This document shows, in pieces, positions 1 through 64,000 of a stretch of DNA of 64,000 nt. Under the pieces are notes generated by a model. That model made no database searches. It had not been told where the DNA came from and saw nothing but the letters and a program-made list of their open reading frames with translations. Source of the DNA: Sphaerisporangium perillae (GTDB lineage Bacteria > Actinomycetota > Actinomycetes > Streptosporangiales > Streptosporangiaceae). The first letter of the stretch is position 1. Every line of letters begins with the position of its first letter. The DNA lies in the NCBI RefSeq assembly GCF_023276435.1, contig NZ_JALLPO010000004.1, positions 1 through 64,000 of the forward strand, written 5' to 3'. Made by a program: the position numbers and the translations under genes.

Positions 1-744
1 GAGTGGACGCTGCGCGCGCTGGAGGCGGGCAAGCACGTGCTGTGCGAGAAGCCACTGGCCGCGAACGCCCGGCAGGCCGAGGAGGTGGCCGCCGCGGCCC
101 GCCGGACCGGCCTGGTCGTCATGGAGGGGATGCACTACCGCCATCACCCGCTCGCCGAGCGGATGCGCGTCCTCGCGCGGGAGGCGCTCGGGCCGATCAT
201 CCACGTGGAGACCGCCAACTGCTGGCCCGTCCCGCGCTTCGACGGTGTCCTGTACGACTACGGGCTCGGCGGTGGCGCCACCATGATCGCCGGATGTTAC
301 GCGATCGACTGCCTGCGCCTGGTCGGCCCAGGCGAGCCGGTGGTGACCGGAGCCCGGGCGCTGCTGCGCGGCCCCGGCGTCGACCGTGCCATGACCGGGG
401 AGTGCGTCTTTCCCGGCGGGGCGACCGGCCGGTTCCGGTGCTCGCTGTGGAGCGCGGCCCGCCCGTCGATATCGGTCCGGGTGACCGGGGAACGCGGCGA
501 GTTGCGGGTGAGCGGCTACCTCATGCCGCAGGTGTTCCACCGCCTGGTCCTGCGCGCCGGCGGCGAGACGCGGCGCGAGCGCGTGCCCGGCGAGCCGACC
601 TACCTCGCCCAGCTCCGGGCGTTCGCCGCAGCCGTCCTCTCGCATGGGCGGGTCCGGACCGGTCCGGAGAACGCGGCGGCGACCCTGCGGCTGATCGACG
701 GCTTCTACCGGCACTCAGGACTGCGCCCGCGCGGGCTCGGCTAG
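1..744 (+). CDS. Gfo/Idh/MocA-type oxidoreductase, partial at the window edge
   Basis: The frame is open from base 1 and ends in TAG at 744, giving 247 residues of the C-terminal part of a Gfo/Idh/MocA-family NAD(P)-dependent oxidoreductase. The family hallmark (A)GKHVLCEKPLA lies at the very start, with the conserved Lys in EKP. MEGMHYRHHP and a GGGATMIAGCYAIDCLR segment follow, as expected of the substrate-binding alpha/beta domain. The N-terminal Rossmann GxGxxG part would lie upstream of the window. The substrate cannot be told. The downstream gene is an acetyltransferase. The same 744 bases recur at 22015-22758, where the 5' part is lost. Confidence 0.85.
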   Translation, partial: EWTLRALEAGKHVLCEKPLAANARQAEEVAAAARRTGLVVMEGMHYRHHPLAERMRVLAREALGPIIHVETANCWPVPRFDGVLYDYGLGGGATMIAGCYAIDCLRLVGPGEPVVTGARALLRGPGVDRAMTGECVFPGGATGRFRCSLWSAARPSISVRVTGERGELRVSGYLMPQVFHRLVLRAGGETRRERVPGEPTYLAQLRAFAAAVLSHGRVRTGPENAAATLRLIDGFYRHSGLRPRGLG

Positions 745-1196
745 CGATAGAGGCTGTTGCGTGCCTGGTCTGTAAACGATCTCGCTGCGTGCGTGTGCAC
801 AGCAAGTCGCTGAGATACTTCGGCCATGGATACGAGTGCGAGGGCGGACGGGATACGGCCAGGTCAGGCGACGTCCAGGACCGGGCCTAGCCATCCCATG
901 GAATGGGCTCTGCGTTCCGCAGAGCCGTCGGATGTCGAGGTGATCGCGGAACTGCGGGCGACGGTGATGCGTCCGGACCTGGAGCGGTTGGGACGGTTCG
1001 ATGAGCATCGGGTCCGGCAGCGGCTGCGGGATTCCTTCTCCCCTCAGCACACGTCGGTCATCGTGGCAGATGGCGCCTTCGCGGGCTGCGTCACTGTGCG
1101 CCCGGCGGAGGACGGGCGGCGGCTGGAGCATTTCTATCTCGTTCCGGGCCTCCAGGGCCGGGGGCTCGGATCGGCTGTGCTGCGAACACTGCTAGA
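1..1196 (+). repeat. Left copy of a 1.2-kb direct repeat
   Basis: Bases 1-1196 match 22015-23210 at a constant offset of 22,014, with only two mismatches seen (1161 G versus 23175 T, 1188 A versus 23202 G). The match stops after the GCTAGA at 1191-1196. The copy holds the 3' part of an oxidoreductase gene and most of an acetyltransferase gene. The window begins inside the repeat, so its left limit is not visible. At its right end it runs directly into a transposase remnant. Confidence 0.97.
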
Positions 1197-1209
1197 GGTG
1201 CCGAGATGA
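898..1209 (+). pseudogene. GNAT acetyltransferase, 3'-truncated copy
   Basis: This matches residues 1 to about 99 of the intact gene at 22912-23367 and then stops: after 1196 the reading runs only three more codons before TGA at 1207-1209. The retained part includes the acetyl-CoA-binding stretch GLQGRGLGSAVL, but the last 50 residues, including the ARRLYERHGF motif, are gone. The break coincides with the end of the direct repeat and the start of an integrase remnant on the other strand. An ATG at 826 is in frame upstream; 898 is preferred because homologous GNATs begin near this point, although neither start has a clear ribosome binding site. Confidence 0.85.
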
Positions 1210-1378
1210 GGGCCCGGTCGGCCTACGACGGCTTGGGCCGGGTGACCTGACGACGCAGTACCGCGAGCTGGTGGCGAGGCATAAGGATCTCGGCGTCCTT
1301 GGAAACGTCCGAGCGTAGGACCAGGGCAAGGGCATCGAGAAGCCGAATGAAGATCAGATAGATCAGTCGTAAAGCCAC
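1201..1378 (-). pseudogene. IS integrase-type transposase, N-terminal remnant
   Basis: Reading the minus strand from a GTG at 1378 gives VALRLIYLIFIRLLDALAL, then LRSDVSKDAEIL, then HQLAVLRRQVTRPKPS, a TAG, and ADRALIS. This is the typical N-terminus of rve-core (IS3/IS481-like) transposases of actinomycetes. The stop codon sits where the family normally has Trp in a PKPSWADRA motif, so it is a nonsense mutation. The remnant is cut at the direct-repeat end. The catalytic core is absent here, while a core fragment of the same family lies at 14667-15235. Bases 1379-1543 hold nothing else that I recognise. Confidence 0.75.
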
Positions 1379-1543
1379 GAACCCGAATCCTGCCGGTCTC
1401 AGGCCGAGTCTGCCCGCGGAACGGGAAACCCCAGGTCACACTCGATGGCCGAAATTCTGGGCACCCACAGGGCCGTGGTCAGGTAGAGGCGTTCTCGGCG
1501 GAAGTCGAGGCTCGCTTGGTGGCGGCGCGTTGATGTGCGCCGG

Positions 1544-2476
1544 TCATGCTTGTTCGTTGGCGCCGTTCGGGGTGGGCCCGGAGCCGGGCTCGGCGCTGTT
1601 CTGCAGGTGCCGGATCATGTCCTGCACGACCGCAGGCGTCCGGGTCTGCCGACGCCGCACCGCGCTCATTGTGACGGCGGTCCGATCGCCGGCGATTGGT
1701 CGGCCGACGATGAGCCCGGCCCACTCCAGCGGATCGCCGCGAACGCTGTAGTCCGGGAGCAGTGCGATGCCGATGCCCTGCGCGACCATCAACTTGCCCA
1801 TCTCGGCGCCGTCTGTGGAATACCACTCGGCAGGCAGATTGGAGCCGAAGAGCCGGTGCGCGAAGCGGTGCATCAGGTAGCCCGCGCGCATGGCGACGAA
1901 GCGTTCCGCGCGCAGCTCGTCCGCGCTCACCTCGGGTTGGGCGGCGAGCGGGTGTGAGGCCGGGATGACGGCCACCGGCCGGCCGGCCAGGAGCGGCGTG
2001 CGCTCCAACTCCGGGGGGACGTCGTCGCCCTCGAGTAGGTTCACCAGTCCGACGTCGAGCGTGCCCTCGGCGAGCATGACGTAGATGTCGTCCTGCTGGA
2101 GGTTGCGAATCTCGACTGTCGAGCCGCGATGCTGGGCATGGAAGGCTTGCAACGCGGGGAGTAGCAGGGTGGCCGTTCCGGCATTGACCGTGCCGACCCG
2201 GAGTAGCCGGCGCGCGGCGAGCTGGTCCCCGGCGGCCGCGCGCAACCGGGCCACCGAATCCAGGACGTCGATGATCGGCTGGAGCAGGTCACGCCCGGCG
2301 TAACTGATCCGCGCCCCGGACCGGTGCCGGTCCAGCAGCGCCACGCCGAGCTCACGCTCCAGCTTGCTGATGGCCTCGCTCAGGGCAGGCAGGGACACGT
2401 GTAGATGCTCGCCGGCGCGGCGCAGTGAGCCGTACGTGCCGACGGCCACTACGTACTCAAGCTGCTCGATTCGCAT
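1544..2476 (-). CDS. LysR-family transcriptional regulator
   Basis: A 310-residue protein. The N-terminal winged helix-turn-helix begins MRIEQLEYVVAVGTYGSLRRAGEHL and is followed by the LysR effector-binding domain (about residues 90-300). I start at ATG 2476, where the family usually starts; a GTG at 2521 would add 15 residues with no family similarity. It is divergent from the sulfur-scavenging operon starting at 2778, with a palindromic, AT-rich site between them (2549-2575). By family practice it is probably an activator of that operon responding to a sulfur metabolite (compare CysB, Cbl, SsuR), but the ligand is inferred from context only. Confidence 0.88.
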   Translation of the reverse strand: MRIEQLEYVVAVGTYGSLRRAGEHLHVSLPALSEAISKLERELGVALLDRHRSGARISYAGRDLLQPIIDVLDSVARLRAAAGDQLAARRLLRVGTVNAGTATLLLPALQAFHAQHRGSTVEIRNLQQDDIYVMLAEGTLDVGLVNLLEGDDVPPELERTPLLAGRPVAVIPASHPLAAQPEVSADELRAERFVAMRAGYLMHRFAHRLFGSNLPAEWYSTDGAEMGKLMVAQGIGIALLPDYSVRGDPLEWAGLIVGRPIAGDRTAVTMSAVRRRQTRTPAVVQDMIRHLQNSAEPGSGPTPNGANEQA

Positions 2477-2548
2477 GAGGCCATCCGTGAACGGTGAAGA
2501 CGGCAGGGCGATATGGAACACCTGCCGGGGCGGGGTTGGGGTAAATAA

Positions 2549-2575
2549 CCCACTAAGCCTATAGTTTTAGTAGGG
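2549..2575. promoter_or_regulatory. Candidate LysR operator
   Basis: CCCACTAA (2549-2556) and TTAGTAGGG (2567-2575) form an almost perfect inverted repeat with one extra base. It contains CTAA-N10-TTAG, i.e. the T-N11-A geometry of LysR boxes. It stands out as AT-rich in a very GC-rich setting, and lies 73 bp upstream of the regulator start and about 200 bp upstream of the monooxygenase operon. Confidence 0.55.
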
Positions 2576-2607
2576 AAAAGCGGCCCACTAGAGCGGGAGA
2601 GGAGGTC

Positions 2608-2702
2608 GGCCGTGGAGGTAGTACTGACGACCCGGCGCCCGATCGACCTCCTTCGGACGGCCAGTTGCCTCTGTCGGGGACCAGGCCAGGCCTAGTACTA
2701 CC
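2608..2702 (+). promoter_or_regulatory. Potentially structured leader with alternative hairpins
   Basis: GGCCGT-GGAGGT (2608-2619) can pair with ACCTCC (2646-2651) and ACGGCC (2657-2662). GGTAGTACT (2617-2625) can instead pair with AGTACTACC (2694-2702). The two foldings share bases 2617-2619 and exclude each other. The element lies 76 bp upstream of the first monooxygenase start. It does not show the conserved core of any SAM riboswitch class that I know. Confidence 0.35.
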
Positions 2703-2777
2703 GCGCTCTGATCCCGGGCACCTCTCATTTCTGCGTACCGGACCTACCTTCGCGCTGTCCTCTCCCTGGAGACATCC

Positions 2778-4169
2778 ATGTCCACAACTGTACCTATACC
2801 GGCACGTCCGATGCATTTCGCGGCGTTTGTGATGAACACGACCGGCCACATCATCCAAGGCACCTGGCGCCGCCCGACGGCGCGGCAGGCCGACTTCAAC
2901 AACCTCGACCACTGGGTGGGGCTCGCCAGGACCCTGGAGCGGGGGAAATTCGACGCGATCTTCTTCGCCGATGTGGTGGGGCTCTACGCGCCCTACCGCG
3001 GAGACGAGCGCAAGTACTTCGAGGCAGGCCTGCAGGTGCCCAGCAACGACCCGTCGGTGCTGGCCAGTGCAATCGCGTACGTCACCGAGCACCTCGGCAT
3101 CGCGTTCACCGCGTCGATCCTGCAGGAGCACCCGTTCAGCTTCGCCCGCCGCATCTCCACGCTCGACCACGCCAGCAAGGGCCGGATCGCCTGGAACATC
3201 GTCACCAACTACCTGCCGAACGCCTCCCGCAACTTCGGGCTGGCCGGGCTGACCGCGCACGACGAGCGGTACGCCTGGGCCGACGAGTACGTCGACGTGA
3301 CCTACAAGCTCTGGGAAGGCTCGTGGGAGGACGACGCCCTCGTCCAGGATCGGCAGACGGGGATCCACGCCGACTTCGACAAGGTCCACCGGATCAACCA
3401 CGTTGGTCCGCGGTACACGGTCGAAGGGCCGCACTTGGCCAGCCCGTCGCCGCAGCGCACCCCGTTGCTGTTCCAGGCGGGCGCCTCCGAAGCAGGCCGC
3501 ACCTTCGCGGCCAAGAACGCCGAAGCGGTCTTCATCCAATCGCCGAACCTGGCCGCGGCCGCCCGCGACACCGCCGACATCCGCTCGCGCGCCGTCCAGC
3601 ACGGCCGTCGGCCCGACGACATCAAGTTCTTCCAGGGACTCTACGTCGTCGCCGGGTCGACCGAGGAGGAGGCGAAGCGGAAGGCGGCCGAGCTCGACGA
3701 GTGGATCGACTACGACGGCCAGCTGTCGCACATGTCGGGCGCCCTGGGGATCGACTTCGGGCACGAGGACCTCGACACCCCGATCGGCGAGCTGCGAACC
3801 GAGGGGGTGCAGAGCATCGTCGGCTGGATCAAGGACCTGGTCCCCGACCGGCCGGCCACCCTCCGCGACGTCGCGCACTACACCGCCACCAACAGTCGGA
3901 TCGTCGGTACCCCGGAGCAGATCGCCGACGTGCTCGCGCGGTGGCAGGCGGCCGGCGTCGACGGGATCAATCTGGTCAACACGGAGATCCCCAGTTCGTA
4001 CGAGGAGTTCGTCGACCACGTCGTCCCCGTGCTCCAGCGGCGAGGCCTGGCGCAGCGGGAGTACGCCGAGGGCACACTGCGCCACAAGCTTTTCGGCCGA
4101 GGTGACCGGCTGCCCGAGCGCCACCAGGCCACCCGCTACCGAGGCGCGTTCGCGCCGCAGCCCATCTGA
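2778..4169 (+). CDS. NtaA/SnaA/DszA-family FMNH2-dependent monooxygenase
   Basis: A 463-residue cytoplasmic TIM-barrel flavoprotein of the bacterial luciferase-like class, subgroup NtaA/SnaA/DszA/EmoA. Subgroup marks are the start MHFAAFVMNTTGHIIQGTWR, the ARRISTLDHASKGRIAWNIV and NYLPNASRNFG segments, YKLWEGSW and SPQRTPLLFQAG. Relatives oxygenate organosulfur compounds (DszA sulfones) or aminopolycarboxylates (NtaA) with reduced FMN supplied by a partner reductase; one is encoded at 13952. It is first in an operon with a paralogue and a peptide-type ABC importer. The exact substrate is not deducible; an organosulfur compound is favoured by the SfnB- and SsuD-like neighbours. Confidence 0.9.
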   Translation: MSTTVPIPARPMHFAAFVMNTTGHIIQGTWRRPTARQADFNNLDHWVGLARTLERGKFDAIFFADVVGLYAPYRGDERKYFEAGLQVPSNDPSVLASAIAYVTEHLGIAFTASILQEHPFSFARRISTLDHASKGRIAWNIVTNYLPNASRNFGLAGLTAHDERYAWADEYVDVTYKLWEGSWEDDALVQDRQTGIHADFDKVHRINHVGPRYTVEGPHLASPSPQRTPLLFQAGASEAGRTFAAKNAEAVFIQSPNLAAAARDTADIRSRAVQHGRRPDDIKFFQGLYVVAGSTEEEAKRKAAELDEWIDYDGQLSHMSGALGIDFGHEDLDTPIGELRTEGVQSIVGWIKDLVPDRPATLRDVAHYTATNSRIVGTPEQIADVLARWQAAGVDGINLVNTEIPSSYEEFVDHVVPVLQRRGLAQREYAEGTLRHKLFGRGDRLPERHQATRYRGAFAPQPI

Positions 4170-4178
4170 GCGCCGGCC

Positions 4179-5618
4179 ATGAGTGAGAAGAAGCAACTCA
4201 TCCTCAACCTGTTCGAGATGAACTGCGTCGGCCACATCACACACGGGTTGTGGCGGCTGCCGGGCAACAACCGGCAGCGGTTCACGGACATCGAGTACTG
4301 GACCGAGCTCGCCCGGCTACTCGAGTCCGGCGGGTTCGACGCGGTCTTCCTCGCCGACGTGGTCGGGACCTACGACGTCTTCCGAGGTTCGGCGGACGTC
4401 TCGATCCGTGAAGGCCTGCAGATTCCCAACAACGACCCGTTGATGGTCGTACCGGCGATGGCGGCGGTCACCGAGCACCTCGGCTTCGGGATTACGTTCT
4501 CCACGACGTACGAGCCGCCGTTCGCGTGGGCCCGCCGGTTGAGCACCTTGGATCACCTCACCAAGGGACGGGTGGGCTGGAACATCGTCACCTCGTACCT
4601 GCCCAACGCCGCGCGGAACTTCGGGCGGGACGGCGAGGTGGATCACGACACCCGCTTCGAGATCGCCGACGAGTACCTCGACGTCCTCTACAAGCTGTGG
4701 GAGGGCTCGTGGGACGACGACGCGATCGTCGCGGACCGGGATGCCAACCTCTTCGCGGACCCGGCGAAGATCCGTCCGATCGACCACGACGGCACCTGGT
4801 TCAAGGTCGAGGGACCGCATCTGTCGTCGCCGAGCCCGCAGCGGACGCCGTTGCTCTTCACCGCGACCGCGTCGGCTGCCGGGGCGGCGTTCGCCGGCAA
4901 GCACGCCGAGATCGTCTTCACCGGCGGGCCGGACGTCGAGTTCCTGAAGCGGACCATGGCAACCATCCGCAGGGCGGCCACGGACGCCGGGCGCCGGGCG
5001 GACGACATCCGGTTCATCACCACCGCGGGCGTGATCGTGGGACGCACCGAGGAGGAGGCGGCGGCGAAGCTTGCGGAGTTCCAGCGACTGAGCAGCCCCG
5101 AGGGCTACCTGGCGCATGCCGGCTTGACGTTCGACCCGACCGCCTTTCCGCCAACGACCCAGCTCAAAGATGTCGCCGCTGCCACCGGCGACATCGGCCG
5201 CTGGCGCGGCCTCGACTTGGAGCAGACCGTCGGCGAGTTCCTGGCCGGTTTCGGAGACCTGGCCCGGCATGCGCTCTTCGCCGTCGGTACGCCGGAGGTC
5301 GTCGCCGACGCGATCGAGAGCTGGCTCGACGACGTCGGTGTCGACGGCATCAACCTGCTGCAGTACCACTCGTACGGCACCGCCGAGGACTTCATCGAAC
5401 TGGTCGTGCCGGTCCTCCGTGAACGTGGCCGGCTCCGCTCGGCCTACCGCAAGGGCGAGTCGCTGCGCGATCGCATCTTCGGCGCGGGCGATCGCCTGCC
5501 GGAGTGGCACCACGGCTCCCGCTACCGCGGCGGTGTGCACCTCCCCATCACCGTGCACCGCACTTCGCAGAGCGCGTCAGCCATCCAAACACCCGGAGAG
5601 GGACAAGAACAGAGATGA
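4179..5618 (+). CDS. NtaA/SnaA/DszA-family FMNH2-dependent monooxygenase (second paralogue)
   Basis: A 479-residue paralogue of the preceding protein, nine bases downstream of it. It keeps the same landmarks: NLFEMNCVGHITHGLWR, ARRLSTLDHLTKGRVGWNIV, SYLPNAARNFG, YKLWEGSW and SPQRTPLLF. The C-terminal tail is about 30 residues longer and unlike the family. The last codons overlap the ATG of the binding-protein gene (ATGA at 5615-5618), so translation is coupled. Two adjacent DszA-like enzymes suggest either different substrates or successive oxygenations of one imported compound. Confidence 0.9.
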   Translation: MSEKKQLILNLFEMNCVGHITHGLWRLPGNNRQRFTDIEYWTELARLLESGGFDAVFLADVVGTYDVFRGSADVSIREGLQIPNNDPLMVVPAMAAVTEHLGFGITFSTTYEPPFAWARRLSTLDHLTKGRVGWNIVTSYLPNAARNFGRDGEVDHDTRFEIADEYLDVLYKLWEGSWDDDAIVADRDANLFADPAKIRPIDHDGTWFKVEGPHLSSPSPQRTPLLFTATASAAGAAFAGKHAEIVFTGGPDVEFLKRTMATIRRAATDAGRRADDIRFITTAGVIVGRTEEEAAAKLAEFQRLSSPEGYLAHAGLTFDPTAFPPTTQLKDVAAATGDIGRWRGLDLEQTVGEFLAGFGDLARHALFAVGTPEVVADAIESWLDDVGVDGINLLQYHSYGTAEDFIELVVPVLRERGRLRSAYRKGESLRDRIFGAGDRLPEWHHGSRYRGGVHLPITVHRTSQSASAIQTPGEGQEQR

Positions 5619-7261
5619 CCCGATTCACCCGCGCACGACTGGTTGCCGTGGGCAGCGGTGCCCTGCTGTTCAGCTCCCTGCTCGCGGGGTGCGGCGCCGA
5701 TGCCCCCGCCACCGGCGCAGGCGCAGGCACAGGCACCAAGGTCCAGGGCGGCACGATCATCTACGGCCACGAGCAGGAGCCACCCTGCCTCTACGGGGGA
5801 TGGCTCCAGCAGGCGTACATCGATCGCAACATCCTCGACTCGCTGGTGACCGAGGCGGATGACGGATCGATCAAGCCGTGGCTCGCCACGGACTGGAAGG
5901 TGTCGGACGACGGGCTGACGTACACGTTCACGCTGAAGCCGGGGGTGAAGTTCACCGACGGCACGGCGTTGGACGCGCAAGCGGTCGCGGACAACTTCGC
6001 CTATTGGGAGAAGGGCGGCAACAGCACGGCCCAGGTCTCGATCGACCCCTACTTCGCGTCGGCGAAGGCGCTCGACACGACGCACCTCCAGGTGACCCTG
6101 AACAAGCCGTACCTGCCGTTGCTGACGATGCTGACGCAGGGGTACTTCGGGATCCAGTCCCCGACCGCGCTGAAGCGGAGTGACAAAGAGAACTGTGAGC
6201 AGCCGATCGGCTCCGGTGCGTTCAAGGTCAAGGAGTGGAAGCACGGCCAGGAGCTCATCCTGGTCAAAAACCCGGACTACACGTCCTGGCCGGCCACGGC
6301 CAAGCACCAGGGTCCGGCGATCGTCGACGAGGTGGACTGGAAGTTCCTGCTCGACCCGGTCGCACGCTACGCGTCACTGACAACCGGTGAATCAAACGTC
6401 ATCTACGACGTGCCGACGGTCAACTGGAAAGACGCACAGGCGAAGTTCGAGGTGCAGCAGTACATCACCCCGGGCAAGCCGGTCTCGATCTACATGAACA
6501 CGATCAAGGGCGTCTTCACCGACAAGCTGGTCCGTCAGGCGTTCGCGTACGGTGCCGACCGTAAGTCCGCTGTGGAAGCCGGATTCCACGGGGTCATCCC
6601 GTACGAGAACAACCCCTCGGTGAGTCAGTCGACTCCCGGCTACAACCCCGAGGTCGCGAAGGCATACCCGTACGACACGGCCAAGGCCAACCAGCTGCTC
6701 GACCAGGCCGGGTGGACGACGAGGGACTCGGCCGGCTACCGGACGAAGGATGGCAAGCAGCTCGAGGTCCGGTTCGCCTTCCCGGCGGGCTCCGTCATGA
6801 CGGGCGAGGGCTCGACGGTGCTGCAGATCCTGCAGCAGCAGTGGAAGCAGGTCGGCTTCAACGTGGAGCTGATCCCGGAGACGCAGGCGGAGACCTTCTC
6901 CGGCAAGTATTCGTCGCCGGACTCCTACGACGCCCAGCCGTGGTACTGGACGAGCCCGAGCGCCGCGATCCTCTGGATCGTCTGGCGCCCGAGCACCAAG
7001 GACTCTCCCAACTACAACAACTCGTCCTTCTACGACAACGACGAGCTGGGCACGGTGATCCAGCAGGGCAACAGTGCCGCGACCACCGAGGAGGCGAACA
7101 AATTCTACGGGCAGGCCCAGCAGATCATCCAGGACAACGCCGCCGCGGTCGGCCTCTACACCCAGACCAGCTCGATCGCCGTCGCGAAGAACCTGCACGA
7201 CGTCTGGCTGGAGAAGAGCCAGGGCGAGCCGGTGTTCTCGGATGCCTACTTCACCAAGTGA
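5615..7261 (+). CDS. ABC transporter substrate-binding lipoprotein, dipeptide/oligopeptide type (SBP family 5)
   Basis: A 548-residue lipoprotein. The N-terminus has Arg residues, a hydrophobic stretch and the lipobox LLAGC, so Cys is lipidated after signal peptidase II cleavage. The mature part shows SBP_bac_5 features: GGTIIYGHEQEP, the WKVSDDGLTYTFTLKPGVKF motif, and the GADRKSAVEAGFHG region. ATG 5615 is chosen because it overlaps the previous stop and follows GGAGAGGGA at 5595-5603. It precedes two permeases and a double ATPase, a complete DppABCDF-like importer. Within this island the cargo is probably a sulfur compound rather than a peptide (inference). Confidence 0.93.
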   Translation: MTRFTRARLVAVGSGALLFSSLLAGCGADAPATGAGAGTGTKVQGGTIIYGHEQEPPCLYGGWLQQAYIDRNILDSLVTEADDGSIKPWLATDWKVSDDGLTYTFTLKPGVKFTDGTALDAQAVADNFAYWEKGGNSTAQVSIDPYFASAKALDTTHLQVTLNKPYLPLLTMLTQGYFGIQSPTALKRSDKENCEQPIGSGAFKVKEWKHGQELILVKNPDYTSWPATAKHQGPAIVDEVDWKFLLDPVARYASLTTGESNVIYDVPTVNWKDAQAKFEVQQYITPGKPVSIYMNTIKGVFTDKLVRQAFAYGADRKSAVEAGFHGVIPYENNPSVSQSTPGYNPEVAKAYPYDTAKANQLLDQAGWTTRDSAGYRTKDGKQLEVRFAFPAGSVMTGEGSTVLQILQQQWKQVGFNVELIPETQAETFSGKYSSPDSYDAQPWYWTSPSAAILWIVWRPSTKDSPNYNNSSFYDNDELGTVIQQGNSAATTEEANKFYGQAQQIIQDNAAAVGLYTQTSSIAVAKNLHDVWLEKSQGEPVFSDAYFTK

Positions 7262-7268
7262 GGCCGAG

Positions 7269-8288
7269 ATGACCACAGCCGCCGAGGCTGCGGATCCCGC
7301 AGTCCCGATACCCGCGCTCTCACGCGCGCCGTCCGCGCGCTCCGGCGTGCGGGCGGTCCGCTGGGGCCTCGTCAAACTCGCCCTCGCGATCCTCGTCCTG
7401 GTCGCCGCCGCCTCGGTGACGTTCTTCGCCCAGCTGCTCGTGCCGGGTGACCGTGCGACCACGATCCTGAACCAGCAGACCGGTCGTGCCCAGCTGTGGT
7501 CGGCTGCGGACCTGGCGCCGGTCAATCACCAGTTCGGTTTCGACCGGCCGCTGGCCGTCCAGTACGTGGACTACGTCAGCGGGCTGTTCCGCGGCGATCT
7601 CGGAACCTCGTACACACAGCACAAGCCGGTCACCGAGGTCATCGGTGCCCAGATCGTACCGAGCCTGGTCCTCACCGTCGCGGCCCTGGTCACCGCGTGG
7701 GTGCTCTCTCTCGTGGTCATCCTCGTGACGGTCAAGCGCCGACGGTTCGTCACCGCGATCGGGTCGACCTGGGAGGCGTTGACCGCCAGCTTGCCGCCGT
7801 ACTGGATCGGGGTCGTCCTCCTGGTCGTCTTCGCGGTGGAGCTGCGGGTCTTCCCCGTCATCGGGGGGACAGGCGTCGCGGGAACCGTCCTGCCGGTGCT
7901 CACCCTCGCGCTCCCCCTAGCCGGCTTCCTCGGCCAGGTGACCCGCGACGAGTTCGAGAAAGTGCTCGACCAGCCATTCATCACCACCGCCCGAACCCGC
8001 GGCATGAGCGATACCGGGGTTCGCCTCAAGCACGCGCTGCGGCACTCGGTGCTGCCGGCGGTCACGCTCTCCGGCTGGGCCCTGGGCTCGCTGCTCTCCG
8101 GCGCGGTCATCGCGGAGAACGTCTTCGGGCGGCCGGGCATCGGACAGGTTCTGGTGGTCGCGGTCAACACCCGGGACGTGCCGACTGTGTCGGGGATCGT
8201 CCTGGTGGTGGCCGGCGTGTACGTCATCGCGAATCTGCTGGTCGACCTCGCCTACGTGCTCATCGACTCAAGGCTGCGCGCCTCATGA
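7269..8288 (+). CDS. ABC transporter permease, DppB/OppB type
   Basis: A 339-residue inner-membrane permease. It has an unusually long hydrophilic N-terminus (about 30 residues), a first membrane helix, a large loop containing FGFDRPLAVQYVDYVSGLFRGDLGTSY (family typical), and then five more predicted helices. The EAA loop that contacts the ATPase is recognisable as TTARTRGMSDTGVRLKHALR. It starts seven bases after the binding-protein gene and overlaps the next permease by ATGA. Confidence 0.93.
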   Translation: MTTAAEAADPAVPIPALSRAPSARSGVRAVRWGLVKLALAILVLVAAASVTFFAQLLVPGDRATTILNQQTGRAQLWSAADLAPVNHQFGFDRPLAVQYVDYVSGLFRGDLGTSYTQHKPVTEVIGAQIVPSLVLTVAALVTAWVLSLVVILVTVKRRRFVTAIGSTWEALTASLPPYWIGVVLLVVFAVELRVFPVIGGTGVAGTVLPVLTLALPLAGFLGQVTRDEFEKVLDQPFITTARTRGMSDTGVRLKHALRHSVLPAVTLSGWALGSLLSGAVIAENVFGRPGIGQVLVVAVNTRDVPTVSGIVLVVAGVYVIANLLVDLAYVLIDSRLRAS

Positions 8289-9148
8289 GCGCCGCATCCG
8301 TCTCGCCGGCGGCCACGCGCGCCCGTCTGGCCGCCATCAGGGTGCAGCTCCGTCCTGCCACCGCGGCGTCGCTGCTGGTCGTCGCCTTTCTGGCGGTGGC
8401 GGTCATCGCGCCGTCGGTGCTCACCTCGGGGAGCCCGACCACGATCGACCTTCAGCACACGCTGCTGTCTCCATCGTTCAGTCACGTGTTCGGCACCGAC
8501 GACGCGGGCCGCGACCTCTATACCCGGGCTGTTTACGGTGCGCGGGAGTCCCTCGGGATCGGTCTGGGGGCCACGGGGCTGGCCATGGCGATCGCTATCC
8601 TGCTCGGCTTCGCCGCCGGGCTCGCCCGGGGGATCGTCGATGCGGTCCTCACCAGAATCCTGGAGGTCGCCTTCGCGTTCCCTGTTCTCCTGCTGGCGCT
8701 GCTTCTGATCGCCATCCGGGGCCCGTCCGTGGCCACCGAGATCGTCGCCGTGGGCATCGGTTCGGCGCCGGGCTACGCGCGCATGGTCCGCGGCCAGGTC
8801 CTGCACGTCCGTCAGGCCGGTTACATCGAGTCGGCAGTGGCGCTCGGCCACGGCCGGTGGGTCGTGATCCGGCAGCACCTATTCCCCAACGCCATCCGTC
8901 CGCTCGTCGCGGTGATGACGCTCGGTGTCGGTCAGTCGATTGTCTGGGCGTCCGGCCTGGCGTTCCTCGGCCTCGGCGTGGCGCCGCCGAGTCCGGAATG
9001 GGGGGCACTACTCGACGCGGGCCGCGACTCCATCACCACCTCTCCGTGGCTGGAGATCATGCCCGGCTTGGTGATCGTCCTGGTCGCCCTCGCCGTCACC
9101 TCCCTGGGGCGCACGCTCCAGCACCGACTGGAAGGAGCAGCTCGATGA
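8285..9148 (+). CDS. ABC transporter permease, DppC/OppC type
   Basis: A 287-residue partner permease. It shows the DppC-type FGTDDAGRDLYTRAVYGARESL segment after the first helix, an EAA loop around ESAVALGHGRWVVIRQHLFPN, and the C-terminal GLGVAPPSPEWGALL motif typical of this subfamily. ATG at 8285 overlaps the upstream stop, and its own stop overlaps the ATG of the ATPase gene, so the four transporter genes are translationally coupled. Confidence 0.93.
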   Translation: MSAASVSPAATRARLAAIRVQLRPATAASLLVVAFLAVAVIAPSVLTSGSPTTIDLQHTLLSPSFSHVFGTDDAGRDLYTRAVYGARESLGIGLGATGLAMAIAILLGFAAGLARGIVDAVLTRILEVAFAFPVLLLALLLIAIRGPSVATEIVAVGIGSAPGYARMVRGQVLHVRQAGYIESAVALGHGRWVVIRQHLFPNAIRPLVAVMTLGVGQSIVWASGLAFLGLGVAPPSPEWGALLDAGRDSITTSPWLEIMPGLVIVLVALAVTSLGRTLQHRLEGAAR

Positions 9149-10812
9149 CCGAGGTCACAGCTTCTGAGCGGGTATCCCTGGGCACCGACCCGGACGTGCC
9201 GCTGCTTGCCGTCGAGAACCTGCGGGTGTCCTTCGGAGGGCACGAGGTCGTCAGGGGCATCTCGTTCACCGCCCATCCCGGCCGTTGCCTCGCCATCGTG
9301 GGGGAGTCGGGGTCGGGAAAGAGCGTCACCGCCAGGACGCTCGTCGGCCTCACCGGCTCCGGAGCCCACGTCCGGGCCGACCGGATCGAACTCGACGGCA
9401 TCGACCTGACCACGCAATCCGAGCGCACCTGGCGGGCGATCCGTGGGCGCGACATCGGCTTCGTCCTGCAGGACGCCCTCGGCTCGCTGGACCAGCTCCG
9501 CAGGGTCGGTGACGAGGTCGCGGAGCCGCTCCGGGTGCACGGCTGGGGCACCAGAGCGTCACGATCACGCAAGGCCATCGAGCTGCTCGGCTCGATGGGT
9601 GTCCCGGAACCCGCGGTGAAGGCGCGGCAGCGACCGTACGAGCTCTCCGGCGGCCTGCGCCAGCGCGCCCTGATCGCATCGGCGATCGCGCTCGACCCGA
9701 AGCTCATCGTCGCCGACGAGCCCACCACCGCGCTGGACGTCACCGTCCAGGCGCAGGTGCTCGACCTGCTGGCCGAGGCGAAGGCGCACGGCACGTCGAT
9801 CATCCTCATCAGCCACGATCTGTCGGTCGTCGCCCGGCTGGCCGACGAGGTGGCCGTCATGCGGGACGGCGAGGTCGTCGAGCACGGTCCGGTACACCAG
9901 GTCCTGCGCCGGCCGCGGCACGCCTACACCCAGGCGCTGCTCGACGCGATCCCGTCCGAGCACACCCGTGGGACTCGGCTGTCGAGGGGCGGCAACGTCC
10001 CGCAGCGTTCCCGTAGGCCGGTCGACCGCGGCCGACCCGTACTGGAGGCGCGGCACCTCACCAAGGTCTACCGGGGGCCGGACAGGGTAGACCGGACCGT
10101 CGTTGACGACGTGTCGTTCGAGCTGTTCGGGGGTGAGACTCTCGGCATCGTGGGCGAGTCGGGTTCCGGCAAGACGACGACGGCGCGAATCGCGCTGTCG
10201 CTGCTCGCACCGACCTCCGGGGAGGTGCTGCTCCACGGGGAGAGCTGGTCAACGCTGCCGCCGCGCCGGCGTCGCCCCCTGCGCAAACGGATCGGCGTCG
10301 TCTACCAGGACCCGTTGAACTCGTTCGACCCGCGCTGGTCGGTCGGCCGGATCACCATCGACGCACTCACCATGGGCAACCGCCCACCCTCGTCCCGGGC
10401 GGAGGCACGGGAACGGGCTGTCCGATTGCTGGAGCAGGTGGGGCTGGGAGATCAGCACTTCGACGCCGCGCCGCTGCGCCTGTCCGGCGGACAACGGCAA
10501 CGGGTCGCCATCGCCCGTGCGCTCGCGCCGGAGCCAGAAGTCATCGTCTGCGACGAGCCGGTCTCGGCGCTCGACGTCTCGATCCAGGCGCAGGTGCTCG
10601 ACCTGCTCACCGACCTACAGGACGAGCTCGGGGTCAGCTACCTGTTCATCTCGCATGACCTCGGGGTCATCCACCACATGAGTGACCGCATCCTGGTGAT
10701 GAAGGACGGCCAGGTCGTCGAGTCCGGTACCGCGGACGATGTGTTCCGCCGCCCGCAGCACCCGTACACCCAGCGGCTGCTCACCGCGCTGCCCCGGTTG
10801 GTCCCGGCATGA
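9145..10812 (+). CDS. ABC transporter ATP-binding protein, DppD-DppF fusion
   Basis: A 555-residue protein with two complete nucleotide-binding domains. The first has Walker A GESGSGKS near residue 54, signature LSGGLRQR and Walker B LIVADEPTTALD. The second, after a short Arg-rich linker, has GESGSGKT, LSGGQRQR and VIVCDEPVSALD. Each ends in the oligopeptide-type HPYTQ/HAYTQ motif. The two halves correspond to separate DppD and DppF proteins in many bacteria, so one gene supplies both ATP-hydrolysing subunits. Its stop overlaps the ATG at 10809. Confidence 0.94.
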   Translation: MTEVTASERVSLGTDPDVPLLAVENLRVSFGGHEVVRGISFTAHPGRCLAIVGESGSGKSVTARTLVGLTGSGAHVRADRIELDGIDLTTQSERTWRAIRGRDIGFVLQDALGSLDQLRRVGDEVAEPLRVHGWGTRASRSRKAIELLGSMGVPEPAVKARQRPYELSGGLRQRALIASAIALDPKLIVADEPTTALDVTVQAQVLDLLAEAKAHGTSIILISHDLSVVARLADEVAVMRDGEVVEHGPVHQVLRRPRHAYTQALLDAIPSEHTRGTRLSRGGNVPQRSRRPVDRGRPVLEARHLTKVYRGPDRVDRTVVDDVSFELFGGETLGIVGESGSGKTTTARIALSLLAPTSGEVLLHGESWSTLPPRRRRPLRKRIGVVYQDPLNSFDPRWSVGRITIDALTMGNRPPSSRAEARERAVRLLEQVGLGDQHFDAAPLRLSGGQRQRVAIARALAPEPEVIVCDEPVSALDVSIQAQVLDLLTDLQDELGVSYLFISHDLGVIHHMSDRILVMKDGQVVESGTADDVFRRPQHPYTQRLLTALPRLVPA

Positions 10813-11583
10813 GCGGGACCACGGGTACCACCGACCTGACGGAGCGCTTCGCGCCGGTCTTCGCGGAGATCGCAGAGGGATCGCTGGACCGCGAGGCCGA
10901 CCGCCGGCTCCCGTACGACGAGGTCGCCCGGCTCCGCGAGACCGGGTTCACCAGGATCCGCGTGCCCCGCTCGCAAGGCGGCCTCGGCGCAACCCTGCCG
11001 GAGTTCTTCCGCCTGCTCGTCGCGCTGGCTCAGGCGGACTCGAACTTGCCGCAGCTGCTGCGTGGCCACTTCGGCTTCGTCGAGAGCCGGCTCGTGCACC
11101 CCGATGGCAACGTGCGCGACCGCTGGTTGCGCCGGATATCCGACGGGATGGTCGTCGGCAACGCGCAGAGCGAGCTCGGGAACCGTTCGTTCTGGGAGAA
11201 CGCGACGACGATCAGCGAAGTGCCGGACGGTCGCGGCTGGCGGCTCACCGGTAAGAAGTTCTACTCGACAGGCAGCCTGTTCGCCGACTGGATCCACACG
11301 ACCGCGACGGTGGACGGCGGGCACAGCGCGGACGTGCTCGTTCCCACTGCGGCCCAGGGCGTGCACCGGCTCGATGACTGGGACGGGTTCGGGCAGCGGC
11401 TGACCGGGAGCGGGACGACGCTGTTTGAGGATGTCGAGATGGCGCAACGCCCGCACGCTGGCCTCGCACAACCCGCTCATCTACCGCCACCAGATCATCG
11501 GCGACCACGTGCTCAACGGAACGAGTCCGAGCGCGGCGTACGCCCGGAACTGGGAGTATCCGCGTGGAAAGGACGATGCATGA
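10809..11583 (+). pseudogene. SfnB/DszC-type acyl-CoA-dehydrogenase-fold flavoprotein with a large internal deletion
   Basis: Residues 1 to about 210 form a normal N-terminal half (GNAQSELGNRSFW, WRLTGKKFYSTGSLFADWI, GFGQRLTGSGTTLFEDVE). At about 11440 the sequence jumps to the extreme C-terminus of the same family in the +1 frame: WRNARTLASHNPLIYR, then IGDHVLNGTSP, ending TGA at 11581-11583. About 130-160 residues are missing. In the first frame the reading continues by chance into the next gene, giving an apparent 658-residue fusion, which I consider an artefact. The intact neighbour at 11580 has the same C-terminal motif (WRNARTHTLHDP), confirming the reading. Confidence 0.85.
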
Positions 11584-12785
11584 CAGCATCGGAACAGAAG
11601 ATCAGGGTACCGGTGCTCTCCACCGAGGAGGCGGTGGAGGCGGCAGCGGAGCTGGCCACCGATTTCGCCGCAGCGGCTGCCTGGCGCGACGCGGAGCGGA
11701 TCCTGCCTTCCGACGAGCTGGACCGGCTCAGCGCATCCGGCCTGTTGGCCACTACGGTGCCGGCGACGTACGGCGGCGCCGACCTGCCGGTAGCCACGGT
11801 GGTCGAGGTGATCCGGCTGCTGTCGGTCGCCGACCCGAACATCGGGCAGATCCCGCACAGCCACTTCGTCTACGTCAGCAACCTGCGACTGCACGGCACA
11901 CCGGCGCAGCAGTCCCAGCTGTTCGCCGAGGTGCTGGCCGGCAAGCGGTTCGGCAACGCGCAGTCGGAGGCGGGCACCAAGCACGTGCGGGACATTCGGA
12001 CGACGCTGGTCCCCGACGGCCCCGGGCGCTGGCGGCTGAACGGCCGCAAGTTCTACGCCACCGGTGCGCTGCTCGCTGATTGGATCCCGGTGCTCGCCCA
12101 CCTTGATGTGGACGGACCGCTGCACGTCGCCTGGGTCGAGCGCACCACCCCCGGTGTCGAAGTGATCGACGACTGGAACGGGCTGGGCCAGCGCACCACC
12201 GCCAGCGGCAGTGTCGTGCTGACCGATGTGAGCGTCACAACGGACCTCATCACCCCGTACGCGGTCACTTTCGACGGCCCGCAGACCTATGGCGCGTTCG
12301 CGCAGGTGCTGCACGCGGCGATCGACGCCGGAATCGCACGAGCGGCGGTCTTGCAAGCTGCCGCGTTCGTCCGTGACGTGAGCAGACCCTATCCCGACGC
12401 AGGGGTAGAACGCGCCGCGGACGACCCGCTGGTGATCCACGCCTTCGGCGAGATGGAGCTGGCGGTGCGTGCGGCGGAGGCCCTGCTGAAGGAAGCTGCG
12501 GCAGCCGTCGACCGGGCCGGCGCCGACCTGACCGTGGAGTCCGCAGGCCAGGCCAGTCTCGCGGTCGCGGCTGCCCGTGCAGCGACGACGAGCGCGGCGC
12601 TTGAGGCGAGCACCCGGCTCTTCGAGGTCGCCGGCACCCGGTCGGCCGCAGCGAGCCTGCGCCTCGATCGGCACTGGCGCAACGCGCGTACCCACACACT
12701 GCACGATCCCGCCGCGTGGAAGATTCAGCACCTCGGCCACTGGGCCGTCACGGGCACCCTTCCTCCCAACCACGGACAGCTGTGA
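11580..12785 (+). CDS. SfnB-family sulfur-acquisition flavin monooxygenase (DszC/acyl-CoA dehydrogenase fold)
   Basis: A 401-residue cytoplasmic flavoprotein resembling SfnB and DszC, which use FMNH2 and O2 on organosulfur compounds rather than dehydrogenating acyl-CoA. Visible marks are FGNAQSEAGTKHVRDIRT, WRLNGRKFYATGALLADWI, DDWNGLGQRTTASGSVVL, and the C-terminal RHWRNARTHTLHDPAAWKIQ. ATG 11580 overlaps the stop of the decayed upstream paralogue. The GTG/ATG of an SsuD-like gene follows at once. FMNH2 is likely supplied by the flavin reductase at 13952. Confidence 0.9.
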   Translation: MTASEQKIRVPVLSTEEAVEAAAELATDFAAAAAWRDAERILPSDELDRLSASGLLATTVPATYGGADLPVATVVEVIRLLSVADPNIGQIPHSHFVYVSNLRLHGTPAQQSQLFAEVLAGKRFGNAQSEAGTKHVRDIRTTLVPDGPGRWRLNGRKFYATGALLADWIPVLAHLDVDGPLHVAWVERTTPGVEVIDDWNGLGQRTTASGSVVLTDVSVTTDLITPYAVTFDGPQTYGAFAQVLHAAIDAGIARAAVLQAAAFVRDVSRPYPDAGVERAADDPLVIHAFGEMELAVRAAEALLKEAAAAVDRAGADLTVESAGQASLAVAAARAATTSAALEASTRLFEVAGTRSAAASLRLDRHWRNARTHTLHDPAAWKIQHLGHWAVTGTLPPNHGQL

Positions 12786-12791
12786 GGCGTG

Positions 12792-13955
12792 ATGACTGAC
12801 CTGAAGTTCCACTGGTTCCTGCCCACGAACGGCGGTGACGGCCGGCACGTCGTCGGCGGCGGTCACGGAGTGGCAGCCGAGGCCTCCGGCCGCCCGGCGA
12901 CGGTGCCCTACCTGGGCCAGATCGCACGGAGCGCCGAGCAGCTCGGGTTCGAGGCCGCGCTGACGCCGACCGGAGCGTGGTGCGAGGACGCCTGGATCAC
13001 TACCGCCATGCTCAGCAGCCTCTCCGAACGCCTGAAGTTCCTGGTCGCGTTCCGGCCGGGGATGGTCTCCCCGTTCCTCGCCGCGCAGATGGCGGGTTCG
13101 TTCCAGAACCTGTCCGCTGGCCGTCTCCTGCTGAACGTGGTGACCGGCGGCGAGAGCCACGAGCAGCGCATGTACGGGGACTTCCTCGACAAGGAGGCCC
13201 GGTACGAACGGTGTGCGGAGTTCCTCGAGATCGTTCGGGCGCTGTGGACCGGCGAGACGGTCGACCGCGAGGGGCGCCACTACCGCATCGACAGCGCGGT
13301 CCTCGCACAGATCCCCGACCCGCTTCCGCAGGTCTACTTCGGAGGGTCCTCGCAGGCGGCGTACGACGTCGCGGCCAAGCACGTGGACGTCTACCTGACC
13401 TGGGGCGAGCCACCCGCGGCGGTCGCGGAGAAGATTGGCCGGCTGCGCGTGCTCGCCGACAAAGAGGGCCGCGAGCTGACCTACGGCATCCGGCTGCACA
13501 CCATCGCCCGCGACACCGCAGAGGAAGCGTGGGCCGAGGCCGACCGGTTGCTCGCGGGCATCTCCGAGGAGCAGATCCGACGCGTACAGGACGGACTGCG
13601 GCGTAGCGAGTCCGAAGGGCAGAAGCGAATGCTCGCCCTCAACGGCGGCACGAAGGCCGGGCTGGAGATCTACCCGAACCTGTGGGCGGGCGTAGGCCTG
13701 GTCCGAGGGGGTGCCGGCACCGCCATGGTGGGATCGCACGGGCAGATCGCCGACCTGATCGAGGAGTACACGTCGGTCGGGATCTCCGAGTTCGTGCTGT
13801 CGGGCTACCCTCACCTGGAGGAGGCGTACCACTTCGGCGAAGGAGTTCTGCCCGAGTTGACCCGCCGTGGCCTGTGGCGCCATCCGGCTCCGCCCCGGAC
13901 CACGACGACTGCCGTCCCGTTCGGCGGCAGTCTCTCGACGGGGAGGCCGGCATGA
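12792..13955 (+). CDS. SsuD-type FMNH2-dependent alkanesulfonate monooxygenase
   Basis: A 387-residue luciferase-like TIM-barrel protein of the SsuD group. It begins LKFHWFLPTNGGDGRHVVGG, has SAGRLLLNVVTGG (phosphate-binding region of FMN), QVYFGGSSQAAYDVAAKHVDVYLTWGEP and SEFVLSGYPHLEEAYHFGEG. The last motif is characteristic of SsuD-type desulfonation enzymes that release sulfite from alkanesulfonates. A GTG at 12789 directly precedes the ATG used here. The stop overlaps the ATG of the flavin reductase (ATGA at 13952-13955). It differs clearly from the DszA-type enzymes upstream, so the operon covers several oxygenation chemistries. Confidence 0.9.
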   Translation: MTDLKFHWFLPTNGGDGRHVVGGGHGVAAEASGRPATVPYLGQIARSAEQLGFEAALTPTGAWCEDAWITTAMLSSLSERLKFLVAFRPGMVSPFLAAQMAGSFQNLSAGRLLLNVVTGGESHEQRMYGDFLDKEARYERCAEFLEIVRALWTGETVDREGRHYRIDSAVLAQIPDPLPQVYFGGSSQAAYDVAAKHVDVYLTWGEPPAAVAEKIGRLRVLADKEGRELTYGIRLHTIARDTAEEAWAEADRLLAGISEEQIRRVQDGLRRSESEGQKRMLALNGGTKAGLEIYPNLWAGVGLVRGGAGTAMVGSHGQIADLIEEYTSVGISEFVLSGYPHLEEAYHFGEGVLPELTRRGLWRHPAPPRTTTTAVPFGGSLSTGRPA

Positions 13956-14536
13956 GCCCCCGGTCCGACGTCGACGACGTGCCACCGGATCCTGCCGACC
14001 GTGCGCCGGTGGTCGCCGCCGCGCGTCCGTTCCGCACCAACCAGGACCTCGACCCGGACGGGTTGCGGAAGGTCTTCGGGATCTTCCCAACCGGGGTCGT
14101 GGCTGTCGCCGCGAAGGTCGATGGCGAGCTGGTCGGTCTGGCAGCCAGTTCTTTCACATCCGTTAGCCTCAGACCGCCACTCGTGTCGTTCTCGGTCGCC
14201 AAAGCGTCGAAGACCTGGCCTTGGCTGCGCCGGGCCAGGCATCTCGGTGTGACCATCCTCGCCGACCATCACGGGCCGGTCGCGCGCCGACTGGCAGGGC
14301 CGGCCGAGGCCCGCTTTGACGGGGTGGACGTGGCGCTCAGCGGCCTGGGCGCGGTAACGCTCGTGGACGGACTGGCGCAGTTTGACACCACTATCTACCA
14401 GGAGGTGCAAGCTGGCGATCACATCATCGTGCTTCTGGAGTTGCACGCGGTCGAGCACGTCGACACGTCCTCGCCGCTGGTCTTCCACCGGAGTGCATTC
14501 AGCCGCCTGCACCACCCGACCGCATCGTCGACGTGA
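13952..14536 (+). CDS. Flavin reductase (HpaC/SsuE-partner type)
   Basis: A 194-residue FMN-binding split-barrel protein. It begins the domain with LRKVFGIFPTGVVAVAA, followed by GLAASSFTSVSLRPPLVSFSV and a conserved LHAVEHV near the end. Such NAD(P)H:flavin oxidoreductases deliver free FMNH2 to two-component monooxygenases. It ends the left operon, fitting a role as common reductase for the four oxygenase genes upstream. The N-terminal 35 residues are acidic and not conserved. Confidence 0.92.
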   Translation: MSPRSDVDDVPPDPADRAPVVAAARPFRTNQDLDPDGLRKVFGIFPTGVVAVAAKVDGELVGLAASSFTSVSLRPPLVSFSVAKASKTWPWLRRARHLGVTILADHHGPVARRLAGPAEARFDGVDVALSGLGAVTLVDGLAQFDTTIYQEVQAGDHIIVLLELHAVEHVDTSSPLVFHRSAFSRLHHPTASST

Positions 14537-14666
14537 TTCATGACAGGTCCGTTCAATGCCCTCACTGGCTGCAACGACGACCAGCTGCGGCGAGGGTAGC
14601 CGCCGGGCCCGCACAGCGGTATGAGAGGAAGCGGACCGTGCCGCACGCTTGTGCTGTGCCAGGGGC

Positions 14667-15235
14667 CATCGAAGGATTCAGGGTGAGTTGGTCGGCCTGG
14701 GGCATCGGGTGGGGGAGGGCACGATGCGGCGGATTCTGGCGGCGGCCGGGTCCGGCCCGGCACCACGCCGGGTGTCACCGAGCTGGCGGCTATTCCTGGC
14801 CTCCCAGGCGGCCGGCCTGCTGGCCTGTGACTTCGTGCACGCCGACACCCTGTTCCTCAAGCGGCTGTACATCTTCTTCGTGATGAAGATCGAAACCCGA
14901 CGTATCCACATCCTGGGCGTGACCGCTCACCCGACCGGGGCGTGGACCGCTCAGCAGGCGAGGAATCTGCTGATGGACTTGGGGGAGCGTGCCGGCCGGT
15001 TCAAGTTCCTCATCAGAGACCGCGACGGCAAGCTCTCCCGGGTCTTCGAACCAGGTGTTCACCGGCGGCGGCATACAAATCATCAAAACTCCACCCCGGG
15101 CGCCTCGAACGGATTGCTATGCGGAGCGATTTGCCAGGACACTACGGCGTGAGTGCCTGGACCACGTGCTGGTCTATGGTGAGCGGCATCTGCGCCGGGT
15201 GCTCGCCGAGTTTGAGCGGCACTATAACGATCATG
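14667..15235 (+). pseudogene. IS integrase-type transposase, core and C-terminal remnant with frameshift
   Basis: The reading [62 protein letters not shown] and LIRDRDGKL matches the middle of rve-core transposases, including the first two catalytic Asp positions. Near 15050 the frame shifts and continues as [20 protein letters not shown], then [20 protein letters not shown] and HYNDH, carrying the third catalytic residue region. Both ends are missing. It belongs to the same family as the N-terminal piece at 1201-1378. Bases 14537-14666 before it and 15236-15480 after it contain no gene that I can support. Confidence 0.8.
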
Positions 15236-15487
15236 TGCGCCGTGAGGCGCTTGTTCTCCGAGCGGGGGTGGAAGACCTCCGACGGTGGGCCGTCGCAGCG
15301 GCCTGCTGAAGCCGAGGGCAGCCTGATCCGGGGAGGTGCACGGGCCGGGTGGGAGCAGCCCTGACAAAGCTCGGACGTGTCGGTACTGCCAGACGGCACG
15401 GGCCGGGCGAGCGAGATAGGACGGTACACGCGAGAAATCAGTGTTGGAAGCCTCGTTATGTAGAGTCGGCCCCAAACCTGGTGGATA

Positions 15488-15945
15488 TGGGCCGGTGTGC
15501 GGTGCGCGTCCAACACGTCCGGGTCCAGCGTCTCGTCGATGTGCAGGTCGAGGCCCACACCGGCGCCCGCGCCGGCGTCGGCGAGGGCCTCGACCGCGCC
15601 TGCCGGGTCGTCGTCGAGCGCGGGCGCTCCGCCGACCAGGTCCGCCCCCGCGAGCAGGGCCGCGCGCAACAGGGCCCGGGCGGCTAGCCACGCCCCGATC
15701 GCGCCGCGCAGCGAGCCGTCCGGGTTATCCACCCGGGCCGCGGTGAACGCCTTGTCGAGGTGGGCGTGCGGCTCGACCAAGGAAGGCAGCACGAGGTAGC
15801 CGGTGAGATCGAGCGCTTCGGCGTGCCCGGAGCTTGCGCCACCCGGAGTCTGGAGGTCGTGCGATCAGGCCTTCGGCGATGGTGATGTCGGCCACGCGGC
15901 CGTCGGCCAGCCCCGCTCCGCGGTGCAGGACAGGCACGATGGAGG
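15488..15945 (-). pseudogene. Cytosine-deaminase-like amidohydrolase, frameshifted and internally deleted
   Basis: Minus-strand reading gives GLADGRVADITIAEGLIA in one frame and then, after a frameshift near 15845, HAEALDLTGYLVLPSLVEP, HAHLDKAFTAARV and NPDGSLRGAIGAW. HAHLDK is the metal-binding HxH motif. It then jumps from ALLRAAL to AGADLVGGAPALDDDP and GLDLHIDETLDPDVL, skipping about 90 residues that the family has between these blocks. The C-terminal half is absent. Function is lost. Confidence 0.75.
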
Positions 15946-15995
15946 TGGGTGGGGACGAGGATCGCGGGATCTGCCAAGGGTTGTGCTGGGGCCGG

Positions 15996-16496
15996 TCAGC
16001 CGGCCCGCTCTGTCGTACGGGTCACGGGGACGGGGTTCGAGAACAGGTCCAGCACCGGGCAGTGCTCGTCCACGGCCACGGCGAGCCGCTGGTAGCTTTC
16101 CGCGGGCTCGGGCCCGTCCACGGTGACGTGGACGCGTATGGCCGAGAACCCCGGCCGGACGGCGTCGTCGAATCCGAAGAAGCCGCGGATGTCCAGGTCG
16201 CCTTCCACCCGGACGCTGAGCGTGTCGAATGGGATCCCGAGCTGCTCGGCCCAGAACCGGTAGGTGATCGCCTGGCACGAGCCGAGCGCCGCCAGCGCGT
16301 ACTGGACGGGGTTCGCGGCCCGGTCGCCGCCGCCGAGTGCCGGCGGCTCGTCAACGGTGAAAGTGTGCGCCCCGGTGCGGATGTCGACCTCGGTGACGCC
16401 GACCAGCGTTCCGTGCGCGCCGAAGACGAGCTGGGCGCTGGCGGCGTCGTCGGTGACCGCCTTGCGGGTCTCAGCGATGACAGTGTCGAGGGACAT
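15996..16496 (-). CDS. OsmC-family protein
   Basis: A 166-residue OsmC/YhfA-like protein. It has NPVQYALAALGSCQAITY, containing the redox Cys on the first long helix, and EHCPVLDLFSNPVPV, containing the second conserved Cys. Family members reduce hydroperoxides with these thiols, and YhfA-like members are also associated with sulfur metabolism. ATG 16496 is chosen because AAGGAGGAG lies just upstream on the minus strand; an in-frame start 33 bases further upstream lacks this. It is divergent from a truncated sulfhydrylase gene. Confidence 0.92.
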   Translation of the reverse strand: MSLDTVIAETRKAVTDDAASAQLVFGAHGTLVGVTEVDIRTGAHTFTVDEPPALGGGDRAANPVQYALAALGSCQAITYRFWAEQLGIPFDTLSVRVEGDLDIRGFFGFDDAVRPGFSAIRVHVTVDGPEPAESYQRLAVAVDEHCPVLDLFSNPVPVTRTTERAG

Positions 16497-16579
16497 GAGG
16501 GCTCCTCCTTGAGCAGGGCTGATGCTCAATTCTTGGTAATTTAGGTAGGTATTGTCAAGAATTTCGATGTTTCCATATC

Positions 16580-16822
16580 ATGCTGTACGTGGACGATCAC
16601 CAGTGGGGCCTGCGCACCCGTGCGCTGCACGCGGGAGGCCGCCCCGGCCCGGCGACCGGGGCGCGGGCGGTACCCATCTGCCAGGCGACCAGCTTCGTCT
16701 TCGAGGACACCCCCGACGCGGCGGACCCGTTCGCGCTGCAGAAGTACGGCAATATCTACAGCCGCATCGCCAGCCCGGCGGTGGCGGCCTTAATAAAAAC
16801 CTACCAAACAAGTAGGACTTGA
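16580..16822 (+). pseudogene. O-acetylhomoserine sulfhydrylase-like PLP enzyme, N-terminal fragment
   Basis: About 70 residues match the N-terminus of Cys/Met-metabolism PLP enzymes (WGLRTRALHAGGRPGPATGA, VPICQATSFVFEDTPDAAD, LQKYGNIYSRIASPAVAA). After about 16788 the similarity ends abruptly and the sequence turns AT-rich, with ten unrelated codons before the stop. The PLP-lysine and the rest of the roughly 430-residue enzyme are missing. The intact gene would have used released sulfide, in keeping with the island. Confidence 0.85.
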
Positions 16823-16824
16823 CG
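16800..16824 (+). promoter_or_regulatory. Inverted repeat and promoter candidate of the second sulfur unit
   Basis: CCTAC (16800-16804), seven bases and GTAGG (16812-16816) form a perfect inverted repeat. It is followed at 16819-16824 by TTGACG, a plausible -35 element. No strong -10 is visible at 17-18 bp. The stretch is unusually AT-rich. GTAGG half-sites also occur before the OsmC gene (16545-16549) and in the LysR-side palindrome (2570-2574). Confidence 0.45.
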
Positions 16825-16883
16825 GGAATGTCGGGCTGTGTTGAGGTGAACATGTTCACATCGCCCCAGAAAGGCAGCACCTC

Positions 16884-17990
16884 ATGCCCGTCGAGTTTCT
16901 CGGCATCGGCGGGACCAACGACGGCTCCGAAACCTCGCCGCGCTCCGGTCCCTCGTTCGACAAGCAGTACACCCTTCGCCTCGCCCGGGCCCACCAGGAG
17001 TACGGCTGGGATCGCGTGCTGTTCGCCTACGGATCCGGCTCACCCGACCCGGCCCAGGCCGCCGCCTACGTGGCGACGAGAGTCACCGATCTCGACATCC
17101 TTCTCGCCCATCGGCCGAACGTGTCGTACCCGACGTACGCCCTCAAGACGTTCGCCACGCTCGACCAGATCAGCGACGGGAGACTTACCGTCCACTTCAT
17201 CACCGGCGGCAACGACCGTGAGCAGGGCCGCGAGGGTGACTTCCTGACCAAGGACGCTCGGTACTCCCGGACCAGGGAGTACATCCAGATCGTCAAGAAG
17301 GGCTGGACGTCGCGAGAGCCTTTCGACCATGAGGGAGAGCACTACGCCTTCAAGGACTTCGTCTCCGACGTGTTCCCGGTCCAGGAGCCGCGCCCGTCGG
17401 TGTCCTTCGGAGGATCGTCGCCGGCAGCGTACACGGCGGGCGGGGCGGAAGCCGACATCTACGGCCTGTGGGGCGAACCTCTGGCCGACACAGCGCGGCA
17501 GATCGTCTCGATCAAGGAGGCCGCGCTGCGGGCCGGACGTGCGGACGTGCCGAGGATCCAGGTCGCCTTCCGGCCGATCATCGCTTCGACGGAGGAATTG
17601 GCCTGGGAGAAGGCGCAGCGCATCCTCGGCGACCTGCGCCGCGCCGGTACGAGCAAACGACGCCTGTCAGGGCCGCCGGAAAACACGGGATCACAGCGTT
17701 TGCTGGAAGTGGCGGCAAGGGGGGAGCGTCACGACCGCGCGCTGTGGACGCCGACCGCCGCCGCGACCGGCGGTGCGGGCAACTCCAACGCGCTCGTCGG
17801 CACTCCCGAAACCGTAGCCGAAGCGCTGCTGGACTACTACGACCTCGGCGTGGAGATCATCTCCGCGCGTGGTTACGACATCCTCGACGATGCGATCGAC
17901 TTCGGCCGGTACGTGATCCCCTTGGTCCGGGAGGGGGTCGCGGAAAGGGACCGCAACAAGGCAGCCGCACTCAGCTCGGTGGGATCATGA
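16884..17990 (+). CDS. SsuD-like FMNH2-dependent monooxygenase
   Basis: A 368-residue luciferase-like protein, related to SsuD but distinct from the enzyme at 12792. Marks are QYTLRLARAHQEYGWDRVLF, DQISDGRLTVHFITGGND (FMN phosphate loop), VSFGGSSPAAYTAGGAEADI, YGLWGEP, and the C-terminal EIISARGYDILDDAIDFGRY. It starts a unit with a polar-amino-acid-type ABC importer, and its last codons overlap the permease ATG at 17987. The likely role is oxidative release of sulfur from the compound that this importer brings in. Confidence 0.88.
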   Translation: MPVEFLGIGGTNDGSETSPRSGPSFDKQYTLRLARAHQEYGWDRVLFAYGSGSPDPAQAAAYVATRVTDLDILLAHRPNVSYPTYALKTFATLDQISDGRLTVHFITGGNDREQGREGDFLTKDARYSRTREYIQIVKKGWTSREPFDHEGEHYAFKDFVSDVFPVQEPRPSVSFGGSSPAAYTAGGAEADIYGLWGEPLADTARQIVSIKEAALRAGRADVPRIQVAFRPIIASTEELAWEKAQRILGDLRRAGTSKRRLSGPPENTGSQRLLEVAARGERHDRALWTPTAAATGGAGNSNALVGTPETVAEALLDYYDLGVEIISARGYDILDDAIDFGRYVIPLVREGVAERDRNKAAALSSVGS

Positions 17991-18856
17991 CACTCTCCGG
18001 CACTCAGGCGGCGCCGGCCGTTCAGCGAGACGAACCCTCGCTGAGGGTCGTCCCGACCCGTCATCCGCTGCGCTGGGCGGCGACCGCTCTCGCCCTGCTC
18101 CTGTTGGCGATGGCCGCCAACTCGCTCGCCACCAATCCCGCATGGGAATGGGAGGTTGTCGGAGAGTACCTTTTCGCGCCCTCGGTCCTGCGCTCGCTGG
18201 TGCTCACCATGGAGTTGACCGCGCTCGGCATCGTCCTGGGATTCGCCCTGGGAACCGTACTGGCCCTCATGCGCTTGTCTCGCAACCGACTGCTGTCGTC
18301 GGTTGCCTGGGCCTACGTCTGGCTCTTCCGCTCAGTCCCACTGATACTGCAGCTTCTCTTCTGGTACAACCTGGCGCTGCTGTATCCCCGGCTGTCGTTC
18401 GGGGTTCCCTTCGGACCTGGCTTCTTCGACATCGGCACCATGGACCTCATCGGCCCGCTGACCGCCGCCGCCCTCGGTTTGGCGCTGCACCAGGCCGCGT
18501 ATGCCGCCGAGATCGTACGGGGTGGGCTGCTGTCGGTGGATCCCGGCCAGCGGGAGGCCGCGGCGGCACTGGGCATCCCGCGCGCGCGCCGGCTGTTCCG
18601 GATCATCTTGCCGCAGGCGATGCGCACCATCGTGCCGAACGCGGGCAACGAGATCATCGGCCTGGTCAAGGGCACGTCAGTGGTCTACATCATGGCGCTG
18701 CCCGAGTTGTTCTACCAGGTGCAGGTGATCTACATGCGCAACGGCAGAGTGATGGCCCTCCTCTTGGTGGCGGCCGTCTGGTACCTGGTCCTGACCACGG
18801 CGCTGTCGGTCGTGCAGTACTACGTCGAGCGTCACTACGGCAGGGGCCGCTCATGA
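17987..18856 (+). CDS. Amino-acid-type ABC transporter permease (HisM/GlnP family)
   Basis: A 289-residue membrane protein. It has a roughly 30-residue hydrophilic N-terminus, then helices and the family motifs YVWLFRSVPLILQLLFWYN and AAYAAEIVRGGLLSVDPGQREAAAALGI (the EAA loop facing the ATPase), then RIILPQAMRTIVPNAGNEII. A single permease gene is present, so it probably acts as a homodimer. It overlaps both neighbours by ATGA. Confidence 0.93.
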   Translation: MTLSGTQAAPAVQRDEPSLRVVPTRHPLRWAATALALLLLAMAANSLATNPAWEWEVVGEYLFAPSVLRSLVLTMELTALGIVLGFALGTVLALMRLSRNRLLSSVAWAYVWLFRSVPLILQLLFWYNLALLYPRLSFGVPFGPGFFDIGTMDLIGPLTAAALGLALHQAAYAAEIVRGGLLSVDPGQREAAAALGIPRARRLFRIILPQAMRTIVPNAGNEIIGLVKGTSVVYIMALPELFYQVQVIYMRNGRVMALLLVAAVWYLVLTTALSVVQYYVERHYGRGRS

Positions 18857-19614
18857 CAACGATGGTGGAGTTGCGCAACGTGCACAAGAGCTTCGGCCCG
18901 CTGCACGTGCTACGCGGAGTGAGCCTGAGCGTGCGGCGAGGCGAGGTGGCCGTGATCCTCGGCCCATCCGGCTCCGGTAAATCGACGTTGCTCCGCACGA
19001 TCAACCATCTGGAGAAGGTGGAGTCGGGCACGGTCGAGATCGAGGGCGAACTGCTCGGCTACAGACGGTCGGGCGACCGGCTGCACGAACTGCACGAGCG
19101 GGAGATCCTCCGGCAGCGGACGAAGATCGGCTTCGTCTTCCAGAACTTCAACCTCTTCCCGCACCTCACCGTGCGGCAGAACGTCGCCGAGGCGCCGCTC
19201 TCGGCCCAGAAGCGGCCCAAGGCCGAGGTCGACGCCCTGGTGACCCGGCTGCTCGACCGCGTGGGACTGGCGGAGAAGGCCGACGCCTATCCGCGCACCT
19301 TGTCGGGCGGCCAGCAACAGCGCGTCGCCATCGCCCGGGCGCTGGCCCTGGAACCCAAGGTCGTGCTGTTCGACGAGCCGACCTCGGCGCTCGACCCTGA
19401 ACTCGTCGGCGAGGTACTCGAAGTGATGAAGGACCTGGCCCGCACCGGCACGACCATGCTCGTCGTAACCCATGAGATCAGCTTCGCCCGCGAGGTGGCC
19501 GACACCGTCGTCTTCATGGACGCCGGGCAGATCCTCGAACAGGGGCCGCCGCCCCAGGTCCTCGACAGTCCCCGCCACGAACGCACCCGCGCCTTCATCG
19601 GCAAAGTCCTCTGA
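18853..19614 (+). CDS. Amino-acid-type ABC transporter ATP-binding protein (GlnQ family)
   Basis: A 253-residue single-domain ATPase with Walker A GPSGSGKST, Q-loop VFQNFNLFPH, signature LSGGQQQR, Walker B VVLFDEPTSALD and switch His in VVTHE. A short insertion with alternating charges (residues about 72-88) precedes the Q-loop. It works with the permease upstream and the binding lipoprotein downstream. Confidence 0.94.
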   Translation: MTTMVELRNVHKSFGPLHVLRGVSLSVRRGEVAVILGPSGSGKSTLLRTINHLEKVESGTVEIEGELLGYRRSGDRLHELHEREILRQRTKIGFVFQNFNLFPHLTVRQNVAEAPLSAQKRPKAEVDALVTRLLDRVGLAEKADAYPRTLSGGQQQRVAIARALALEPKVVLFDEPTSALDPELVGEVLEVMKDLARTGTTMLVVTHEISFAREVADTVVFMDAGQILEQGPPPQVLDSPRHERTRAFIGKVL

Positions 19615-19628
19615 CGCTAGGAACCCTC

Positions 19629-20618
19629 ATGCGCCTTTCCCCCTGGCGGGCTTCCGTCATGCCCGCACTCCTCCTGGCCGTCGCCGTCGCCGCGTGCGGC
19701 GCCGAGCCGACGGTCGCGGCCAAGGACGCCGCCACGAGCGCCGCGCCCAGCGTGGCCGGCAAAAAGATCAACACCAGTCCCGACCAGAACCGCGTGAGCG
19801 CCGAAAAGGTCGACTCCATCGCCGCACAGGTGCCCGCCGGCATCTCCGCGGATGGCAAGCTCGTCGTCGGCTACAGCGGCGAAGGGGCTCCGCCGCTGAA
19901 CTTCCTCGCGGACGACGACACGACGTTCATCGGCGTGGAGACCGACATCGCCCAACTCGTGGCCGACGTCCTCGGCCTGGAGCTGAAGCCGGAGATCAGC
20001 TCCTGGGAGAACCTCTTCCTGGGCGCGAAGTCCGGAAAGCTGGAGGTCGTCTTCAACAACGTCACCGTGACCGAAGAACGCAAGGACATCTACGACTTCG
20101 CCACCTACCGGGTCGACCAGCTCGCCTGGCAGGTCCCGGCGAACAGCCCGATCAAGGCGATCTCCAAGCCCGCCGACATCGCCGGATTGCGCGTCTCTGT
20201 CGGTGCGGGCACCAACCAGGAAAAGATCCTCCTCGACTGGGACAAACAGAACAAGGAGGCCGGCCTTAAGGACGCCGAGATCCAGTACTACAACAAGTAC
20301 GGCGACGCCCTGCTCGCGCTGAAGTCGGGCCGCATCCAGGCCTACTTCGGGCCGAATCCCGCCATCGCCTACAACATCGCGGTGAGTGGCGATTCTCGGA
20401 TCGTCGGCACTGCCTCGGGCGCGGGCCCTGATCTGCAAGGCCTCATCGCGGCGATGACCAAGAAGGACGACGGCCTGGTCAAGCCCCTCAACGAGGCGCT
20501 CAATACAGTGATCAAGAACGGGAAGTACAAGGAAGTGCTCGACCGCTGGGGCCTGGGCAACGAGGCGATCCCCGAATCACAGATCAACCCGCCGGGCCTG
20601 CCCCGCCAGTCGAGCTGA
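19629..20618 (+). CDS. Polar-amino-acid-type ABC substrate-binding lipoprotein (SBP family 3)
   Basis: A 329-residue lipoprotein with signal sequence and an AVAACG lipobox. The mature domain has GKLVVGYSGEGAPPLNF, TFIGVETDIAQLVADVLGLE, GKLEVVFNNVTVTEERK, and GLRVSVGAGTNQEKIL, the standard SBP_bac_3 layout. It lies 14 bp after the ATPase gene. Family members bind cystine, glutamine and similar polar ligands. Together with the co-transcribed monooxygenase, a sulfur-containing amino acid or sulfonate is the best guess. Confidence 0.92.
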   Translation: MRLSPWRASVMPALLLAVAVAACGAEPTVAAKDAATSAAPSVAGKKINTSPDQNRVSAEKVDSIAAQVPAGISADGKLVVGYSGEGAPPLNFLADDDTTFIGVETDIAQLVADVLGLELKPEISSWENLFLGAKSGKLEVVFNNVTVTEERKDIYDFATYRVDQLAWQVPANSPIKAISKPADIAGLRVSVGAGTNQEKILLDWDKQNKEAGLKDAEIQYYNKYGDALLALKSGRIQAYFGPNPAIAYNIAVSGDSRIVGTASGAGPDLQGLIAAMTKKDDGLVKPLNEALNTVIKNGKYKEVLDRWGLGNEAIPESQINPPGLPRQSS

Positions 20619-20629
20619 CAAGGAAGAAG

Positions 20630-20748
20630 ATGCCGAAGGCGTACGTATGATCACCGCTGCCGACCGGGCCGCGGTCGCGCTCCTCGGTGGGGAACCCGCG
20701 GCGCGCAAACGCACCCGCGGCAAGATCGTGATCGAGGTGACCCCGTGA
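20630..20748 (+). pseudogene. Scar of a quinone-oxidoreductase/zinc-binding dehydrogenase gene (both ends only)
   Basis: After AAGGAAGA a start codon begins MPKAYV, the usual first residues of NADPH:quinone oxidoreductases, and reaches TGA at once. In the other frame from ATG 20647 a 33-residue tail reads ITAADRAAVALLGGEP and ends TRGKIVIEVTP, the usual C-terminus of the same family. Everything between has been lost, with a frameshift. The tail's stop overlaps the GTG of the next gene. Confidence 0.5.
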
Positions 20749-21455
20749 CGCACCCGTTGGACAACCCCGCGTGGGCCTCACTCACCGGGCCGCACGCACA
20801 TCTGGCTGAAGTGCGCGGCGCCGTCCGGCGCTACCCAGCCGACGTGTCTCCCTTCTTGGCGGTCGGAAGCGAGCCGTCGGCGGCCGACTGGGACGACATC
20901 GCCGCGTTCGCGGGCCCAGGCTCCATTGTCTCCGTGGCCGGTGCCACGATCTCGCCCCCGCCCGGCTGGGAGGTGGTACGGGTCGTGCCAGGTGTCCAGA
21001 TGTCGGGCGCCGGAGTGTCCGGCGCACCCGACGAGGAGGCGGTGCGGCTGACCGCGGCCGACGCGCCCGAGATGCTCGACCTCGCCGAACGCACCCAGCC
21101 GGGCCCCTTCCTCCCGCGTACCGTCGAACTCGGTACCTACCTCGGCATCCGCCGCGGCGGCGCACTGGTCGCCATGGCGGGGGAGCGGCTGCACCCGCCC
21201 GGTTGGACAGAGATCAGTGCCGTCTGCACCGAGGCTGCGTTCCGCGGCCAGGGTCTGGCCACCCGACTGGTCCTGGCGGTCGCCGCAGGCATTCGGGCAC
21301 GAGGGGAGATTCCGTTCCTGCACGCCGCGGCGAGCAACACCAACGCGATCCGCCTATACGAGTCGCTCGGCTTCTCCCTGCGGCGCATGACGTCGTTCAA
21401 TGCCCTCCGCGTTCCCGAGGACGAGGTGATCAGTGCGTCTGGCACGCGAGCCTGA
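20745..21455 (+). CDS. GNAT-family N-acetyltransferase (FR47-like C-terminal domain)
   Basis: A 236-residue protein. The N-terminal 110 residues are poorly conserved. The C-terminal half is a GNAT/FR47 fold with LGIRRGGALVAMAGERL, ISAVCTEAAFRGQGLATRLV (the acetyl-CoA pyrophosphate loop RGQGLA) and NAIRLYESLGFSLRR. The GTG start at 20745 overlaps the upstream stop by GTGA. The acetyl acceptor is unknown; detoxification of an amino-bearing sulfur compound is conceivable, but only from position. Confidence 0.88.
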   Translation: MTHPLDNPAWASLTGPHAHLAEVRGAVRRYPADVSPFLAVGSEPSAADWDDIAAFAGPGSIVSVAGATISPPPGWEVVRVVPGVQMSGAGVSGAPDEEAVRLTAADAPEMLDLAERTQPGPFLPRTVELGTYLGIRRGGALVAMAGERLHPPGWTEISAVCTEAAFRGQGLATRLVLAVAAGIRARGEIPFLHAAASNTNAIRLYESLGFSLRRMTSFNALRVPEDEVISASGTRA

Positions 21456-21461
21456 CGGGGG

Positions 21462-21935
21462 GTGAAGGAGCGCAACCTCCTGTCCGGCGAACCCGGCGAA
21501 GGACCGCATGGCCTGTCGGCCGAGGGCTGCGCCTTCCTGGCCGGGCGAAGCGAGGAAACCGATAGGCACAGCACCACGGGCTTCGACGCCGCTGGGCGCC
21601 GCGTGCTCGTCGTCTGCGCGCTCGGCGGGTTCACCACGCTGCTCGACAACTCCGTTCTGAACATCGCCATACCGGCGCTGCGCGGCTCGTTGCACGCGGA
21701 CGCCACCCAGCTGCAGTGGATGGTGGCCGGCTACTCCCTGGCCTTCGGCCTCGCCCTCATCCCTGGCGGCCGCCTCGGCGACGTCCGGGGCGCAAGCCGT
21801 TTTTTCTCGCTGGTATGGCGATCTTCATCGTGGGCGCCGCGATGGCAGGGTCTTCCTCTCACCCTTGGGGGCTCGTAGCGGCGCGCCTGCTGCAGGGGCT
21901 CGGCGGCGGTCTGGTCAACTCCCAGTTCCCGGCGT
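21462..21935 (+). pseudogene. MFS (DHA2-type) drug transporter, N-terminal fragment with frameshift
   Basis: The reading RRVLVVCALGGFTTLLDNS, VLNIAIPALRGSL, QLQWMVAGYSLAFGLALIPG and GRLGDVRG is a classic first part of 14-helix MFS exporters, with motif A GGRLGDVRGRK. At about 21795 a frameshift moves it to the next frame (RKPFFLAGMAIFIVGAAMAG, LVAARLLQGLGGGLVN). Around 21930 the MFS similarity stops and oxidoreductase sequence begins. Only about two to three of 14 helices are present. Confidence 0.85.
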
Positions 21936-21940
21936 CCGGC

Positions 21941-22758
21941 CCGGCTACCAGGCGCTGCTGGAGGACGCGGGCGTGGACGCCGTCTACATCGCGCTGCCGA
22001 ACGCCGCGCATGCTGAGTGGACGCTGCGCGCGCTGGAGGCGGGCAAGCACGTGCTGTGCGAGAAGCCACTGGCCGCGAACGCCCGGCAGGCCGAGGAGGT
22101 GGCCGCCGCGGCCCGCCGGACCGGCCTGGTCGTCATGGAGGGGATGCACTACCGCCATCACCCGCTCGCCGAGCGGATGCGCGTCCTCGCGCGGGAGGCG
22201 CTCGGGCCGATCATCCACGTGGAGACCGCCAACTGCTGGCCCGTCCCGCGCTTCGACGGTGTCCTGTACGACTACGGGCTCGGCGGTGGCGCCACCATGA
22301 TCGCCGGATGTTACGCGATCGACTGCCTGCGCCTGGTCGGCCCAGGCGAGCCGGTGGTGACCGGAGCCCGGGCGCTGCTGCGCGGCCCCGGCGTCGACCG
22401 TGCCATGACCGGGGAGTGCGTCTTTCCCGGCGGGGCGACCGGCCGGTTCCGGTGCTCGCTGTGGAGCGCGGCCCGCCCGTCGATATCGGTCCGGGTGACC
22501 GGGGAACGCGGCGAGTTGCGGGTGAGCGGCTACCTCATGCCGCAGGTGTTCCACCGCCTGGTCCTGCGCGCCGGCGGCGAGACGCGGCGCGAGCGCGTGC
22601 CCGGCGAGCCGACCTACCTCGCCCAGCTCCGGGCGTTCGCCGCAGCCGTCCTCTCGCATGGGCGGGTCCGGACCGGTCCGGAGAACGCGGCGGCGACCCT
22701 GCGGCTGATCGACGGCTTCTACCGGCACTCAGGACTGCGCCCGCGCGGGCTCGGCTAG
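21941..22758 (+). pseudogene. Gfo/Idh/MocA-type oxidoreductase, 5'-truncated copy
   Basis: From about GYQALLEDAGVDAVYIALPN onward this is the same protein as at 1-744, but the N-terminal Rossmann GxGxxG segment is replaced by MFS sequence. About 25 more oxidoreductase residues are visible here than in the left copy, which the window edge cuts. With neither its start nor its NAD-binding loop this copy should be non-functional. Confidence 0.85.
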
Positions 22759-23210
22759 CGATAGAGGCTGTTGCGTGCCTGGTCTGTAAACGATCTCGCT
22801 GCGTGCGTGTGCACAGCAAGTCGCTGAGATACTTCGGCCATGGATACGAGTGCGAGGGCGGACGGGATACGGCCAGGTCAGGCGACGTCCAGGACCGGGC
22901 CTAGCCATCCCATGGAATGGGCTCTGCGTTCCGCAGAGCCGTCGGATGTCGAGGTGATCGCGGAACTGCGGGCGACGGTGATGCGTCCGGACCTGGAGCG
23001 GTTGGGACGGTTCGATGAGCATCGGGTCCGGCAGCGGCTGCGGGATTCCTTCTCCCCTCAGCACACGTCGGTCATCGTGGCAGATGGCGCCTTCGCGGGC
23101 TGCGTCACTGTGCGCCCGGCGGAGGACGGGCGGCGGCTGGAGCATTTCTATCTCGTTCCGGGCCTCCAGGGCCGTGGGCTCGGATCGGCTGTGCTGCGAA
23201 CGCTGCTAGA
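22015..23210 (+). repeat. Right copy of the 1.2-kb direct repeat
   Basis: This is 22,014 bases downstream of the left copy and matches it except at 23175 and 23202. It continues into an intact 3' end of the acetyltransferase gene, while its 5' side joins an MFS fragment about 80 bases earlier. Together the copies flank about 20.8 kb of unique DNA. Confidence 0.97.
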
Positions 23211-23367
23211 ACGGTCGGATTCCGACGGCATGCCGGTTCGCCTGAATGTCCTGCGGGGCAGCGCCGCCCGGCGGCTCTACGAGCGCCACGGGTTCACCGT
23301 TGAGGATCAGGACCCGATCGACGTCTACATGGTGCGGCGGCCGGGTGGGGGCGCCGTCGGAACGTGA
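22912..23367 (+). CDS. GNAT-family N-acetyltransferase (intact copy)
   Basis: A 151-residue protein: beta-strand start WALRSAEPSDVEVIAELRA, then HFYLVPGLQGRGLGSAVL carrying the acetyl-CoA loop, then RLNVLRGSAARRLYERHGF and EDQDPIDVYMVR at the C-terminus. Full length for a small GNAT. An in-frame ATG at 22840 would add 24 residues without family similarity. The truncated sister is at 898-1209. The substrate is unknown. Confidence 0.85.
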   Translation: MEWALRSAEPSDVEVIAELRATVMRPDLERLGRFDEHRVRQRLRDSFSPQHTSVIVADGAFAGCVTVRPAEDGRRLEHFYLVPGLQGRGLGSAVLRTLLERSDSDGMPVRLNVLRGSAARRLYERHGFTVEDQDPIDVYMVRRPGGGAVGT

Positions 23368-23385
23368 AGAGAAGTGTGGGTGTTC

Positions 23386-23532
23386 ATGAGGTGTGTCGTC
23401 CGTATGGGCCCGCGCCTCCTTGTCTGGTATCTCCCGGTCAGGGAGATCCGTCCCTTGCCGGCCAGGCGTGGGTACGCCATCCCCGACCGGCCCGGCATCC
23501 GGCTGCGGACGCTTGCGGACGTGTTCGCCTAA
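23386..23532 (+). CDS. Short open frame of doubtful status
   Basis: A 48-codon frame (start MRCVVRMGPRLLVWYLP, end GIRLRTLADVFA) fills part of the roughly 290-base space between the acetyltransferase and the first VOC gene. I recognise no family and see no ribosome binding site. It may be noise or a remnant of a longer gene. Confidence 0.2.
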   Translation: MRCVVRMGPRLLVWYLPVREIRPLPARRGYAIPDRPGIRLRTLADVFA

Positions 23533-23581
23533 GCCGCGCTGTCCCGGCCTGCGATCACCTGGGAGGCGGTCGTGGAGATCC

Positions 23582-23649
23582 TGGGTGAACAGGTGGCCGG
23601 ACCGATCAGGATGCGAGAAGCGTCGGTCACCGAGCCGCAGATAACGTGA
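23582..23649 (+). pseudogene. Tail of an AraC-type regulator gene
   Basis: The frame reads GEQVAGPIRMREASVTEPQIT and stop, which aligns with the last residues of the AraC protein ending at 24642 (KQVTRPVRNREAPVTEPQLA and stop). In both places the stop is followed within about ten bases by the ATG of a VOC gene. This indicates that an AraC-VOC pair was once duplicated and the first AraC gene was lost except for its tail. Confidence 0.6.
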
Positions 23650-23654
23650 CGGCC

Positions 23655-24065
23655 ATGGACATCACCATTCACACGAGCGCCCTCCCGCATGACGACCCGG
23701 ACGCCGCCCTGGCCTTCTACCGCGACACCCTCGGCTTCGAGGTACGCAGCGACGTCGGACACGGCAAGATGCGCTGGATCACGGTCGGCCCTGTCGACCA
23801 GCCCGGCACGTCCATCCTCCTGGCGCCGCCGGCCGCCGACCCCGGCATCACCGAGGACGAGCGCCGCACCATCGTCGAGATGATGGCCAAGGGCACCTAC
23901 GGCTGGATCCTGCTGGCCACCCGAGACCTCGACGACACCTTCGAGAAGCTGCAGGCCGGCGACGCCGAGGTCGTCCAGGAGCCGACGGAGCAGCCGTACG
24001 GCGTCCGCGACTGCGCCTTCCGCGATCCCGCGGGCAACCTGATCCGCATCCAGGAGCTTCGCTGA
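23655..24065 (+). CDS. VOC-superfamily (glyoxalase/bleomycin-resistance fold) protein
   Basis: A 136-residue single-module VOC protein. The first beta-alpha-beta-beta-beta half reads HDDPDAALAFYRDTLGFEV, and the second half ends YGVRDCAFRDPAGNLIRIQE with a metal-ligand-type Glu. Members include glyoxalases, dioxygenases and drug-binding proteins, and the role of this one cannot be told. ATG 23655 is preferred to GTG 23646 because MDITIHTS starts the first strand. It precedes an AraC gene and another VOC gene. Confidence 0.88.
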   Translation: MDITIHTSALPHDDPDAALAFYRDTLGFEVRSDVGHGKMRWITVGPVDQPGTSILLAPPAADPGITEDERRTIVEMMAKGTYGWILLATRDLDDTFEKLQAGDAEVVQEPTEQPYGVRDCAFRDPAGNLIRIQELR

Positions 24066-24177
24066 GCCGTTCAGTGATCGATTCGGCCATGATGGCCGCC
24101 GTCGGCTCCACTCTCACCGGCCAGCACCTCGCCATGTGGCCCAGGTGCTCGCGGACATCTATGAAAGGAGTTCTCTC

Positions 24178-24642
<465 letters not shown>

Positions 24643-24647
24643 CGGAC

Positions 24648-25271
24648 ATGACTTCCATCGAATCTCTCACCCTTGAGGTGGCCGACACCGCGGCCGCCGG
24701 CCGCTTCTACTCGGCCTTCGGTCTGGGCGCTCAGGTGCGTCTGCGGGCCTCGGAGGCGCCGACGACCGGCTTCCGTGGCTTCGCGCTGTCGCTGACGGTG
24801 TCCCAGCCGGCCACCGTCGACGGCTTCATCGGCGCCGCCCTGGACGCCGGTGCCACGCCGCTGAAGCCTGCCGCGAAGTCGTTCTGGGGCTACGGCGGCG
24901 TCGTACAGGCCCCGGACGGGACGATCTGGAAGGTCGCGACGTCGGCGAAGAAGGACACCGGGCCGGCCACCCAGCAGTTCGACGAGATGGTGCTCCTGTT
25001 GGGAGCCGCGGACGTGGCCGCGAGCAAGCGGTTCTACACCGACCGCGGCCTCGTCGTGACGAAGAGCTTTGGCCGCAAGTACGTCGAGTTCGCCACTGCG
25101 TCGAGTCCGGTCAAGCTGGCGCTGTACGGGCGCCGTGCCCTTGCCAAGGATGTCGGCGTCCCCATGGACGGCACCGGATCGCACCGGCTCATGCTCGGCA
25201 GCGATGCCGGGTCTTTCACCGACCCGGACGGGTTCGCGTGGGAGGCCGCATCGCTGACGACCACGCCCTGA
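24648..25271 (+). CDS. VOC-superfamily protein, two-module
   Basis: A 207-residue protein with two VOC halves: LTLEVADTAAAGRFYSAFGL with FWGYGGVVQAPDGTIWKV, and MVLLLGAADVAASKRFYTDR with DGTGSHRLMLGSDAGSFTDP and GFAWEA. It is read directly after the AraC gene with only five bases between stop and ATG. The function is unknown. A hairpin terminator follows at 25390. Confidence 0.88.
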   Translation: MTSIESLTLEVADTAAAGRFYSAFGLGAQVRLRASEAPTTGFRGFALSLTVSQPATVDGFIGAALDAGATPLKPAAKSFWGYGGVVQAPDGTIWKVATSAKKDTGPATQQFDEMVLLLGAADVAASKRFYTDRGLVVTKSFGRKYVEFATASSPVKLALYGRRALAKDVGVPMDGTGSHRLMLGSDAGSFTDPDGFAWEAASLTTTP

Positions 25272-25389
25272 CTTGCCACTGCTGTGTCCACCGGGCCCAC
25301 GAGATGGGCGGTGCGCGAGGCCATCAGGGCGCTGGAGGCCGTGCCGTCCGCGAAGCCCGCGGCTTCGGTGAACCGGCCGATGACCTACG

Positions 25390-25414
25390 GAGCCCTCCCC
25401 TGGATAGAGGGCTC
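25390..25414 (+). terminator. Hairpin terminator after the VOC gene
   Basis: GAGCCCTC (25390-25397) and GAGGGCTC (25407-25414) form a perfect 8-bp stem with a 9-base loop, followed by TT but no long U tract. It separates the AraC-VOC unit from the gene at 25438. The 118 bases before it contain no gene that I can support. Confidence 0.6.
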
Positions 25415-25437
25415 TTCACGATGTGACTGGAGGAAGC

Positions 25438-25890
25438 ATGACAGGCGCGCCGCCGCGCGAGCTGGAGGAGAGGCTGCGAGACACTCGCGCGAGACTGGAG
25501 AGCGACGTCGATCTCTGGGTCGCGACGCCGGGCTCCCCGGGCGTCCACCTCATCCCGCTCTCGTACCTCTGGGACGGGACCGCGTTCCTCATCTCGACGC
25601 CGCGTGCCTCGGTCACCGGCCGCAACCTGCTGGCGGACGGCCGGGTGCGACTCGGCAGCGGGCCGACGCGCGACGTCGTCGTCGTCGACGGCACCGCCGA
25701 GCCGGTGGACCTCGCCGACCTCGCCCCGGAGACGGGCGACGCGTTCGCGGCCAAGACCGGTTTCGACCCGCGCGAGCTCGACGAGCCCTATCAGTACTTC
25801 CTGATCCGGCCACGGCGCGTCCAGGCATGGCGGGAGGCGAACGAGTTGCAGGGACGCGACCTTATGCGCGACGGCCGCTGGCTCGGCTGA
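25438..25890 (+). CDS. Pyridoxamine 5'-phosphate oxidase-like (flavin/F420 split-barrel) protein
   Basis: A 150-residue split beta-barrel protein of the PPOX-like family. DVDLWVATPGSPGVHLIPLS begins the barrel, GTAFLISTPRASVTGRNLL contains the cofactor phosphate-binding part, and VVVDGTAEPVDL and PYQYFLIRPRRVQAWREANE follow. Members use FMN or F420, and some reduce quinones or unsaturated lactones. ATG 25438 follows GGAGGA; a GTG at 25423 is less likely. Confidence 0.85.
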   Translation: MTGAPPRELEERLRDTRARLESDVDLWVATPGSPGVHLIPLSYLWDGTAFLISTPRASVTGRNLLADGRVRLGSGPTRDVVVVDGTAEPVDLADLAPETGDAFAAKTGFDPRELDEPYQYFLIRPRRVQAWREANELQGRDLMRDGRWLG

Positions 25891-25964
25891 CCGGAAGCCG
25901 CCACTGCGGCGGATCCCTAGCATGAGATTGCCCCGATCAAGCCTTGCAAGAGAGGAGACCTGCC

Positions 25965-26123
25965 ATGAAGGGCACGCAGACGTCCGTCAAGAACACCGGG
26001 GCAGTCGACGAGAAGTTCGACGGATTCACGGATGAGGAACGGGGCGCGATGAAGGAGCGCGCCCAGGAGCTGAAGGCGTCGGCGCGGCGCGGCCCGCGCG
26101 CGGCTTCATCTGTCCTGTGCTGA
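25965..26123 (+). pseudogene. DUF1801 protein, N-terminal fragment
   Basis: A 52-codon frame after GAGAGGAGA: KFDGFTDEERGAMKERAQEL is the usual start of the DUF1801 (YdhG-like, iron-chaperone-fold) proteins, which are about 140 residues long. Similarity ends near RRGPRA, followed by SSVLC and stop. A new gene of different character begins 14 bases later, so the rest was replaced by an insertion or deletion. Confidence 0.65.
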
Positions 26124-26136
26124 CATAATTTGTCCG

Positions 26137-26676
26137 GTGCGTTTGTGGACGGTCCAGCATCGAATGGTTCTCAAGTCGCTGGAGGATAGCGGTGAATTGG
26201 TTGGGGACTGGGCCAGGGTGCTGAGCCACTCATACCGTCCTGCTTACGAGGAAATGGTGGAGGAGATGGCGCGGCGCGGCATCGACTGCGCGGGCCGACC
26301 ACCGCTGTGGGCATGGCCTGGGCCGGATACCCGCGATGATCGAGTGGCGTTGACAGCGGAACTCCTCCTCAATCCTGATGGTCCAGAGGAGTATGACCGC
26401 TATGTCGTCCTTGACCTGGATGTACCCGATGAGTTCGTAGTACTCAGCTCATATGGGCGATGGAACGACTTCCTGGAAGCGATCTTCATGAGCGACGGTT
26501 CGCCGCGCATGGACTGGTCGATCGACCAGGACGAGCTCGATGAACAGACCTATGGGCGCGTCCAGGCATGCCTTCCGCGCGTGGCAGGCCCATGGGTCCT
26601 GAGCATCCGCCCATTGAAGCCGTCGTCGTTGGATGAGCCCGAAGAAACCCCGTGCACGGTTGAAGCTGGTGAATAG
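26137..26676 (+). CDS. DUF3841-domain protein of unknown function
   Basis: A 179-residue protein, GTG start. It begins RLWTVQHRMVLKSLEDSGEL and contains PPLWAWPGPD, the LDLDVPDEFVVLSSYGRWND stretch and a C-terminal acidic tail, resembling DUF3841 proteins, which are often found next to mobile elements or phage genes. Codon use is less strictly GC-ended than in the PKS genes, suggesting a different origin. No enzymatic motif is evident. It is followed by a transposase remnant on the other strand. Confidence 0.7.
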   Translation: MRLWTVQHRMVLKSLEDSGELVGDWARVLSHSYRPAYEEMVEEMARRGIDCAGRPPLWAWPGPDTRDDRVALTAELLLNPDGPEEYDRYVVLDLDVPDEFVVLSSYGRWNDFLEAIFMSDGSPRMDWSIDQDELDEQTYGRVQACLPRVAGPWVLSIRPLKPSSLDEPEETPCTVEAGE

Positions 26677-26690
26677 GTGATGCTCCGTCG

Positions 26691-27045
26691 TCATGCGACT
26701 GGGTCGCGGAGCCAGATCCTGATCGAGGCGACGTCGATGGTGCCCTGATAGATCCGCTCGCGCTTGTCGGTACGCAGGGCCACCGCCCGGTAGCCCCTCA
26801 GCTTGTTGACGCACCGTTCGGCGGTGTTGCGTTCCTTGTACCACTGGGCATCGAAGCCGGGCGGTCCTCCACCCCTGCGGCCGTGCTTGAGACGGTTGGC
26901 TCGCTGGTCCTTCTTGATTGGAATGACCGCCTTGATGCCGCGCCGGCGCAGGTAGGCGCGGTTACCCCGCGACGAATACGTATCGGCCAACACGCGCCCA
27001 GGACGCTTACGGGGACGGCCCAGGCCGCGACGCACGGGATGGTCG
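26691..27045 (-). pseudogene. IS5-family transposase, C-terminal half
   Basis: The minus-strand reading GLGRPRKRPGRVLADTYSSR, YLRRRGIKAVIPIKKDQRAN, PPGFDAQWYKERNTAERCVN and KLRGYRAVALRTDKRE is the C-terminal DDE part of an IS5-group transposase: the second Asp region in LAD and the catalytic Glu in ERNTAERCVN. The N-terminal half and the left-end inverted repeat are missing. The broken end lies within about 30 bp of the 3' end of the acyltransferase gene that opens the polyketide cluster. Confidence 0.85.
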
Positions 27046-27076
27046 ATGACGAGTTGTGGGCGCCTGCCGGACTCGT

Positions 27077-28126
27077 TCACGAGGGGGAGGAGGTCAACTC
27101 GTATCCTTCATCGCGCAGCCGGGCCACGGCTCTCAGCAGGGTCTCCCGGTCGGCGGCGGGTTCCCCGGGCCGGGGCGGCAGCAGGGGGATCGCCGCACCG
27201 TTCCGGCCCACGGCTCGGTGCCGCCGTGCCAGCGTGGTCAGGCTCTGCGAGGGGCCGGCCTCCAGCAGCAGGAAGTCCCCGGCGGCCAGCAAGGCGTCGA
27301 GGGCCGCGCCGAACACCACACGGGCGGAGGGCTGCCGCGCCCAGAAGGCCGGATCGCGGGCCTCCCGCGCGGTGAGGATCCGTCCGGTGTATCCCGAGTA
27401 CAGCGGGATGACCGGTGCGCGCAGCCGCACGCCGGCGAAGGCCGCCTCGTCCTGCGGTGCCGTGCAGGCCACGGCGGGACTGTGGAAGGCGATGGTGGCC
27501 CGCACGGGCCTGCAGGTGAAGCCCCGTTCCCGCAGGTCCGCGGCTGCCTTCGCCAGGGGCGTCGCGGTGCCGGCGAGCATGACCTGCCGGGGCCCGTTCA
27601 CCGCCCCGATCACCACGTCGTCGTTCAGGTACGGCTCGAGCTCTCCCGGCCCCGCCGCGACGGCCAGCATGCCGCCCGGCGGGGTACGGCTCAGCCGCAG
27701 CAGCCGGTCCCACGTCAGCTGGACGGCGTCGCGAAGGGTGAAGACCCCGGCGAGGGTGGCGGCGGCCATCTCCCCCACGCTGTGCCCGAGGAGGGCGGCG
27801 GGCAGGACGCCCCAGCTCATGACCGTACGGCCGAGAGCGTAGTCGACGGCGAACAGCAGCGGCTGGGCGCGCAGCACGTCGTCGACCGGGACGGCCGGCT
27901 CCGCCGACAGCCAGTCCGCGCGGATGCGCGCCCCCTCCCGCCCCAGCTCCGAGAAGATGGTGTCCATCGTGGCGGTGAACACCTGATCGTGGTCGTACAG
28001 GCCCGTCCCCATCCGCGCGTGCTGCGCGCCCTGCCCCGGGAGGAGCAGCGCGACGGGGCGCGGGCCGCGGCGCTCGTCGAGGGCTGTCCGGGCACGATCC
28101 GCCTCGCCGTCCTTGACCGTCTCCAT
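27077..28126 (-). CDS. Acyltransferase (malonyl-CoA:ACP transacylase fold) of the PKS cluster
   Basis: A 349-residue FabD-like acyltransferase: LLLPGQGAQHARMG at the start, catalytic nucleophile Ser116 in GHSVGEM, and AFHSPAV with the active His. Start ATG 28126 follows GGAGGAGGAAGG. It is divergent from a KSIII homologue with Ser at the active site, the same pairing as DpsD/DpsC of the daunorubicin cluster, where both genes affect starter-unit choice. It may load malonyl onto the ACP or help in priming; which acyl group it takes cannot be read reliably. Confidence 0.9.
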   Translation of the reverse strand: METVKDGEADRARTALDERRGPRPVALLLPGQGAQHARMGTGLYDHDQVFTATMDTIFSELGREGARIRADWLSAEPAVPVDDVLRAQPLLFAVDYALGRTVMSWGVLPAALLGHSVGEMAAATLAGVFTLRDAVQLTWDRLLRLSRTPPGGMLAVAAGPGELEPYLNDDVVIGAVNGPRQVMLAGTATPLAKAAADLRERGFTCRPVRATIAFHSPAVACTAPQDEAAFAGVRLRAPVIPLYSGYTGRILTAREARDPAFWARQPSARVVFGAALDALLAAGDFLLLEAGPSQSLTTLARRHRAVGRNGAAIPLLPPRPGEPAADRETLLRAVARLRDEGYELTSSPS

Positions 28127-28235
28127 CGCGAATCCTTCCTCCTCCGGTACGGGTGTCCGCCGCACCGGTGTCCTGGGTCACGCGCGTCCGCGGCATGGGT
28201 GCCCTCGGTACAGGCGTCATCGTCCGGCCCGGCCT

Positions 28236-28296
28236 TCGAGAGGGACTCGATGCCCGGTCGCGGCCCGGCTCGAGTAGCTCTCTGCCGGGGGTCGAA
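28236..28296. promoter_or_regulatory. SARP-type binding repeats between the acyltransferase and KSIII genes
   Basis: Heptamers starting TCGAG (28236), TCGAT (28247) and TCGCG (28258) lie 11 bp apart. TCGAG (28270) and TCGAA (28292) lie 22 bp apart. Direct repeats of TCGAG at 11-bp steps are the binding pattern of ActII-ORF4 and DnrI-type activators. The 314-base divergent region holds no gene otherwise. Confidence 0.65.
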
Positions 28297-28440
28297 GCGC
28301 GAGGCACACAGTGAGGAACGCCGGTGCAGGACGCGAACCGTCTGACGCGAGAGTGGTCGATCAGCAGATGCCGGGGCGGGGAACTCGCCACAAGCGGGCC
28401 CGCTCCGGCCTTCGCTCGCACATCCCCCCGGAGGAGACGG

Positions 28441-29496
28441 ATGCGGTTCCGCGACATCCACATCGCCGCGACCGGCAGCGCGATCGCCCCCCTGGTCCCC
28501 GTGGAGGAGGCCGTGGCGAAGGGCGCCTGCGATCAGGAGACGGCCGCGCGCACGGGCCTGGTGTCGGTGGCCGTCGCCGGGGAGGAGTCACCCGCCGAGA
28601 TGGCGGCGGACGCGGCCCGCGTCGCGCTCGCCCGGGCCGGCCGAGACCCCCTGGACATCGAGCTGATGCTGCACGCCACCGTGTACTACCAGGGCCACGA
28701 CCTGTGGCCGCCGGCGTCCTACGTCCAGCGGACGGCGGTCGGGAACCGGTGCCCGGCCATCGAGGTCCGCCAGATGTCGAACGGCGGGATGGCGGCGCTG
28801 GAGCTCGCCGCCGGATACCTGAGCGCGGCGGGGCCGCGCTCCGCGGCGCTGGTGACCGCGGCCGACAAGTTCTGCCCGCCCGGCTTCGACCGCTGGCGCA
28901 GCGACCCGGGGACCGTGTACGCCGACGGCGGCGTCGCGGTGATGCTGACGCGCGGGTACGGCCTCGCCCGCCTGCGGGCGGTCGTCACGGTCTCCGACCC
29001 GGAGCTGGAGGGCATGCACCGCGGCGACGACCCGTTCGGGCCGGCGCCGTTCAGCGTCCGCCGGCCGATGGACCTCGAGGTGTGGAAGCGCGCGTTCGTC
29101 GCCAGGACCGGGCTGTCCTCCTGCGTCAGCCGCACCGGGGCGGGGCAGCGTGAGGCGCTCGAGGCGGCCCTGGACGAGGCCGGGATGAAGATGGCGGAGG
29201 TGGACCGGTTCCTCGTGCCGCATCTCGGCCGGCGGCGGCTCGACCAGGCGTTCTTCCGGCGCCTCGGCGTCGACCCCGAGCGCACGACGTGGTCCTGGAG
29301 CCGGCGTATCGGTCACCTGGGCGCGGGCGACCAGATCGCGAGCCTGGACCATCTCCTCGCCACGCGGTCCGTCGCCCCGGGCGAGGTGATCATGCTGATG
29401 GGCGTCGGAGCGGGCTTCACCTGGTCGTGCGCCGTGGTCGAGATCACCGAGTGCCCGCGCTGGGATACTCCCGTTCCGGGCGTACCGGGCTCGTGA
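28441..29496 (+). CDS. KSIII-like starter-unit protein with Ser in place of catalytic Cys (DpsC-like)
   Basis: A 351-residue thiolase-fold protein of the KASIII family. The usual catalytic Cys position reads RQMSNGGMAAL, i.e. Ser113. His261 lies in FLVPHLGRRR, and the usual Asn position reads GHLGAGDQ, giving His292 and Asp297. In DpsC of daunorubicin biosynthesis Ser118, His297 and Asp302 play these parts, and the enzyme acylates itself and feeds propionyl starter units. The same His-to-Asp spacing of five is present here. The start follows GGAGGAGACGG. The 3' end overlaps the convergent hydroxylase gene by 53 bp. I infer selection of a short acyl starter other than acetate. Confidence 0.88.
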   Translation: MRFRDIHIAATGSAIAPLVPVEEAVAKGACDQETAARTGLVSVAVAGEESPAEMAADAARVALARAGRDPLDIELMLHATVYYQGHDLWPPASYVQRTAVGNRCPAIEVRQMSNGGMAALELAAGYLSAAGPRSAALVTAADKFCPPGFDRWRSDPGTVYADGGVAVMLTRGYGLARLRAVVTVSDPELEGMHRGDDPFGPAPFSVRRPMDLEVWKRAFVARTGLSSCVSRTGAGQREALEAALDEAGMKMAEVDRFLVPHLGRRRLDQAFFRRLGVDPERTTWSWSRRIGHLGAGDQIASLDHLLATRSVAPGEVIMLMGVGAGFTWSCAVVEITECPRWDTPVPGVPGS

Positions 29497-31114
29497 GCGG
29501 CACCCGCTCCAGGGCGGCGGCGAGCGCGTCCCGTGTGAGCGCCTCGCCGTCGGCGGCGAGGTAGCCGTCGGGACGGATCAGCAGCCAGCGACCCTCGCGG
29601 GGCGCGAGCAGGCCGGGCACGCCCTCGGCGGCGGGCAGCGGGTTCGGCAGCCCGGGGGACAGGCGGGCCGACACCGTCCGGACCGACAGCCAGGCGCCGT
29701 GCCGTTCGTCGGCCCATACGGCCGTGGCCGCCGCCGCGCCGCCGGGGTCGTCCACGTAGGCCAGCAACGTCCAGCGGGGGTCGCGCAGCTCCGCCAGCAT
29801 CTCCTTCCACGCCGGCTCCGCGGCCTCGGCCGCGTCCGCCTGCGTGACCCGCTCACCCGGCCTCGGACCGGCGGCGGACCCCTTGGCGGGCGTGGTCAGC
29901 GAGCCGGCGCCGTAGTGCAGGCCGAGGCCGGAGACCCCGCCGAGGATGGCGCGCTGCATCCGGACGCGGAGCGGCGGAACGGCCCGCATCACGGCGAAGA
30001 CCACCGGCAGCAGCCCGGCCAGGACGGGGTTCTTGAGCTGGATGATCCGGGTCGCCTTCTTGGTGGAGGCCAGCAGGGTGCGGCCCACCGGCACCCGCTC
30101 CTCGCCGTAGCTGTCCAGCAGCTCTTCCCTGGCCTGCCCGCGTACCACCATGGCCAGCTTCCAGGACAGGTTGTACGCCTCCTGGATCCCGGTGTTCATG
30201 CCCTGCCCTGAGGCGGGACTGTGCACGTGCGCGGCGTCCCCCGCGACCAGGCACCGCCCGACCCGCATGCGCGGCGTCATGCGCTGCTGGAAGGTGAACA
30301 CCGAGATCCAGCTCGGCTCGGCGACCTGGAACGGGCACCCGACGCCCGGGGCGATCAGTGCGTTGAACCGCTCGGCGACGCTCGCCGGCCTCGGGTCGTG
30401 CTCGACGGCGGCGGTGTCGAGCAGCCGCCAGCGGCCGGGTTCGATCATCGGGACCATCATCATCGTGACGCCCGGGCACCGCACCCAGTAGATGCTGTCG
30501 CGCGGCAGGCCGGTCTCCACCTGGGCGTCGGCGATCAGCCAGGTCTCGCTGGACTCGCCGAGGAGGGGCAGGCCGAGGATCTTGCGGACGGTGCTGTGAC
30601 CGCCGTCGCATCCGACCAGCCAGGGCACCTCGGCCTGCTCGGCCTCGCCCCGGGAGTGGGTCAGCCTGACGCGCACCCCGGCGTCGTGCCGGTCGAAGCC
30701 GTCCAGGCGCACGCCCCACTCCACCGCGACGCCGAGCCGGGCGGCCGCCGCGCGCAGCGTCTCCTCGGTGGTCACCTGGTCGATCGCGATCGTGAACGGG
30801 AAGCGCGTGGGCGTGTTCGCGTAGTCGGCTTCCAGCCGGGTCAGCCTGCGCCCCCGCTGGTACATCGTGAAGGAGGTGATCCGCCGGCCGCGCGGCAGGA
30901 CGTCCTCGACGATCCCCATCTGGTCGTAGACCTCCAGCGTGCGGGGATGCGTGGCGATCGCCCTGCTGGTCGTCGCCGGGCCCTCGCGCGCGTCGATCAG
31001 CCGGACCCGCACCCCCCGTCGCGCCAGCTCGTAGGCCATCGTCAGCCCGACAGGTCCCGCGCCGGCCACCAGCACCTCGGCCGGCTCCTCGCGTGCGTCG
31101 TCTCCCAGCGTCAT
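29444..31114 (-). CDS. FAD-dependent aromatic hydroxylase (class A monooxygenase, PHBH fold)
   Basis: A 556-residue flavoprotein: GxGxxG in [11 protein letters not shown] (Gly18-Gly23), the DG motif [11 protein letters not shown], and the GD motif [20 protein letters not shown]. The C-terminal 120 residues form the thioredoxin-like domain seen in RdmE/PgaE/MtmOIV-type polyketide hydroxylases. It would hydroxylate or open a ring of the polycyclic intermediate using NAD(P)H and O2. ATG 31114 is chosen over an in-frame start at 31210, which lies among the SARP repeats. It is divergent from the KS-alpha gene. Confidence 0.9.
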
Positions 31115-31137
31115 GGCGCGATGGTCACGCGCGCTCC

Positions 31138-31190
31138 TCGAGGCCGGGTCGAGCCCCGCCCTCCACCACTGTTCGAGTGGCACTCGAGCA
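31138..31190. promoter_or_regulatory. SARP-type binding repeats in the KS-alpha/hydroxylase divergent promoter
   Basis: Four perfect TCGAG heptamers: 31138 and 31149 are 11 bp apart, and 31173 and 31184 are 11 bp apart. This is the best-preserved set in the cluster and lies upstream of the minimal PKS operon, the expected main target of the SARP encoded at 37601-38413. Confidence 0.75.
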
Positions 31191-31284
31191 GCGTTCCGCA
31201 AGGTCATCACGGGTCCGCAAGGGCCCGTCCTGCGTGTGGAAGGAGCCGGATCATGTGCCGAGCCGCAGTTCCCCCGGGGCGCCG

Positions 31285-32550
31285 ATGAACCGCCGGGTCG
31301 TGATCACCGGGATCGGCGTCGTAGCGCCCGGCGACCCCGGCGTGAAGGCGTTCTGGGAGCGCGTCACCTCGGGGTCCTCAGCCACCAGGCCCATCAGCTT
31401 CTTCGACCCCGCTCCCTACCGGTCGCGCATCGCCGCCGAGTGCGACTTCGACCCCGTCCGCGAGGGGCTGTCGGCGCAGGAGGTGCGCCGCCTGGACCGG
31501 GCCGCGCAGTTCGCCGTCGTGTGCGCCAGAGAGGCGCTCGCCGACGCCGGCCTCGACCCCGACGACCTGCCCTCGGAGCGGACCGGGGTGAGCCTCGGCA
31601 GCGCGGTCGGATGCACGACCAAGCTCGAATGGGAGTACGCGGTCGTGAGCGACGCGGGCCGGCTGTGGGAGGTCGACCACACCTACGCCGTCCCTCACCT
31701 GTACGACTACTTCACCCCCGGCTCGCTGGCCGCCGAGGTGGCCTGGGTCGCCGGCGCGGAGGGGCCGGTCACGGTCGTGTCGGCCGGCTGCACGTCCGGC
31801 CTGGACGCCGTGGGGCACGGCTGCGAGCTGATCGGCGAAGGCTCGGCCGACGTCGTGATCGCCGGCGGGACCGACGCGCCGATCTCCCCCATCACCGTGG
31901 CCTGCTTCGACGCCATCCTCGCCACCTCTAACCACAACGACGACCCCGAGCACGCGATGCGGCCCTTCGACCGCACGAGGAACGGCTTCGTGCTCGCGGA
32001 GGGCGCCGCCGTGCTGGTCCTGGAGGAGCTCGGTCACGCGCGGCGGCGCGGCGCGCGTGCCATCGCCGAGATCACCGGGTTCGCCAACCGCAGCAACGCC
32101 TACCACATGACGGGCCTGCGCACCGACGGCAGGGAGATGGCCGAGGCCATCCGGGCCGCGCTCGCCGAGGCGCGGCTGGCGCCCGAGGCCGTCGGCTACG
32201 TCAACGCGCACGGCACCGGCACCAAGCAGAACGACCGGCACGAGACCGCCGCCTTCAAGGCCGCGCTCGGCCCGCACGCCTACGACGTCCCCATCAGCTC
32301 GATCAAGTCCATGATCGGGCACTCTCTCGGCGCGATCGGCTCCATCGAGATCGCCGCCTGCGCGCTCGCGATCGAGCACGGCGTGGTGCCGCCGACCGCC
32401 AACCTCCACGAGCCCGACCCCGAGCTCGACCTGGACTACGTGCCGCTGACGGCCCGCGAGAAGCGGCTCGACGCCGTCCTCACCGTGGGCAGCGGCTTCG
32501 GCGGCTTCCAGAGCGCGATGGTGCTCCAGCGCCCGGGGGCCGTGGCATGA
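31285..32550 (+). CDS. Type II PKS ketosynthase alpha subunit
   Basis: A 421-residue beta-ketoacyl-ACP synthase. Catalytic Cys169 in [11 protein letters not shown], His309 in [12 protein letters not shown] and His346 in [12 protein letters not shown] are all present. The start is [16 protein letters not shown], typical of KS-alpha. With the chain-length factor that overlaps it (ATGA at 32547) and the ACP it makes the minimal PKS that condenses malonyl units on the starter. The ATG follows a weak GC-rich leader without a strong ribosome site. Confidence 0.97.
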
Positions 32551-33812
32551 GCGCCGTGGTCACCGGGATCGGGGTGGTGGCGCCCAACGGGCTCGGCACG
32601 GCGGAGTTCTGGCGCCGGACGCTCGACGGGGAGAGCGGCATCGGCCCCATCACCCGCTTCGACGCCTCGCGGTACCCGGTCCGGCTGGCCGGGGAGGTGC
32701 CTGGGTTCACGGCCGCCGACCACGTTCCCGGGCGGCTCGTCCCGCAGACCGACCGGGGCACGCAGCTCGCGCTGGCGGCCACCGATTGGGCGCTGGAGGA
32801 CGCGGACGCCCACCCGGGCGACTTCGGCGACTTCGACATGGGCGTGGCCACGGCGGCCTCGGCCGGCGGGTTCGAGTTCGGCCAGCGCGAACTGCAGAAC
32901 CTGTGGCGGCTCGGGCCGCGGCACGTCAGCGCCTACCAGTCGTTCGCCTGGTTCTACGCGGTCAACGCCGGTCAGATCTCCATCCGGCACGGCATGCGCG
33001 GGCCCATCGGGATCAACGTCTCCGAGCAGGCCGGCGGGCTCGACGCCGTCGCCCAGGCCCGGCGCCTGGTACGCAAGAGGACCGCCCTGGTCGTCACCGG
33101 GGCCGTCGACGCGTCACTGTGCCCGTGGGGACTGGTGGCGCAGATCCCGGGCGGCCGGCTCAGCACGAGCGGCGACCCCGGCGCGGCCTATCTCCCGTTC
33201 GCCGCGGGGGCGCGCGGTCACCTCCCGGGGGAGGGCGGGGCGATCCTCATCGTCGAGGACGCCGACCACGCCCGCCGCCGTGGGGCGCCGCACCTCTACG
33301 GCGAGATCGCCGGCTACCGCGCGACGTTCGACCCCGCCCCCCGCACCGGGCGCCCGTCCCGCCTCGCGTCGGCCGTCCGCGGCGCGCTGGACGACGCGGG
33401 GATGGCCGCCGGCGACATCGACGTGGTGTTCGCCGACGGCGCCGGCGTGCCGGAGCTGGACCGGGCCGAGGCCGAGGCGCTGGCCGAGGTCTTCGGCAGG
33501 TGCGGAGTGCCGGTGACGGCGCCCAAGAGCATGACGGGCCGGCTGAACGCGGGCGGGGCGGCCCTGGATCTGGCGGCGGCGCTCCTGTCCATCCGTGACG
33601 GCGTGATCCCGCCGACCGCGGGCGTCGTCCAGCCCGACGAGAGTTACGGGCTCGACCTGGTGACCCGCACGCGGCGCGCGACCGTCGGCGCCGCCCTGGT
33701 CCTGGCCCGCGGATACGGCGGGTTCAACGCCGCGATGGTCGTACGGCGATGCCCGCAGGCGGCGCCGCGGCCCGCACGGGCCGCGGCCATCACACAAGGA
33801 GAAGGCACATGA
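32547..33812 (+). CDS. Type II PKS chain-length factor (KS-beta)
   Basis: A 421-residue partner of KS-alpha. The Cys is replaced by Gln161 in [12 protein letters not shown], diagnostic of CLF, where Gln serves malonyl-ACP decarboxylation. The second catalytic His region is also altered ([11 protein letters not shown]). It controls chain length in the heterodimer tunnel; I cannot predict the number of extensions without comparison to characterised CLFs. It overlaps the ACP gene by ATGA. Confidence 0.96.
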
Positions 33813-34066
33813 GCGAGTTCACCATCGACGATCTCAAGCGCATCCTGCGCGCCTGCGCGGGCGAGGACGACTCGGCCGGCCTCGAAGGCGACATCCTGGA
33901 CAGCGGTTTCGAGGACCTCGGCTACGACTCGCTGGCCCTGCTGGAGACGGCGAGCCGCATCGAGCACGAGGTCGGCGTCGCGGTGCTCGACGAGGAGATC
34001 GGCGAGATCACGACCCCGCGCCGGTTGCTCGACCTGGTGAACAACCGGCTGGTGGAGAAGGTGTGA
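33809..34066 (+). CDS. Type II PKS acyl carrier protein
   Basis: An 85-residue acidic four-helix carrier. The phosphopantetheine attachment site is Ser41 in [11 protein letters not shown]. It carries the growing poly-beta-keto chain. The start follows AAGGAGAAGG and overlaps the CLF stop; the stop overlaps the GTG of the carboxylase gene, so synthesis of minimal PKS and carboxylase is coupled. No phosphopantetheinyl transferase gene is in the window. Confidence 0.96.
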
Positions 34067-35742
34067 GCCGCCCCGCCGCCGTGTCCGAGCCGCAGGCCGG
34101 GGGGGCCACCGACTGGGTGGTCTGCCGGGCCTGCGGGCGTCTGCTGTACGCCAAGCGCCTGGCCCGCAACCTGCGCGTGTGTCCCGAATGCGGGTCGCAC
34201 CACCGCCTCACCGCCGGGCAGCGCCTGGAACAGCTGCTGGATCCGGGCAGCCGCGTCGACCTGGGCTTTCCCGTGCCGCAGGGCGACCCCCTCGGGTTCG
34301 TCGACACCAAGCCCTACCCGCAGCGGCTCAGCGAGGCCAGGAGCGGCACGGGGCTGGAAGAGGCGGTGGTGTGCGTCCGCGGCGCGATCGAAGGCGTCCC
34401 GCTCATCGCCGCGGTCATGGACTTCCGGTTCATGGGCGGCAGCCTCGGCAACGCGGTCGGCGAGCTCATCGCCTCGGCGGCGGAGACGGCGCTGAGCGAG
34501 CGCCTCCCGCTGCTGATCGTCACCGCGTCCGGCGGCGCGCGCATGCAGGAGGGCGTCATCGCGCTGATGCAGATGGCCAAGACCAGCCAGGCGCTGCGAG
34601 AGCTCGACGAGGCCGGCATCCCGACGATCTCGCTGATCACCGACCCCACCTTCGGCGGGGTCGCCGCCTCGTTCGCGACCCTGTGCGACGTCATCGTCGC
34701 CGAACCGGGCGCGCGGCTCGGCTTCGCGGGACCACGCGTGATCGAGCAGACGACCAGGGAGAAGCTGCCGGAGGGGTTCCAGACGGCGGAGTTCCTGCTC
34801 AGGAACGGCATGATCGACCTGGTGCGGCGCCGCGCGGAGCTGCGCCCGGCAATCGCTCATCTGCTCGCCGCTGGCACCCGGCGGCCCTCCGGACGCCGCG
34901 CCGTGGCCGAGCCGCGGATCGTGCGCGACCCCACCCTGGTCCCGGAGCGTGACGCCTGGGAGGCGGTCCAGCACGCCCGCGACCTGCGCCGCCCGACCAC
35001 GCTGGAGTACATCTCCCTGATGCTCGACGGCTTCGAGGAACTGCGGGGCGACCGGGTCTCGGGGGACTGCCCGGCCATCGTGGGCGGGATCGGCCGCATG
35101 GCCGGCATCCCGCTGGTCCTGATCGGCTACCAGAAGGGCCACACGATCGCCGAGTTGTCGGCGCGCAACTTCGGCATGCCGGTGCCCGCCGGGTACCGCA
35201 AGTCGGCGCGCCTGATGCGGCTCGCGGCCAAGCTCGGCCTGCCGGTCGTCACCCTCGTCGACACTCCCGGCGCCGATCCCGGCGTCAAGGCGGAGCAGGG
35301 CGGGCAGGCGGTGGCCATCGGGGAGAACCTGCGCCTGATGGCCGGACTGCCCGTCCCGATCGTGGCGGTCGTCACGGGGGAGGGCGGGAGCGGCGGAGCG
35401 CTCGCCCTGACCGTGGCCGACGAGGTGCTCGCCTTCTCCGGCGCGGTGTACTCCGTGATCAGCCCCGAGGGCTGCGCCGCCATCCTGTGGCGCGACGCGG
35501 CGGCGGCGCCGCGGGCCGCCGAGGCGCTCCGGATCGGCGCGCGCCACCTGCTGGAGCTCGGTGTGGCGGACGGGGTGATCCCCGAACCGCCGGGCGGCGC
35601 CCAGAGCGACGCGGCCGCGGCCGCGGCCGCCCTGCGTGCCGCCCTGGTCGCACGGCTGGAGGAACTGATGAGTCACGACATCGCCGGCCTGCTGTCGCGC
35701 AGGCGGGCCCGTATCCGCGCCTTCGGCCGGGTCCCGGCATGA
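34063..35742 (+). CDS. accDA: Acetyl-CoA carboxylase carboxyltransferase, fused beta-alpha subunits
   Basis: A 559-residue protein. The N-terminal half is AccD-like, with a four-Cys zinc ribbon (VCRACGRL and RVCPECGSH) and the [10 protein letters not shown] crotonase-type oxyanion region. The C-terminal half (from about 290) is AccA-like, with [20 protein letters not shown] and [12 protein letters not shown], and [11 protein letters not shown]. It transfers CO2 from carboxybiotin to acetyl-CoA, giving the malonyl-CoA extender. GTG start, overlapping the ACP stop. Confidence 0.95.
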
Positions 35743-36209
35743 CGGCGGCCGATCCCGACCGCCTGCTCGCGGCGGATCCCGACCGCGTGCTGGCGGCCGT
35801 CTGCCGCAGCATGGCCGACCTGGTGGCGGTGGCGCGCTCGCCGCTGCGGCGCGTCTCGCTGCGCGTGGGGGACATCGCGGTGGAGATGGAGTGGCCGCGG
35901 GAGGCGGGCCGGGCGGCGCCCGCCGGCGGCGAGCCGCCGTCCGCGGCCCAGCCGGAGGCCTACCACCACCTCTGCGCGCCGATGGTGGGCACGTGTTACC
36001 TGGCGCCGGAGCCGGGGGCCAAACCCTTCGTCGGCGAGGGGGACCTGGTCGAGGCGGGCCAGCAGGTGGCGATTCTGGAGGCGATGAAGCTGATGACCCC
36101 GGTGGAGGCGGACCGGGCGGGGCGCGTCGCCCTGATCCTCGTCTCGGACGGCACCCGGGTGGAGTACGGCACGCCGCTCATCGCCCTGATCCCGGCGGAC
36201 GCCTCATGA
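35739..36209 (+). CDS. accB: Biotin carboxyl carrier protein
   Basis: A 156-residue BCCP. The biotinylation site is Lys117 in the EAMKLM motif, followed by the usual Gly-rich end of the lipoyl/biotinyl domain ([16 protein letters not shown]). The N-terminal 75 residues are the less conserved linker. It shuttles carboxybiotin between the carboxylase at 36206 and the carboxyltransferase at 34063, with ATGA overlaps on both sides. Confidence 0.95.
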
Positions 36210-37582
36210 CCGCCCACGGCATGTTCCGCACGGTCCTCGTCGCCAACCGGGGCGAGATCGCGCTGCGGATCGTCCGGGCGTGCAGGGAGATGGGGATCCG
36301 CAGCGTCGCCGTCCACTCCACGGCCGATCGCGACTCGAGCGCGGTGTCCGCCGCCGACGAGGCGGTCTGCATCGGCCCCGAGCCGGCCAGGGACAGCTAC
36401 CTGAACATCCCGGCGATCATGGAGGCCGCGTCGCGCACGGGGGCCGACGCCATCCACCCCGGCTACGGGTTCCTGTCCGAGGACCCCGACTTCGCCGAGG
36501 TCTGCGACAAGGAGGGCGTCGTCTTCATCGGGCCGCCCGCGTCGGTGCTCGCGCGGCTCGGCGACAAGTCGAGCGCCCGCGCCCTCATGGCCGACGCCGG
36601 CCTGCCGCTGCTGCCCGGCAGCATGGCCCCGCTCGCGAGCATGGAGGCGGCCAAGCGGGCCGCCGGGCGGATCGGCTACCCGCTGATGATCAAAGCGGTC
36701 GCCGGGGGCGGCGGGCGGGGGATGCGGATCGCCCGCGAGCCGGGAGAGCTGGCGGCGGCCTACACGGAGGCCCGCGGCGAGGCGCAGGCGCTCTTCGGAG
36801 ACGGCCGGGTCTACCTCGAGCGCTTCCTTCCGTCCGCCCGGCACATCGAGGTGCAGATCCTCTGCGACGGTCACGGCAACGCCGTCTCGCTCGGAGAACG
36901 CGACTGCACGGTGCAGCGCCGCAGGCAGAAGCTCATCGAGGAGGGCCCGGCGCCGGGCCTGCCCTCCGAGGTGCTGGAGGAGATCAGGCGGGCGGCGGTG
37001 CACGGCGCCCGGGCGGCGGGATACGTCGGGGCGGGCACCGTGGAGTTCCTCCTGGCCCCGGACGGCCGGTTCTCCTTCATGGAGGTCAACGCGCGCATCC
37101 AGGTGGAGCACCCGGTCACCGAGATGCTGACCGGCGTCGACCTGGTCCAGGAGCAGATCAGGATCGCCGCCGGTCATCCGCTGGAGTTCGGGCAGGACCA
37201 GGTCCATCCCCGTGGGGCCGTCATCGAATGCCGCGTCAACGCGGAGGATCCGGCCAGGGGCTTCGCGCCGGCGCCGGGGGTGCTCGCGTGCTTCTCGCCG
37301 CCGGCCGGCCCGTTCGTCCGGGTCGACACGCACGCCTTCCCGGGCCTGCGCGTCTCACCGGCCTATGACCCGCTGCTGGCCAAGGTGATCGTGTGGGCGC
37401 CCGACCGGGCCAGGGCGATCGGGCGCATGCGACGGGCGCTGGCGGAGTTCCGCGTGTCGGGCCCCGGAGTGGCGACGACGACCGGATTCCTGCGCCGGGT
37501 GCTCGACGATCCGTCGTTCCGCGACGCGACCCACTCGACGTCCCTGGTGGACGAGCTGCTCAAGGCGGACAGTGGTGACTGA
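36206..37582 (+). CDS. accC: Acetyl-CoA carboxylase biotin carboxylase subunit
   Basis: A 458-residue ATP-grasp enzyme: VLVANRGEIALRIVRACREMG, AIHPGYGFLSED, IKAVAGGGGRGMR (ATP loop), LGERDCTVQRRRQKLIEEGP, and FMEVNARIQVEHPVTE. It carboxylates biotin on the BCCP. It is the last gene of the minimal PKS operon (31285-37582) and ends 19 bp from the convergent SARP gene. Confidence 0.96.
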   Translation: MTAHGMFRTVLVANRGEIALRIVRACREMGIRSVAVHSTADRDSSAVSAADEAVCIGPEPARDSYLNIPAIMEAASRTGADAIHPGYGFLSEDPDFAEVCDKEGVVFIGPPASVLARLGDKSSARALMADAGLPLLPGSMAPLASMEAAKRAAGRIGYPLMIKAVAGGGGRGMRIAREPGELAAAYTEARGEAQALFGDGRVYLERFLPSARHIEVQILCDGHGNAVSLGERDCTVQRRRQKLIEEGPAPGLPSEVLEEIRRAAVHGARAAGYVGAGTVEFLLAPDGRFSFMEVNARIQVEHPVTEMLTGVDLVQEQIRIAAGHPLEFGQDQVHPRGAVIECRVNAEDPARGFAPAPGVLACFSPPAGPFVRVDTHAFPGLRVSPAYDPLLAKVIVWAPDRARAIGRMRRALAEFRVSGPGVATTTGFLRRVLDDPSFRDATHSTSLVDELLKADSGD

Positions 37583-37600
37583 GGGCGGCTCGGGCCGGGG

Positions 37601-38413
37601 TCACCGGGCGGCCAGCGAGGAGGTGGCCACCACTTCCGCGGAGCGGTACATCAGCGCGCGGGTGCCGGTCCTCAGCACATCTTCGTGTGCGTGCTGCAGC
37701 TCGGGCGAGGGGTCCAGGCCCAGCTCCTCGCTGAGCAGGCCGCGGGCGTTCTGGTAGGCGTGCAGGGCGTCGCTGCGGCGCCCGCATCTGTTCAAGGCGA
37801 CGATCAGCTGTGCGTGGAACCACTCGTTGAACGGATGGGTGGTAACGAGCGCCCTCAGCTCCGCGATGAGCTCATGATGGTGCCCCAATTCCATTTCCGC
37901 TTCTATTCGAAGCTGCAGCGCGGCGATCCGTCTTTCTTCGAGATGAATCGCATAACCGTGCAGTAACCGTCCGTAGTTGACGTTGGAAAGCGGTGCTCCG
38001 CGCCACAGGGCCAAGGCGTCGGCCGTTTTCTCGGCGGCACCCGCGGTAAGTCCGTCGTTACGCAGCGCTCGGGCCTGGCCGACGAGGGTTTCGAAGGTGA
38101 GGTAGTCGGTCTCACCGAATTCGACGCGGAATATGTATCCCGGCGGCGAGGTGGCGAGCATCCGGTTGGCGGCCGCCTCGCCCAGCTCGCGGGAGAAGGA
38201 CTTCCTGAGCTGGTAAATGTAGGTCTGCGCGGTCGTGACCGCGCTGTGCGGGGGATGGTCGTCCCAGAGTTCCTCGATTATCGAGTCCAGGCTCACCACC
38301 TGGTTGGCGCGCATCAGCAGCAGCGCCAGAACCTGCCTTTGCTTGCTCGAGGTGGGCGTGCAGACCCGGCCCTCGCCGACCACTTCGAGCGGACCTAATA
38401 GATTGAATCTCAC
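37601..38413 (-). CDS. SARP-family pathway-specific activator (AfsR/DnrI/RedD type)
   Basis: A 270-residue regulator: an N-terminal OmpR-like winged helix (VRFNLLGPLEVVGEGR, SSKQRQVLALLLMRANQVVS, ELWDDHPPHSAVTTAQTYIY) followed by a bacterial transcriptional activation (BTAD) domain with ERRIAALQLRIEAEMELGHH. I use GTG 38413, preceded by GGAGG; the longer in-frame extension has no family similarity. Such proteins bind TCGAG-type direct repeats next to the -35 region, and matching repeats occur at seven places in this cluster. Confidence 0.92.
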   Translation of the reverse strand: MRFNLLGPLEVVGEGRVCTPTSSKQRQVLALLLMRANQVVSLDSIIEELWDDHPPHSAVTTAQTYIYQLRKSFSRELGEAAANRMLATSPPGYIFRVEFGETDYLTFETLVGQARALRNDGLTAGAAEKTADALALWRGAPLSNVNYGRLLHGYAIHLEERRIAALQLRIEAEMELGHHHELIAELRALVTTHPFNEWFHAQLIVALNRCGRRSDALHAYQNARGLLSEELGLDPSPELQHAHEDVLRTGTRALMYRSAEVVATSSLAAR

Positions 38414-38670
38414 CGGAACCTCCAAAGACGAGTGCGATGCCGGATTACCGGCAGCCCTGCGCGGAGCTCCTGACCGCGTGTCAAACGTAGTTCGGGCATA
38501 AATAGGGGTCAATGAGGGGGTGTCAGTCTTAGGAAATAATTAAGATGTCAGAATCGCGTTACGAAGTGTGGTCGGCGGCCTCCGGCGCGTTGTGAGAACG
38601 GACGGCGGCGTCCGGCCGCCGGCGCCCGCGCTCCCGCGCCCCGGGGGGCGGGCCGCGGAATCGCCTCCTC

Positions 38671-38729
38671 TCGATCGGGGCTCAAGGAGCGCCCGAGGAC
38701 CGGCTGCGAGGTTCGGGATGCCGGTCGAA
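38671..38729. promoter_or_regulatory. SARP-type binding repeats upstream of the ligase-oxygenase gene
   Basis: TCGAT (38671), TCAAG (38682) and CCGAG (38693) follow at exact 11-bp steps. TCGGG (38713) and TCGAA (38725) lie nearby, 12 bp apart. The match to TCGAG is weaker than at 31138. The 346-base space between the SARP gene and 38760 contains no other gene that I can support; bases 38430-38570 are clearly richer in A and T. Confidence 0.5.
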
Positions 38730-38759
38730 CCAGCGGTTGGAGCATGGGAGGCGTCCACC

Positions 38760-40664
38760 ATGTCGATCTCGGAGTCGCACGCGCTCAGGCTCAGCGTCGC
38801 GGAGGGGGAGCCCCTCGCGTCCATCGGCGCCGACATCGGCGGACCCCGGGTCGACGACCTGCTCCGCAGGGCCGCCGAGCGGGCGCCGGAGCGTCCGGCG
38901 CTGCGGGCGGCAGGGGGCGACCTCACCTACGCGGAACTGGACGCCGAGGTGGACCGCTGTGCCGCCGTGCTGGCCGGGCTGGGCGCCGGGCCGGACCAGG
39001 TCGTCGCGATCGCCGCGGCGCTGGCCCCGGTCTTCGCGATCGGCTACTACGCGATCTCGCGCGCCGGCGCCGTCAGCGTGCCGGTGAACCCGCTGCTGCG
39101 CGCGGAGGGGCTCGAGCACGTGCTGCGGACCTCGGGCGCCGTGGTGGCGATCCTGACCCCCGAGGTCCACGCCGTGCTCGCACCCGCACGCGACCGGCTG
39201 CCGCTGCTGCGGCACGTCCTGCTGACCCGCCCCGACCCCGAGGCCCCTGAGGCCGTCGTGCTGCGGGAACGGATGGCGCGGGTCACGACGGGGCCGGCGC
39301 CGGCCGCGCGGGACGCCGAAGACGTGGCGTCGATCCTGTTCACCAGCGGCACGACGGGGGCACCCAAGGCCGTGCGGCTGACCCATCGCAACCTGACGGT
39401 CAACGCCGCCCAGACCGCACACGCCCACGGGCTCACCGCCGACTCGGTGATTTTCAACTATCTGCCGACCTTCCACCTGATGCACCTGAACATCGCCACC
39501 CATGCCGGATGCGCGCAGATCCTGCACGCGGACCCGGACGTGGCCGCCTCCACCGAGACGGCCCGCCGGTACGGCGTCACGCACTACTACAGCCTGCCGA
39601 TGCGGCTGTCCAGGCTCGCGGCCGACCCGAACCTCGCGGACCTGCGGCTCACCGGCGTCCACGCGATCCTCTCGGGCGGCTCCGCCCTGCCGCCGCCGGT
39701 GACGGCCAGGCTGGCCGGGCACTTCGGCGTCCCCGTGGTGCAGGGGTACGGCCTCGCGGAGGCCTCGCCGCAGACCCACTTCGACCGGCCGGCGGCCCCC
39801 GTGGCGGGGTCGTGCGGACCGCCCTCGGCCGGCACCGGGTGCCGCGTCGTGGACGTGGACGCGCGCCACGTCCTGCCGGTGGGAGACAAGGGCGAGATCC
39901 AGGTGCGCGGTCCGCAGCTCATGAAGGGCTACCTGGGGGAGGAGCCTTCGGCCCACCTGGACGGCGAGGGCTGGTTCTCCACCGGGGACATCGGCGTGAT
40001 GGACGCGGAGGGCCGCCTGTTCGTGGTCGACCGCCTCAAAGACGTCTTCAAGTGCGACAACTTCCTGGTCTCGCCCACCGAGATCGAGCGGGTGCTCGCG
40101 CGGCACCCCGCCGTCGCCGACTGCGTGGTCGTGGACCGCCCCGACGAGTTCAGCGGCGCCGTCGCCTGCGCCCTGGTCGTCTCCCGTGACCCCGAGACCG
40201 GCGCCGCCGAGCTCGCGGAGTTCGTGAACGGCCAGCTCCCCTACTACCAGCACCTGCGGCACGTGGAGCTGGTCGACGCCATCCCGCGTTCCCAGAACGG
40301 CAAGATCCAGCGCCGCGAACTGCGCGCCCTGGTCCTGGACCGGCCCGATCCCACCGTGGCACCGAAGAGAGAGGCAAGGACCGTGGTCACCATCATCAAC
40401 AAGCTCACCGTCACCGGAGACCCCGTGGAGTTCGAGCAGCTGCTCGGGAAGATCACCAGCTACATGAAGAGCCGTCCCGGCTTCGTGAGTCACCGCCTCT
40501 ACCGCTCGCTCAAGAACTCCAACGTGTTCGTCGAGACCGGAGAGTGGGAGGACATGGCGTCACACCAGCAGGCCATGATGGGCAGCGGGTTCCAGGAGAT
40601 CCTCCCGGAACTGATCAAGCACGCCACCGCGGACATCGACCTCTACCAGACGGTGGAGGAGTGA
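38760..40664 (+). CDS. Acyl-CoA ligase fused to an antibiotic-biosynthesis monooxygenase (ABM) domain
   Basis: A 634-residue two-domain protein. Residues about 30-535 are an ANL-superfamily adenylate-forming ligase: ILFTSGTTGAPKAVRLTHRN (P-loop), VQGYGLAEASPQTH, GWFSTGDIG, and IPRSQNGKIQRRE with the catalytic Lys. Residues 542-634 are an ABM ferredoxin-like barrel (VTIINKLTVTGDPVEFEQLL, ETGEWEDMASHQQAM), the fold of cofactor-free anthrone oxygenases such as ActVA-Orf6. The second domain starts at a GTG (40383) preceded by GAGAGGCAAGG, so it might also be made alone. The ligase may activate a starter or side-chain acid, and the ABM domain may form a quinone. Confidence 0.9.
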   Translation: MSISESHALRLSVAEGEPLASIGADIGGPRVDDLLRRAAERAPERPALRAAGGDLTYAELDAEVDRCAAVLAGLGAGPDQVVAIAAALAPVFAIGYYAISRAGAVSVPVNPLLRAEGLEHVLRTSGAVVAILTPEVHAVLAPARDRLPLLRHVLLTRPDPEAPEAVVLRERMARVTTGPAPAARDAEDVASILFTSGTTGAPKAVRLTHRNLTVNAAQTAHAHGLTADSVIFNYLPTFHLMHLNIATHAGCAQILHADPDVAASTETARRYGVTHYYSLPMRLSRLAADPNLADLRLTGVHAILSGGSALPPPVTARLAGHFGVPVVQGYGLAEASPQTHFDRPAAPVAGSCGPPSAGTGCRVVDVDARHVLPVGDKGEIQVRGPQLMKGYLGEEPSAHLDGEGWFSTGDIGVMDAEGRLFVVDRLKDVFKCDNFLVSPTEIERVLARHPAVADCVVVDRPDEFSGAVACALVVSRDPETGAAELAEFVNGQLPYYQHLRHVELVDAIPRSQNGKIQRRELRALVLDRPDPTVAPKREARTVVTIINKLTVTGDPVEFEQLLGKITSYMKSRPGFVSHRLYRSLKNSNVFVETGEWEDMASHQQAMMGSGFQEILPELIKHATADIDLYQTVEE

Positions 40665-40668
40665 CCGG

Positions 40669-41697
40669 ATGACCACCGACGCCGGGCTCCACACGGTGAT
40701 GCTCATGCGGGAGCTCGCGCTCAGCGCGGGTTACGCGGGCATCCTGCGCGCCGCGGCCGAGCTGCGGCTCGCGGACGCGCTTGGCGAGGCCCCCGCCACG
40801 GTCACCGAACTGGCCCTGGAGGTGGACGCCGACCCCGAGGCGCTGGCCCGCCTGCTGCGCGCGCTGGCCTGCCACGGCGTCTTCGCCGAGGACGGCCAGG
40901 GGCGCTACACGCACACCGAGACCTCCAGGCTGCTACGGGCCGACGCGCCGCGCAGCATGCTGTACATGGTCCTTTGGGCCACCGAGCCCTGGACGTGGGC
41001 GGTGTGGGGCCGGCTCGCCGACGCGGTACGCCTGGGCGGGGAGGTGTTCACCGACGTCCACGGGAAGGACTTCTTCACCCACCTGCACGAGGACGCCCCC
41101 GAGTCGGCGCAGGTGTTCGACCGGGCCATGACGCAGTCGAGCGTCATGTCGGCGCGGATGGTGGCCGAGCTCCTCGACCTTTCGGGCGCGGGCGTCGTCG
41201 CCGACATCGCGGGCGGGCAGGGCTACCTGCTCGCCACCCTCCTGGAACGCCACCCGGATCTGCGCGGGGTGCTGTTCGACCTGCCCAACGTGCTGCTGAA
41301 CCCCGATCCCCGGCTGGCGGAGGGCGGAGCCCTGGCCGGCCGCGCGCGGCTCGTGCCCGGGGACCTCCGCGAGTCCGTCACCCCCGGCGCCGACGTCTAC
41401 GTGCTGAAGAACATCCTGGAACTGGAGGACGAGAGCACGGTGCGCGCCCTGCGCAACGTCAGGGCCGCGGCGCGCCCCGGCGCCCGCGTCGTGGTCATCG
41501 AGAACCTGGTCGACGGAAGCCCGGAGATGAAGTTCGCCACCGCCATGGACCTGCTCCTGCTGCTGAACGTCGGCGGGCGCAGGCACACCAAGGACGGGCT
41601 GATCGGTCTGATCGGGCAGGCCGGGCTGCGGGTCACCGGCGTCCGCCCCGTCGGGCCGTACCTGCACATGATCGAGAGCTCCGTGCCGCACTGGTGA
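40669..41697 (+). CDS. SAM-dependent O-methyltransferase (DnrK/TcmO-like)
   Basis: A 342-residue protein with an N-terminal helical dimerisation domain (LHTVMLMRELALSAGYAGIL) and a C-terminal Rossmann domain with SAM loop VVADIAGGQGYLLATLLERH. ENLVDGSPEMKFATAMDLLL and a late LHMIESSVPHW follow. It would methylate a phenolic hydroxyl of the polyketide. It starts four bases after the ligase-oxygenase stop. In this family some members lost methylation and act as hydroxylases, which cannot be excluded here. Confidence 0.9.
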   Translation: MTTDAGLHTVMLMRELALSAGYAGILRAAAELRLADALGEAPATVTELALEVDADPEALARLLRALACHGVFAEDGQGRYTHTETSRLLRADAPRSMLYMVLWATEPWTWAVWGRLADAVRLGGEVFTDVHGKDFFTHLHEDAPESAQVFDRAMTQSSVMSARMVAELLDLSGAGVVADIAGGQGYLLATLLERHPDLRGVLFDLPNVLLNPDPRLAEGGALAGRARLVPGDLRESVTPGADVYVLKNILELEDESTVRALRNVRAAARPGARVVVIENLVDGSPEMKFATAMDLLLLLNVGGRRHTKDGLIGLIGQAGLRVTGVRPVGPYLHMIESSVPHW

Positions 41698-41717
41698 TCC
41701 CCGCGGCACCGGCGCAT

Positions 41718-41755
41718 GGAGGGGCGGGCACGAGCGATCGTGCCCGCCCTCCCCA
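41718..41755. terminator. Bidirectional hairpin between convergent genes
   Basis: GGGCGGGCACGA (41722-41733) pairs perfectly with TCGTGCCCGCCC (41738-41749) across a 4-base loop, and extends further with one bulged G. It lies between the methyltransferase and the convergent flavin monooxygenase. Confidence 0.75.
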
Positions 41756-41809
41756 TGGGCGCCACGAGGACGTGGCCGTGAGAGCCGGGAAGGCCCGGCG
41801 GGGGAGGGC

Positions 41810-43039
41810 TCAGGCCGGGCCGGGGGCGAACAGCTCCGAGGAGATCCGGATCGCCGGGTCGCCGTAGGCGATCTTCCTGAGCATCAAGCGGTAGACCGGC
41901 GACCGCGAGACCAGCCCCGCGAGCACCGGCCGTACGACCGAGACGAACCCGCCGGTGGAGAGCATGACCCTGCTCTGCGCGCGCTGGATCCTCGTCATGC
42001 TGTCGATGGGCGGCCTGCGGCCGGCGGTGAAGGCGCCGAGGAAGGCGGCGCTCGCATCACGGTTCCGCAGCGAGGCCAGCAGGATGGGGTGCAGGGCGAC
42101 CGCGTCCTGGACGGCGAGGTTGATGCCCTGCGCGCCGATGGGGCTGTGGGTGTGCGCGCTGTCGCCGATCAGCACCAGCCCGTCCCGCACCCACCGCTCG
42201 GCGCTCCCGGCGAACACGTCGAGCAGGGTCAGGTCGCTGAGAGCGCCGATGTGCGATCTCACCAGCCCGGTGTACTCGGGGATCGCCGCGCAGATCTGTT
42301 CCTTGACGTGGTCCACGCCCTCCGCGGCGATGCTCCCGTACCCCTTGTGCGGGAGTGTCCAGCCGACCTGCACGCCGTCCGGCACCGAGGCGTAGGTCAG
42401 GACCGGGTTGCCGCCGGCCAGGAACACCCTGACCACGCGGGGCGCCCGGTCGCCGGCCGGCAGCTTGAACCACAGCACGTCCTGGTCGAAGACGTCCAGG
42501 CGGGTGTAGCCGATCCCGGCGAGGCGCCGCACCTTGGAGTACCTGCCGTCCGCGCCGACGACGCAGTGCGCGAGGACCGCGTGCCGCTCGCCCCGCCCCT
42601 CGCACAGCGCGCCCCGCACCGCCCCGGCCTCCTCCAGCAGGCCCGTGACCCGGCTGCCGCCGAGGTAGGTGAACTCCTCGAACGCGAGGCAGCGGTCCAG
42701 GAGCTCCTGCAGCAGGTGCCGCTGCGGGATGCTGAGCAGGCAGTTGTACGGCCCGGGCAGCCGGCGGTAGTCGCCGTCGAGCAGCACCCTGCCCCGGTCC
42801 ACGAGCTGGAAGCCGTCGTGCTCGTGGCAGCCGCGCTCACGGGCGCCGGCGAGGACGCCGAGGGCGTCCAGCACGGCCATCCCGCCGGGCTGCAGGATCT
42901 CGCCCCGGTACTCGCGGTCGAAGGAGGACGACCGCTCGATCAGGGTGACGCGCGTGCCCGAGCGCAGCAGGGTCAGCGCCAGCGTCAGCCCCGCGGGGCC
43001 GCCGCCGACGACGCAGAAGTCGGTCTGGATGTCGGTCAA
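41810..43039 (-). CDS. FAD-dependent monooxygenase (PHBH fold, short form)
   Basis: A 409-residue class A flavoprotein. FCVVGGGPAGLTLALTLLRS carries GxGxxG, VVGADGRYSKVRRLAG the DG motif, and LVLIGDSAHTHSPIGAQGIN the GD motif. It lacks the thioredoxin-like C-terminal domain of the hydroxylase at 29444, and has no WxWxIP motif, so it is not a flavin halogenase. It is the last gene of a minus-strand group of five tailoring genes (46462 down to 41810). It probably hydroxylates or epoxidises the aromatic core. Confidence 0.88.
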   Translation of the reverse strand: MTDIQTDFCVVGGGPAGLTLALTLLRSGTRVTLIERSSSFDREYRGEILQPGGMAVLDALGVLAGARERGCHEHDGFQLVDRGRVLLDGDYRRLPGPYNCLLSIPQRHLLQELLDRCLAFEEFTYLGGSRVTGLLEEAGAVRGALCEGRGERHAVLAHCVVGADGRYSKVRRLAGIGYTRLDVFDQDVLWFKLPAGDRAPRVVRVFLAGGNPVLTYASVPDGVQVGWTLPHKGYGSIAAEGVDHVKEQICAAIPEYTGLVRSHIGALSDLTLLDVFAGSAERWVRDGLVLIGDSAHTHSPIGAQGINLAVQDAVALHPILLASLRNRDASAAFLGAFTAGRRPPIDSMTRIQRAQSRVMLSTGGFVSVVRPVLAGLVSRSPVYRLMLRKIAYGDPAIRISSELFAPGPA

Positions 43040-43079
43040 CGACGTTCCTTCCGTAGCCGGGCCGCGGGCAGGGAACGGT

Positions 43080-43853
43080 TCACGACCGCAGCCCGAGCCC
43101 GCCGTCCACGTTGATCACCTGGCCGTTGATCCAGGCGGCCTCGCTCGTGCTCAGCAGGGCCACGACCGCGGCGACGTCCTCGGGCGTGGTCAGCCGGCCC
43201 GCCGGTGTCCGCCTCGCGAGGAAGCGGATCATCTCGGGGTTGGGGGTGCCGGGACCTTTGTCCAGCTTGGAGGTCGACACGCCGTTGACGGTGACACCGT
43301 GCGGCCCGAGCTCGACGGCGAGGTAGCGGACCAGGCTTTCCAGAGCGGCCTTGGCGACGCCGAGGCTCACGTACAGGGGGATCACGTTGTGAGCCCCGTC
43401 GCTGGACACGGCGATCACGCGGCCGTCGTCGCCCATCAGCCCGTCGATCGCCGAGGCCGCGAACAGCAGCGGGTCCAGGGCGGAGGCGACGTCGCGGTGC
43501 AGCGCCGCGACGTCGGGACGGGTGGCCGGCATGGGCTTCCAGGAGGCGGCGTTGTGCACGAACACGTCCAGCCTGCCGTACCGCCGCCGGATCGCGCCGA
43601 GCAGCCGGGCCACCTCGTCGCGTGCCGTCACGTCGGCCTTGATCGGGAACGCGGTGCCCCTGAGCCCGCTGAGAGCGTGGACCGCCTCCTTGGCGTCCTC
43701 CTCGGAGTGGGCGTAGTTGAGGATCACCTGGCAGCCGCAGGCACAGAGCTTGCGGGCGATGGCCAGGCCGAGCCCGCGCGTGGCTCCGGTGACGAGCGCG
43801 ACCCTGCCGCCGAGCCCGAGGGACGGATCGGCGTCGGGGAGCGGCTCAGCCAT
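43080..43853 (-). CDS. FabL-like enoyl-ACP reductase-type SDR
   Basis: A 257-residue SDR with VALVTGATRGLGLAIARKL. The active site reads YVSLGVAKAALESLVRYLAV, i.e. Tyr-x6-Lys, the spacing of FabI/FabL enoyl reductases rather than the Tyr-x3-Lys of ketoreductases. ELGPHGVTVNGVSTSKLDKG, ARRTPAGRLTTPEDV and INGQVINVDGG also recall FabL. It could reduce an enoyl intermediate of the starter or side chain, or act as a tailoring reductase. Its start overlaps the 3' end of the aromatase gene by 8 bp. Confidence 0.82.
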   Translation of the reverse strand: MAEPLPDADPSLGLGGRVALVTGATRGLGLAIARKLCACGCQVILNYAHSEEDAKEAVHALSGLRGTAFPIKADVTARDEVARLLGAIRRRYGRLDVFVHNAASWKPMPATRPDVAALHRDVASALDPLLFAASAIDGLMGDDGRVIAVSSDGAHNVIPLYVSLGVAKAALESLVRYLAVELGPHGVTVNGVSTSKLDKGPGTPNPEMIRFLARRTPAGRLTTPEDVAAVVALLSTSEAAWINGQVINVDGGLGLRS

Positions 43854-44805
43854 CGCAGACCTCCAGGGCGGCCCCGGACTCCACGAACGACTTGGCGCAC
43901 CGCAGGGTGGTGGAGCTGTTGGCGCTCAACGCCTCCCGCACGCGCCCGCGAGCCTCGGCCAGGGTCGCCTCCGGGCCGAGGAGCTCGGGCACGGACTCTG
44001 GCCGGATCACCACAGTATGCGAGGAGGTGACGAGCACGCCGCGATCGGTCTCCTCGAACGACCAGCGTCCCGTGTGCGCCATCATGATCTTCGGCAGGAC
44101 CACCTGCTTGTAGACGATGCGCGTGCAGGGTGAGCACACGCGGAACGAGGACGTCGTGTGGGCCGAGCCGTCGGGGGACACGGTGTCCATCTCCATGCTC
44201 TGCAGGCCCGGCACGTCTTCGGTCAGCGAGATCCGCGACACATGGGGCAGGCGTTCGGGCCAGTCCTGGCAGCGGTGGACGAAGTCGTACGCGTCCTTCG
44301 CGGAGCCGTCGATGAGCACGGTGTCGGCGAACGACAGCGTGAGCTCGCCGAGCCCCTCGAAGCGTTCCGCCGCCGCCTTCAGTCCCGCCAGCTCGGTGCC
44401 GCTGTTGCGGTCGACCGCGCCCCGGATCCACTGCACCTTCTCCGGATCGTCGCCGATGGCCGAGAAGTCGTGCTTGAGCACGACGTCGGTCCGCCCGCCG
44501 GTGAGCGGCCGGATCACCCACTCGCCGCCCATGGACGCGGCCGGTGGCTGCGGGGTCTGCTGCCGGAACACGACCCGGCGCTCGTCGCGGTGGAGCTCGC
44601 GGCGAGAGGTCCAGCTCCTGATCTCGCCGTTGGCGGTGGCCCAGATCCGGATCAGTTCCTCGGTGTCGTCTCCCTCGGCACGCTCGGCGTGGATCGTCGG
44701 CCCGAAGTGCAGGGGCCAGGCGCCGACGTCGGCGATCAGCCGGTAGACGGCATCGGCGGGCGCCGCGATCGTGACGGAGTGTTCGGTGACATAGGTGGTC
44801 TCCAC
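43846..44805 (-). CDS. Didomain aromatase/cyclase (ActVII/DpsF type)
   Basis: A 319-residue protein of two tandem START/Bet v1-like domains. The first is residues 1 to about 145 (HSVTIAAPADAVYRLIADVG, WPLHFGPTIHAERAE); the second is about 150-305 (SFADTVLIDGSAKDAYDFVH, WPERLPHVSRISLTEDVPGL). Didomain ARO/CYCs cyclise and aromatise the first ring of polyketides that have been ketoreduced at C-9, in line with the ActIII-like reductase next to it. It starts 20 bp from the ketoreductase stop. Confidence 0.92.
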   Translation of the reverse strand: METTYVTEHSVTIAAPADAVYRLIADVGAWPLHFGPTIHAERAEGDDTEELIRIWATANGEIRSWTSRRELHRDERRVVFRQQTPQPPAASMGGEWVIRPLTGGRTDVVLKHDFSAIGDDPEKVQWIRGAVDRNSGTELAGLKAAAERFEGLGELTLSFADTVLIDGSAKDAYDFVHRCQDWPERLPHVSRISLTEDVPGLQSMEMDTVSPDGSAHTTSSFRVCSPCTRIVYKQVVLPKIMMAHTGRWSFEETDRGVLVTSSHTVVIRPESVPELLGPEATLAEARGRVREALSANSSTTLRCAKSFVESGAALEVCDG

Positions 44806-44824
44806 AGGTGCTCGCCCTTCCGCC

Positions 44825-45610
44825 TCAGTAGTTGCCGAGCCCGCCGCAGATGTTGATCGCCTGTGCGGTGACGGGCGCGGCCGCGTCGGTGACCAGGTAG
44901 GACACCATCGCGGCCACCTCCTCGGGGGTGGTGTAGCGGCCGAGCGGGATCTTGCCTTCGAAGCGGCGCAGCACCTCCTCCTCGGAGATCCCCCAGTGGG
45001 CCGCGTAGCCTTGGCGGACCCGCTGGGCCATGGGGGTCTCGACGTACCCGGGGCACACCGCGTTCACAGTGACGCCGGTGGCCGCCAGTTCCAGGCCGAG
45101 GGCCTTGGTGAAGCCGACGACGCCGTGCTTGGAGGCCGAGTACGGCGCCCCGAGCACCACTCCCTGCTTGCCGCCCGTGGAGGCGATGTTGACGATCCGC
45201 CCCCACGACCTGGCCGCCAGGCCGCCCGCCGACAGGACCTCCCGGGTGACCAGGAAGACGCCGGTGAGGTTGGTGGCGATGACGCTCTGCCACAGGTCGT
45301 CGGGGATCTCCGCGGTGACCCCGCCGCCGCTCCGGCCGGCGCTGTTGACCAGGATGTCGATGGGCCCGTACCTGTCGGTGGCGGTCCTGACCAGGACGCG
45401 GACGTCGTCTCCCGAGGAGACGTCGCAGGTCGCGCCGTCCACGTCCAGGCCCTCGTCCACGAGGGTCTTGACGGTGGAGGCCACGTCGGCGGGATTGCGG
45501 GCGCAGATGAACACCCGGCTCCCGGCGCTCGCGAGCGCCCGTGCCACGCACAGGCCGATTCCGCTGGTCGCTCCGGTCACGAGCGCGGTCCTTGGCGCCT
45601 GATCTGCCAT
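44825..45610 (-). CDS. Type II PKS ketoreductase (ActIII-like)
   Basis: A 261-residue SDR with TGATSGIG and catalytic Asn114, Ser144, Tyr157 and Lys161, the same numbers as in ActIII. The ActIII substrate-control PGG segment is RSGGG here (Ser94-Gly95-Gly96). The C-terminal half (GYVETPMAQRVRQGYAAHWG, RFEGKIPLGRYTTPEEVA) is also ActIII-like. It reduces one carbonyl, normally C-9, of the nascent poly-beta-ketone, making this a reducing type II PKS. Confidence 0.94.
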   Translation of the reverse strand: MADQAPRTALVTGATSGIGLCVARALASAGSRVFICARNPADVASTVKTLVDEGLDVDGATCDVSSGDDVRVLVRTATDRYGPIDILVNSAGRSGGGVTAEIPDDLWQSVIATNLTGVFLVTREVLSAGGLAARSWGRIVNIASTGGKQGVVLGAPYSASKHGVVGFTKALGLELAATGVTVNAVCPGYVETPMAQRVRQGYAAHWGISEEEVLRRFEGKIPLGRYTTPEEVAAMVSYLVTDAAAPVTAQAINICGGLGNY

Positions 45611-45670
45611 GTGCTTCCTCTCCGTGTAGGGGCCCGGCTCACCGGGCCTCGGTCCGGGCGTCGCCGCCGG

Positions 45671-46462
45671 TCACCGGGCCTGCGCGACCGGCGGTCGCTG
45701 GGCCTGCGCGACGTAGCCGAGCAGGTACTTGTCGAACACCCCGATGTAGTAGTCGGGGCCGAAACCGCACGTCTTGACCTCGGGAACCAGCTCGGTCAGC
45801 CGGTCGATGGAGATGCCGTGGCTTCCCTCGTCGCGGACGTCGACCAGGTACTTGTCGGCCAGCACGCCGAGCCGCCGCTCCAGGTGGGCGACGACGGTCT
45901 CGACGGGGATGGACACGCCCGACGCGATGTTGACGACCTCACGGGAGACGCCGAGGGTGAGCAGGCGGTCCAGGCACATGACCATGTCGGCGACGTCGAT
46001 CAGGTCCCGGCTCACGCCCCGGTGGACGTGGACGGTCCCCGCGAGGATCTGCCGTACCAGCGCCGGAGGGAACTGGTGCGGCCGCTGGCAGGGGCCGACG
46101 AGGTGCGCCATCCGCAGGATCAGATGGTCCAGCCCCGAATGGCACAGCACGGCCTCCATCGACAGCTTGTGCCGCGCGTACGGAGTGCTCGGGTAGACCG
46201 GCCCTCGCTCCCATCCCAGCGGGCCGCGCAGGCCGTACATCCCTTTGGAGGCGGTGGAGAGATAGACCAGCCGCCGGCGGCGTGCCAGGCAGTACTCGAT
46301 GACGTCGTACAGCAGGGCCGCCTCGCGCCCGAAATCCTCCGTGGAGGCGTTCGACCCGCTGGACACGCCCGCCGCGAACACCACGGTCTGCGGGTGCGAG
46401 CCGGCGATCGGCTCCAGATTCCGCGCGATGAATCCACGCCCGACGATCTCCACCGGCCCCAC
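45671..46462 (-). CDS. NAD-dependent epimerase/dehydratase-like protein
   Basis: A 263-residue extended-SDR-like protein, shorter than sugar epimerases. It begins VEIVGRGFIARNLEPIAG (degenerate GxxGxxG), has VYLSTASKGMYG and PSTPYARHKLSMEAVL with the Tyr-x3-Lys pair, and RDLIDVADMVMCLDRLL. No deoxysugar pathway accompanies it, so action on the polyketide itself, for example as a ketoreductase or dehydratase, is more likely than sugar epimerisation. GTG start. It is first in the minus-strand tailoring group and divergent from the second methyltransferase. Confidence 0.75.
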   Translation of the reverse strand: MGPVEIVGRGFIARNLEPIAGSHPQTVVFAAGVSSGSNASTEDFGREAALLYDVIEYCLARRRRLVYLSTASKGMYGLRGPLGWERGPVYPSTPYARHKLSMEAVLCHSGLDHLILRMAHLVGPCQRPHQFPPALVRQILAGTVHVHRGVSRDLIDVADMVMCLDRLLTLGVSREVVNIASGVSIPVETVVAHLERRLGVLADKYLVDVRDEGSHGISIDRLTELVPEVKTCGFGPDYYIGVFDKYLLGYVAQAQRPPVAQAR

Positions 46463-46515
46463 TCCTCGTGCTCAACGGTCTGGATCGAGCATCGTGATCG
46501 TGATTCGGGCGGGGT

Positions 46516-46577
46516 TCGACTCCCGCTCGAGGCGCGCCGTGCGGCGGTCCTCGGCTCTACCTCAAGGAGGGCTCGAG
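46516..46577. promoter_or_regulatory. SARP-type binding repeats between epimerase-like and methyltransferase genes
   Basis: TCGGC (46551), TCAAG (46562) and TCGAG (46573) are spaced exactly 11 bp, ending 73 bp before the methyltransferase ATG. TCGAC (46516) and TCGAG (46527) are another 11-bp pair, and one more TCGAG lies at 46485. This divergent region would serve both directions. Confidence 0.65.
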
Positions 46578-46649
46578 AGGCGCGCCGCACCATGCGGCAG
46601 GCAGGAGAAACGATCGGCGAATCCACGGCCCTTTCAAGGAGGACGCGGC

Positions 46650-47693
46650 ATGACCGCAGACCAGGCGACAGCCGAGAAACTCATCGACATGATCATGAAC
46701 TACTCCCGGGCGCAGCTCGTGCGCACCGCCGTGGAGCTGGGGATCGCCGACCGTCTCGCGGGCGGCCCGCGTACCTCCGGCGAGCTGAACGAGGAGATCG
46801 GCGGCCACCCCGACGCCCTGAGCCGGTTCCTGAAGGCCTGCACCGCCATCGGCCTGCTGGAGGAGCCGGAGCCCGAGCGGTTCGCGCTCGCGCCGCTCGG
46901 GGAGTTCCTGCGGACCGACACCCACGCCGGTTCGGCGATCTCCAAGGTCGCGCTGGGCGCCGCGGGGCCGGGGATGTACCGGATGGGGGAGTTCTTCACC
47001 GAGGTGGTGATGACCGGCAAGCCCGTCGCCAAGTCGGCCTTCGGCCTGGACTTCTACGACTACTACGCGGCGAACACCACCGAGGGCACCCGGTTCGGCG
47101 ACATGATGGCGCTGATGACCCACGGGTGCGCCGAGGCACTGGCCACCACCTTCGACTTCGGTCCCTACCGGAAGATCGTCGACGTGGGCGGCGGCCACGG
47201 GATGCTGCTCAGCCGGATCCTGCAGGCCGCTCCGCACACGACCGGTGTGGTCTACGACATGCCGGAGACGGTCGCCGGCGCCCGCAGGTACCTCGAGGAG
47301 CAGGGGCTGGCCGACCGGGCCGAATGCGTGGCGGGCGACTTCCACTCCGAGCTGCCGTCCGGCGGCGACCTGTACACGATCAAGACCGTGCTGTGTGACT
47401 GGGACGACGAGCACGTCGCCCGGATCCTGGCCAACCTGTACCGGGCCACCACGCCGGGCACCGACGTGCTGCTCATCGACTGGATCATGCCGGCGGACGC
47501 CTACGGCAACAAGGACTTCCTCATCGGCCTCTACCTGGGCAGCTTCAACATGCTCGCGCAGTCGGGCGGCAAGATCCGCAACCTCGCCGAGTGGACGCGC
47601 CTGATCGAGGGCGCGGGCTTCGAGATCAGCGACACCCTCACCCTGCCCGACCCGCCGACCCACTGGGACGTGCTCAAGCTCAGCCGCCGGTAG
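46650..47693 (+). CDS. SAM-dependent O-methyltransferase (second)
   Basis: A 347-residue small-molecule O-methyltransferase with a helical N-terminus (LIDMIMNYSRAQLVRTAVEL) and SAM-binding KIVDVGGGHGMLLSRILQAA. Asp/Trp near SAM lie in LCDWDDEHVARIL, and a general-base region in WIMPADAYGNKDFL. It follows AAGGAGG. It is only distantly like the first methyltransferase, so two different hydroxyl or carboxyl positions are probably methylated. A strong terminator follows. Confidence 0.9.
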   Translation: MTADQATAEKLIDMIMNYSRAQLVRTAVELGIADRLAGGPRTSGELNEEIGGHPDALSRFLKACTAIGLLEEPEPERFALAPLGEFLRTDTHAGSAISKVALGAAGPGMYRMGEFFTEVVMTGKPVAKSAFGLDFYDYYAANTTEGTRFGDMMALMTHGCAEALATTFDFGPYRKIVDVGGGHGMLLSRILQAAPHTTGVVYDMPETVAGARRYLEEQGLADRAECVAGDFHSELPSGGDLYTIKTVLCDWDDEHVARILANLYRATTPGTDVLLIDWIMPADAYGNKDFLIGLYLGSFNMLAQSGGKIRNLAEWTRLIEGAGFEISDTLTLPDPPTHWDVLKLSRR

Positions 47694-47698
47694 GCGCG

Positions 47699-47743
47699 CG
47701 AAGGGCCCGCACCGCTGGACCAGGACGCGGTGCGGGCCCTTCG
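47699..47743. terminator. Strong bidirectional terminator
   Basis: CGAAGGGCCCGCACCGC (47699-47715) and GCGGTGCGGGCCCTTCG (47727-47743) form a perfect 17-bp stem with an 11-base loop. It lies between the convergent methyltransferase and TetR genes, just after the methyltransferase stop. Confidence 0.88.
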
Positions 47744-47792
47744 CCGTCCGGGCGCTCCCCGCGCCGGCGGGAGCCGGCCCCGGGGGCGGCTC

Positions 47793-48542
47793 TCAGGAGG
47801 GCTCGGGACGGCTCAGCCGTGGCGCGAAGCCGTCGAACAGGCAGTCGAGGCCGTAGGCGAAGTCGAGATCGGGGTCGCTCTCCTCGCCCTCCTGCTCGGT
47901 GAGGCGGCTGAAGGTGGGATACCTGCCGCTCGCCACCACCTCGAGGATGTACGGCTGGACGGACGCCGCCCACTGCTCCTCGGTGAGACCGTTGCGCCGC
48001 TTGGCCTCCTCGCCGGCCAGCTCCTGCAGGACGAAGCCCGTGACGTAGCTGGTGGTCGCGCCCACCATGCGCGCCATCTCCGGCAGGCGCAGGCCGTGCC
48101 CGTCCAGGGCGGCCAGGGTGTACTCCAGGTGGCGCAGGGCGTTCGGGCCGATGGGCGCCCTGGAGGAGGCGGCCGCGACGAACCACGGGTGGCGGCGCAG
48201 CACCGCGCGGGTCTGGGTGGCGATCAGGGTCAGGACCTCCCGCCAGTCTCCGGGCGCCGTCTCCGGGAGCTCGATCATGCCGTAGACCTCGTCGACCATC
48301 AGATCGAGCAGGTCGTCCTTGTCGGGAATGTGCCGGTAGAGGGACATGGTGCCCGCGCCGAGCCGCACGGCGATGCCGCGCATCGAGAGGGAGCCCAGCC
48401 CTTCGGCGTCGGCGATCTCGATCGCCGCCGCCACGATCTGCTCCCTGGACAGCGCCGGGCGGCGGGCCGGAGCGGGACGGCCGATTCGCGACCACACGAG
48501 ACCCTCGCGTGGCGCGGCTCCGCCCCCTTGTTGCGCGCTCAT
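47793..48542 (-). CDS. TetR-family repressor of the exporter
   Basis: A 249-residue regulator with an N-terminal HTH (LSREQIVAAAIEIADAEGLG, LSMRGIAVRLGAGTMSLYRH) and a C-terminal all-helical ligand pocket of the TetR_C_1 kind (VLRRHPWFVAAASS). ATG 48542 follows GGGAGGGAGG; a much longer in-frame start lies inside the operator region and is rejected. It is divergent from drrAB-like exporter genes across three phased GCGTAC elements. By analogy with similar pairs it represses the exporter until the product or an intermediate binds. Confidence 0.9.
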   Translation of the reverse strand: MSAQQGGGAAPREGLVWSRIGRPAPARRPALSREQIVAAAIEIADAEGLGSLSMRGIAVRLGAGTMSLYRHIPDKDDLLDLMVDEVYGMIELPETAPGDWREVLTLIATQTRAVLRRHPWFVAAASSRAPIGPNALRHLEYTLAALDGHGLRLPEMARMVGATTSYVTGFVLQELAGEEAKRRNGLTEEQWAASVQPYILEVVASGRYPTFSRLTEQEGEESDPDLDFAYGLDCLFDGFAPRLSRPEPS

Positions 48543-48618
48543 CCCCGCCCTCCCTCCCGCGTCCGCGTACGCCGCCGGTCGCCGGCGCACCGTCCCTGTA
48601 CTCCTCATTATCGGTGTT

Positions 48619-48672
48619 GCGTACATCGCACTCTGAGGCGTACGCTCTAAATATAAAGCGTACTTAGTACGC
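48619..48672. promoter_or_regulatory. Phased TetR operator region
   Basis: GCGTAC occurs at 48619, 48638 and 48658, i.e. 19 and 20 bp apart. The second is within the palindrome GCGTACGC, and the third within the perfect inverted repeat GCGTAC-TTA-GTACGC (48658-48672). An AT-rich TATAAA (48652-48657) between them is a good -10 candidate for the exporter, so repressor binding would block it. Confidence 0.7.
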
Positions 48673-48700
48673 ATGGCAACGGTGGAAGTGGAGGCGGGCG

Positions 48701-49717
48701 ATGGCGGACCCAGAGGCTCCCGCGATCGAAGCGGAGGGCCTGCGCAAGCGATACGGGAAGACGGTGGCGCTCGACGGCGTCGACCTGACGATAAAAAGCG
48801 GCACCATCTGCGGCGTGCTCGGGCCGAACGGCGCGGGCAAGACCACCGTGATCCGCATCCTGACTACCCTGCTCCGTCCCGACGGCGGCACCGCGCGGGT
48901 GGACGGCTACGACACCGTGCGGCAGGCCGAGCTCGTGCGCTACCGCATCGGCCTCGCCGGCCAGTACGCCGCGGTCGACGAGCTGCTCACCGGCCGGGGC
49001 AACCTGGAGATGATCGGCCGCCTGTGCCACCTGCCGCGCAAGGAGGCGCAGCGGCGGGCCGACGAGCTGCTCCACAGGTTCGGCCTGACCGAGGCGGCCG
49101 AGCGGCTGGCCAAGACCTACTCCGGCGGCATGCGCCGCCGCCTCGACCTCGCCGCCAGCCTCACCGTCGAGCCCCCCATCCTCTTCCTCGACGAGCCGAC
49201 GACCGGCCTCGACCCGCGCAGCCGTGCCGGCATGTGGACGCTGATCGCCGACCTGGTGGAGGCGGGGACGACGGTGCTGCTGACCACGCAGTACCTGGAG
49301 GAGGCCGACCGCCTGGCCGACCAGATCGTCGTGATCGACGCGGGCAAGGTCCTCGCGACCGGATCCCCCACCGAGCTGAAGGCCACCACCGGCGGGGAGC
49401 ATCTGGACGTCGTGGTGCACCGCGACGACGAGATCGAGACGGCCCGCGCCGCCATGACCCGTGTCGCCTCCGCGCGGCCACGGGTCGAGCGGCACCTGCG
49501 GCGCATCACCGTACCGGTGACCAGCGGCCCCGCCGCGCTCATCGAGGCGGTCCGCGAGCTGGACGCGAGGTCGGTGGCCATCGACGACATCTCGCTGCGC
49601 CGCCCCACCCTCGACGACGTCTTCCTCCGCCTGACCGGCCGGCTCGCCGACGCCGACCAGTCCGACGCCACCACAGCCGACGACGACCGACTGACCTCCC
49701 AGGGAGCGGCCCAATGA
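48701..49717 (+). CDS. Daunorubicin-resistance-type ABC exporter ATPase (DrrA-like)
   Basis: A 338-residue ATPase: GLRKRYGKTVALDGVDLTIK, Walker A GPNGAGKT, signature TYSGGMRRRLDLAASL, Walker B ILFLDEPTTGLD and switch TTQYLEEADRLAD. The C-terminal 100 residues form the regulatory domain usual in DrrA, ending in RRPTLDDVFLRLTG. With the overlapping permease gene it exports the product and gives self-resistance. Confidence 0.94.
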   Translation: MADPEAPAIEAEGLRKRYGKTVALDGVDLTIKSGTICGVLGPNGAGKTTVIRILTTLLRPDGGTARVDGYDTVRQAELVRYRIGLAGQYAAVDELLTGRGNLEMIGRLCHLPRKEAQRRADELLHRFGLTEAAERLAKTYSGGMRRRLDLAASLTVEPPILFLDEPTTGLDPRSRAGMWTLIADLVEAGTTVLLTTQYLEEADRLADQIVVIDAGKVLATGSPTELKATTGGEHLDVVVHRDDEIETARAAMTRVASARPRVERHLRRITVPVTSGPAALIEAVRELDARSVAIDDISLRRPTLDDVFLRLTGRLADADQSDATTADDDRLTSQGAAQ

Positions 49718-50565
49718 GCGTCCCCGGCACGCTGGTCCTGCCGCGGCCCCCGAAGACCAGGCGGGCACGCCTGCGCTGGACGGTGGCCGACTCGCTGACC
49801 ATCACCAAGCGCAACCTCAGCCACATCAGGCAGGTTCCCGAGCAGCTCATCGACGTGACACTGCAGCCGATCATGCTGGTGCTGCTGTTCGCCTACGTCT
49901 TCGCGGGCGCCATCCACATCCCCGGGGGCGACTACCGCGAGTACCTCGTGCCCGGCATCTTCGTCCAGTCCATCTTCTTCACCGCCGGCAGCACCGCGGT
50001 GAACGTCTCGCTGGACATGACCCGCGGCATCAACGACCGGTTCCTGTCGCTGCCGATGGTGCGGTCGGCGGTCCTGCTCGGCCGTACCGTCTCCGACCTG
50101 TTCGAGAGTGCCCTCAGCCTGGTCATCATGGCGGTCTGCGGGCTCATCGTCGGCTGGCGCGTGCACACCACTCTCGGGTCGGCCCTCGCCGGGTTCGCCA
50201 TGCTGCTCGTGCTGGCCTATGCCGTGAGCTGGGTGTCCACCTACGTCGGCCTGGTCACCCGCGGCCCGGAGGCCGCCACCGGCGTGACCATGGCGGTGCT
50301 GCTGCCGCTGACCTTCGTCGCCAACACCTTCGTGCCGACCGAGGGCATGCCCGCGCTCGTGCGGCCCATCGCCGAATGGAACCCGATCAGCGCCGCCGCG
50401 GCGGCCGCCCGGTACCTGTTCGGCAACCCCAGCGTGGTGCCGCAGGGGCAGCTCGCCTGGCCACTGCAGCACCCGGTCATCGCCACCTTCGTGTGGTGCG
50501 GGGTGCTGCTGGTCGTGTTCGCCTCGCTGGCGATCCACCGCTTCCACAACGCGGCGGCCCGCTGA
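49714..50565 (+). CDS. ABC-2-type exporter permease (DrrB-like)
   Basis: A 283-residue membrane protein with six predicted helices. An N-terminal cytoplasmic segment (TVADSLTITKRNLSHIRQVP) is followed by QPIMLVLLFAYVFAGAIHIP and EYLVPGIFVQSIFFTAGSTA, with LPLTFVANTFVPTEGMPALV near the end. It couples to the DrrA-like ATPase through an ATGA overlap. The nature of the cargo is inferred from the cluster. Confidence 0.94.
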   Translation: MSVPGTLVLPRPPKTRRARLRWTVADSLTITKRNLSHIRQVPEQLIDVTLQPIMLVLLFAYVFAGAIHIPGGDYREYLVPGIFVQSIFFTAGSTAVNVSLDMTRGINDRFLSLPMVRSAVLLGRTVSDLFESALSLVIMAVCGLIVGWRVHTTLGSALAGFAMLLVLAYAVSWVSTYVGLVTRGPEAATGVTMAVLLPLTFVANTFVPTEGMPALVRPIAEWNPISAAAAAARYLFGNPSVVPQGQLAWPLQHPVIATFVWCGVLLVVFASLAIHRFHNAAAR

Positions 50566-50587
50566 CCGGCCCGCAGGCACCCGGCCC

Positions 50588-50603
50588 TCCAGCCGGTCTC
50601 GAC
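50588..50603 (+). promoter_or_regulatory. SARP-type repeat pair upstream of an SDR gene
   Basis: TCCAG (50588) and TCGAC (50599) are spaced 11 bp, 45 bp upstream of the SDR ATG. The match is partial, but the same TCCAG variant occurs in the array at 54472. Confidence 0.4.
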
Positions 50604-50647
50604 CGGCGACCGGCATCGTGGCAGCACCTACGACGTCAGGAGCGGAG

Positions 50648-51409
50648 ATGGATCTGAATCTGCGGGGCCGGTCGGTGCTGGTCACCGGGGCGACCGGGGG
50701 CATCGGGCAGGCGATCGCGCGCGTCTACGCCGCCGAGGGCGCCAGGGTCGCCCTCACCTACCACACCGGCAGGGAACGGGCGGAGAAGCTGGCCGGGAGC
50801 CTCGCGGAGGGCGGCGCGGCCGAGGTGATGACCGTGCGCTACGCGCTGGAGGACCCCTCCTCGGTCACCTCGGCGGTCGCCGCCCTGGAACGCTGGAACG
50901 GCCCCGACGTGCTGATCGCGAACGCGGTCCGCTGGGGGGCGCGGCGCGCGCCCGGGCAGCGGCTGTGGGAAGTGCCCCCGGAGCAGTGGGAGCCGGTCAT
51001 CGGGCACAACCTCGCGCCGACGCTCCGCACCGTCCAGCTCGCCGTCCAGGGCATGGCGGCCAGAAGGTTCGGCCGCATCGTGCTGGTCTCGTCGCACGTC
51101 GCGCTCAACGGCCACCCCGGACAGGAGTTCTACGGCGCGGCCAAGGCGGCGCTGCACGGCTTCTGCCGCAGCCTCGCCTGGGAGGCCGGCGCGGAAGGTG
51201 TGCTGGCGAACGTCGTGTGCCCGGGCCTCACCCTCACAGAACGCGCCCGCACGGGCCTGCCCGAACACATCAGGCAGGCCGAAACGGCGCGCACCCCGAC
51301 CGGGCGGCTGAGCTCGCCCGAGGACGTGGCGAGCGCCGTGGCCTTCCTCGGCTCTCCCGCCAACGGCAACATCACCGGCCAGCTCCTCACGGTCGCCGGA
51401 GGCCGCTAG
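50648..51409 (+). CDS. SDR-family oxidoreductase (FabG-like tailoring reductase)
   Basis: A 253-residue classical SDR: VLVTGATGGIGQAIARVYAA, IANAVRWGARRAPGQ (with the conserved NAG changed to NAV), and IVLVSSHVALNGHPGQEFYG with Ser and Tyr-x3-Lys (YGAAK), then VVCPGLTLTERARTG and ITGQLLTVAGG. It is too divergent from ActIII to be the early ketoreductase, and probably reduces a ring ketone later. The start follows AGGAGCGGAG. Confidence 0.88.
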   Translation: MDLNLRGRSVLVTGATGGIGQAIARVYAAEGARVALTYHTGRERAEKLAGSLAEGGAAEVMTVRYALEDPSSVTSAVAALERWNGPDVLIANAVRWGARRAPGQRLWEVPPEQWEPVIGHNLAPTLRTVQLAVQGMAARRFGRIVLVSSHVALNGHPGQEFYGAAKAALHGFCRSLAWEAGAEGVLANVVCPGLTLTERARTGLPEHIRQAETARTPTGRLSSPEDVASAVAFLGSPANGNITGQLLTVAGGR

Positions 51410-51433
51410 CGCCCCCGGCAGGAAGGATCCACC

Positions 51434-51784
51434 ATGCGCGTGCGCACGATGACCACAGTGGCCGCGGCAGGCCTTGCCGCGATCCTCACGGTGCTCGGCG
51501 GCTGCGGCGCCGGGGCGTCCATCACCGCCGACTCCGTGGCGCGCTTCGGCGCCGAGGCGTTCGCCGACGAGGGGCATCCGCTCTCCGGCGGGCTGAAGTG
51601 CACGGCGAAGCGCCAGGGGCTGTCGAAGTACGACGTCGACTGCACCGGCAAGACCAAGGACGGGCACCGGGCCACCCTGACGGCGAAGAACGTGGCCGAG
51701 GACGAGCACGGCGACGACGGCCGCTTCGTCGGGAAGGTCGACGGCCGGACGGTGTTCAGCCGCAAGTGCCTCGTGGGCTGCTGA
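51434..51784 (+). CDS. DUF4333 lipoprotein
   Basis: A 116-residue secreted protein with a signal sequence and lipobox LGGC. Four further Cys occur in the mature part (LKCTAKRQG, VDCTGKTK, SRKCLVGC), and the fold KYDVDCTGKTKDGHRATLTA is typical of DUF4333. Such small lipoproteins are common in actinobacteria and of unknown function. Its place between SARP-box-bearing genes may be accidental or may point to a role in handling or exporting the product. Confidence 0.8.
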   Translation: MRVRTMTTVAAAGLAAILTVLGGCGAGASITADSVARFGAEAFADEGHPLSGGLKCTAKRQGLSKYDVDCTGKTKDGHRATLTAKNVAEDEHGDDGRFVGKVDGRTVFSRKCLVGC

Positions 51785-51787
51785 TCC

Positions 51788-51803
51788 TCGACCGGCTCTC
51801 GAG
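51788..51803 (+). promoter_or_regulatory. SARP-type repeat pair upstream of a cyclase-family gene
   Basis: TCGAC (51788) and TCGAG (51799) are spaced 11 bp and lie 53 bp before the GTG of the cyclase-family gene at 51856. They start four bases after the stop of the preceding lipoprotein gene. Confidence 0.6.
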
Positions 51804-51855
51804 AGGCCGCTGTGAGCATGTGAGGACCTCAGAGGACCGGCCCGAAGGGAATGCC

Positions 51856-52518
51856 GTGAAGCGTCGGATCATCGACCTCGGTCACGTGGTCGCGCAGGAC
51901 ATGATAGTGAGCCCGTTCATGCCGAAACCCGTCATCGGGGCGATGCTCGACCGCGAGCAGTCGGCCCGCTTCCTCGCCGACGGCGTGTCGTGCCTGATGT
52001 CGAAGATCGAGATCGTCGGCAACACCGGGACCTACCTCAATGCCCCCTTCATGTTCCACGAGGACGGCCACGACCTGGCCGCCCTCGACGTGGAGCGCCT
52101 GGTCGACCTGCCCGTGCGGGTCGTCCGGGTGCCCGAGGGCGTCGTCGCGATCGACCCGGACGCGCTGGGGGAACTCGGCGACCTGGACGGCGCGGCCCTG
52201 CTGATCAACACCGGCCACGACCGCCACTGGGGCACCGACGCGTTCTTCGACGCCTCCCCCTACCTGACGGCCGACGGAGTCAAGCACGTCCTCCAGGCCG
52301 GGCCGGTGGTCGTCGGCATCGACTCGCACAACATCGACGACGGGACCGACAACCACAAGCCCGCGCAGGACGGCCTGCTCGGCGCGGGGATGTGCGTCCT
52401 GCAGCAGCTCACCCGGCTCGGCGAGGTGCCCGAGCGCGGCGCCCGGCTGACCGTGCTGCCCGCGCCGATCAAGGGCATGGCCAACCTCCCCGTCCGCCCG
52501 GTCGCGATCATCGGCTGA
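51856..52518 (+). CDS. Cyclase-family protein (kynurenine-formamidase fold) with replaced metal ligands
   Basis: A 220-residue protein of the cyclase/kynurenine formamidase family: RRIIDLGHVVAQDM at the start, LINTGHDRHWG in the middle, and VVGIDSHNIDDG. The family's zinc motif HxGTHxDxPxH reads NTGTYLNAPFM here: Asn56, Tyr60, Asn62 and Met66 replace the ligands. It is therefore unlikely to be a metal-dependent hydrolase, and may be a metal-free ring cyclase or lyase. OxyI-type proteins of this fold occur in tetracycline clusters. GTG start, with SARP repeats upstream. Confidence 0.82.
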   Translation: MKRRIIDLGHVVAQDMIVSPFMPKPVIGAMLDREQSARFLADGVSCLMSKIEIVGNTGTYLNAPFMFHEDGHDLAALDVERLVDLPVRVVRVPEGVVAIDPDALGELGDLDGAALLINTGHDRHWGTDAFFDASPYLTADGVKHVLQAGPVVVGIDSHNIDDGTDNHKPAQDGLLGAGMCVLQQLTRLGEVPERGARLTVLPAPIKGMANLPVRPVAIIG

Positions 52519-52550
52519 GCACGTGACGCTTCGCCCACAGGCCGGCGCTC

Positions 52551-52586
52551 GCCGGGGTGACCCGCCGTGCGGGAGGTCACCCCGGC
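52551..52586. terminator. Bidirectional hairpin between convergent genes
   Basis: GCCGGGGTGACC (52551-52562) and GGTCACCCCGGC (52575-52586) form a perfect 12-bp stem with a 12-base loop between the cyclase-family and aldo/keto reductase genes. Confidence 0.82.
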
Positions 52587-52605
52587 GCCCCCGTACGGGC
52601 CGGGT

Positions 52606-53583
52606 TCACCCGAGGTCGATCATCTTCATCAGCGGTGGCGGGTACCGGTCGCCGGCGGTGCGGCCGGGCGGGAACAGCTCCTCGACGCGGTCCAGCTCGG
52701 CGGCGGTCACGGGCAGCGTGGCCGCCGCCGCGTCGCGTTCGAGGTGCGCGGGGTCCAGCGTGCCGGGGATCACCGCGATGTCGCCGTCCCGCGAGAGCAG
52801 CCAGGCCAGTGCCAGCTCGGCCGCGCCGTACCCCATCTCCGCGGCCAGGGCGCCGAAGCGCGCGGCCGGCTCGCGGTTGAGGGTGAGCGCGTCGCCTTGG
52901 TGGCGCGGGTCCCGGTGGCGCCAGTCGTACGGCGGGAGCGCGTCCAGGTCGACCGGTTCGCCGGTCAGCATGCCGAGACCGAGCGGCCGGTAGGCCACCA
53001 GGCCGATGCCCAGCCGCCGGCACGCGGGCAGGATGTCCCGCTCCACGTGGCGCTCCCACAGGGAGTACTCCGTCTGCAGGGCGGTGAGCCGCTGCACCTT
53101 GTGCGCCCGTTCGAGCGTCGCCGGAGCCGCCTCGCACAGGCCGACGTGGCGCACCTTGCCCTCCGCCACGAGCTCGGCCATCGCCCCCATCGAGTCCTCC
53201 ACGGGCACCGCGGGATCGACGCGCGCCAGGTAGTAGAGGTCGATGTGGTCGGTGCCCAGGCGCTTGAGGGACTCCTCACAGGAGCGCCTGACGGCGTCCG
53301 GTCGCCCGTCGAGCACCGGCGGGCCGGCGTCGCGATGCACGATGCCGGTCTTGGTGGCGACCACGGCCCGGTCGCGACGCCGGCCGAGCAGCCGCCCCAG
53401 GGTCTCCTCGCCCGAGCCTTGGCCGTAGTAGTCCGCCGTGTCGAACAGCGTGATCCCGAGGTCGAGGGCACGCGCCACGGTGGTGGCGGCGCGCTCGTCC
53501 CGGCCGGCCGGCGTGGCCAGCCCCATGCACCCGAGGCCGACCGCCGATACGGCCAGTCCCTCGCCGAGGCTCGCGTGACGCAT
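52606..53583 (-). CDS. Aldo/keto reductase
   Basis: A 325-residue (beta/alpha)8 NADPH-dependent reductase: VSAVGLGCMGLA, DTADYYGQGSGEETLG with catalytic Asp and Tyr, VVATKTG with Lys, and GLCEAAPATLERAHKVQRLT. The usual catalytic His of the YxHRVDP segment is replaced by Ala (YYLARVDP). It would reduce a ketone or aldehyde of the pathway or of its self-defence. Its start is 13 bases from the stop of the second cyclase-family gene on the same strand. Confidence 0.88.
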   Translation of the reverse strand: MRHASLGEGLAVSAVGLGCMGLATPAGRDERAATTVARALDLGITLFDTADYYGQGSGEETLGRLLGRRRDRAVVATKTGIVHRDAGPPVLDGRPDAVRRSCEESLKRLGTDHIDLYYLARVDPAVPVEDSMGAMAELVAEGKVRHVGLCEAAPATLERAHKVQRLTALQTEYSLWERHVERDILPACRRLGIGLVAYRPLGLGMLTGEPVDLDALPPYDWRHRDPRHQGDALTLNREPAARFGALAAEMGYGAAELALAWLLSRDGDIAVIPGTLDPAHLERDAAAATLPVTAAELDRVEELFPPGRTAGDRYPPPLMKMIDLG

Positions 53584-53596
53584 CGTCGTCTCCCTG

Positions 53597-54370
53597 TCAG
53601 CCGTTCAGCACGGCGACGGCCCGGGCCCAGCCCGCGCCGGCGTTCGCGATCTTGACGGGCGGGCAGATCACCTGGAAGCCGTACGGCTCGGGCAGGGCGT
53701 CCAGGTTCGCCAGCCGTTCGATCTGGCAGTACTCCCTCTCCCGGCCGAGGAAGTGCGCGGGCCACAGCACGCTCGTGTCGCCCGTCGCCTTGAACCGCTC
53801 GATGATGTACGGGAACGGCGCGTCCAGGCTGAAGGCGTCGGTGCCGATGACGCGGACGCCCATGTCCAGCAGCAACCGGGTCGCCGGACCGTCGAGCCCG
53901 GTGAAGTCGGTGAAGTAGCGCGGCGTGCCGACCCACTTCGACGCGCCGGTGTTCAGCAGCACGATGTCGCCGGGCGAGGGGGTGTGGCCGATCCTGGCCA
54001 GCTCCTTCTCCAGGTGCGCCGCGCCCGCGACCCCGGTGCCGACCGAGGTGAGATCCAGGACGACCCCTGGTGCGAAGAACCACTCGAGCGGCATCAGGTC
54101 GATCGTCCTCGGCACGCCGTGGCCGGCGCCGGACCCGTAATGGGAGGGCGCGTCCACGTGGGTGCCGGTGTGCGCGGTCAGCGAGAGGGTGTCGTTGTTC
54201 AGGAACTCCCCCCCGGGCAGCGCGTCCACGTCGAACTCGATGCCCATGTGCGCGCGCAGTTCCTCGCTCATGTGCCGCGCCCCCTCCGCGGGGGACATCG
54301 CCGTGTGCGTGACCGGGTCGGGCTCCCAGAAGCGCGCGTCGATGGGCGAGGACAGGTCGATCAGCCGCAT
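53597..54370 (-). CDS. Cyclase-family protein (kynurenine-formamidase fold), metal motif intact
   Basis: A 257-residue protein with the complete HTGTHVDAPSHYG motif (His67, His71, Asp73, His77), plus LIDLSSPIDARFWEPDP and GDIVLLNTGASKWVG. It is the opposite case to the family member at 51856, which lost all four ligands. It may catalyse a late cyclisation, lactone formation or hydrolysis in the pathway. It is divergent from the SnoaL-like gene with a four-member SARP array between them. Confidence 0.85.
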   Translation of the reverse strand: MRLIDLSSPIDARFWEPDPVTHTAMSPAEGARHMSEELRAHMGIEFDVDALPGGEFLNNDTLSLTAHTGTHVDAPSHYGSGAGHGVPRTIDLMPLEWFFAPGVVLDLTSVGTGVAGAAHLEKELARIGHTPSPGDIVLLNTGASKWVGTPRYFTDFTGLDGPATRLLLDMGVRVIGTDAFSLDAPFPYIIERFKATGDTSVLWPAHFLGREREYCQIERLANLDALPEPYGFQVICPPVKIANAGAGWARAVAVLNG

Positions 54371-54449
54371 CTTCCAACTCCCGGGTCACAAGGTCGATGG
54401 CCGGCTCCGGCGGACCGGAGCGCACACCCGACACCGTCCACCGCGCTGC

Positions 54450-54509
54450 TCGAAACGCGCTCGAGGCGCTCTCCAGCCGGTGCCGTCACGCTTGGCCGGT
54501 CCGCTCGAA
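54450..54509. promoter_or_regulatory. SARP-type binding array between cyclase-family and SnoaL-like genes
   Basis: TCGAA (54450), TCGAG (54461) and TCCAG (54472) follow at exact 11-bp steps. TCGAA (54505) is three further steps (33 bp) on. This is the rightmost such array in the window and suggests that the regulon, and so the cluster, ends with the gene at 54531. Confidence 0.68.
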
Positions 54510-54530
54510 CAACCCGGAAGGAACGGCGCG

Positions 54531-54980
54531 ATGGGCTTCCCAGCGATGACCGGCACACTGTCGATCGACGAGCTGCACGTACGGGTGCAGCGCTTCTACG
54601 CGGAGCAGATGCGCCTTCTCGACACGGGCGCCACCGGCGAGTGGGCCGCCACGTTCACCGAGGACGGCACCTTCAGCGTGCCCACGCTCGCCGAGCCGGT
54701 CCGCGGGCGGGCCGCCATAGCGTCAGGGGCGCGCGCGGCCGCCGGGCAGCGGGCCGCCGCCGGCGTCGTCCACCGCCACTGGATGGGCATGCTGACGGTC
54801 GAACCGCGCGAGGACGGGACCGTCCACGCCCGCTCCTACGCCCTGGTCATCGAGACCCCCCTTGGAGACCTGCCCCGCCTGCACCGCAGCACCGTGTGCG
54901 AGGACGTCCTGGTGCCCTCCGGCGACACCTGGCGGGTCCGCGAACGCGTGGTCACCCGAGACGACCTCCCTGCCGGGTGA
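54531..54980 (+). CDS. SnoaL-like/NTF2-fold polyketide cyclase candidate
   Basis: A 149-residue NTF2-like protein: DELHVRVQRFYAEQMRLLD, WAATFTEDGTFSVPT with the usual Asp, RGRAAIASGARAAAG, and VHRHWMGMLTV. SnoaL and AknH, which close the fourth ring of anthracyclines, share the fold, as do hydroxylases such as SnoaL2, so cyclase or 1-hydroxylase roles are both open. The start follows GGAAGGAAC. Confidence 0.75.
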   Translation: MGFPAMTGTLSIDELHVRVQRFYAEQMRLLDTGATGEWAATFTEDGTFSVPTLAEPVRGRAAIASGARAAAGQRAAAGVVHRHWMGMLTVEPREDGTVHARSYALVIETPLGDLPRLHRSTVCEDVLVPSGDTWRVRERVVTRDDLPAG

Positions 54981-55006
54981 ACGCCAACGCTGTGATAACC
55001 CTGGCT

Positions 55007-55052
55007 TGATCGTCCCCTGACCGATCTGCTCCTAGCGTGGCCGTAGCCGGCC
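55007..55052 (+). promoter_or_regulatory. Promoter-like element shared with 62934-62975
   Basis: CGTCC (55011-55015), 17 bases, TAGCGT (55033-55038), followed by GGCCGTAGCCGG. The element before the PAP2 gene has the same two boxes with the same spacing and the same downstream bases, about 35 of 44 positions being equal. A shared sigma factor or activator is likely. The following gene starts at 55133. Confidence 0.5.
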
Positions 55053-55132
55053 CGAAGCCGGGAGAGCGGATCGCGAAGGGGAGACATGCAGCGGCGTACC
55101 ATGCCGGCTTCGTTGCTTCGAGGCCTGGCCGG

Positions 55133-56320
55133 ATGAGGGGAAGCTCACGCGAGGCCGGCCCGCTGATCCTCGCCGGATCCGCCCTCGTCCTCGCGGCCAC
55201 CGTGTCCGCCTGCTCGCCCGAGCCCCCGCGGCCGGCGGGCGGCGCCGTCCCGAGCGGCCGGGCGTCCTCGCCCGCCCCCGCCGAGACCGGGCCGCCCGCG
55301 CACGGCGGCGCCAAGAGGGTCGCGACCCGCGACGTGTACGCCCACGACCGGCCGGGCATGCTCAGCCCCGCCGTGGCCGGGTTCCCCTCGCTGGTGTACG
55401 TGCCGAACAGCGAGAGCGGCACGGTCACCATCATCGACCCCAAGACCTACCGGGTCGTGCGTCACTTCACCGTCGGACGGCGGCCCCAGCACGTGGTCCC
55501 CTCCTGGGACCTCAAGACGCTCTGGGTCAACAACAACGACGGGAACACGCTGACGCCGATCGACCCGGCGACCGGCAAACCGGGCAGGGCGATCCCCGTC
55601 GAGGACCCCTACAACCTGTACTTCACCCCCGACGGCACCACGGCGCTGGTGATGGCCGAGCGCCTCAACCGGCTGGACTTCCGCGACCCGCAAACCTTCA
55701 AGCTGCGCGACTCGCTGGACATGCCGTGCCGGGGCATCAACCACGCCGACTTCACCGTCGACGGCTCGACCTTCCTGGCGAGCTGCGAGTTCTCCGGCCA
55801 CCTGGTGGTCGTCGACCTCGGCGCCCGCAAGGTGCGCGAGGTCGTGCGCCTGTCGCACCACAGCATGCCGCAGGACGTCAAGCTGTCCCCCGACGGCAGG
55901 ACGTTCTACGTCGCCGACATGGCCAAGGGCGGCGTCTGGCTCGTGGACGCCGGGCGCTTCGGGGTCAAGCGTTTCGTCAGGACCGGCGCCGGCGCCCACG
56001 GGCTCTACGTCAGCCGGGACTCCAAGAAGATGTACGTGTCGAACCGGGGCGCCGGGTCGGTGTCGGTGTTCTCCTTCGCCGAGCAGCGGCCGGTCGAAAC
56101 CTGGCACATCCCCGGCGGCGGCTCGCCCGACATGGGCGGCGTCTCCGCCGACGGCCGCCACCTGTGGCTGGCCGGCCGCTACCACCGGGTCGTGTACGTG
56201 TTCGACACCCGCGAGGGGCGTCTCGTCCGCAAGATCCCGGTGGACGCCGGGCCGCACGGGCTGGCCGTGTACCCACAGCCGGGGCTGCACTCCCTCGGTC
56301 ACACGGGCGTGTTCCGCTGA
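55133..56320 (+). CDS. YVTN-type beta-propeller lipoprotein
   Basis: A 395-residue exported protein: Arg at the N-terminus, hydrophobic PLILAGSALVLAATVSACS with lipobox Cys, a Pro/Ala/Gly-rich linker, then about seven WD/YVTN-like blades. Recurring pieces are VYVPNSESGTVTIIDPKTY, TLWVNNNDGNTLTPIDPATG, TFLASCEFSGHLVVVDL, FYVADMAKGGVWLVD and MYVSNRGAGSVSVFSF. No catalytic motif is evident; such propellers act in extracellular binding or as enzyme scaffolds. An upstream GTG (55037) is in frame but lies inside the promoter-like element. Confidence 0.85.
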   Translation: MRGSSREAGPLILAGSALVLAATVSACSPEPPRPAGGAVPSGRASSPAPAETGPPAHGGAKRVATRDVYAHDRPGMLSPAVAGFPSLVYVPNSESGTVTIIDPKTYRVVRHFTVGRRPQHVVPSWDLKTLWVNNNDGNTLTPIDPATGKPGRAIPVEDPYNLYFTPDGTTALVMAERLNRLDFRDPQTFKLRDSLDMPCRGINHADFTVDGSTFLASCEFSGHLVVVDLGARKVREVVRLSHHSMPQDVKLSPDGRTFYVADMAKGGVWLVDAGRFGVKRFVRTGAGAHGLYVSRDSKKMYVSNRGAGSVSVFSFAEQRPVETWHIPGGGSPDMGGVSADGRHLWLAGRYHRVVYVFDTREGRLVRKIPVDAGPHGLAVYPQPGLHSLGHTGVFR

Positions 56321-56350
56321 GCGGCCCCGGCCTGCCCTCCCGTCCCGGTC

Positions 56351-56372
56351 GTCCCGGTCAGCCGACCGGGAC
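56351..56372. terminator. Hairpin at the end of the liv-type operon
   Basis: GTCCCGGTC (56351-56359) and GACCGGGAC (56364-56372) form a perfect 9-bp stem with a 4-base loop. The stem includes the stop codon region of the binding-protein gene on the minus strand and ends the convergent propeller gene as well. Confidence 0.65.
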
Positions 56373-57620
56373 GTGGTACTCCTTGGCGAGGGCGGAGGAG
56401 GCGGCCTCCTTGAGGATCACCGTGCCGCCGACCGCCGACTTGTCCGGCTTGACGACGTACGACGCGCGGGAGGAGGGCTGGTCGATGCGCGAGAAGTCCA
56501 TGGGCTGGCCGAACCCGCCCTCCCAGGCCGACTGGGAGCGGTGGGCGTCGACGATGCCCTGGCGGCTGAGGTCCTTGTCCTGGCACGCCCGCCTCAGCGC
56601 GTCGCCCACGATCAGCGCCGCCGCGTAACCGGCGCCGACGCCGCTGTCGACCGCCTGACCGGGGTACTTGGTCTGGTAGTCGGTGACCAGCTTCTGGATG
56701 GAGGGGATCGGCGCGCTCATCGGCGCCGCGGCGGTCATGACGAAGAAGTTCTTCAGCAGCGCCGGCGCGGCGGGCGTGCCGAGGAGCTGGGGGCTGTAGG
56801 CGGAGTTGCTGCCGACGAACGGGATGTCCATGCCCTTGGCGACGGCGACGCCGACCAGGGAGGCCGCCTGCCGGGGGCCGACCGACACCATGATCGCCTT
56901 GACGCCCGCGTCCTTGAACGCCGACACCTGGGCGCTCATGTCCTGGTCGGTGGCCTTGATCTTCTGCTCCACGATCGTGAGCCCGAGCTTGCCGGCGGCG
57001 TACTTCGACCCGTTGAGCGCGCTCTGGCCGTAGTCGCCCTCGAAGTACAGGTGGCCGATCTTGTCGCCGGACTTGATGCCCTTCTCCTTGGTCAGGAAGT
57101 CGACCCCGTTGATCATGTCGATGTCGTAGGTGGTGCCGGTCACCTGGATCGACGGGCTGCCCAGCAGGCTCGTGGCCCACGCCATGGGGAGCGTCAGCAT
57201 CTTGTCGGTCTCGATGCGCTGCTTGAGCGCCGTGACCATCGGCGAGCCGATGAACTGCGGGATGGCCGCGGACTTCGGCGCTATCTCGGTGTAGGCGGCC
57301 ACCGCCTTCTGCGCGTCGTAGCCGTGGTCGCGCACGAGGCCTTCGAGCTTGCGGCCGCACACCCCGCCCGCCGCGTTGGCCTGATCGAAGTACAGCTGCT
57401 GTGCCTGCGTGAGGCTCTTGCCGAAGGAGGCGTAGGGGCCGGTCAGGTCGGTGAGGATCCCGAGGGTGATCTTGTCCGCGGTCACGCCGGGACCGGTCTT
57501 CACCCCGTCCACGCCGGTGGCGGCCTCGCCGCCCGTGGCCTTGCCGCTGCCGCAGGCGGTGGCGGCCAGCGCGAGCGCCGCCAGCGTGATGGTTCCGGTG
57601 CGGATGCCGAACTTGCCCAT
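56358..57620 (-). CDS. Branched-chain-amino-acid-type ABC substrate-binding lipoprotein (LivK family)
   Basis: A 420-residue lipoprotein: lipobox ATACG, then the type I periplasmic-binding fold with ITLGILTDLTGPYASFGKSL, AAGGVCGRKLEGLVRDHGYD, GHLYFEGDYGQSALNG and IPFVGSNSAYSPQLLGT. Ligands in the family range from branched-chain amino acids to amides, aromatic acids and urea, and are not predictable here. The start follows AGGAGAT. It is the last gene of a five-gene minus-strand operon. Confidence 0.93.
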   Translation of the reverse strand: MGKFGIRTGTITLAALALAATACGSGKATGGEAATGVDGVKTGPGVTADKITLGILTDLTGPYASFGKSLTQAQQLYFDQANAAGGVCGRKLEGLVRDHGYDAQKAVAAYTEIAPKSAAIPQFIGSPMVTALKQRIETDKMLTLPMAWATSLLGSPSIQVTGTTYDIDMINGVDFLTKEKGIKSGDKIGHLYFEGDYGQSALNGSKYAAGKLGLTIVEQKIKATDQDMSAQVSAFKDAGVKAIMVSVGPRQAASLVGVAVAKGMDIPFVGSNSAYSPQLLGTPAAPALLKNFFVMTAAAPMSAPIPSIQKLVTDYQTKYPGQAVDSGVGAGYAAALIVGDALRRACQDKDLSRQGIVDAHRSQSAWEGGFGQPMDFSRIDQPSSRASYVVKPDKSAVGGTVILKEAASSALAKEYHVPVG

Positions 57621-57621
57621 G

Positions 57622-58869
57622 TCATCTCCTGGTGTCGGGGGAGGGGGAGGGGGAGGAAGAGGCGGGCGGCGGGGAGAGCCGGGCCTGAGGCGCGCGGGTG
57701 AACAGGGCGGCTCGGCCGGCGGCCATCGCGCGCAGCCGGCCGAACAGCCCGGCCAGGCCGCCGGGCAGGAAGAGCACCACGGTGACCACCGCGGCGCCGT
57801 ACAGGATGCGGGCGGCCTCGGCGGGGGAGACGCCGCCGGAGCCCGGCTCGGCGATGAGCGGCAGGTTGTCGCTGTAGCGGGTGAGCAGCTGGGGCAGGAC
57901 CGAGACGAAGACCGCGCCGATGATGGCGCCGCCGATCGACCCCAGCCCGCCGATGACGATCATGGCGAGGTAGTCCAGCGAGAGCAGCACACTGAAGTAG
58001 TCGGGCACGGTCCGCTGGAACACCAGGGCGAGCATCACCCCGGCGAGCCCGCCGTACATCGAGGAGAGCACGAACACCCCGGCCCGATAGCGGGCGACGG
58101 GGACGCCCATGACGCCGGCGGCGATCTCGTGGTCGCGGATGGTGTTCATCGCCCGCCCGGGCCGGCCGCGAAGCACGCCGCGCGCGAACGCGGCGGCGCC
58201 GAGGACGACCAGCAGGCCGAGGAACCACAGCCGCTCCAGCGAGCCGAACGGCACGTTGAAGACCACCAGGCTCGGCGAGTCGGCGAAGACCAGCCCGAAC
58301 AGCTCCATCGGCGGCACGGCCCGGCCGTTGTAGCCGCCGGTGACCGGCTCGGCGTTGAACAGCAGGTGCTGGCCGAGGAAGATCAGCGCGAGGGTGGCGA
58401 TGCCGAGGTAGGCGCCTTTCAGCCGTCCGGCGATCGGGCTGAACAGGCCCCCGGCGACACCGGCGGTGACCACCGCCAGCACCGCCGCGATCGGGGTGGG
58501 CAGCCCGAGCCCGCCCAGCGCGTGCGACGCGCCGGCGGCGGGGTCGTCGGCGAAGTACACGTAGGAGTAGGCGCCGACCGCGAGGAAGAAGGCGTGGCCC
58601 ATCGACAGCTGCCCGGTCGAGCCGGTCAGCAGCGCGATGCCGATGGCGCCGACGGCCGCCGACATCGCGAACAGGCCCGTCTGCAACCAGAAGCCCTCCA
58701 GGTAGAACGGCACGGCCACCGCCAGCGCCGCCGCGGCGGCCCACAGGAGCGGCCGGGCGAGCGAGGAGCGGCGCGAGGCGAGCCGGAGGAGCGCGGGACG
58801 TCCGGCGGCGGCCTGCTCCCGCGGGGCGGTGGAGTCCGGGGTCGCGATCGTCTCGGGGGTGTCAGACAC
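57622..58869 (-). CDS. Branched-chain-amino-acid-type ABC permease (LivM family)
   Basis: A 415-residue membrane protein with about 10 helices: LLTGSTGQLSMGHAFFLAVG (family hallmark), GRLKGAYLGIATLALIFLGQ, and RDHEIAAGVMGVPVARYRAG facing the ATPase. It has an N-terminal tail of about 35 hydrophilic residues. The GTG start overlaps the LivH stop by 8 bp. Confidence 0.93.
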   Translation of the reverse strand: MSDTPETIATPDSTAPREQAAAGRPALLRLASRRSSLARPLLWAAAAALAVAVPFYLEGFWLQTGLFAMSAAVGAIGIALLTGSTGQLSMGHAFFLAVGAYSYVYFADDPAAGASHALGGLGLPTPIAAVLAVVTAGVAGGLFSPIAGRLKGAYLGIATLALIFLGQHLLFNAEPVTGGYNGRAVPPMELFGLVFADSPSLVVFNVPFGSLERLWFLGLLVVLGAAAFARGVLRGRPGRAMNTIRDHEIAAGVMGVPVARYRAGVFVLSSMYGGLAGVMLALVFQRTVPDYFSVLLSLDYLAMIVIGGLGSIGGAIIGAVFVSVLPQLLTRYSDNLPLIAEPGSGGVSPAEAARILYGAAVVTVVLFLPGGLAGLFGRLRAMAAGRAALFTRAPQARLSPPPASSSPSPSPDTRR

Positions 58870-59752
58870 GCGCGGTCTCCCTCGTTCCGAACAGGCCCGC
58901 GGGGCGCAGGAGCAGGATGACGATCATGACGAGGAACGGGGCGACGTCCCCGATGCCGCGTCCGAGGAACGCCAGCTGGTTCTGGTAGCCGGTCATGAGC
59001 GCCTCGGTGACCCCGACGATGAGCCCGCCGGCCAGCGCTCCGGTGGTGGAGTCGAGGCCGCCGAGTATCGCCGCGGGGAAGGCCTTGATCGCCGCCAGCG
59101 AGGTGCCGCGGTCCAGTCCCGGCGTGGGGAACACGCACAGGAAGACCGCCGCGACGGCCGCGAGCGCCCCGGCCACCGCCCACGCGCTCAAGGAGACCCG
59201 GCCGAGGCGGATCCCCATGAGGGCGGCGGTCTCGGCGTCCTCGGCGGTCGCCCGCATGGCGATGCCCCAGCCGGTGTACTTGAACGCCAGCAGGAACATC
59301 GAGATCAGCGCCGCGGCCGTGAACAGCGCCACGATCCTGGTCTCGGCGATGGTCACCTGCCCGAGGTGGACCACCGAGTCGCCCCAGGGGTCGCCGAGCG
59401 CCAGGATCTCGGTGCCGATCTGCCGGGTCAGCTCGGTGGTGAGCACGATGTCGACTCCGATGGTGACGATCGCCAGCACGCTCTGGGAGCCGACGTTGGC
59501 CCGCCGGATGATGAGGAACTCGATCAGCGCCCCGACGACCGCCGCGGAGGCGACGCCGATCAGCAGCGCGGCCCAGAATCCGACCACCGGCTGGAGCCGG
59601 GCGACCAGGTAGCCGCCGGCCAGCAGCAGCGACGCGTGGGCGAAGTTCACCACCTCGGTGGCCTTGAAGATGACGACGAAGCCGAGGGCGATGAGCGCGT
59701 AGACGGCTCCGATGGAGATCCCGTTGAGGAGGAGCTCCAGGAACGTGATCAC
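58862..59752 (-). CDS. Branched-chain-amino-acid-type ABC permease (LivH family)
   Basis: A 296-residue membrane protein: LELLLNGISIGAVYALIALG, FKATEVVNFAHASLLLAGGY, MRATAEDAETAALMGIRLGR (cytoplasmic coupling loop), and AAILGGLDSTTGALAGGLIV. The GTG start at 59752 overlaps the ATPase stop. A much longer in-frame extension upstream is the shadow of the ATPase gene. Confidence 0.93.
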   Translation of the reverse strand: MITFLELLLNGISIGAVYALIALGFVVIFKATEVVNFAHASLLLAGGYLVARLQPVVGFWAALLIGVASAAVVGALIEFLIIRRANVGSQSVLAIVTIGVDIVLTTELTRQIGTEILALGDPWGDSVVHLGQVTIAETRIVALFTAAALISMFLLAFKYTGWGIAMRATAEDAETAALMGIRLGRVSLSAWAVAGALAAVAAVFLCVFPTPGLDRGTSLAAIKAFPAAILGGLDSTTGALAGGLIVGVTEALMTGYQNQLAFLGRGIGDVAPFLVMIVILLLRPAGLFGTRETARV

Positions 59753-60633
59753 ATGTCCTCCTGGTCGGCGCTCGTGCCGAGATAGGCGCGGATGACCTCC
59801 GGATCGCTCTGCACCTCTTCGGGGGTGCCGTCGGCGATGCGGCGGCCGAAGTCCAGCACGGTGATCCGGTCGGCGACGCGCATGACCATGCCCATGTCGT
59901 GCTCGACGAGCAGGATCGAGATGCCGAGGCTCTCCCTGACGGCGCCGATCAGCCGCGCCATCTCCAGCCGCTCGCCGCCGTTCATCCCGGCCACGGGCTC
60001 GTCGAGCAGCAGCAGCCGGGGCTCCATGCACAGGGCGCGGGCCAGCTCGACCCGTTTCTGCACCCCGTACGGCAGGAGCCCGACGGGGGTGCCGAGGCGT
60101 TCGCCGAGGCCCACGAACTCTGCGATCTCCCGGGCCCGCGCCTGGTGCCGCGACCACTCCCGGCGGGCCGACGGCAGGCGCAGGCCGGCCGAGACGAATC
60201 CGCTCCTGGTCAGCCGGTGCCGGCCGAGCATGAGGTTGTCCAGCACCGGCAGGTGGCGGGACAGGGCGATGTTCTGGAACGTGCGGGCGACGCCGAGCGC
60301 CGCGATGCGGTGGGGCGGCAGCGCCGTGAGTTCGGCGCCGGCGAAGTGGACGCTGCCCGAGGTCGCCTTGTACACCCCGGACAGCACGTTGAAGCAGGTG
60401 GACTTGCCGGCGCCGTTCGGCCCGATGACCGCGTGCACGCTGCCGGGCGCGACGGCGAAGCTGACCTCGGAGAGGGCGGTCAGCCCCGCGAACCGGACCG
60501 TGACGTCGCGCACGTCGAGCAGTGAGGGCTCCTCGGGGTCGCGGGGCCGTGGGGACGGCGTGGAGTGGGGCGCGTCGTCCGGCTCGGTGTCCGCGGACTC
60601 CGGCATACCGTCCGGTTGGTATGACGTGGTCAT
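59749..60633 (-). CDS. Branched-chain-amino-acid-type ABC ATPase (LivG family)
   Basis: A 294-residue ATPase: VRFAGLTALSEVSFAVAPGS, Walker A GPNGAGKST, VARTFQNIALSRHLPVLDNL, Walker B LLLLDEPVAGMN and switch His in LLVEHDMGMVM. The LivG signature LPYGVQKRVELARAL replaces the common LSGGQ. The first 38 residues are an acidic, Pro-rich extension of no known role. ATGA overlaps join it to both neighbours. Confidence 0.93.
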   Translation of the reverse strand: MTTSYQPDGMPESADTEPDDAPHSTPSPRPRDPEEPSLLDVRDVTVRFAGLTALSEVSFAVAPGSVHAVIGPNGAGKSTCFNVLSGVYKATSGSVHFAGAELTALPPHRIAALGVARTFQNIALSRHLPVLDNLMLGRHRLTRSGFVSAGLRLPSARREWSRHQARAREIAEFVGLGERLGTPVGLLPYGVQKRVELARALCMEPRLLLLDEPVAGMNGGERLEMARLIGAVRESLGISILLVEHDMGMVMRVADRITVLDFGRRIADGTPEEVQSDPEVIRAYLGTSADQEDM

Positions 60634-61451
60634 GCCGACCACCTCGCGATCTTGAGGCGCGCGGGCGCGAGTTTCCGGGGCTCCTCGTCCTGCGGGCCGG
60701 TGATGCCGAGGTAGCGCCGCCGCACCTCGTCCCCCGCCGCCAGCTCGGCGGTCGGGCCTTCCAGCACCACCTCGCCCACCTCCAGCACGTAGGCGTAGGA
60801 GGCCAGGGACATGGCCAGCGTGACGTTCTGCTCGATCAGCAGCACCGAGGTGCCGCGTGCGTTGATCTCCTTGACGGTCTGGGCGATGCGGGCCGCCACC
60901 AGCGGAGCCAGGCCGAGCGTGGGCTCGTCCAGGAGCAGCATCGAGGGACGGGCCATCAGGGCCCTGCCGATCGCGAGCATCTGCTGCTCGCCGCCCGACA
61001 GCAGCCCCGCGCGCTGGTGGGCGCGCTCGGCCAGGACCGGGAACAGGGCGAGGACCTCCTCGCGCGCCGCCGCCGACTCCTTGGCGCCGCGCGCGCCGAG
61101 CCCGCCGGCGCGCAGGTTCTCCTCCACGGTCATCCTGGCGAACACCCGCCGCCCCTCGGGGACCTGCGTCACGCCGCGGGCCACCACGGCGGGCGCGGGA
61201 AGGCCGGACAGTCGAGTCCCCGCCCAGGAGATCACCCCGCCGCCGACCGAACCTCGGTGGAAGCGCAGCGTCCCCGAGATCGCCCGTAACAGGGTGCTCT
61301 TCCCCGCGCCGTTCGCGCCCAGGACGGCGACGATCGATCCGGGAGGCACCCGTAAGGTCACCTCGCGCAGAGCGCGTACCGGGCCGTAGTTCACCGCCAG
61401 ATCGCGGACCGCCAGCCCGGCGTCGCCGGGCGGGGGCGCCGTGACGTCCAT
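60630..61451 (-). CDS. Branched-chain-amino-acid-type ABC ATPase (LivF family)
   Basis: A 273-residue ATPase: Walker A GANGAGKST, VTQVPEGRRVFARMTVEENL (LivF hallmark), signature LSGGEQQMLAIGRAL, Walker B MLLLDEPTLGLA and LLIEQNV. It is the first gene of the operon, with AGGAGGAG just before ATG 61451. It is divergent from a PucR-type regulator, with a perfect palindrome in between. Confidence 0.94.
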   Translation of the reverse strand: MDVTAPPPGDAGLAVRDLAVNYGPVRALREVTLRVPPGSIVAVLGANGAGKSTLLRAISGTLRFHRGSVGGGVISWAGTRLSGLPAPAVVARGVTQVPEGRRVFARMTVEENLRAGGLGARGAKESAAAREEVLALFPVLAERAHQRAGLLSGGEQQMLAIGRALMARPSMLLLDEPTLGLAPLVAARIAQTVKEINARGTSVLLIEQNVTLAMSLASYAYVLEVGEVVLEGPTAELAAGDEVRRRYLGITGPQDEEPRKLAPARLKIARWSA

Positions 61452-61554
61452 GTGCTCCTCCTGAGAGTCGGTGAGGCACACACAAACGCCGTACGCGCAC
61501 CGTCGTCCAGATGCGGCGGTGAAGTCGGGACGGGTGCCCACCGTCGCGGGAAGG

Positions 61555-61576
61555 CCGTTGTGCACGGGCACAACGG
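61555..61576. promoter_or_regulatory. Perfect palindrome in the liv/PucR divergent promoter
   Basis: CCGTTGTGC (61555-61563), spacer ACGG, GCACAACGG (61568-61576): 9-bp arms without mismatch in the middle of the 185-bp divergent space. The regulator encoded at 61637 is the natural candidate to bind it. Confidence 0.65.
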
Positions 61577-61636
61577 CACGTCACGAAACGAAACCGAACC
61601 TTGTTCCGGACAGGGGCGGATGGCAGTCTCTGAAAG

Positions 61637-62848
61637 ATGGCCGCCAAGCGCAAGGAGCACGTGGACCAGAAGGTGCGCCACGTATTACGCATCGCCGCCG
61701 CACGGCTGCTCGACCGCCTTCCCGAACTGGCCGACGAGCTGGTCAAACGGGTTCGGGAGGGCGACGAGGCCTACCGCAGGGTCGTCACGCTCGAAGAGCA
61801 CTGGCGAAGCACCGAGGAGGGCCTGCGCATCGGCATCGAGGCGATCCTGCAGCGGCCCGCGGAACGCCGTGACCTGGAGTACGCCCGGTCGATGGCGAGC
61901 CGCCGCGCCGAACAGGGGCTGCCCCTGGACTCGCTCATGCGCATGTACCGCCTCGCGGCGCAGGTCACCTGGGCCGGGTTCGTCGAGCTGATCGAGCGCG
62001 AGCACCCCGAGCTGCTCGGAGCCCTGGTGCGCACGGCGTCCCACGTCTGGCACGCGATCGACCGGCAGGCCCTGACGGCCGCCGAGACCTACCGGCGCCG
62101 AGAGAAGGAGCTGCTCGGCCGGAGCAACGAGCGGGTGAACGCCCTACTGGACGACCTGCTGGAGGGCACCGGCGACGCGGCCGTCCCCCGCTCCGCCGCC
62201 GCCGCGCTGGACCTGCCCGAGCGCGGCCGTTATGCGGTCGTCACAATCAGGCTCCCCGTGCGCCACGGCGGCCTGGGCGCCGGCGTGGACGGCCACCCCG
62301 AGACGCTCGGGCCGATGCGGCTGCTGTGGCGCATGCGCACCCAGTACGAGGTGGCCGTCGTCGCGCTCGGCGACGGCACGCTGGACGAGCTGATCGAAGG
62401 CATGACCCCCGGGGTGTACGGCCCGGCCGGCGTCAGCCCTGTCGTCGACGGGCTGGAGGAGCTGGCCTCCGCCAGGAAGCTCGCCGAGCTGGCCATGCGC
62501 ACCTGCTCCGGCTGCGGCCCGCAGATCGCCCGGCTGGACCGGCGCCTGCCGGCCGCGCTGGTGGTCTCCCAGCCCGAGCTCTCCGGCCGCCTGACCGCAG
62601 AGGTCCTCGGCGCGCTGCTCGCCCTCGACCCGCCCGACCGCGAGATCCTGCTCGCCACGCTCTCGGCGTGGCTGCGCTGCGAGGGATCGGCCGCGCGCGC
62701 GGCCGGGCAGCTGTACTGCCACCGCAACACCGTCTTCAACCGCATCCGCCGCGTCGAACAGCTCACCGGCCGCTCGGTGTCCCGCCCTCGCGACATCGTC
62801 GAACTCGCCCTGGCCCTGGAGGCCGTCCGCCTCCTCCCGGTGGTCTGA
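61637..62848 (+). CDS. PucR/CdaR-type transcriptional regulator
   Basis: A 403-residue protein. Residues 1-165 form a helical sensor-like region (RRAEQGLPLDSLMRMYRLAA, VWHAIDRQALTAAETYRRRE), residues about 190-290 a GGDEF-like degenerate middle region, and the C-terminus a PucR HTH (GSAARAAGQLYCHRNTVFNR, IRRVEQLTGRSVSRPRD). Such regulators often control divergent uptake or catabolic operons in response to the substrate, here the liv-type importer. Confidence 0.88.
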   Translation: MAAKRKEHVDQKVRHVLRIAAARLLDRLPELADELVKRVREGDEAYRRVVTLEEHWRSTEEGLRIGIEAILQRPAERRDLEYARSMASRRAEQGLPLDSLMRMYRLAAQVTWAGFVELIEREHPELLGALVRTASHVWHAIDRQALTAAETYRRREKELLGRSNERVNALLDDLLEGTGDAAVPRSAAAALDLPERGRYAVVTIRLPVRHGGLGAGVDGHPETLGPMRLLWRMRTQYEVAVVALGDGTLDELIEGMTPGVYGPAGVSPVVDGLEELASARKLAELAMRTCSGCGPQIARLDRRLPAALVVSQPELSGRLTAEVLGALLALDPPDREILLATLSAWLRCEGSAARAAGQLYCHRNTVFNRIRRVEQLTGRSVSRPRDIVELALALEAVRLLPVV

Positions 62849-62933
62849 CCCGCTCGCGAACCGGAACGCACGGGCGGCGCGCCGTGGCGGCGCGGGCGCG
62901 TGGGCAAGGGCGGCCCCGGCGCTGACCGGCGTT

Positions 62934-62975
62934 TGGACGTCCGTTGACCCCTCTCCTCCTAGCGTGGCCGTAACC
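62934..62975 (+). promoter_or_regulatory. Promoter-like element shared with 55007-55052
   Basis: CGTCC (62938-62942), 17 bases, TAGCGT (62960-62965), followed by GGCCGTAACCGG. It lies 64 bp before the GTG of the PAP2 gene. The agreement with the copy upstream of the propeller lipoprotein extends over more than 40 bases. Confidence 0.5.
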
Positions 62976-63028
62976 GGTCGCACCCGGCGCCGCGCGCCGG
63001 CGCGAGGAACGAGATCGGAACACCGCCT

Positions 63029-63706
63029 GTGGCCAGAAGAGCGCTCGACACCCTGGGGCTTCCGCTGCTGCTGTTCGCCCTCGCGCTGGCCCTCGGCCTC
63101 GCCGCCAGGACCGCCGAATGGACCGGAGTCGATCTGCGCCTGGACGAGGCCGTGCGCGGCGCGCGGAGCGGACCGCTGACGGTGGCGGCCCAGGTGCTGA
63201 ACGCCGGCTTCGTCCCGCCCGCGGGGGTGGCGATGATCGCGCTGCTCACCGCCTACCTGTTCCTGGCCCGGCGCCCTCGCACGGCGGTGATCACGTTCCT
63301 GCTGGTGTCGGTGGGCTGGACGGTCAACTCGGTGCTGAAGGCGCTGATCGACCGGCCTCGGCCCCCGGTCGCCTTCCAGCTCGTCCCGCAGCTCGGGCAC
63401 GACAGCTTCCCGAGCGGCCACGTGGCGCTCACGATGTCGCTGGCCATCGCCCTGGCCTTCCTCGCCCGCCGCACCCGCTACTTCCGGCTCGTCGTCGTGC
63501 TGGGGGTCCTGCTGGTGGTCGCGCAGGCGATGGCGCGCCTGTACCTTGGCGTCCACTATCCGACGGACGTGGCCGGATCCATCCTCGCCAGCACGGCGGG
63601 CGCCGGCGCGGTGCTGCGGCTGAGCGACCGATTCGGCGCCGGGCCGGGCCCCGGCCTCCCCGGTCGCGAGGACAGCCGGCGCTCGGTCACCGGGCTGCCG
63701 TCCTAG
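63029..63706 (+). CDS. PAP2-family membrane phosphatase
   Basis: A 225-residue integral membrane protein with about six helices and the three phosphatase signatures: KALIDRPRPP (KxxxxxxRP), FPSGH (PSGH) and ARLYLGVHYPTD (SRxxxxxHxxxD, with the first Ser as Ala). It would dephosphorylate a lipid such as phosphatidic acid or undecaprenyl pyrophosphate. GTG start. Confidence 0.9.
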   Translation: MARRALDTLGLPLLLFALALALGLAARTAEWTGVDLRLDEAVRGARSGPLTVAAQVLNAGFVPPAGVAMIALLTAYLFLARRPRTAVITFLLVSVGWTVNSVLKALIDRPRPPVAFQLVPQLGHDSFPSGHVALTMSLAIALAFLARRTRYFRLVVVLGVLLVVAQAMARLYLGVHYPTDVAGSILASTAGAGAVLRLSDRFGAGPGPGLPGREDSRRSVTGLPS

Positions 63707-63722
63707 CGTCACAGATGTGACG
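63707..63722. promoter_or_regulatory. Short perfect inverted repeat after the PAP2 gene
   Basis: CGTCACA-GA-TGTGACG directly follows the PAP2 stop codon. It could be a small terminator hairpin or an operator for the gene at 63836. No U tract follows. Confidence 0.35.
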
Positions 63723-63835
63723 TCGGCGCCGCGAAAGGGGTGCGCCGGGACGAGTCGCCATATGGAATGGACTTGAGGTCCACGCCGGGCAGGCGCGGCG
63801 CCGGCAGCACCGATCGAGCCAGGAGGAGCCCCCCA

Positions 63836-64000
63836 GTGGACGAGGTCTGCGTGCGGATCGACGCACCCCCCAGGAAGGTGTGGGACCTGATCACCGACGT
63901 CACCCGTTACGGCGAGTGGAGCCCGGAGAGCAGGGGAGGGCGCTGGCTGGCGGGCGTGGGCGGCCGGGTGGGCGCCTCCTTCGTCGGCCGCAACCGCCGC
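63836..64000 (+). CDS. SRPBCC/polyketide-cyclase-fold protein, partial at the window edge
   Basis: The first 55 codons from GTG 63836, after AGGAGGAG: VCVRIDAPPRKVWDLITDVT and RYGEWSPESRGGRW are the usual start of SRPBCC (START/Bet v1-like) proteins. The remainder is outside the window. Many such stand-alone proteins bind lipophilic ligands and are not linked to polyketides. Confidence 0.8.
   Translation, partial: MDEVCVRIDAPPRKVWDLITDVTRYGEWSPESRGGRWLAGVGGRVGASFVGRNRR

Follow-up and report, generated by a model that had tools for sequence, protein, structure and literature searches.

The window analyzed here is a 64,000-nucleotide stretch of the Sphaerisporangium perillae genome, and near its left end a 20,728-bp insert (1197–21924) lies between two direct copies of a segment encoding a Gfo/Idh/MocA oxidoreductase and an acetyltransferase. 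Beyond an IS remnant at its left end (1198–1471), the insert carries a LysR-family regulator, assigned by family match (1544–2521, minus strand), followed on the plus strand by two NtaA/DmoA-family FMN monooxygenases (2778–4169 and 4179–5618), an Opp/Dpp/Nik-type ABC importer comprising a binding protein, two permeases and a fused double ATPase (5618–10812), two SfnB/DszC-like genes in a single frame (10809–12785), an SsuD-like alkanesulfonate monooxygenase that scores under the curated equivalog cut-offs (12789–13955), and a flavin reductase (13952–14536). The fused frame 10809–12785 passes the cut-off of the SfnB family (TIGR04022) with 659.4 versus 430.9 bits, two stretches being summed; its second gene matches nearly the whole SfnB model, and its first, compared with L057, is 434 bp shorter owing to a gap at 11440. 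A decayed transposase remnant (14649–15309, plus strand), in which an rve_3 match is confined to 14989–15309, precedes a second module (15996–21455) with OsmC-like, SsuD-like monooxygenase and GNAT genes and an amino-acid-type ABC importer (permease, ATPase, binding protein). This cargo is partly decayed, and the operon is predicted to serve sulfonate/sulfone-type sulfur scavenging. It is reminiscent of sfn/dsz/ssu-type clusters such as the Gordonia sfnB region, which likewise combine SfnB/DszC-like flavoenzymes with LLM-class monooxygenases (PMC9861168, PMC11852219), but it differs from the Gordonia region, as far as the available parts of those reports describe it, in having a LysR regulator, two NtaA/DmoA-family enzymes, an Opp/Nik-type importer and one broken SfnB-like gene.

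Positions 1–1196 and 22015–23210 align without gaps at 99.83% identity, with two mismatches at 1161 (G/T) and 1188 (A/G), which bears out the 1,196-bp repeat described in an initial annotation of this DNA. The left copy (1–1196, plus strand) holds the 3' part of the oxidoreductase (stop at 744) and an acetyltransferase that lacks its 3' end, its frame ending abruptly at 1196/1197. The right copy holds an oxidoreductase without its 5' end (stop at 22758) and the start, at 22840, of an acetyltransferase whose open reading frame is whole (GNAT, 175 aa; 22840–23367, plus strand), so the reported contrast between a 3'-cut left and an intact right acetyltransferase is correct. Base 1 of the window coincides with the start of contig C55 and falls inside the left repeat copy; the left oxidoreductase truncation therefore stems from the contig end and should be annotated as such, not as a biological cut. 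Contig C50 seems to hold the leftward continuation of the left copy: its last 900 bp, read on the minus strand, are identical to C55:1–900, and it carries the upstream part of the repeat and an uninterrupted oxidoreductase. We infer that C50 and C55 are neighbors; provided that they join, the oxidoreductase on the left side is complete, which the initial annotation had anticipated. With C50 added, the full repeat (21925–23210 in the right copy, plus strand) measures 1,286 bp and contains three mismatches overall, the third at 22014 (T in C55, C in C50).

These mismatches are confined to the two ends of the repeat, within its outermost 90 and 36 bp, and leave a 1,160-bp core without any; given three randomly placed differences, a core this long has a simulated probability of 0.0036. 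Either the middle was homogenized or the assembler collapsed it. Judged by its length, a near-identical 1.3-kb repeat lies far beyond chance. Dating the insertion by repeat identity was considered and rejected: since the copies differ only at the repeat ends, percent identity provides no clock for the event. All three differences are at third positions and synonymous (synonymous fraction 0.278, cubed ~0.02), and at 1161 the truncated left copy carries the allele common to all five relatives compared. Such a pattern mildly suggests that the donor fragment came from a sister strain, although synonymous changes would be expected anyway if the differences arose in the intact copies.

The contig ends raise the question of assembly topology. 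Writing R for the repeat, I for the insert and A and B for the flanks, the graph reads A(C50)-R, I-R, R-I, R-B, and the contig may join the wrong flanks: the genome could hold an intact A-R-B locus together with R-I as a circle of its own, or C50 could end in a third copy of the repeat, and a free circle of 22,014 bp would yield the same graph. Both contigs indeed break within the repeat, C55 beginning one base past the mismatch at 22014, and the identical core would be hard to phase if the reads were short. A search for C50/C55 synteny in congeners also gave scattered matches only, with no match for C50 in congener stretches of 400 kb and 200 kb to which parts of C55 do align, and with two further C50 stretches matching at scattered positions. 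We nevertheless regard a misjoined topology as quite unlikely, given that I-R-B is assembled through in one contig, that a circle devoid of a recognizable replication gene would hardly persist, and that the exact 900-bp dovetail, in the right orientation, favors one shared copy.

Because a 7.5-kb piece of the insert has no close copy in any of ten congeners and the nearest relatives of the sulfur operon belong to other genera, we read the insert as apparently foreign. Composition helps little: the GC content of the insert is 0.682 versus 0.698–0.737 across eleven stretches of C50 and C55, and parts of the right flank at 24–28 kb are as GC-poor as parts of the insert. Codon composition was rejected as a mark of foreign origin, as GC3 does not separate insert genes (0.815–0.916) from host genes (0.778–0.949), the ranges overlapping.

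Among 340 other genomes of the family searched with positions 22300–23367, no empty site was seen. The query found a match in 35 of them, and in none of the 35 does the match reach the oxidoreductase coding sequence proper, homology beginning at the final base of its stop codon or later; at the cut-off used (1e-60, two candidates scored per genome) a weakly similar adjoining oxidoreductase would be missed. Five acetyltransferase loci inspected with ~7–11 kb of flank on either side had no oxidoreductase match alongside, and it is solely for these five that the absence of an adjoining oxidoreductase is firm. Likewise, queries with the right repeat plus flank and with the C50 end revealed no empty site among the matches listed for 59 relatives, so the comparison with close relatives proposed in the initial annotation did not turn one up. 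That annotation had also held that finding the island in relatives, but with no repeats around it, would refute the proposed integration. This is literally the case for the sulfur operon: of 80 related loci fetched, eight were tested, and all eight lack the repeat sequence in the compared stretch. Since these loci lie in other genera and at other sites, their lack of the repeat indicates that the repeats are derived from the target and does not refute an insertion.

Both joints between insert and host are non-homologous, with 0–1 bp of microhomology. At the left joint, J1 (1196/1197), the acetyltransferase runs into a piece from within an IS transposase gene. This remnant (1198–1471) is 93% identical to contig C32:126979–127252, the rest of the element being absent beyond J1; there is no microhomology, and base 1197 (G) corresponds to neither available parent. 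At the right joint, J2 (21924/21925), an MFS transporter gene meets the oxidoreductase with 1 bp of microhomology, the G at 21925 being common to both parents. The MFS gene is represented by its 5' part (21462–21925, plus strand), which has 84% DNA identity to an uninterrupted homologue in G019 and is frameshifted relative to it; the right oxidoreductase is thus cut by an MFS fragment, as first noted, and the fragment carries a frameshift besides. The genome contains one Ku-family match, and joints of low or no homology in a Ku-bearing host are consistent with non-homologous end joining (NHEJ).

The two transposase remnants, at 1198–1471 and 14649–15309, could recall a self-mobile element bounded by the repeats, be it an integrase-type island, a composite transposon or an IS-driven translocatable unit, and large circles generated with the help of an IS transposase do exist (PMC6350997). 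We find such an origin highly improbable. The repeat consists of oxidoreductase and acetyltransferase sequence rather than an IS, and is absent from the eight operon loci mentioned above; no complete IS is present at the ends or in the unit, and the right joint sets MFS against oxidoreductase. Integrase-type genomic islands and ICEs carry a site-specific integrase and often sit at a tRNA, whereas the window yielded no tRNA, the scanned frames of the insert contain no site-specific recombinase family, and their sole integrase-core match is a transposase remnant. An IS-mediated origin was specifically rejected, given that J1 falls inside the IS element rather than at its end.

The locus is most likely the product of an illegitimate insertion with a flanking duplication. 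In Campbell integration, a segment is repeated directly around the insert, with one copy truncated at its 5' end and the other at its 3' end. Here, direct repeats of the homologous segment surround the insert, and the whole target locus is kept across the two copies if C50 joins C55. Our tentative preference, which we put a little short of an even chance, is for a circle made by NHEJ and then integrated by a single crossover. A 20.7-kb foreign segment with the sulfonate/sulfone-type operon on it would have been end-joined to the 1,286-bp oxidoreductase-acetyltransferase stretch, originating from the resident actinomycete or a sister strain, to form a circle of 22,014 bp; a RecA-type single crossover would then have inserted this circle into the resident locus, so that the host stretch came to lie on each side and both host genes stayed whole. 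We favor the circle because the truncations are complementary, the repeats are 99.8% identical and C50 overlaps with an uninterrupted oxidoreductase; because the joints sit within transposase and MFS genes, show 0–1 bp of overlap and occur beside a Ku gene; and because neither host gene is lost if C50 joins C55. We infer all three steps: the intermediate circle, its crossover and the reversal.

Several observations speak against a circle. No plasmid record carrying the region was found: 80% coverage of the region is reached nowhere, the best-ranked match covers 5%, and only partial or distant matches appear among the best 20 listed per search, five plasmid records with best matches of 95–99% identity lying outside those 20. 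The insert stretches used as queries (9000–16500 and 14500–21924) occur just once in the draft, and replication and relaxase/mobilization/transfer families, like the recombinases, are absent from the scanned frames. Uniform divergence between strains leaves the end-clustering of the three differences unexplained, and the 35 matched family genomes yield no empty site. Finally, a circle requires two illegitimate joins plus a crossover, and direct insertion just the two joins.

Of the single-crossover integration initially proposed, the repeats and complementary truncations stand, the circular donor was not found, and the map fits a crossover with a circle but not uniquely, because end joining of the insert between sister chromosomes, or into a duplication that existed beforehand, produces an identical map. 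In that scheme, the foreign segment would be ligated, with no circle, between two broken chromosome arms, the left broken in the acetyltransferase and the right, belonging to a sister chromosome or to a duplication already present, in the oxidoreductase, and the 1,286-bp overlap of the arms would become the flanking repeat. We consider direct insertion possible but less likely than the circle. It accounts for the same two joints in one step fewer; the 0–1 bp microhomology and the unmatched base at J1 resemble NHEJ scars in Streptomyces (PMC5869714); the Ku match fits as well; and for Streptococcus pneumoniae duplications, DNA integration across sister chromatids, with RecA homologous pairing, is a model that has been put forward and tested (PMC3784515). 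However, it demands that two copies of the chromosome break at points ~1.3 kb from each other and that both are joined to the same fragment, and a fragment from a donor strain accounts slightly better for the allele pattern.

Parts of either route have precedents. When E. coli received a linearized plasmid, the diagnostic product of a partial duplication was obtained from 56 of 60 Lac- clones; sequencing confirmed the duplication in 14 clones, and it was credited to re-circularized molecules that integrated by a single crossover (PMC3240628). Our locus shares with Campbell integrants and these duplications the direct repeats around the insert and the absence of net target loss; the sequenced E. 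coli duplications, as given in the available text, span 109–950 bp and involve a laboratory plasmid (PMC3240628), whereas the insert here has no recognizable replicon and no donor circle was observed. Sites of double-strand-break healing in Streptomyces ambofaciens contained five insertions that ranged in size from 30 bp to 18.8 kb, some NHEJ scars carrying one non-templated nucleotide (PMC5869714). The actinomycete host, the scars with small additions or microhomologies and insertion sizes of up to 18.8 kb are similar to ours, but those inserts are endogenous, and foreign DNA within a 1.3-kb direct repeat is not described in the accessible parts of that report (PMC5869714). Homology-facilitated illegitimate recombination also brings in a foreign piece through at least one illegitimate junction, but has one homologous end (PMC3240628, PMC5361080), and one-sided insertion of this kind is generally seen with a host deletion of similar size (PMC3240628). 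Here, both ends are illegitimate with respect to the insert and, if C50 joins C55, neither host gene is apparently lost.

Whichever route led to it, homologous recombination between the repeats is predicted to reverse the insertion. The map gives a 22,014-bp deletion that leaves one whole locus, in line with the restoration foreseen in the initial annotation; instability of the trait is accordingly a prediction, and its suggested mobility draws no support beyond the repeats. A more general notion, that horizontally acquired operons enter Ku-bearing actinomycetes by end joining between sister-chromosome arms, strikes us as improbable; if true, target duplication would be automatic and acquisition reversible by RecA, allowing trial insertion without a mobile element, site specificity or host gene loss. 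We describe a natural case in which a large, apparently foreign operon lies within a long direct host repeat, with illegitimate joints, in a Ku-bearing organism. Such cases could test whether bacterial NHEJ aids horizontal gene acquisition, an idea raised for Streptomyces (PMC5869714), and whether insertions of this kind are lost by homologous recombination.

We find that positions 1-1196 and 22015-23210 are identical except for two mismatches. Each copy covers the 3' part of a Gfo/Idh/MocA oxidoreductase gene and, after it, the 5' part of a GNAT acetyltransferase gene. The acetyltransferase match stops at 1196 in the left copy, and the gene is whole in the right copy, running to 23367. The window covers bases 1-64,000 of C55, a 278,649-bp contig of a 9.30-Mb, 120-contig draft genome, and its left end is a contig break. 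When window 1-1300 was compared with the draft, three near-identical places were found: C55:1, C55:22015 and C50:1-900 (minus strand) on another contig. The first 900 bases of C55 are the exact end of C50(-), and C50 matches 21925-22914 with one mismatch, at 22014. Because this match runs from 21925, the full repeat measures 1,286 bp (21925-23210); the initial annotation was right about flanking repeats and slightly understated them. C55 starts one base past the 22014 difference, as expected if the repeat collapsed. If C50 and C55 are neighbours, as their exact overlap and orientation would have it, the left oxidoreductase is intact as predicted, since its frame continues uninterrupted upstream on C50(-). 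Comparing the two contigs with congeners gave scattered hits. Translations of C50:1-20000 read as SDR, NDP-sugar, glycosyltransferase, P450 and O-methyltransferase-like frames at the contig start, looking like a possible secondary-metabolite cluster adjoining the insertion site.

The repeat sequence was absent from all eight sulfur-operon loci compared (of 80 fetched; in the stretch examined per locus), so the repeats are part of the target, not cargo. Between them lies an insert of 20,728 bp (1197-21924). At its left joint (1196/1197), the acetyltransferase gene is fused to 274 bp of an insertion sequence (IS) whose homology in two other genomes (G011 and G032) runs far past the end of the window copy, placing the joint inside the element; base 1197 matches neither parent available. 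A related IS at C32:126959-128099 (L012 8960-10100), on a further contig, also appears truncated from its translation, at the opposite end of the transposase frame, and gives only weak HTH matches in Pfam. At the right joint (21924/21925), an MFS gene, uninterrupted in G019, is fused to the oxidoreductase gene with one base common to both. Neither joint resembles a product of homologous or site-specific recombination; both have the look of end joining. A Ku search gave one match in this genome and also matched 1 of 14 control genomes. Scanning 20 insert frames, plus further ones, revealed no relaxase, replication or site-specific recombinase families, the sole integrase-core match being a transposase remnant; the window holds no tRNA, and no plasmid record covers the region among the matches listed.

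One break repaired with the insert would be unable to duplicate 1,286 bp of target. Either two chromosome arms from different locus copies were joined directly to the insert, or the resident locus recombined by crossover with a circle bearing insert and repeat, duplicating the target; the same two illegitimate joins are needed by both. By judgement we lean tentatively toward the circle, at somewhat short of an even chance, and hold direct insertion possible at a lower probability. The circle route has a direct precedent in E. coli, where section 12 of PMC3240628 reports a product diagnostic of partial duplication in 56/60 clones, ascribed to donor DNA that had re-circularised and integrated by a single crossover. 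In Streptomyces, five insertions, ranging in size from 30 bp up to 18.8 kb, are described at healed breaks (PMC5869714), and work on pneumococcus proposed and tested interchromatid integration (PMC3784515). Of the single-crossover integration first proposed, insertion with duplication is well supported; the circle stands as one of two good routes rather than the sole one.

All three differences between the copies are synonymous, third-position changes. At 1161, the left (truncated) copy has the base of all five relatives compared and the right (intact) copy a derived one; at 1188, relatives have A (two), G (two) or C (one). This pattern is a slight hint of a fragment derived from a sister strain. 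Against it, two changes can be read as tolerated in the right gene, which is intact, and the differences all fall within 90 bp of one repeat end or 36 bp of the other (0.0036 in simulation), a placement that speaks for homogenisation, or assembly collapse, of the repeat middle.

A search with 22300-23367 (cut-off 1e-60; 341 genomes including this one) matched 35 of the 340 others, none extending upstream past the last base of the oxidoreductase stop codon, and five such loci viewed with several kilobases each side lacked an oxidoreductase of this kind. Elsewhere, then, the acetyltransferase lies in other surroundings, and the empty site sought in relatives was unavailable among these 340 genomes. 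In the closest matches from other family genomes, acetyltransferase homology begins at the oxidoreductase stop or slightly downstream of it (window 22758-22791), so the pairing of oxidoreductase and acetyltransferase may be a recent joint in its own right, predating the duplication.

GC content is 0.682 in the insert, 0.714-0.716 in the repeat, 0.720 in the right flank and 0.698-0.737 in eleven C50/C55 stretches. The GC3 ranges of insert genes (0.815-0.916) and of the small set of host genes measured (0.778-0.949) overlap, so base composition does not by itself prove foreign origin. Ten congeners contain no close copy of a 7.5-kb piece (9000-16500): identity is 69-74% in the longest matches and rises to 79% in a transposase match of 567 bp.

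The insert carries a conserved operon (~1.6-14.5 kb) encoding a LysR regulator, two NtaA/DmoA-family FMN monooxygenases, an Opp/Nik-type importer, SfnB/DszC-like enzymes, an SsuD-like enzyme and a flavin reductase. Behind it, a second module adds a further SsuD-like enzyme and an importer of the amino-acid type. Seven loci have a multi-gene operon match, with matched pieces at ~72-83% DNA identity. The two monooxygenases (2778-5618) are tandem paralogues, at 72% DNA identity over ~400 bp. Closest relatives of the first are Marmoricola, Nocardioides, Frankia, Paractinoplanes, Dactylosporangium and Gordonia records; its best solved relatives by sequence are hexachlorobenzene dehalogenase, alkane monooxygenase and dimethyl-sulfide monooxygenase, with dibenzothiophene desulfurization enzyme A more distant. 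Parts of the cargo have decayed. Compared with L057, a related locus, the first SfnB-like gene is 434 bp short at 11440, where one base overlaps across the deletion joint; a second transposase is fragmented; and the MFS gene carries a frameshift and is truncated. A single frame (10809-12785) joins the N-terminal part of an SfnB/DszC-like gene to a nearly full-length second SfnB.

Instability of the insert is a fair prediction, and the locus is an instructive yet ordinary outcome of illegitimate recombination.
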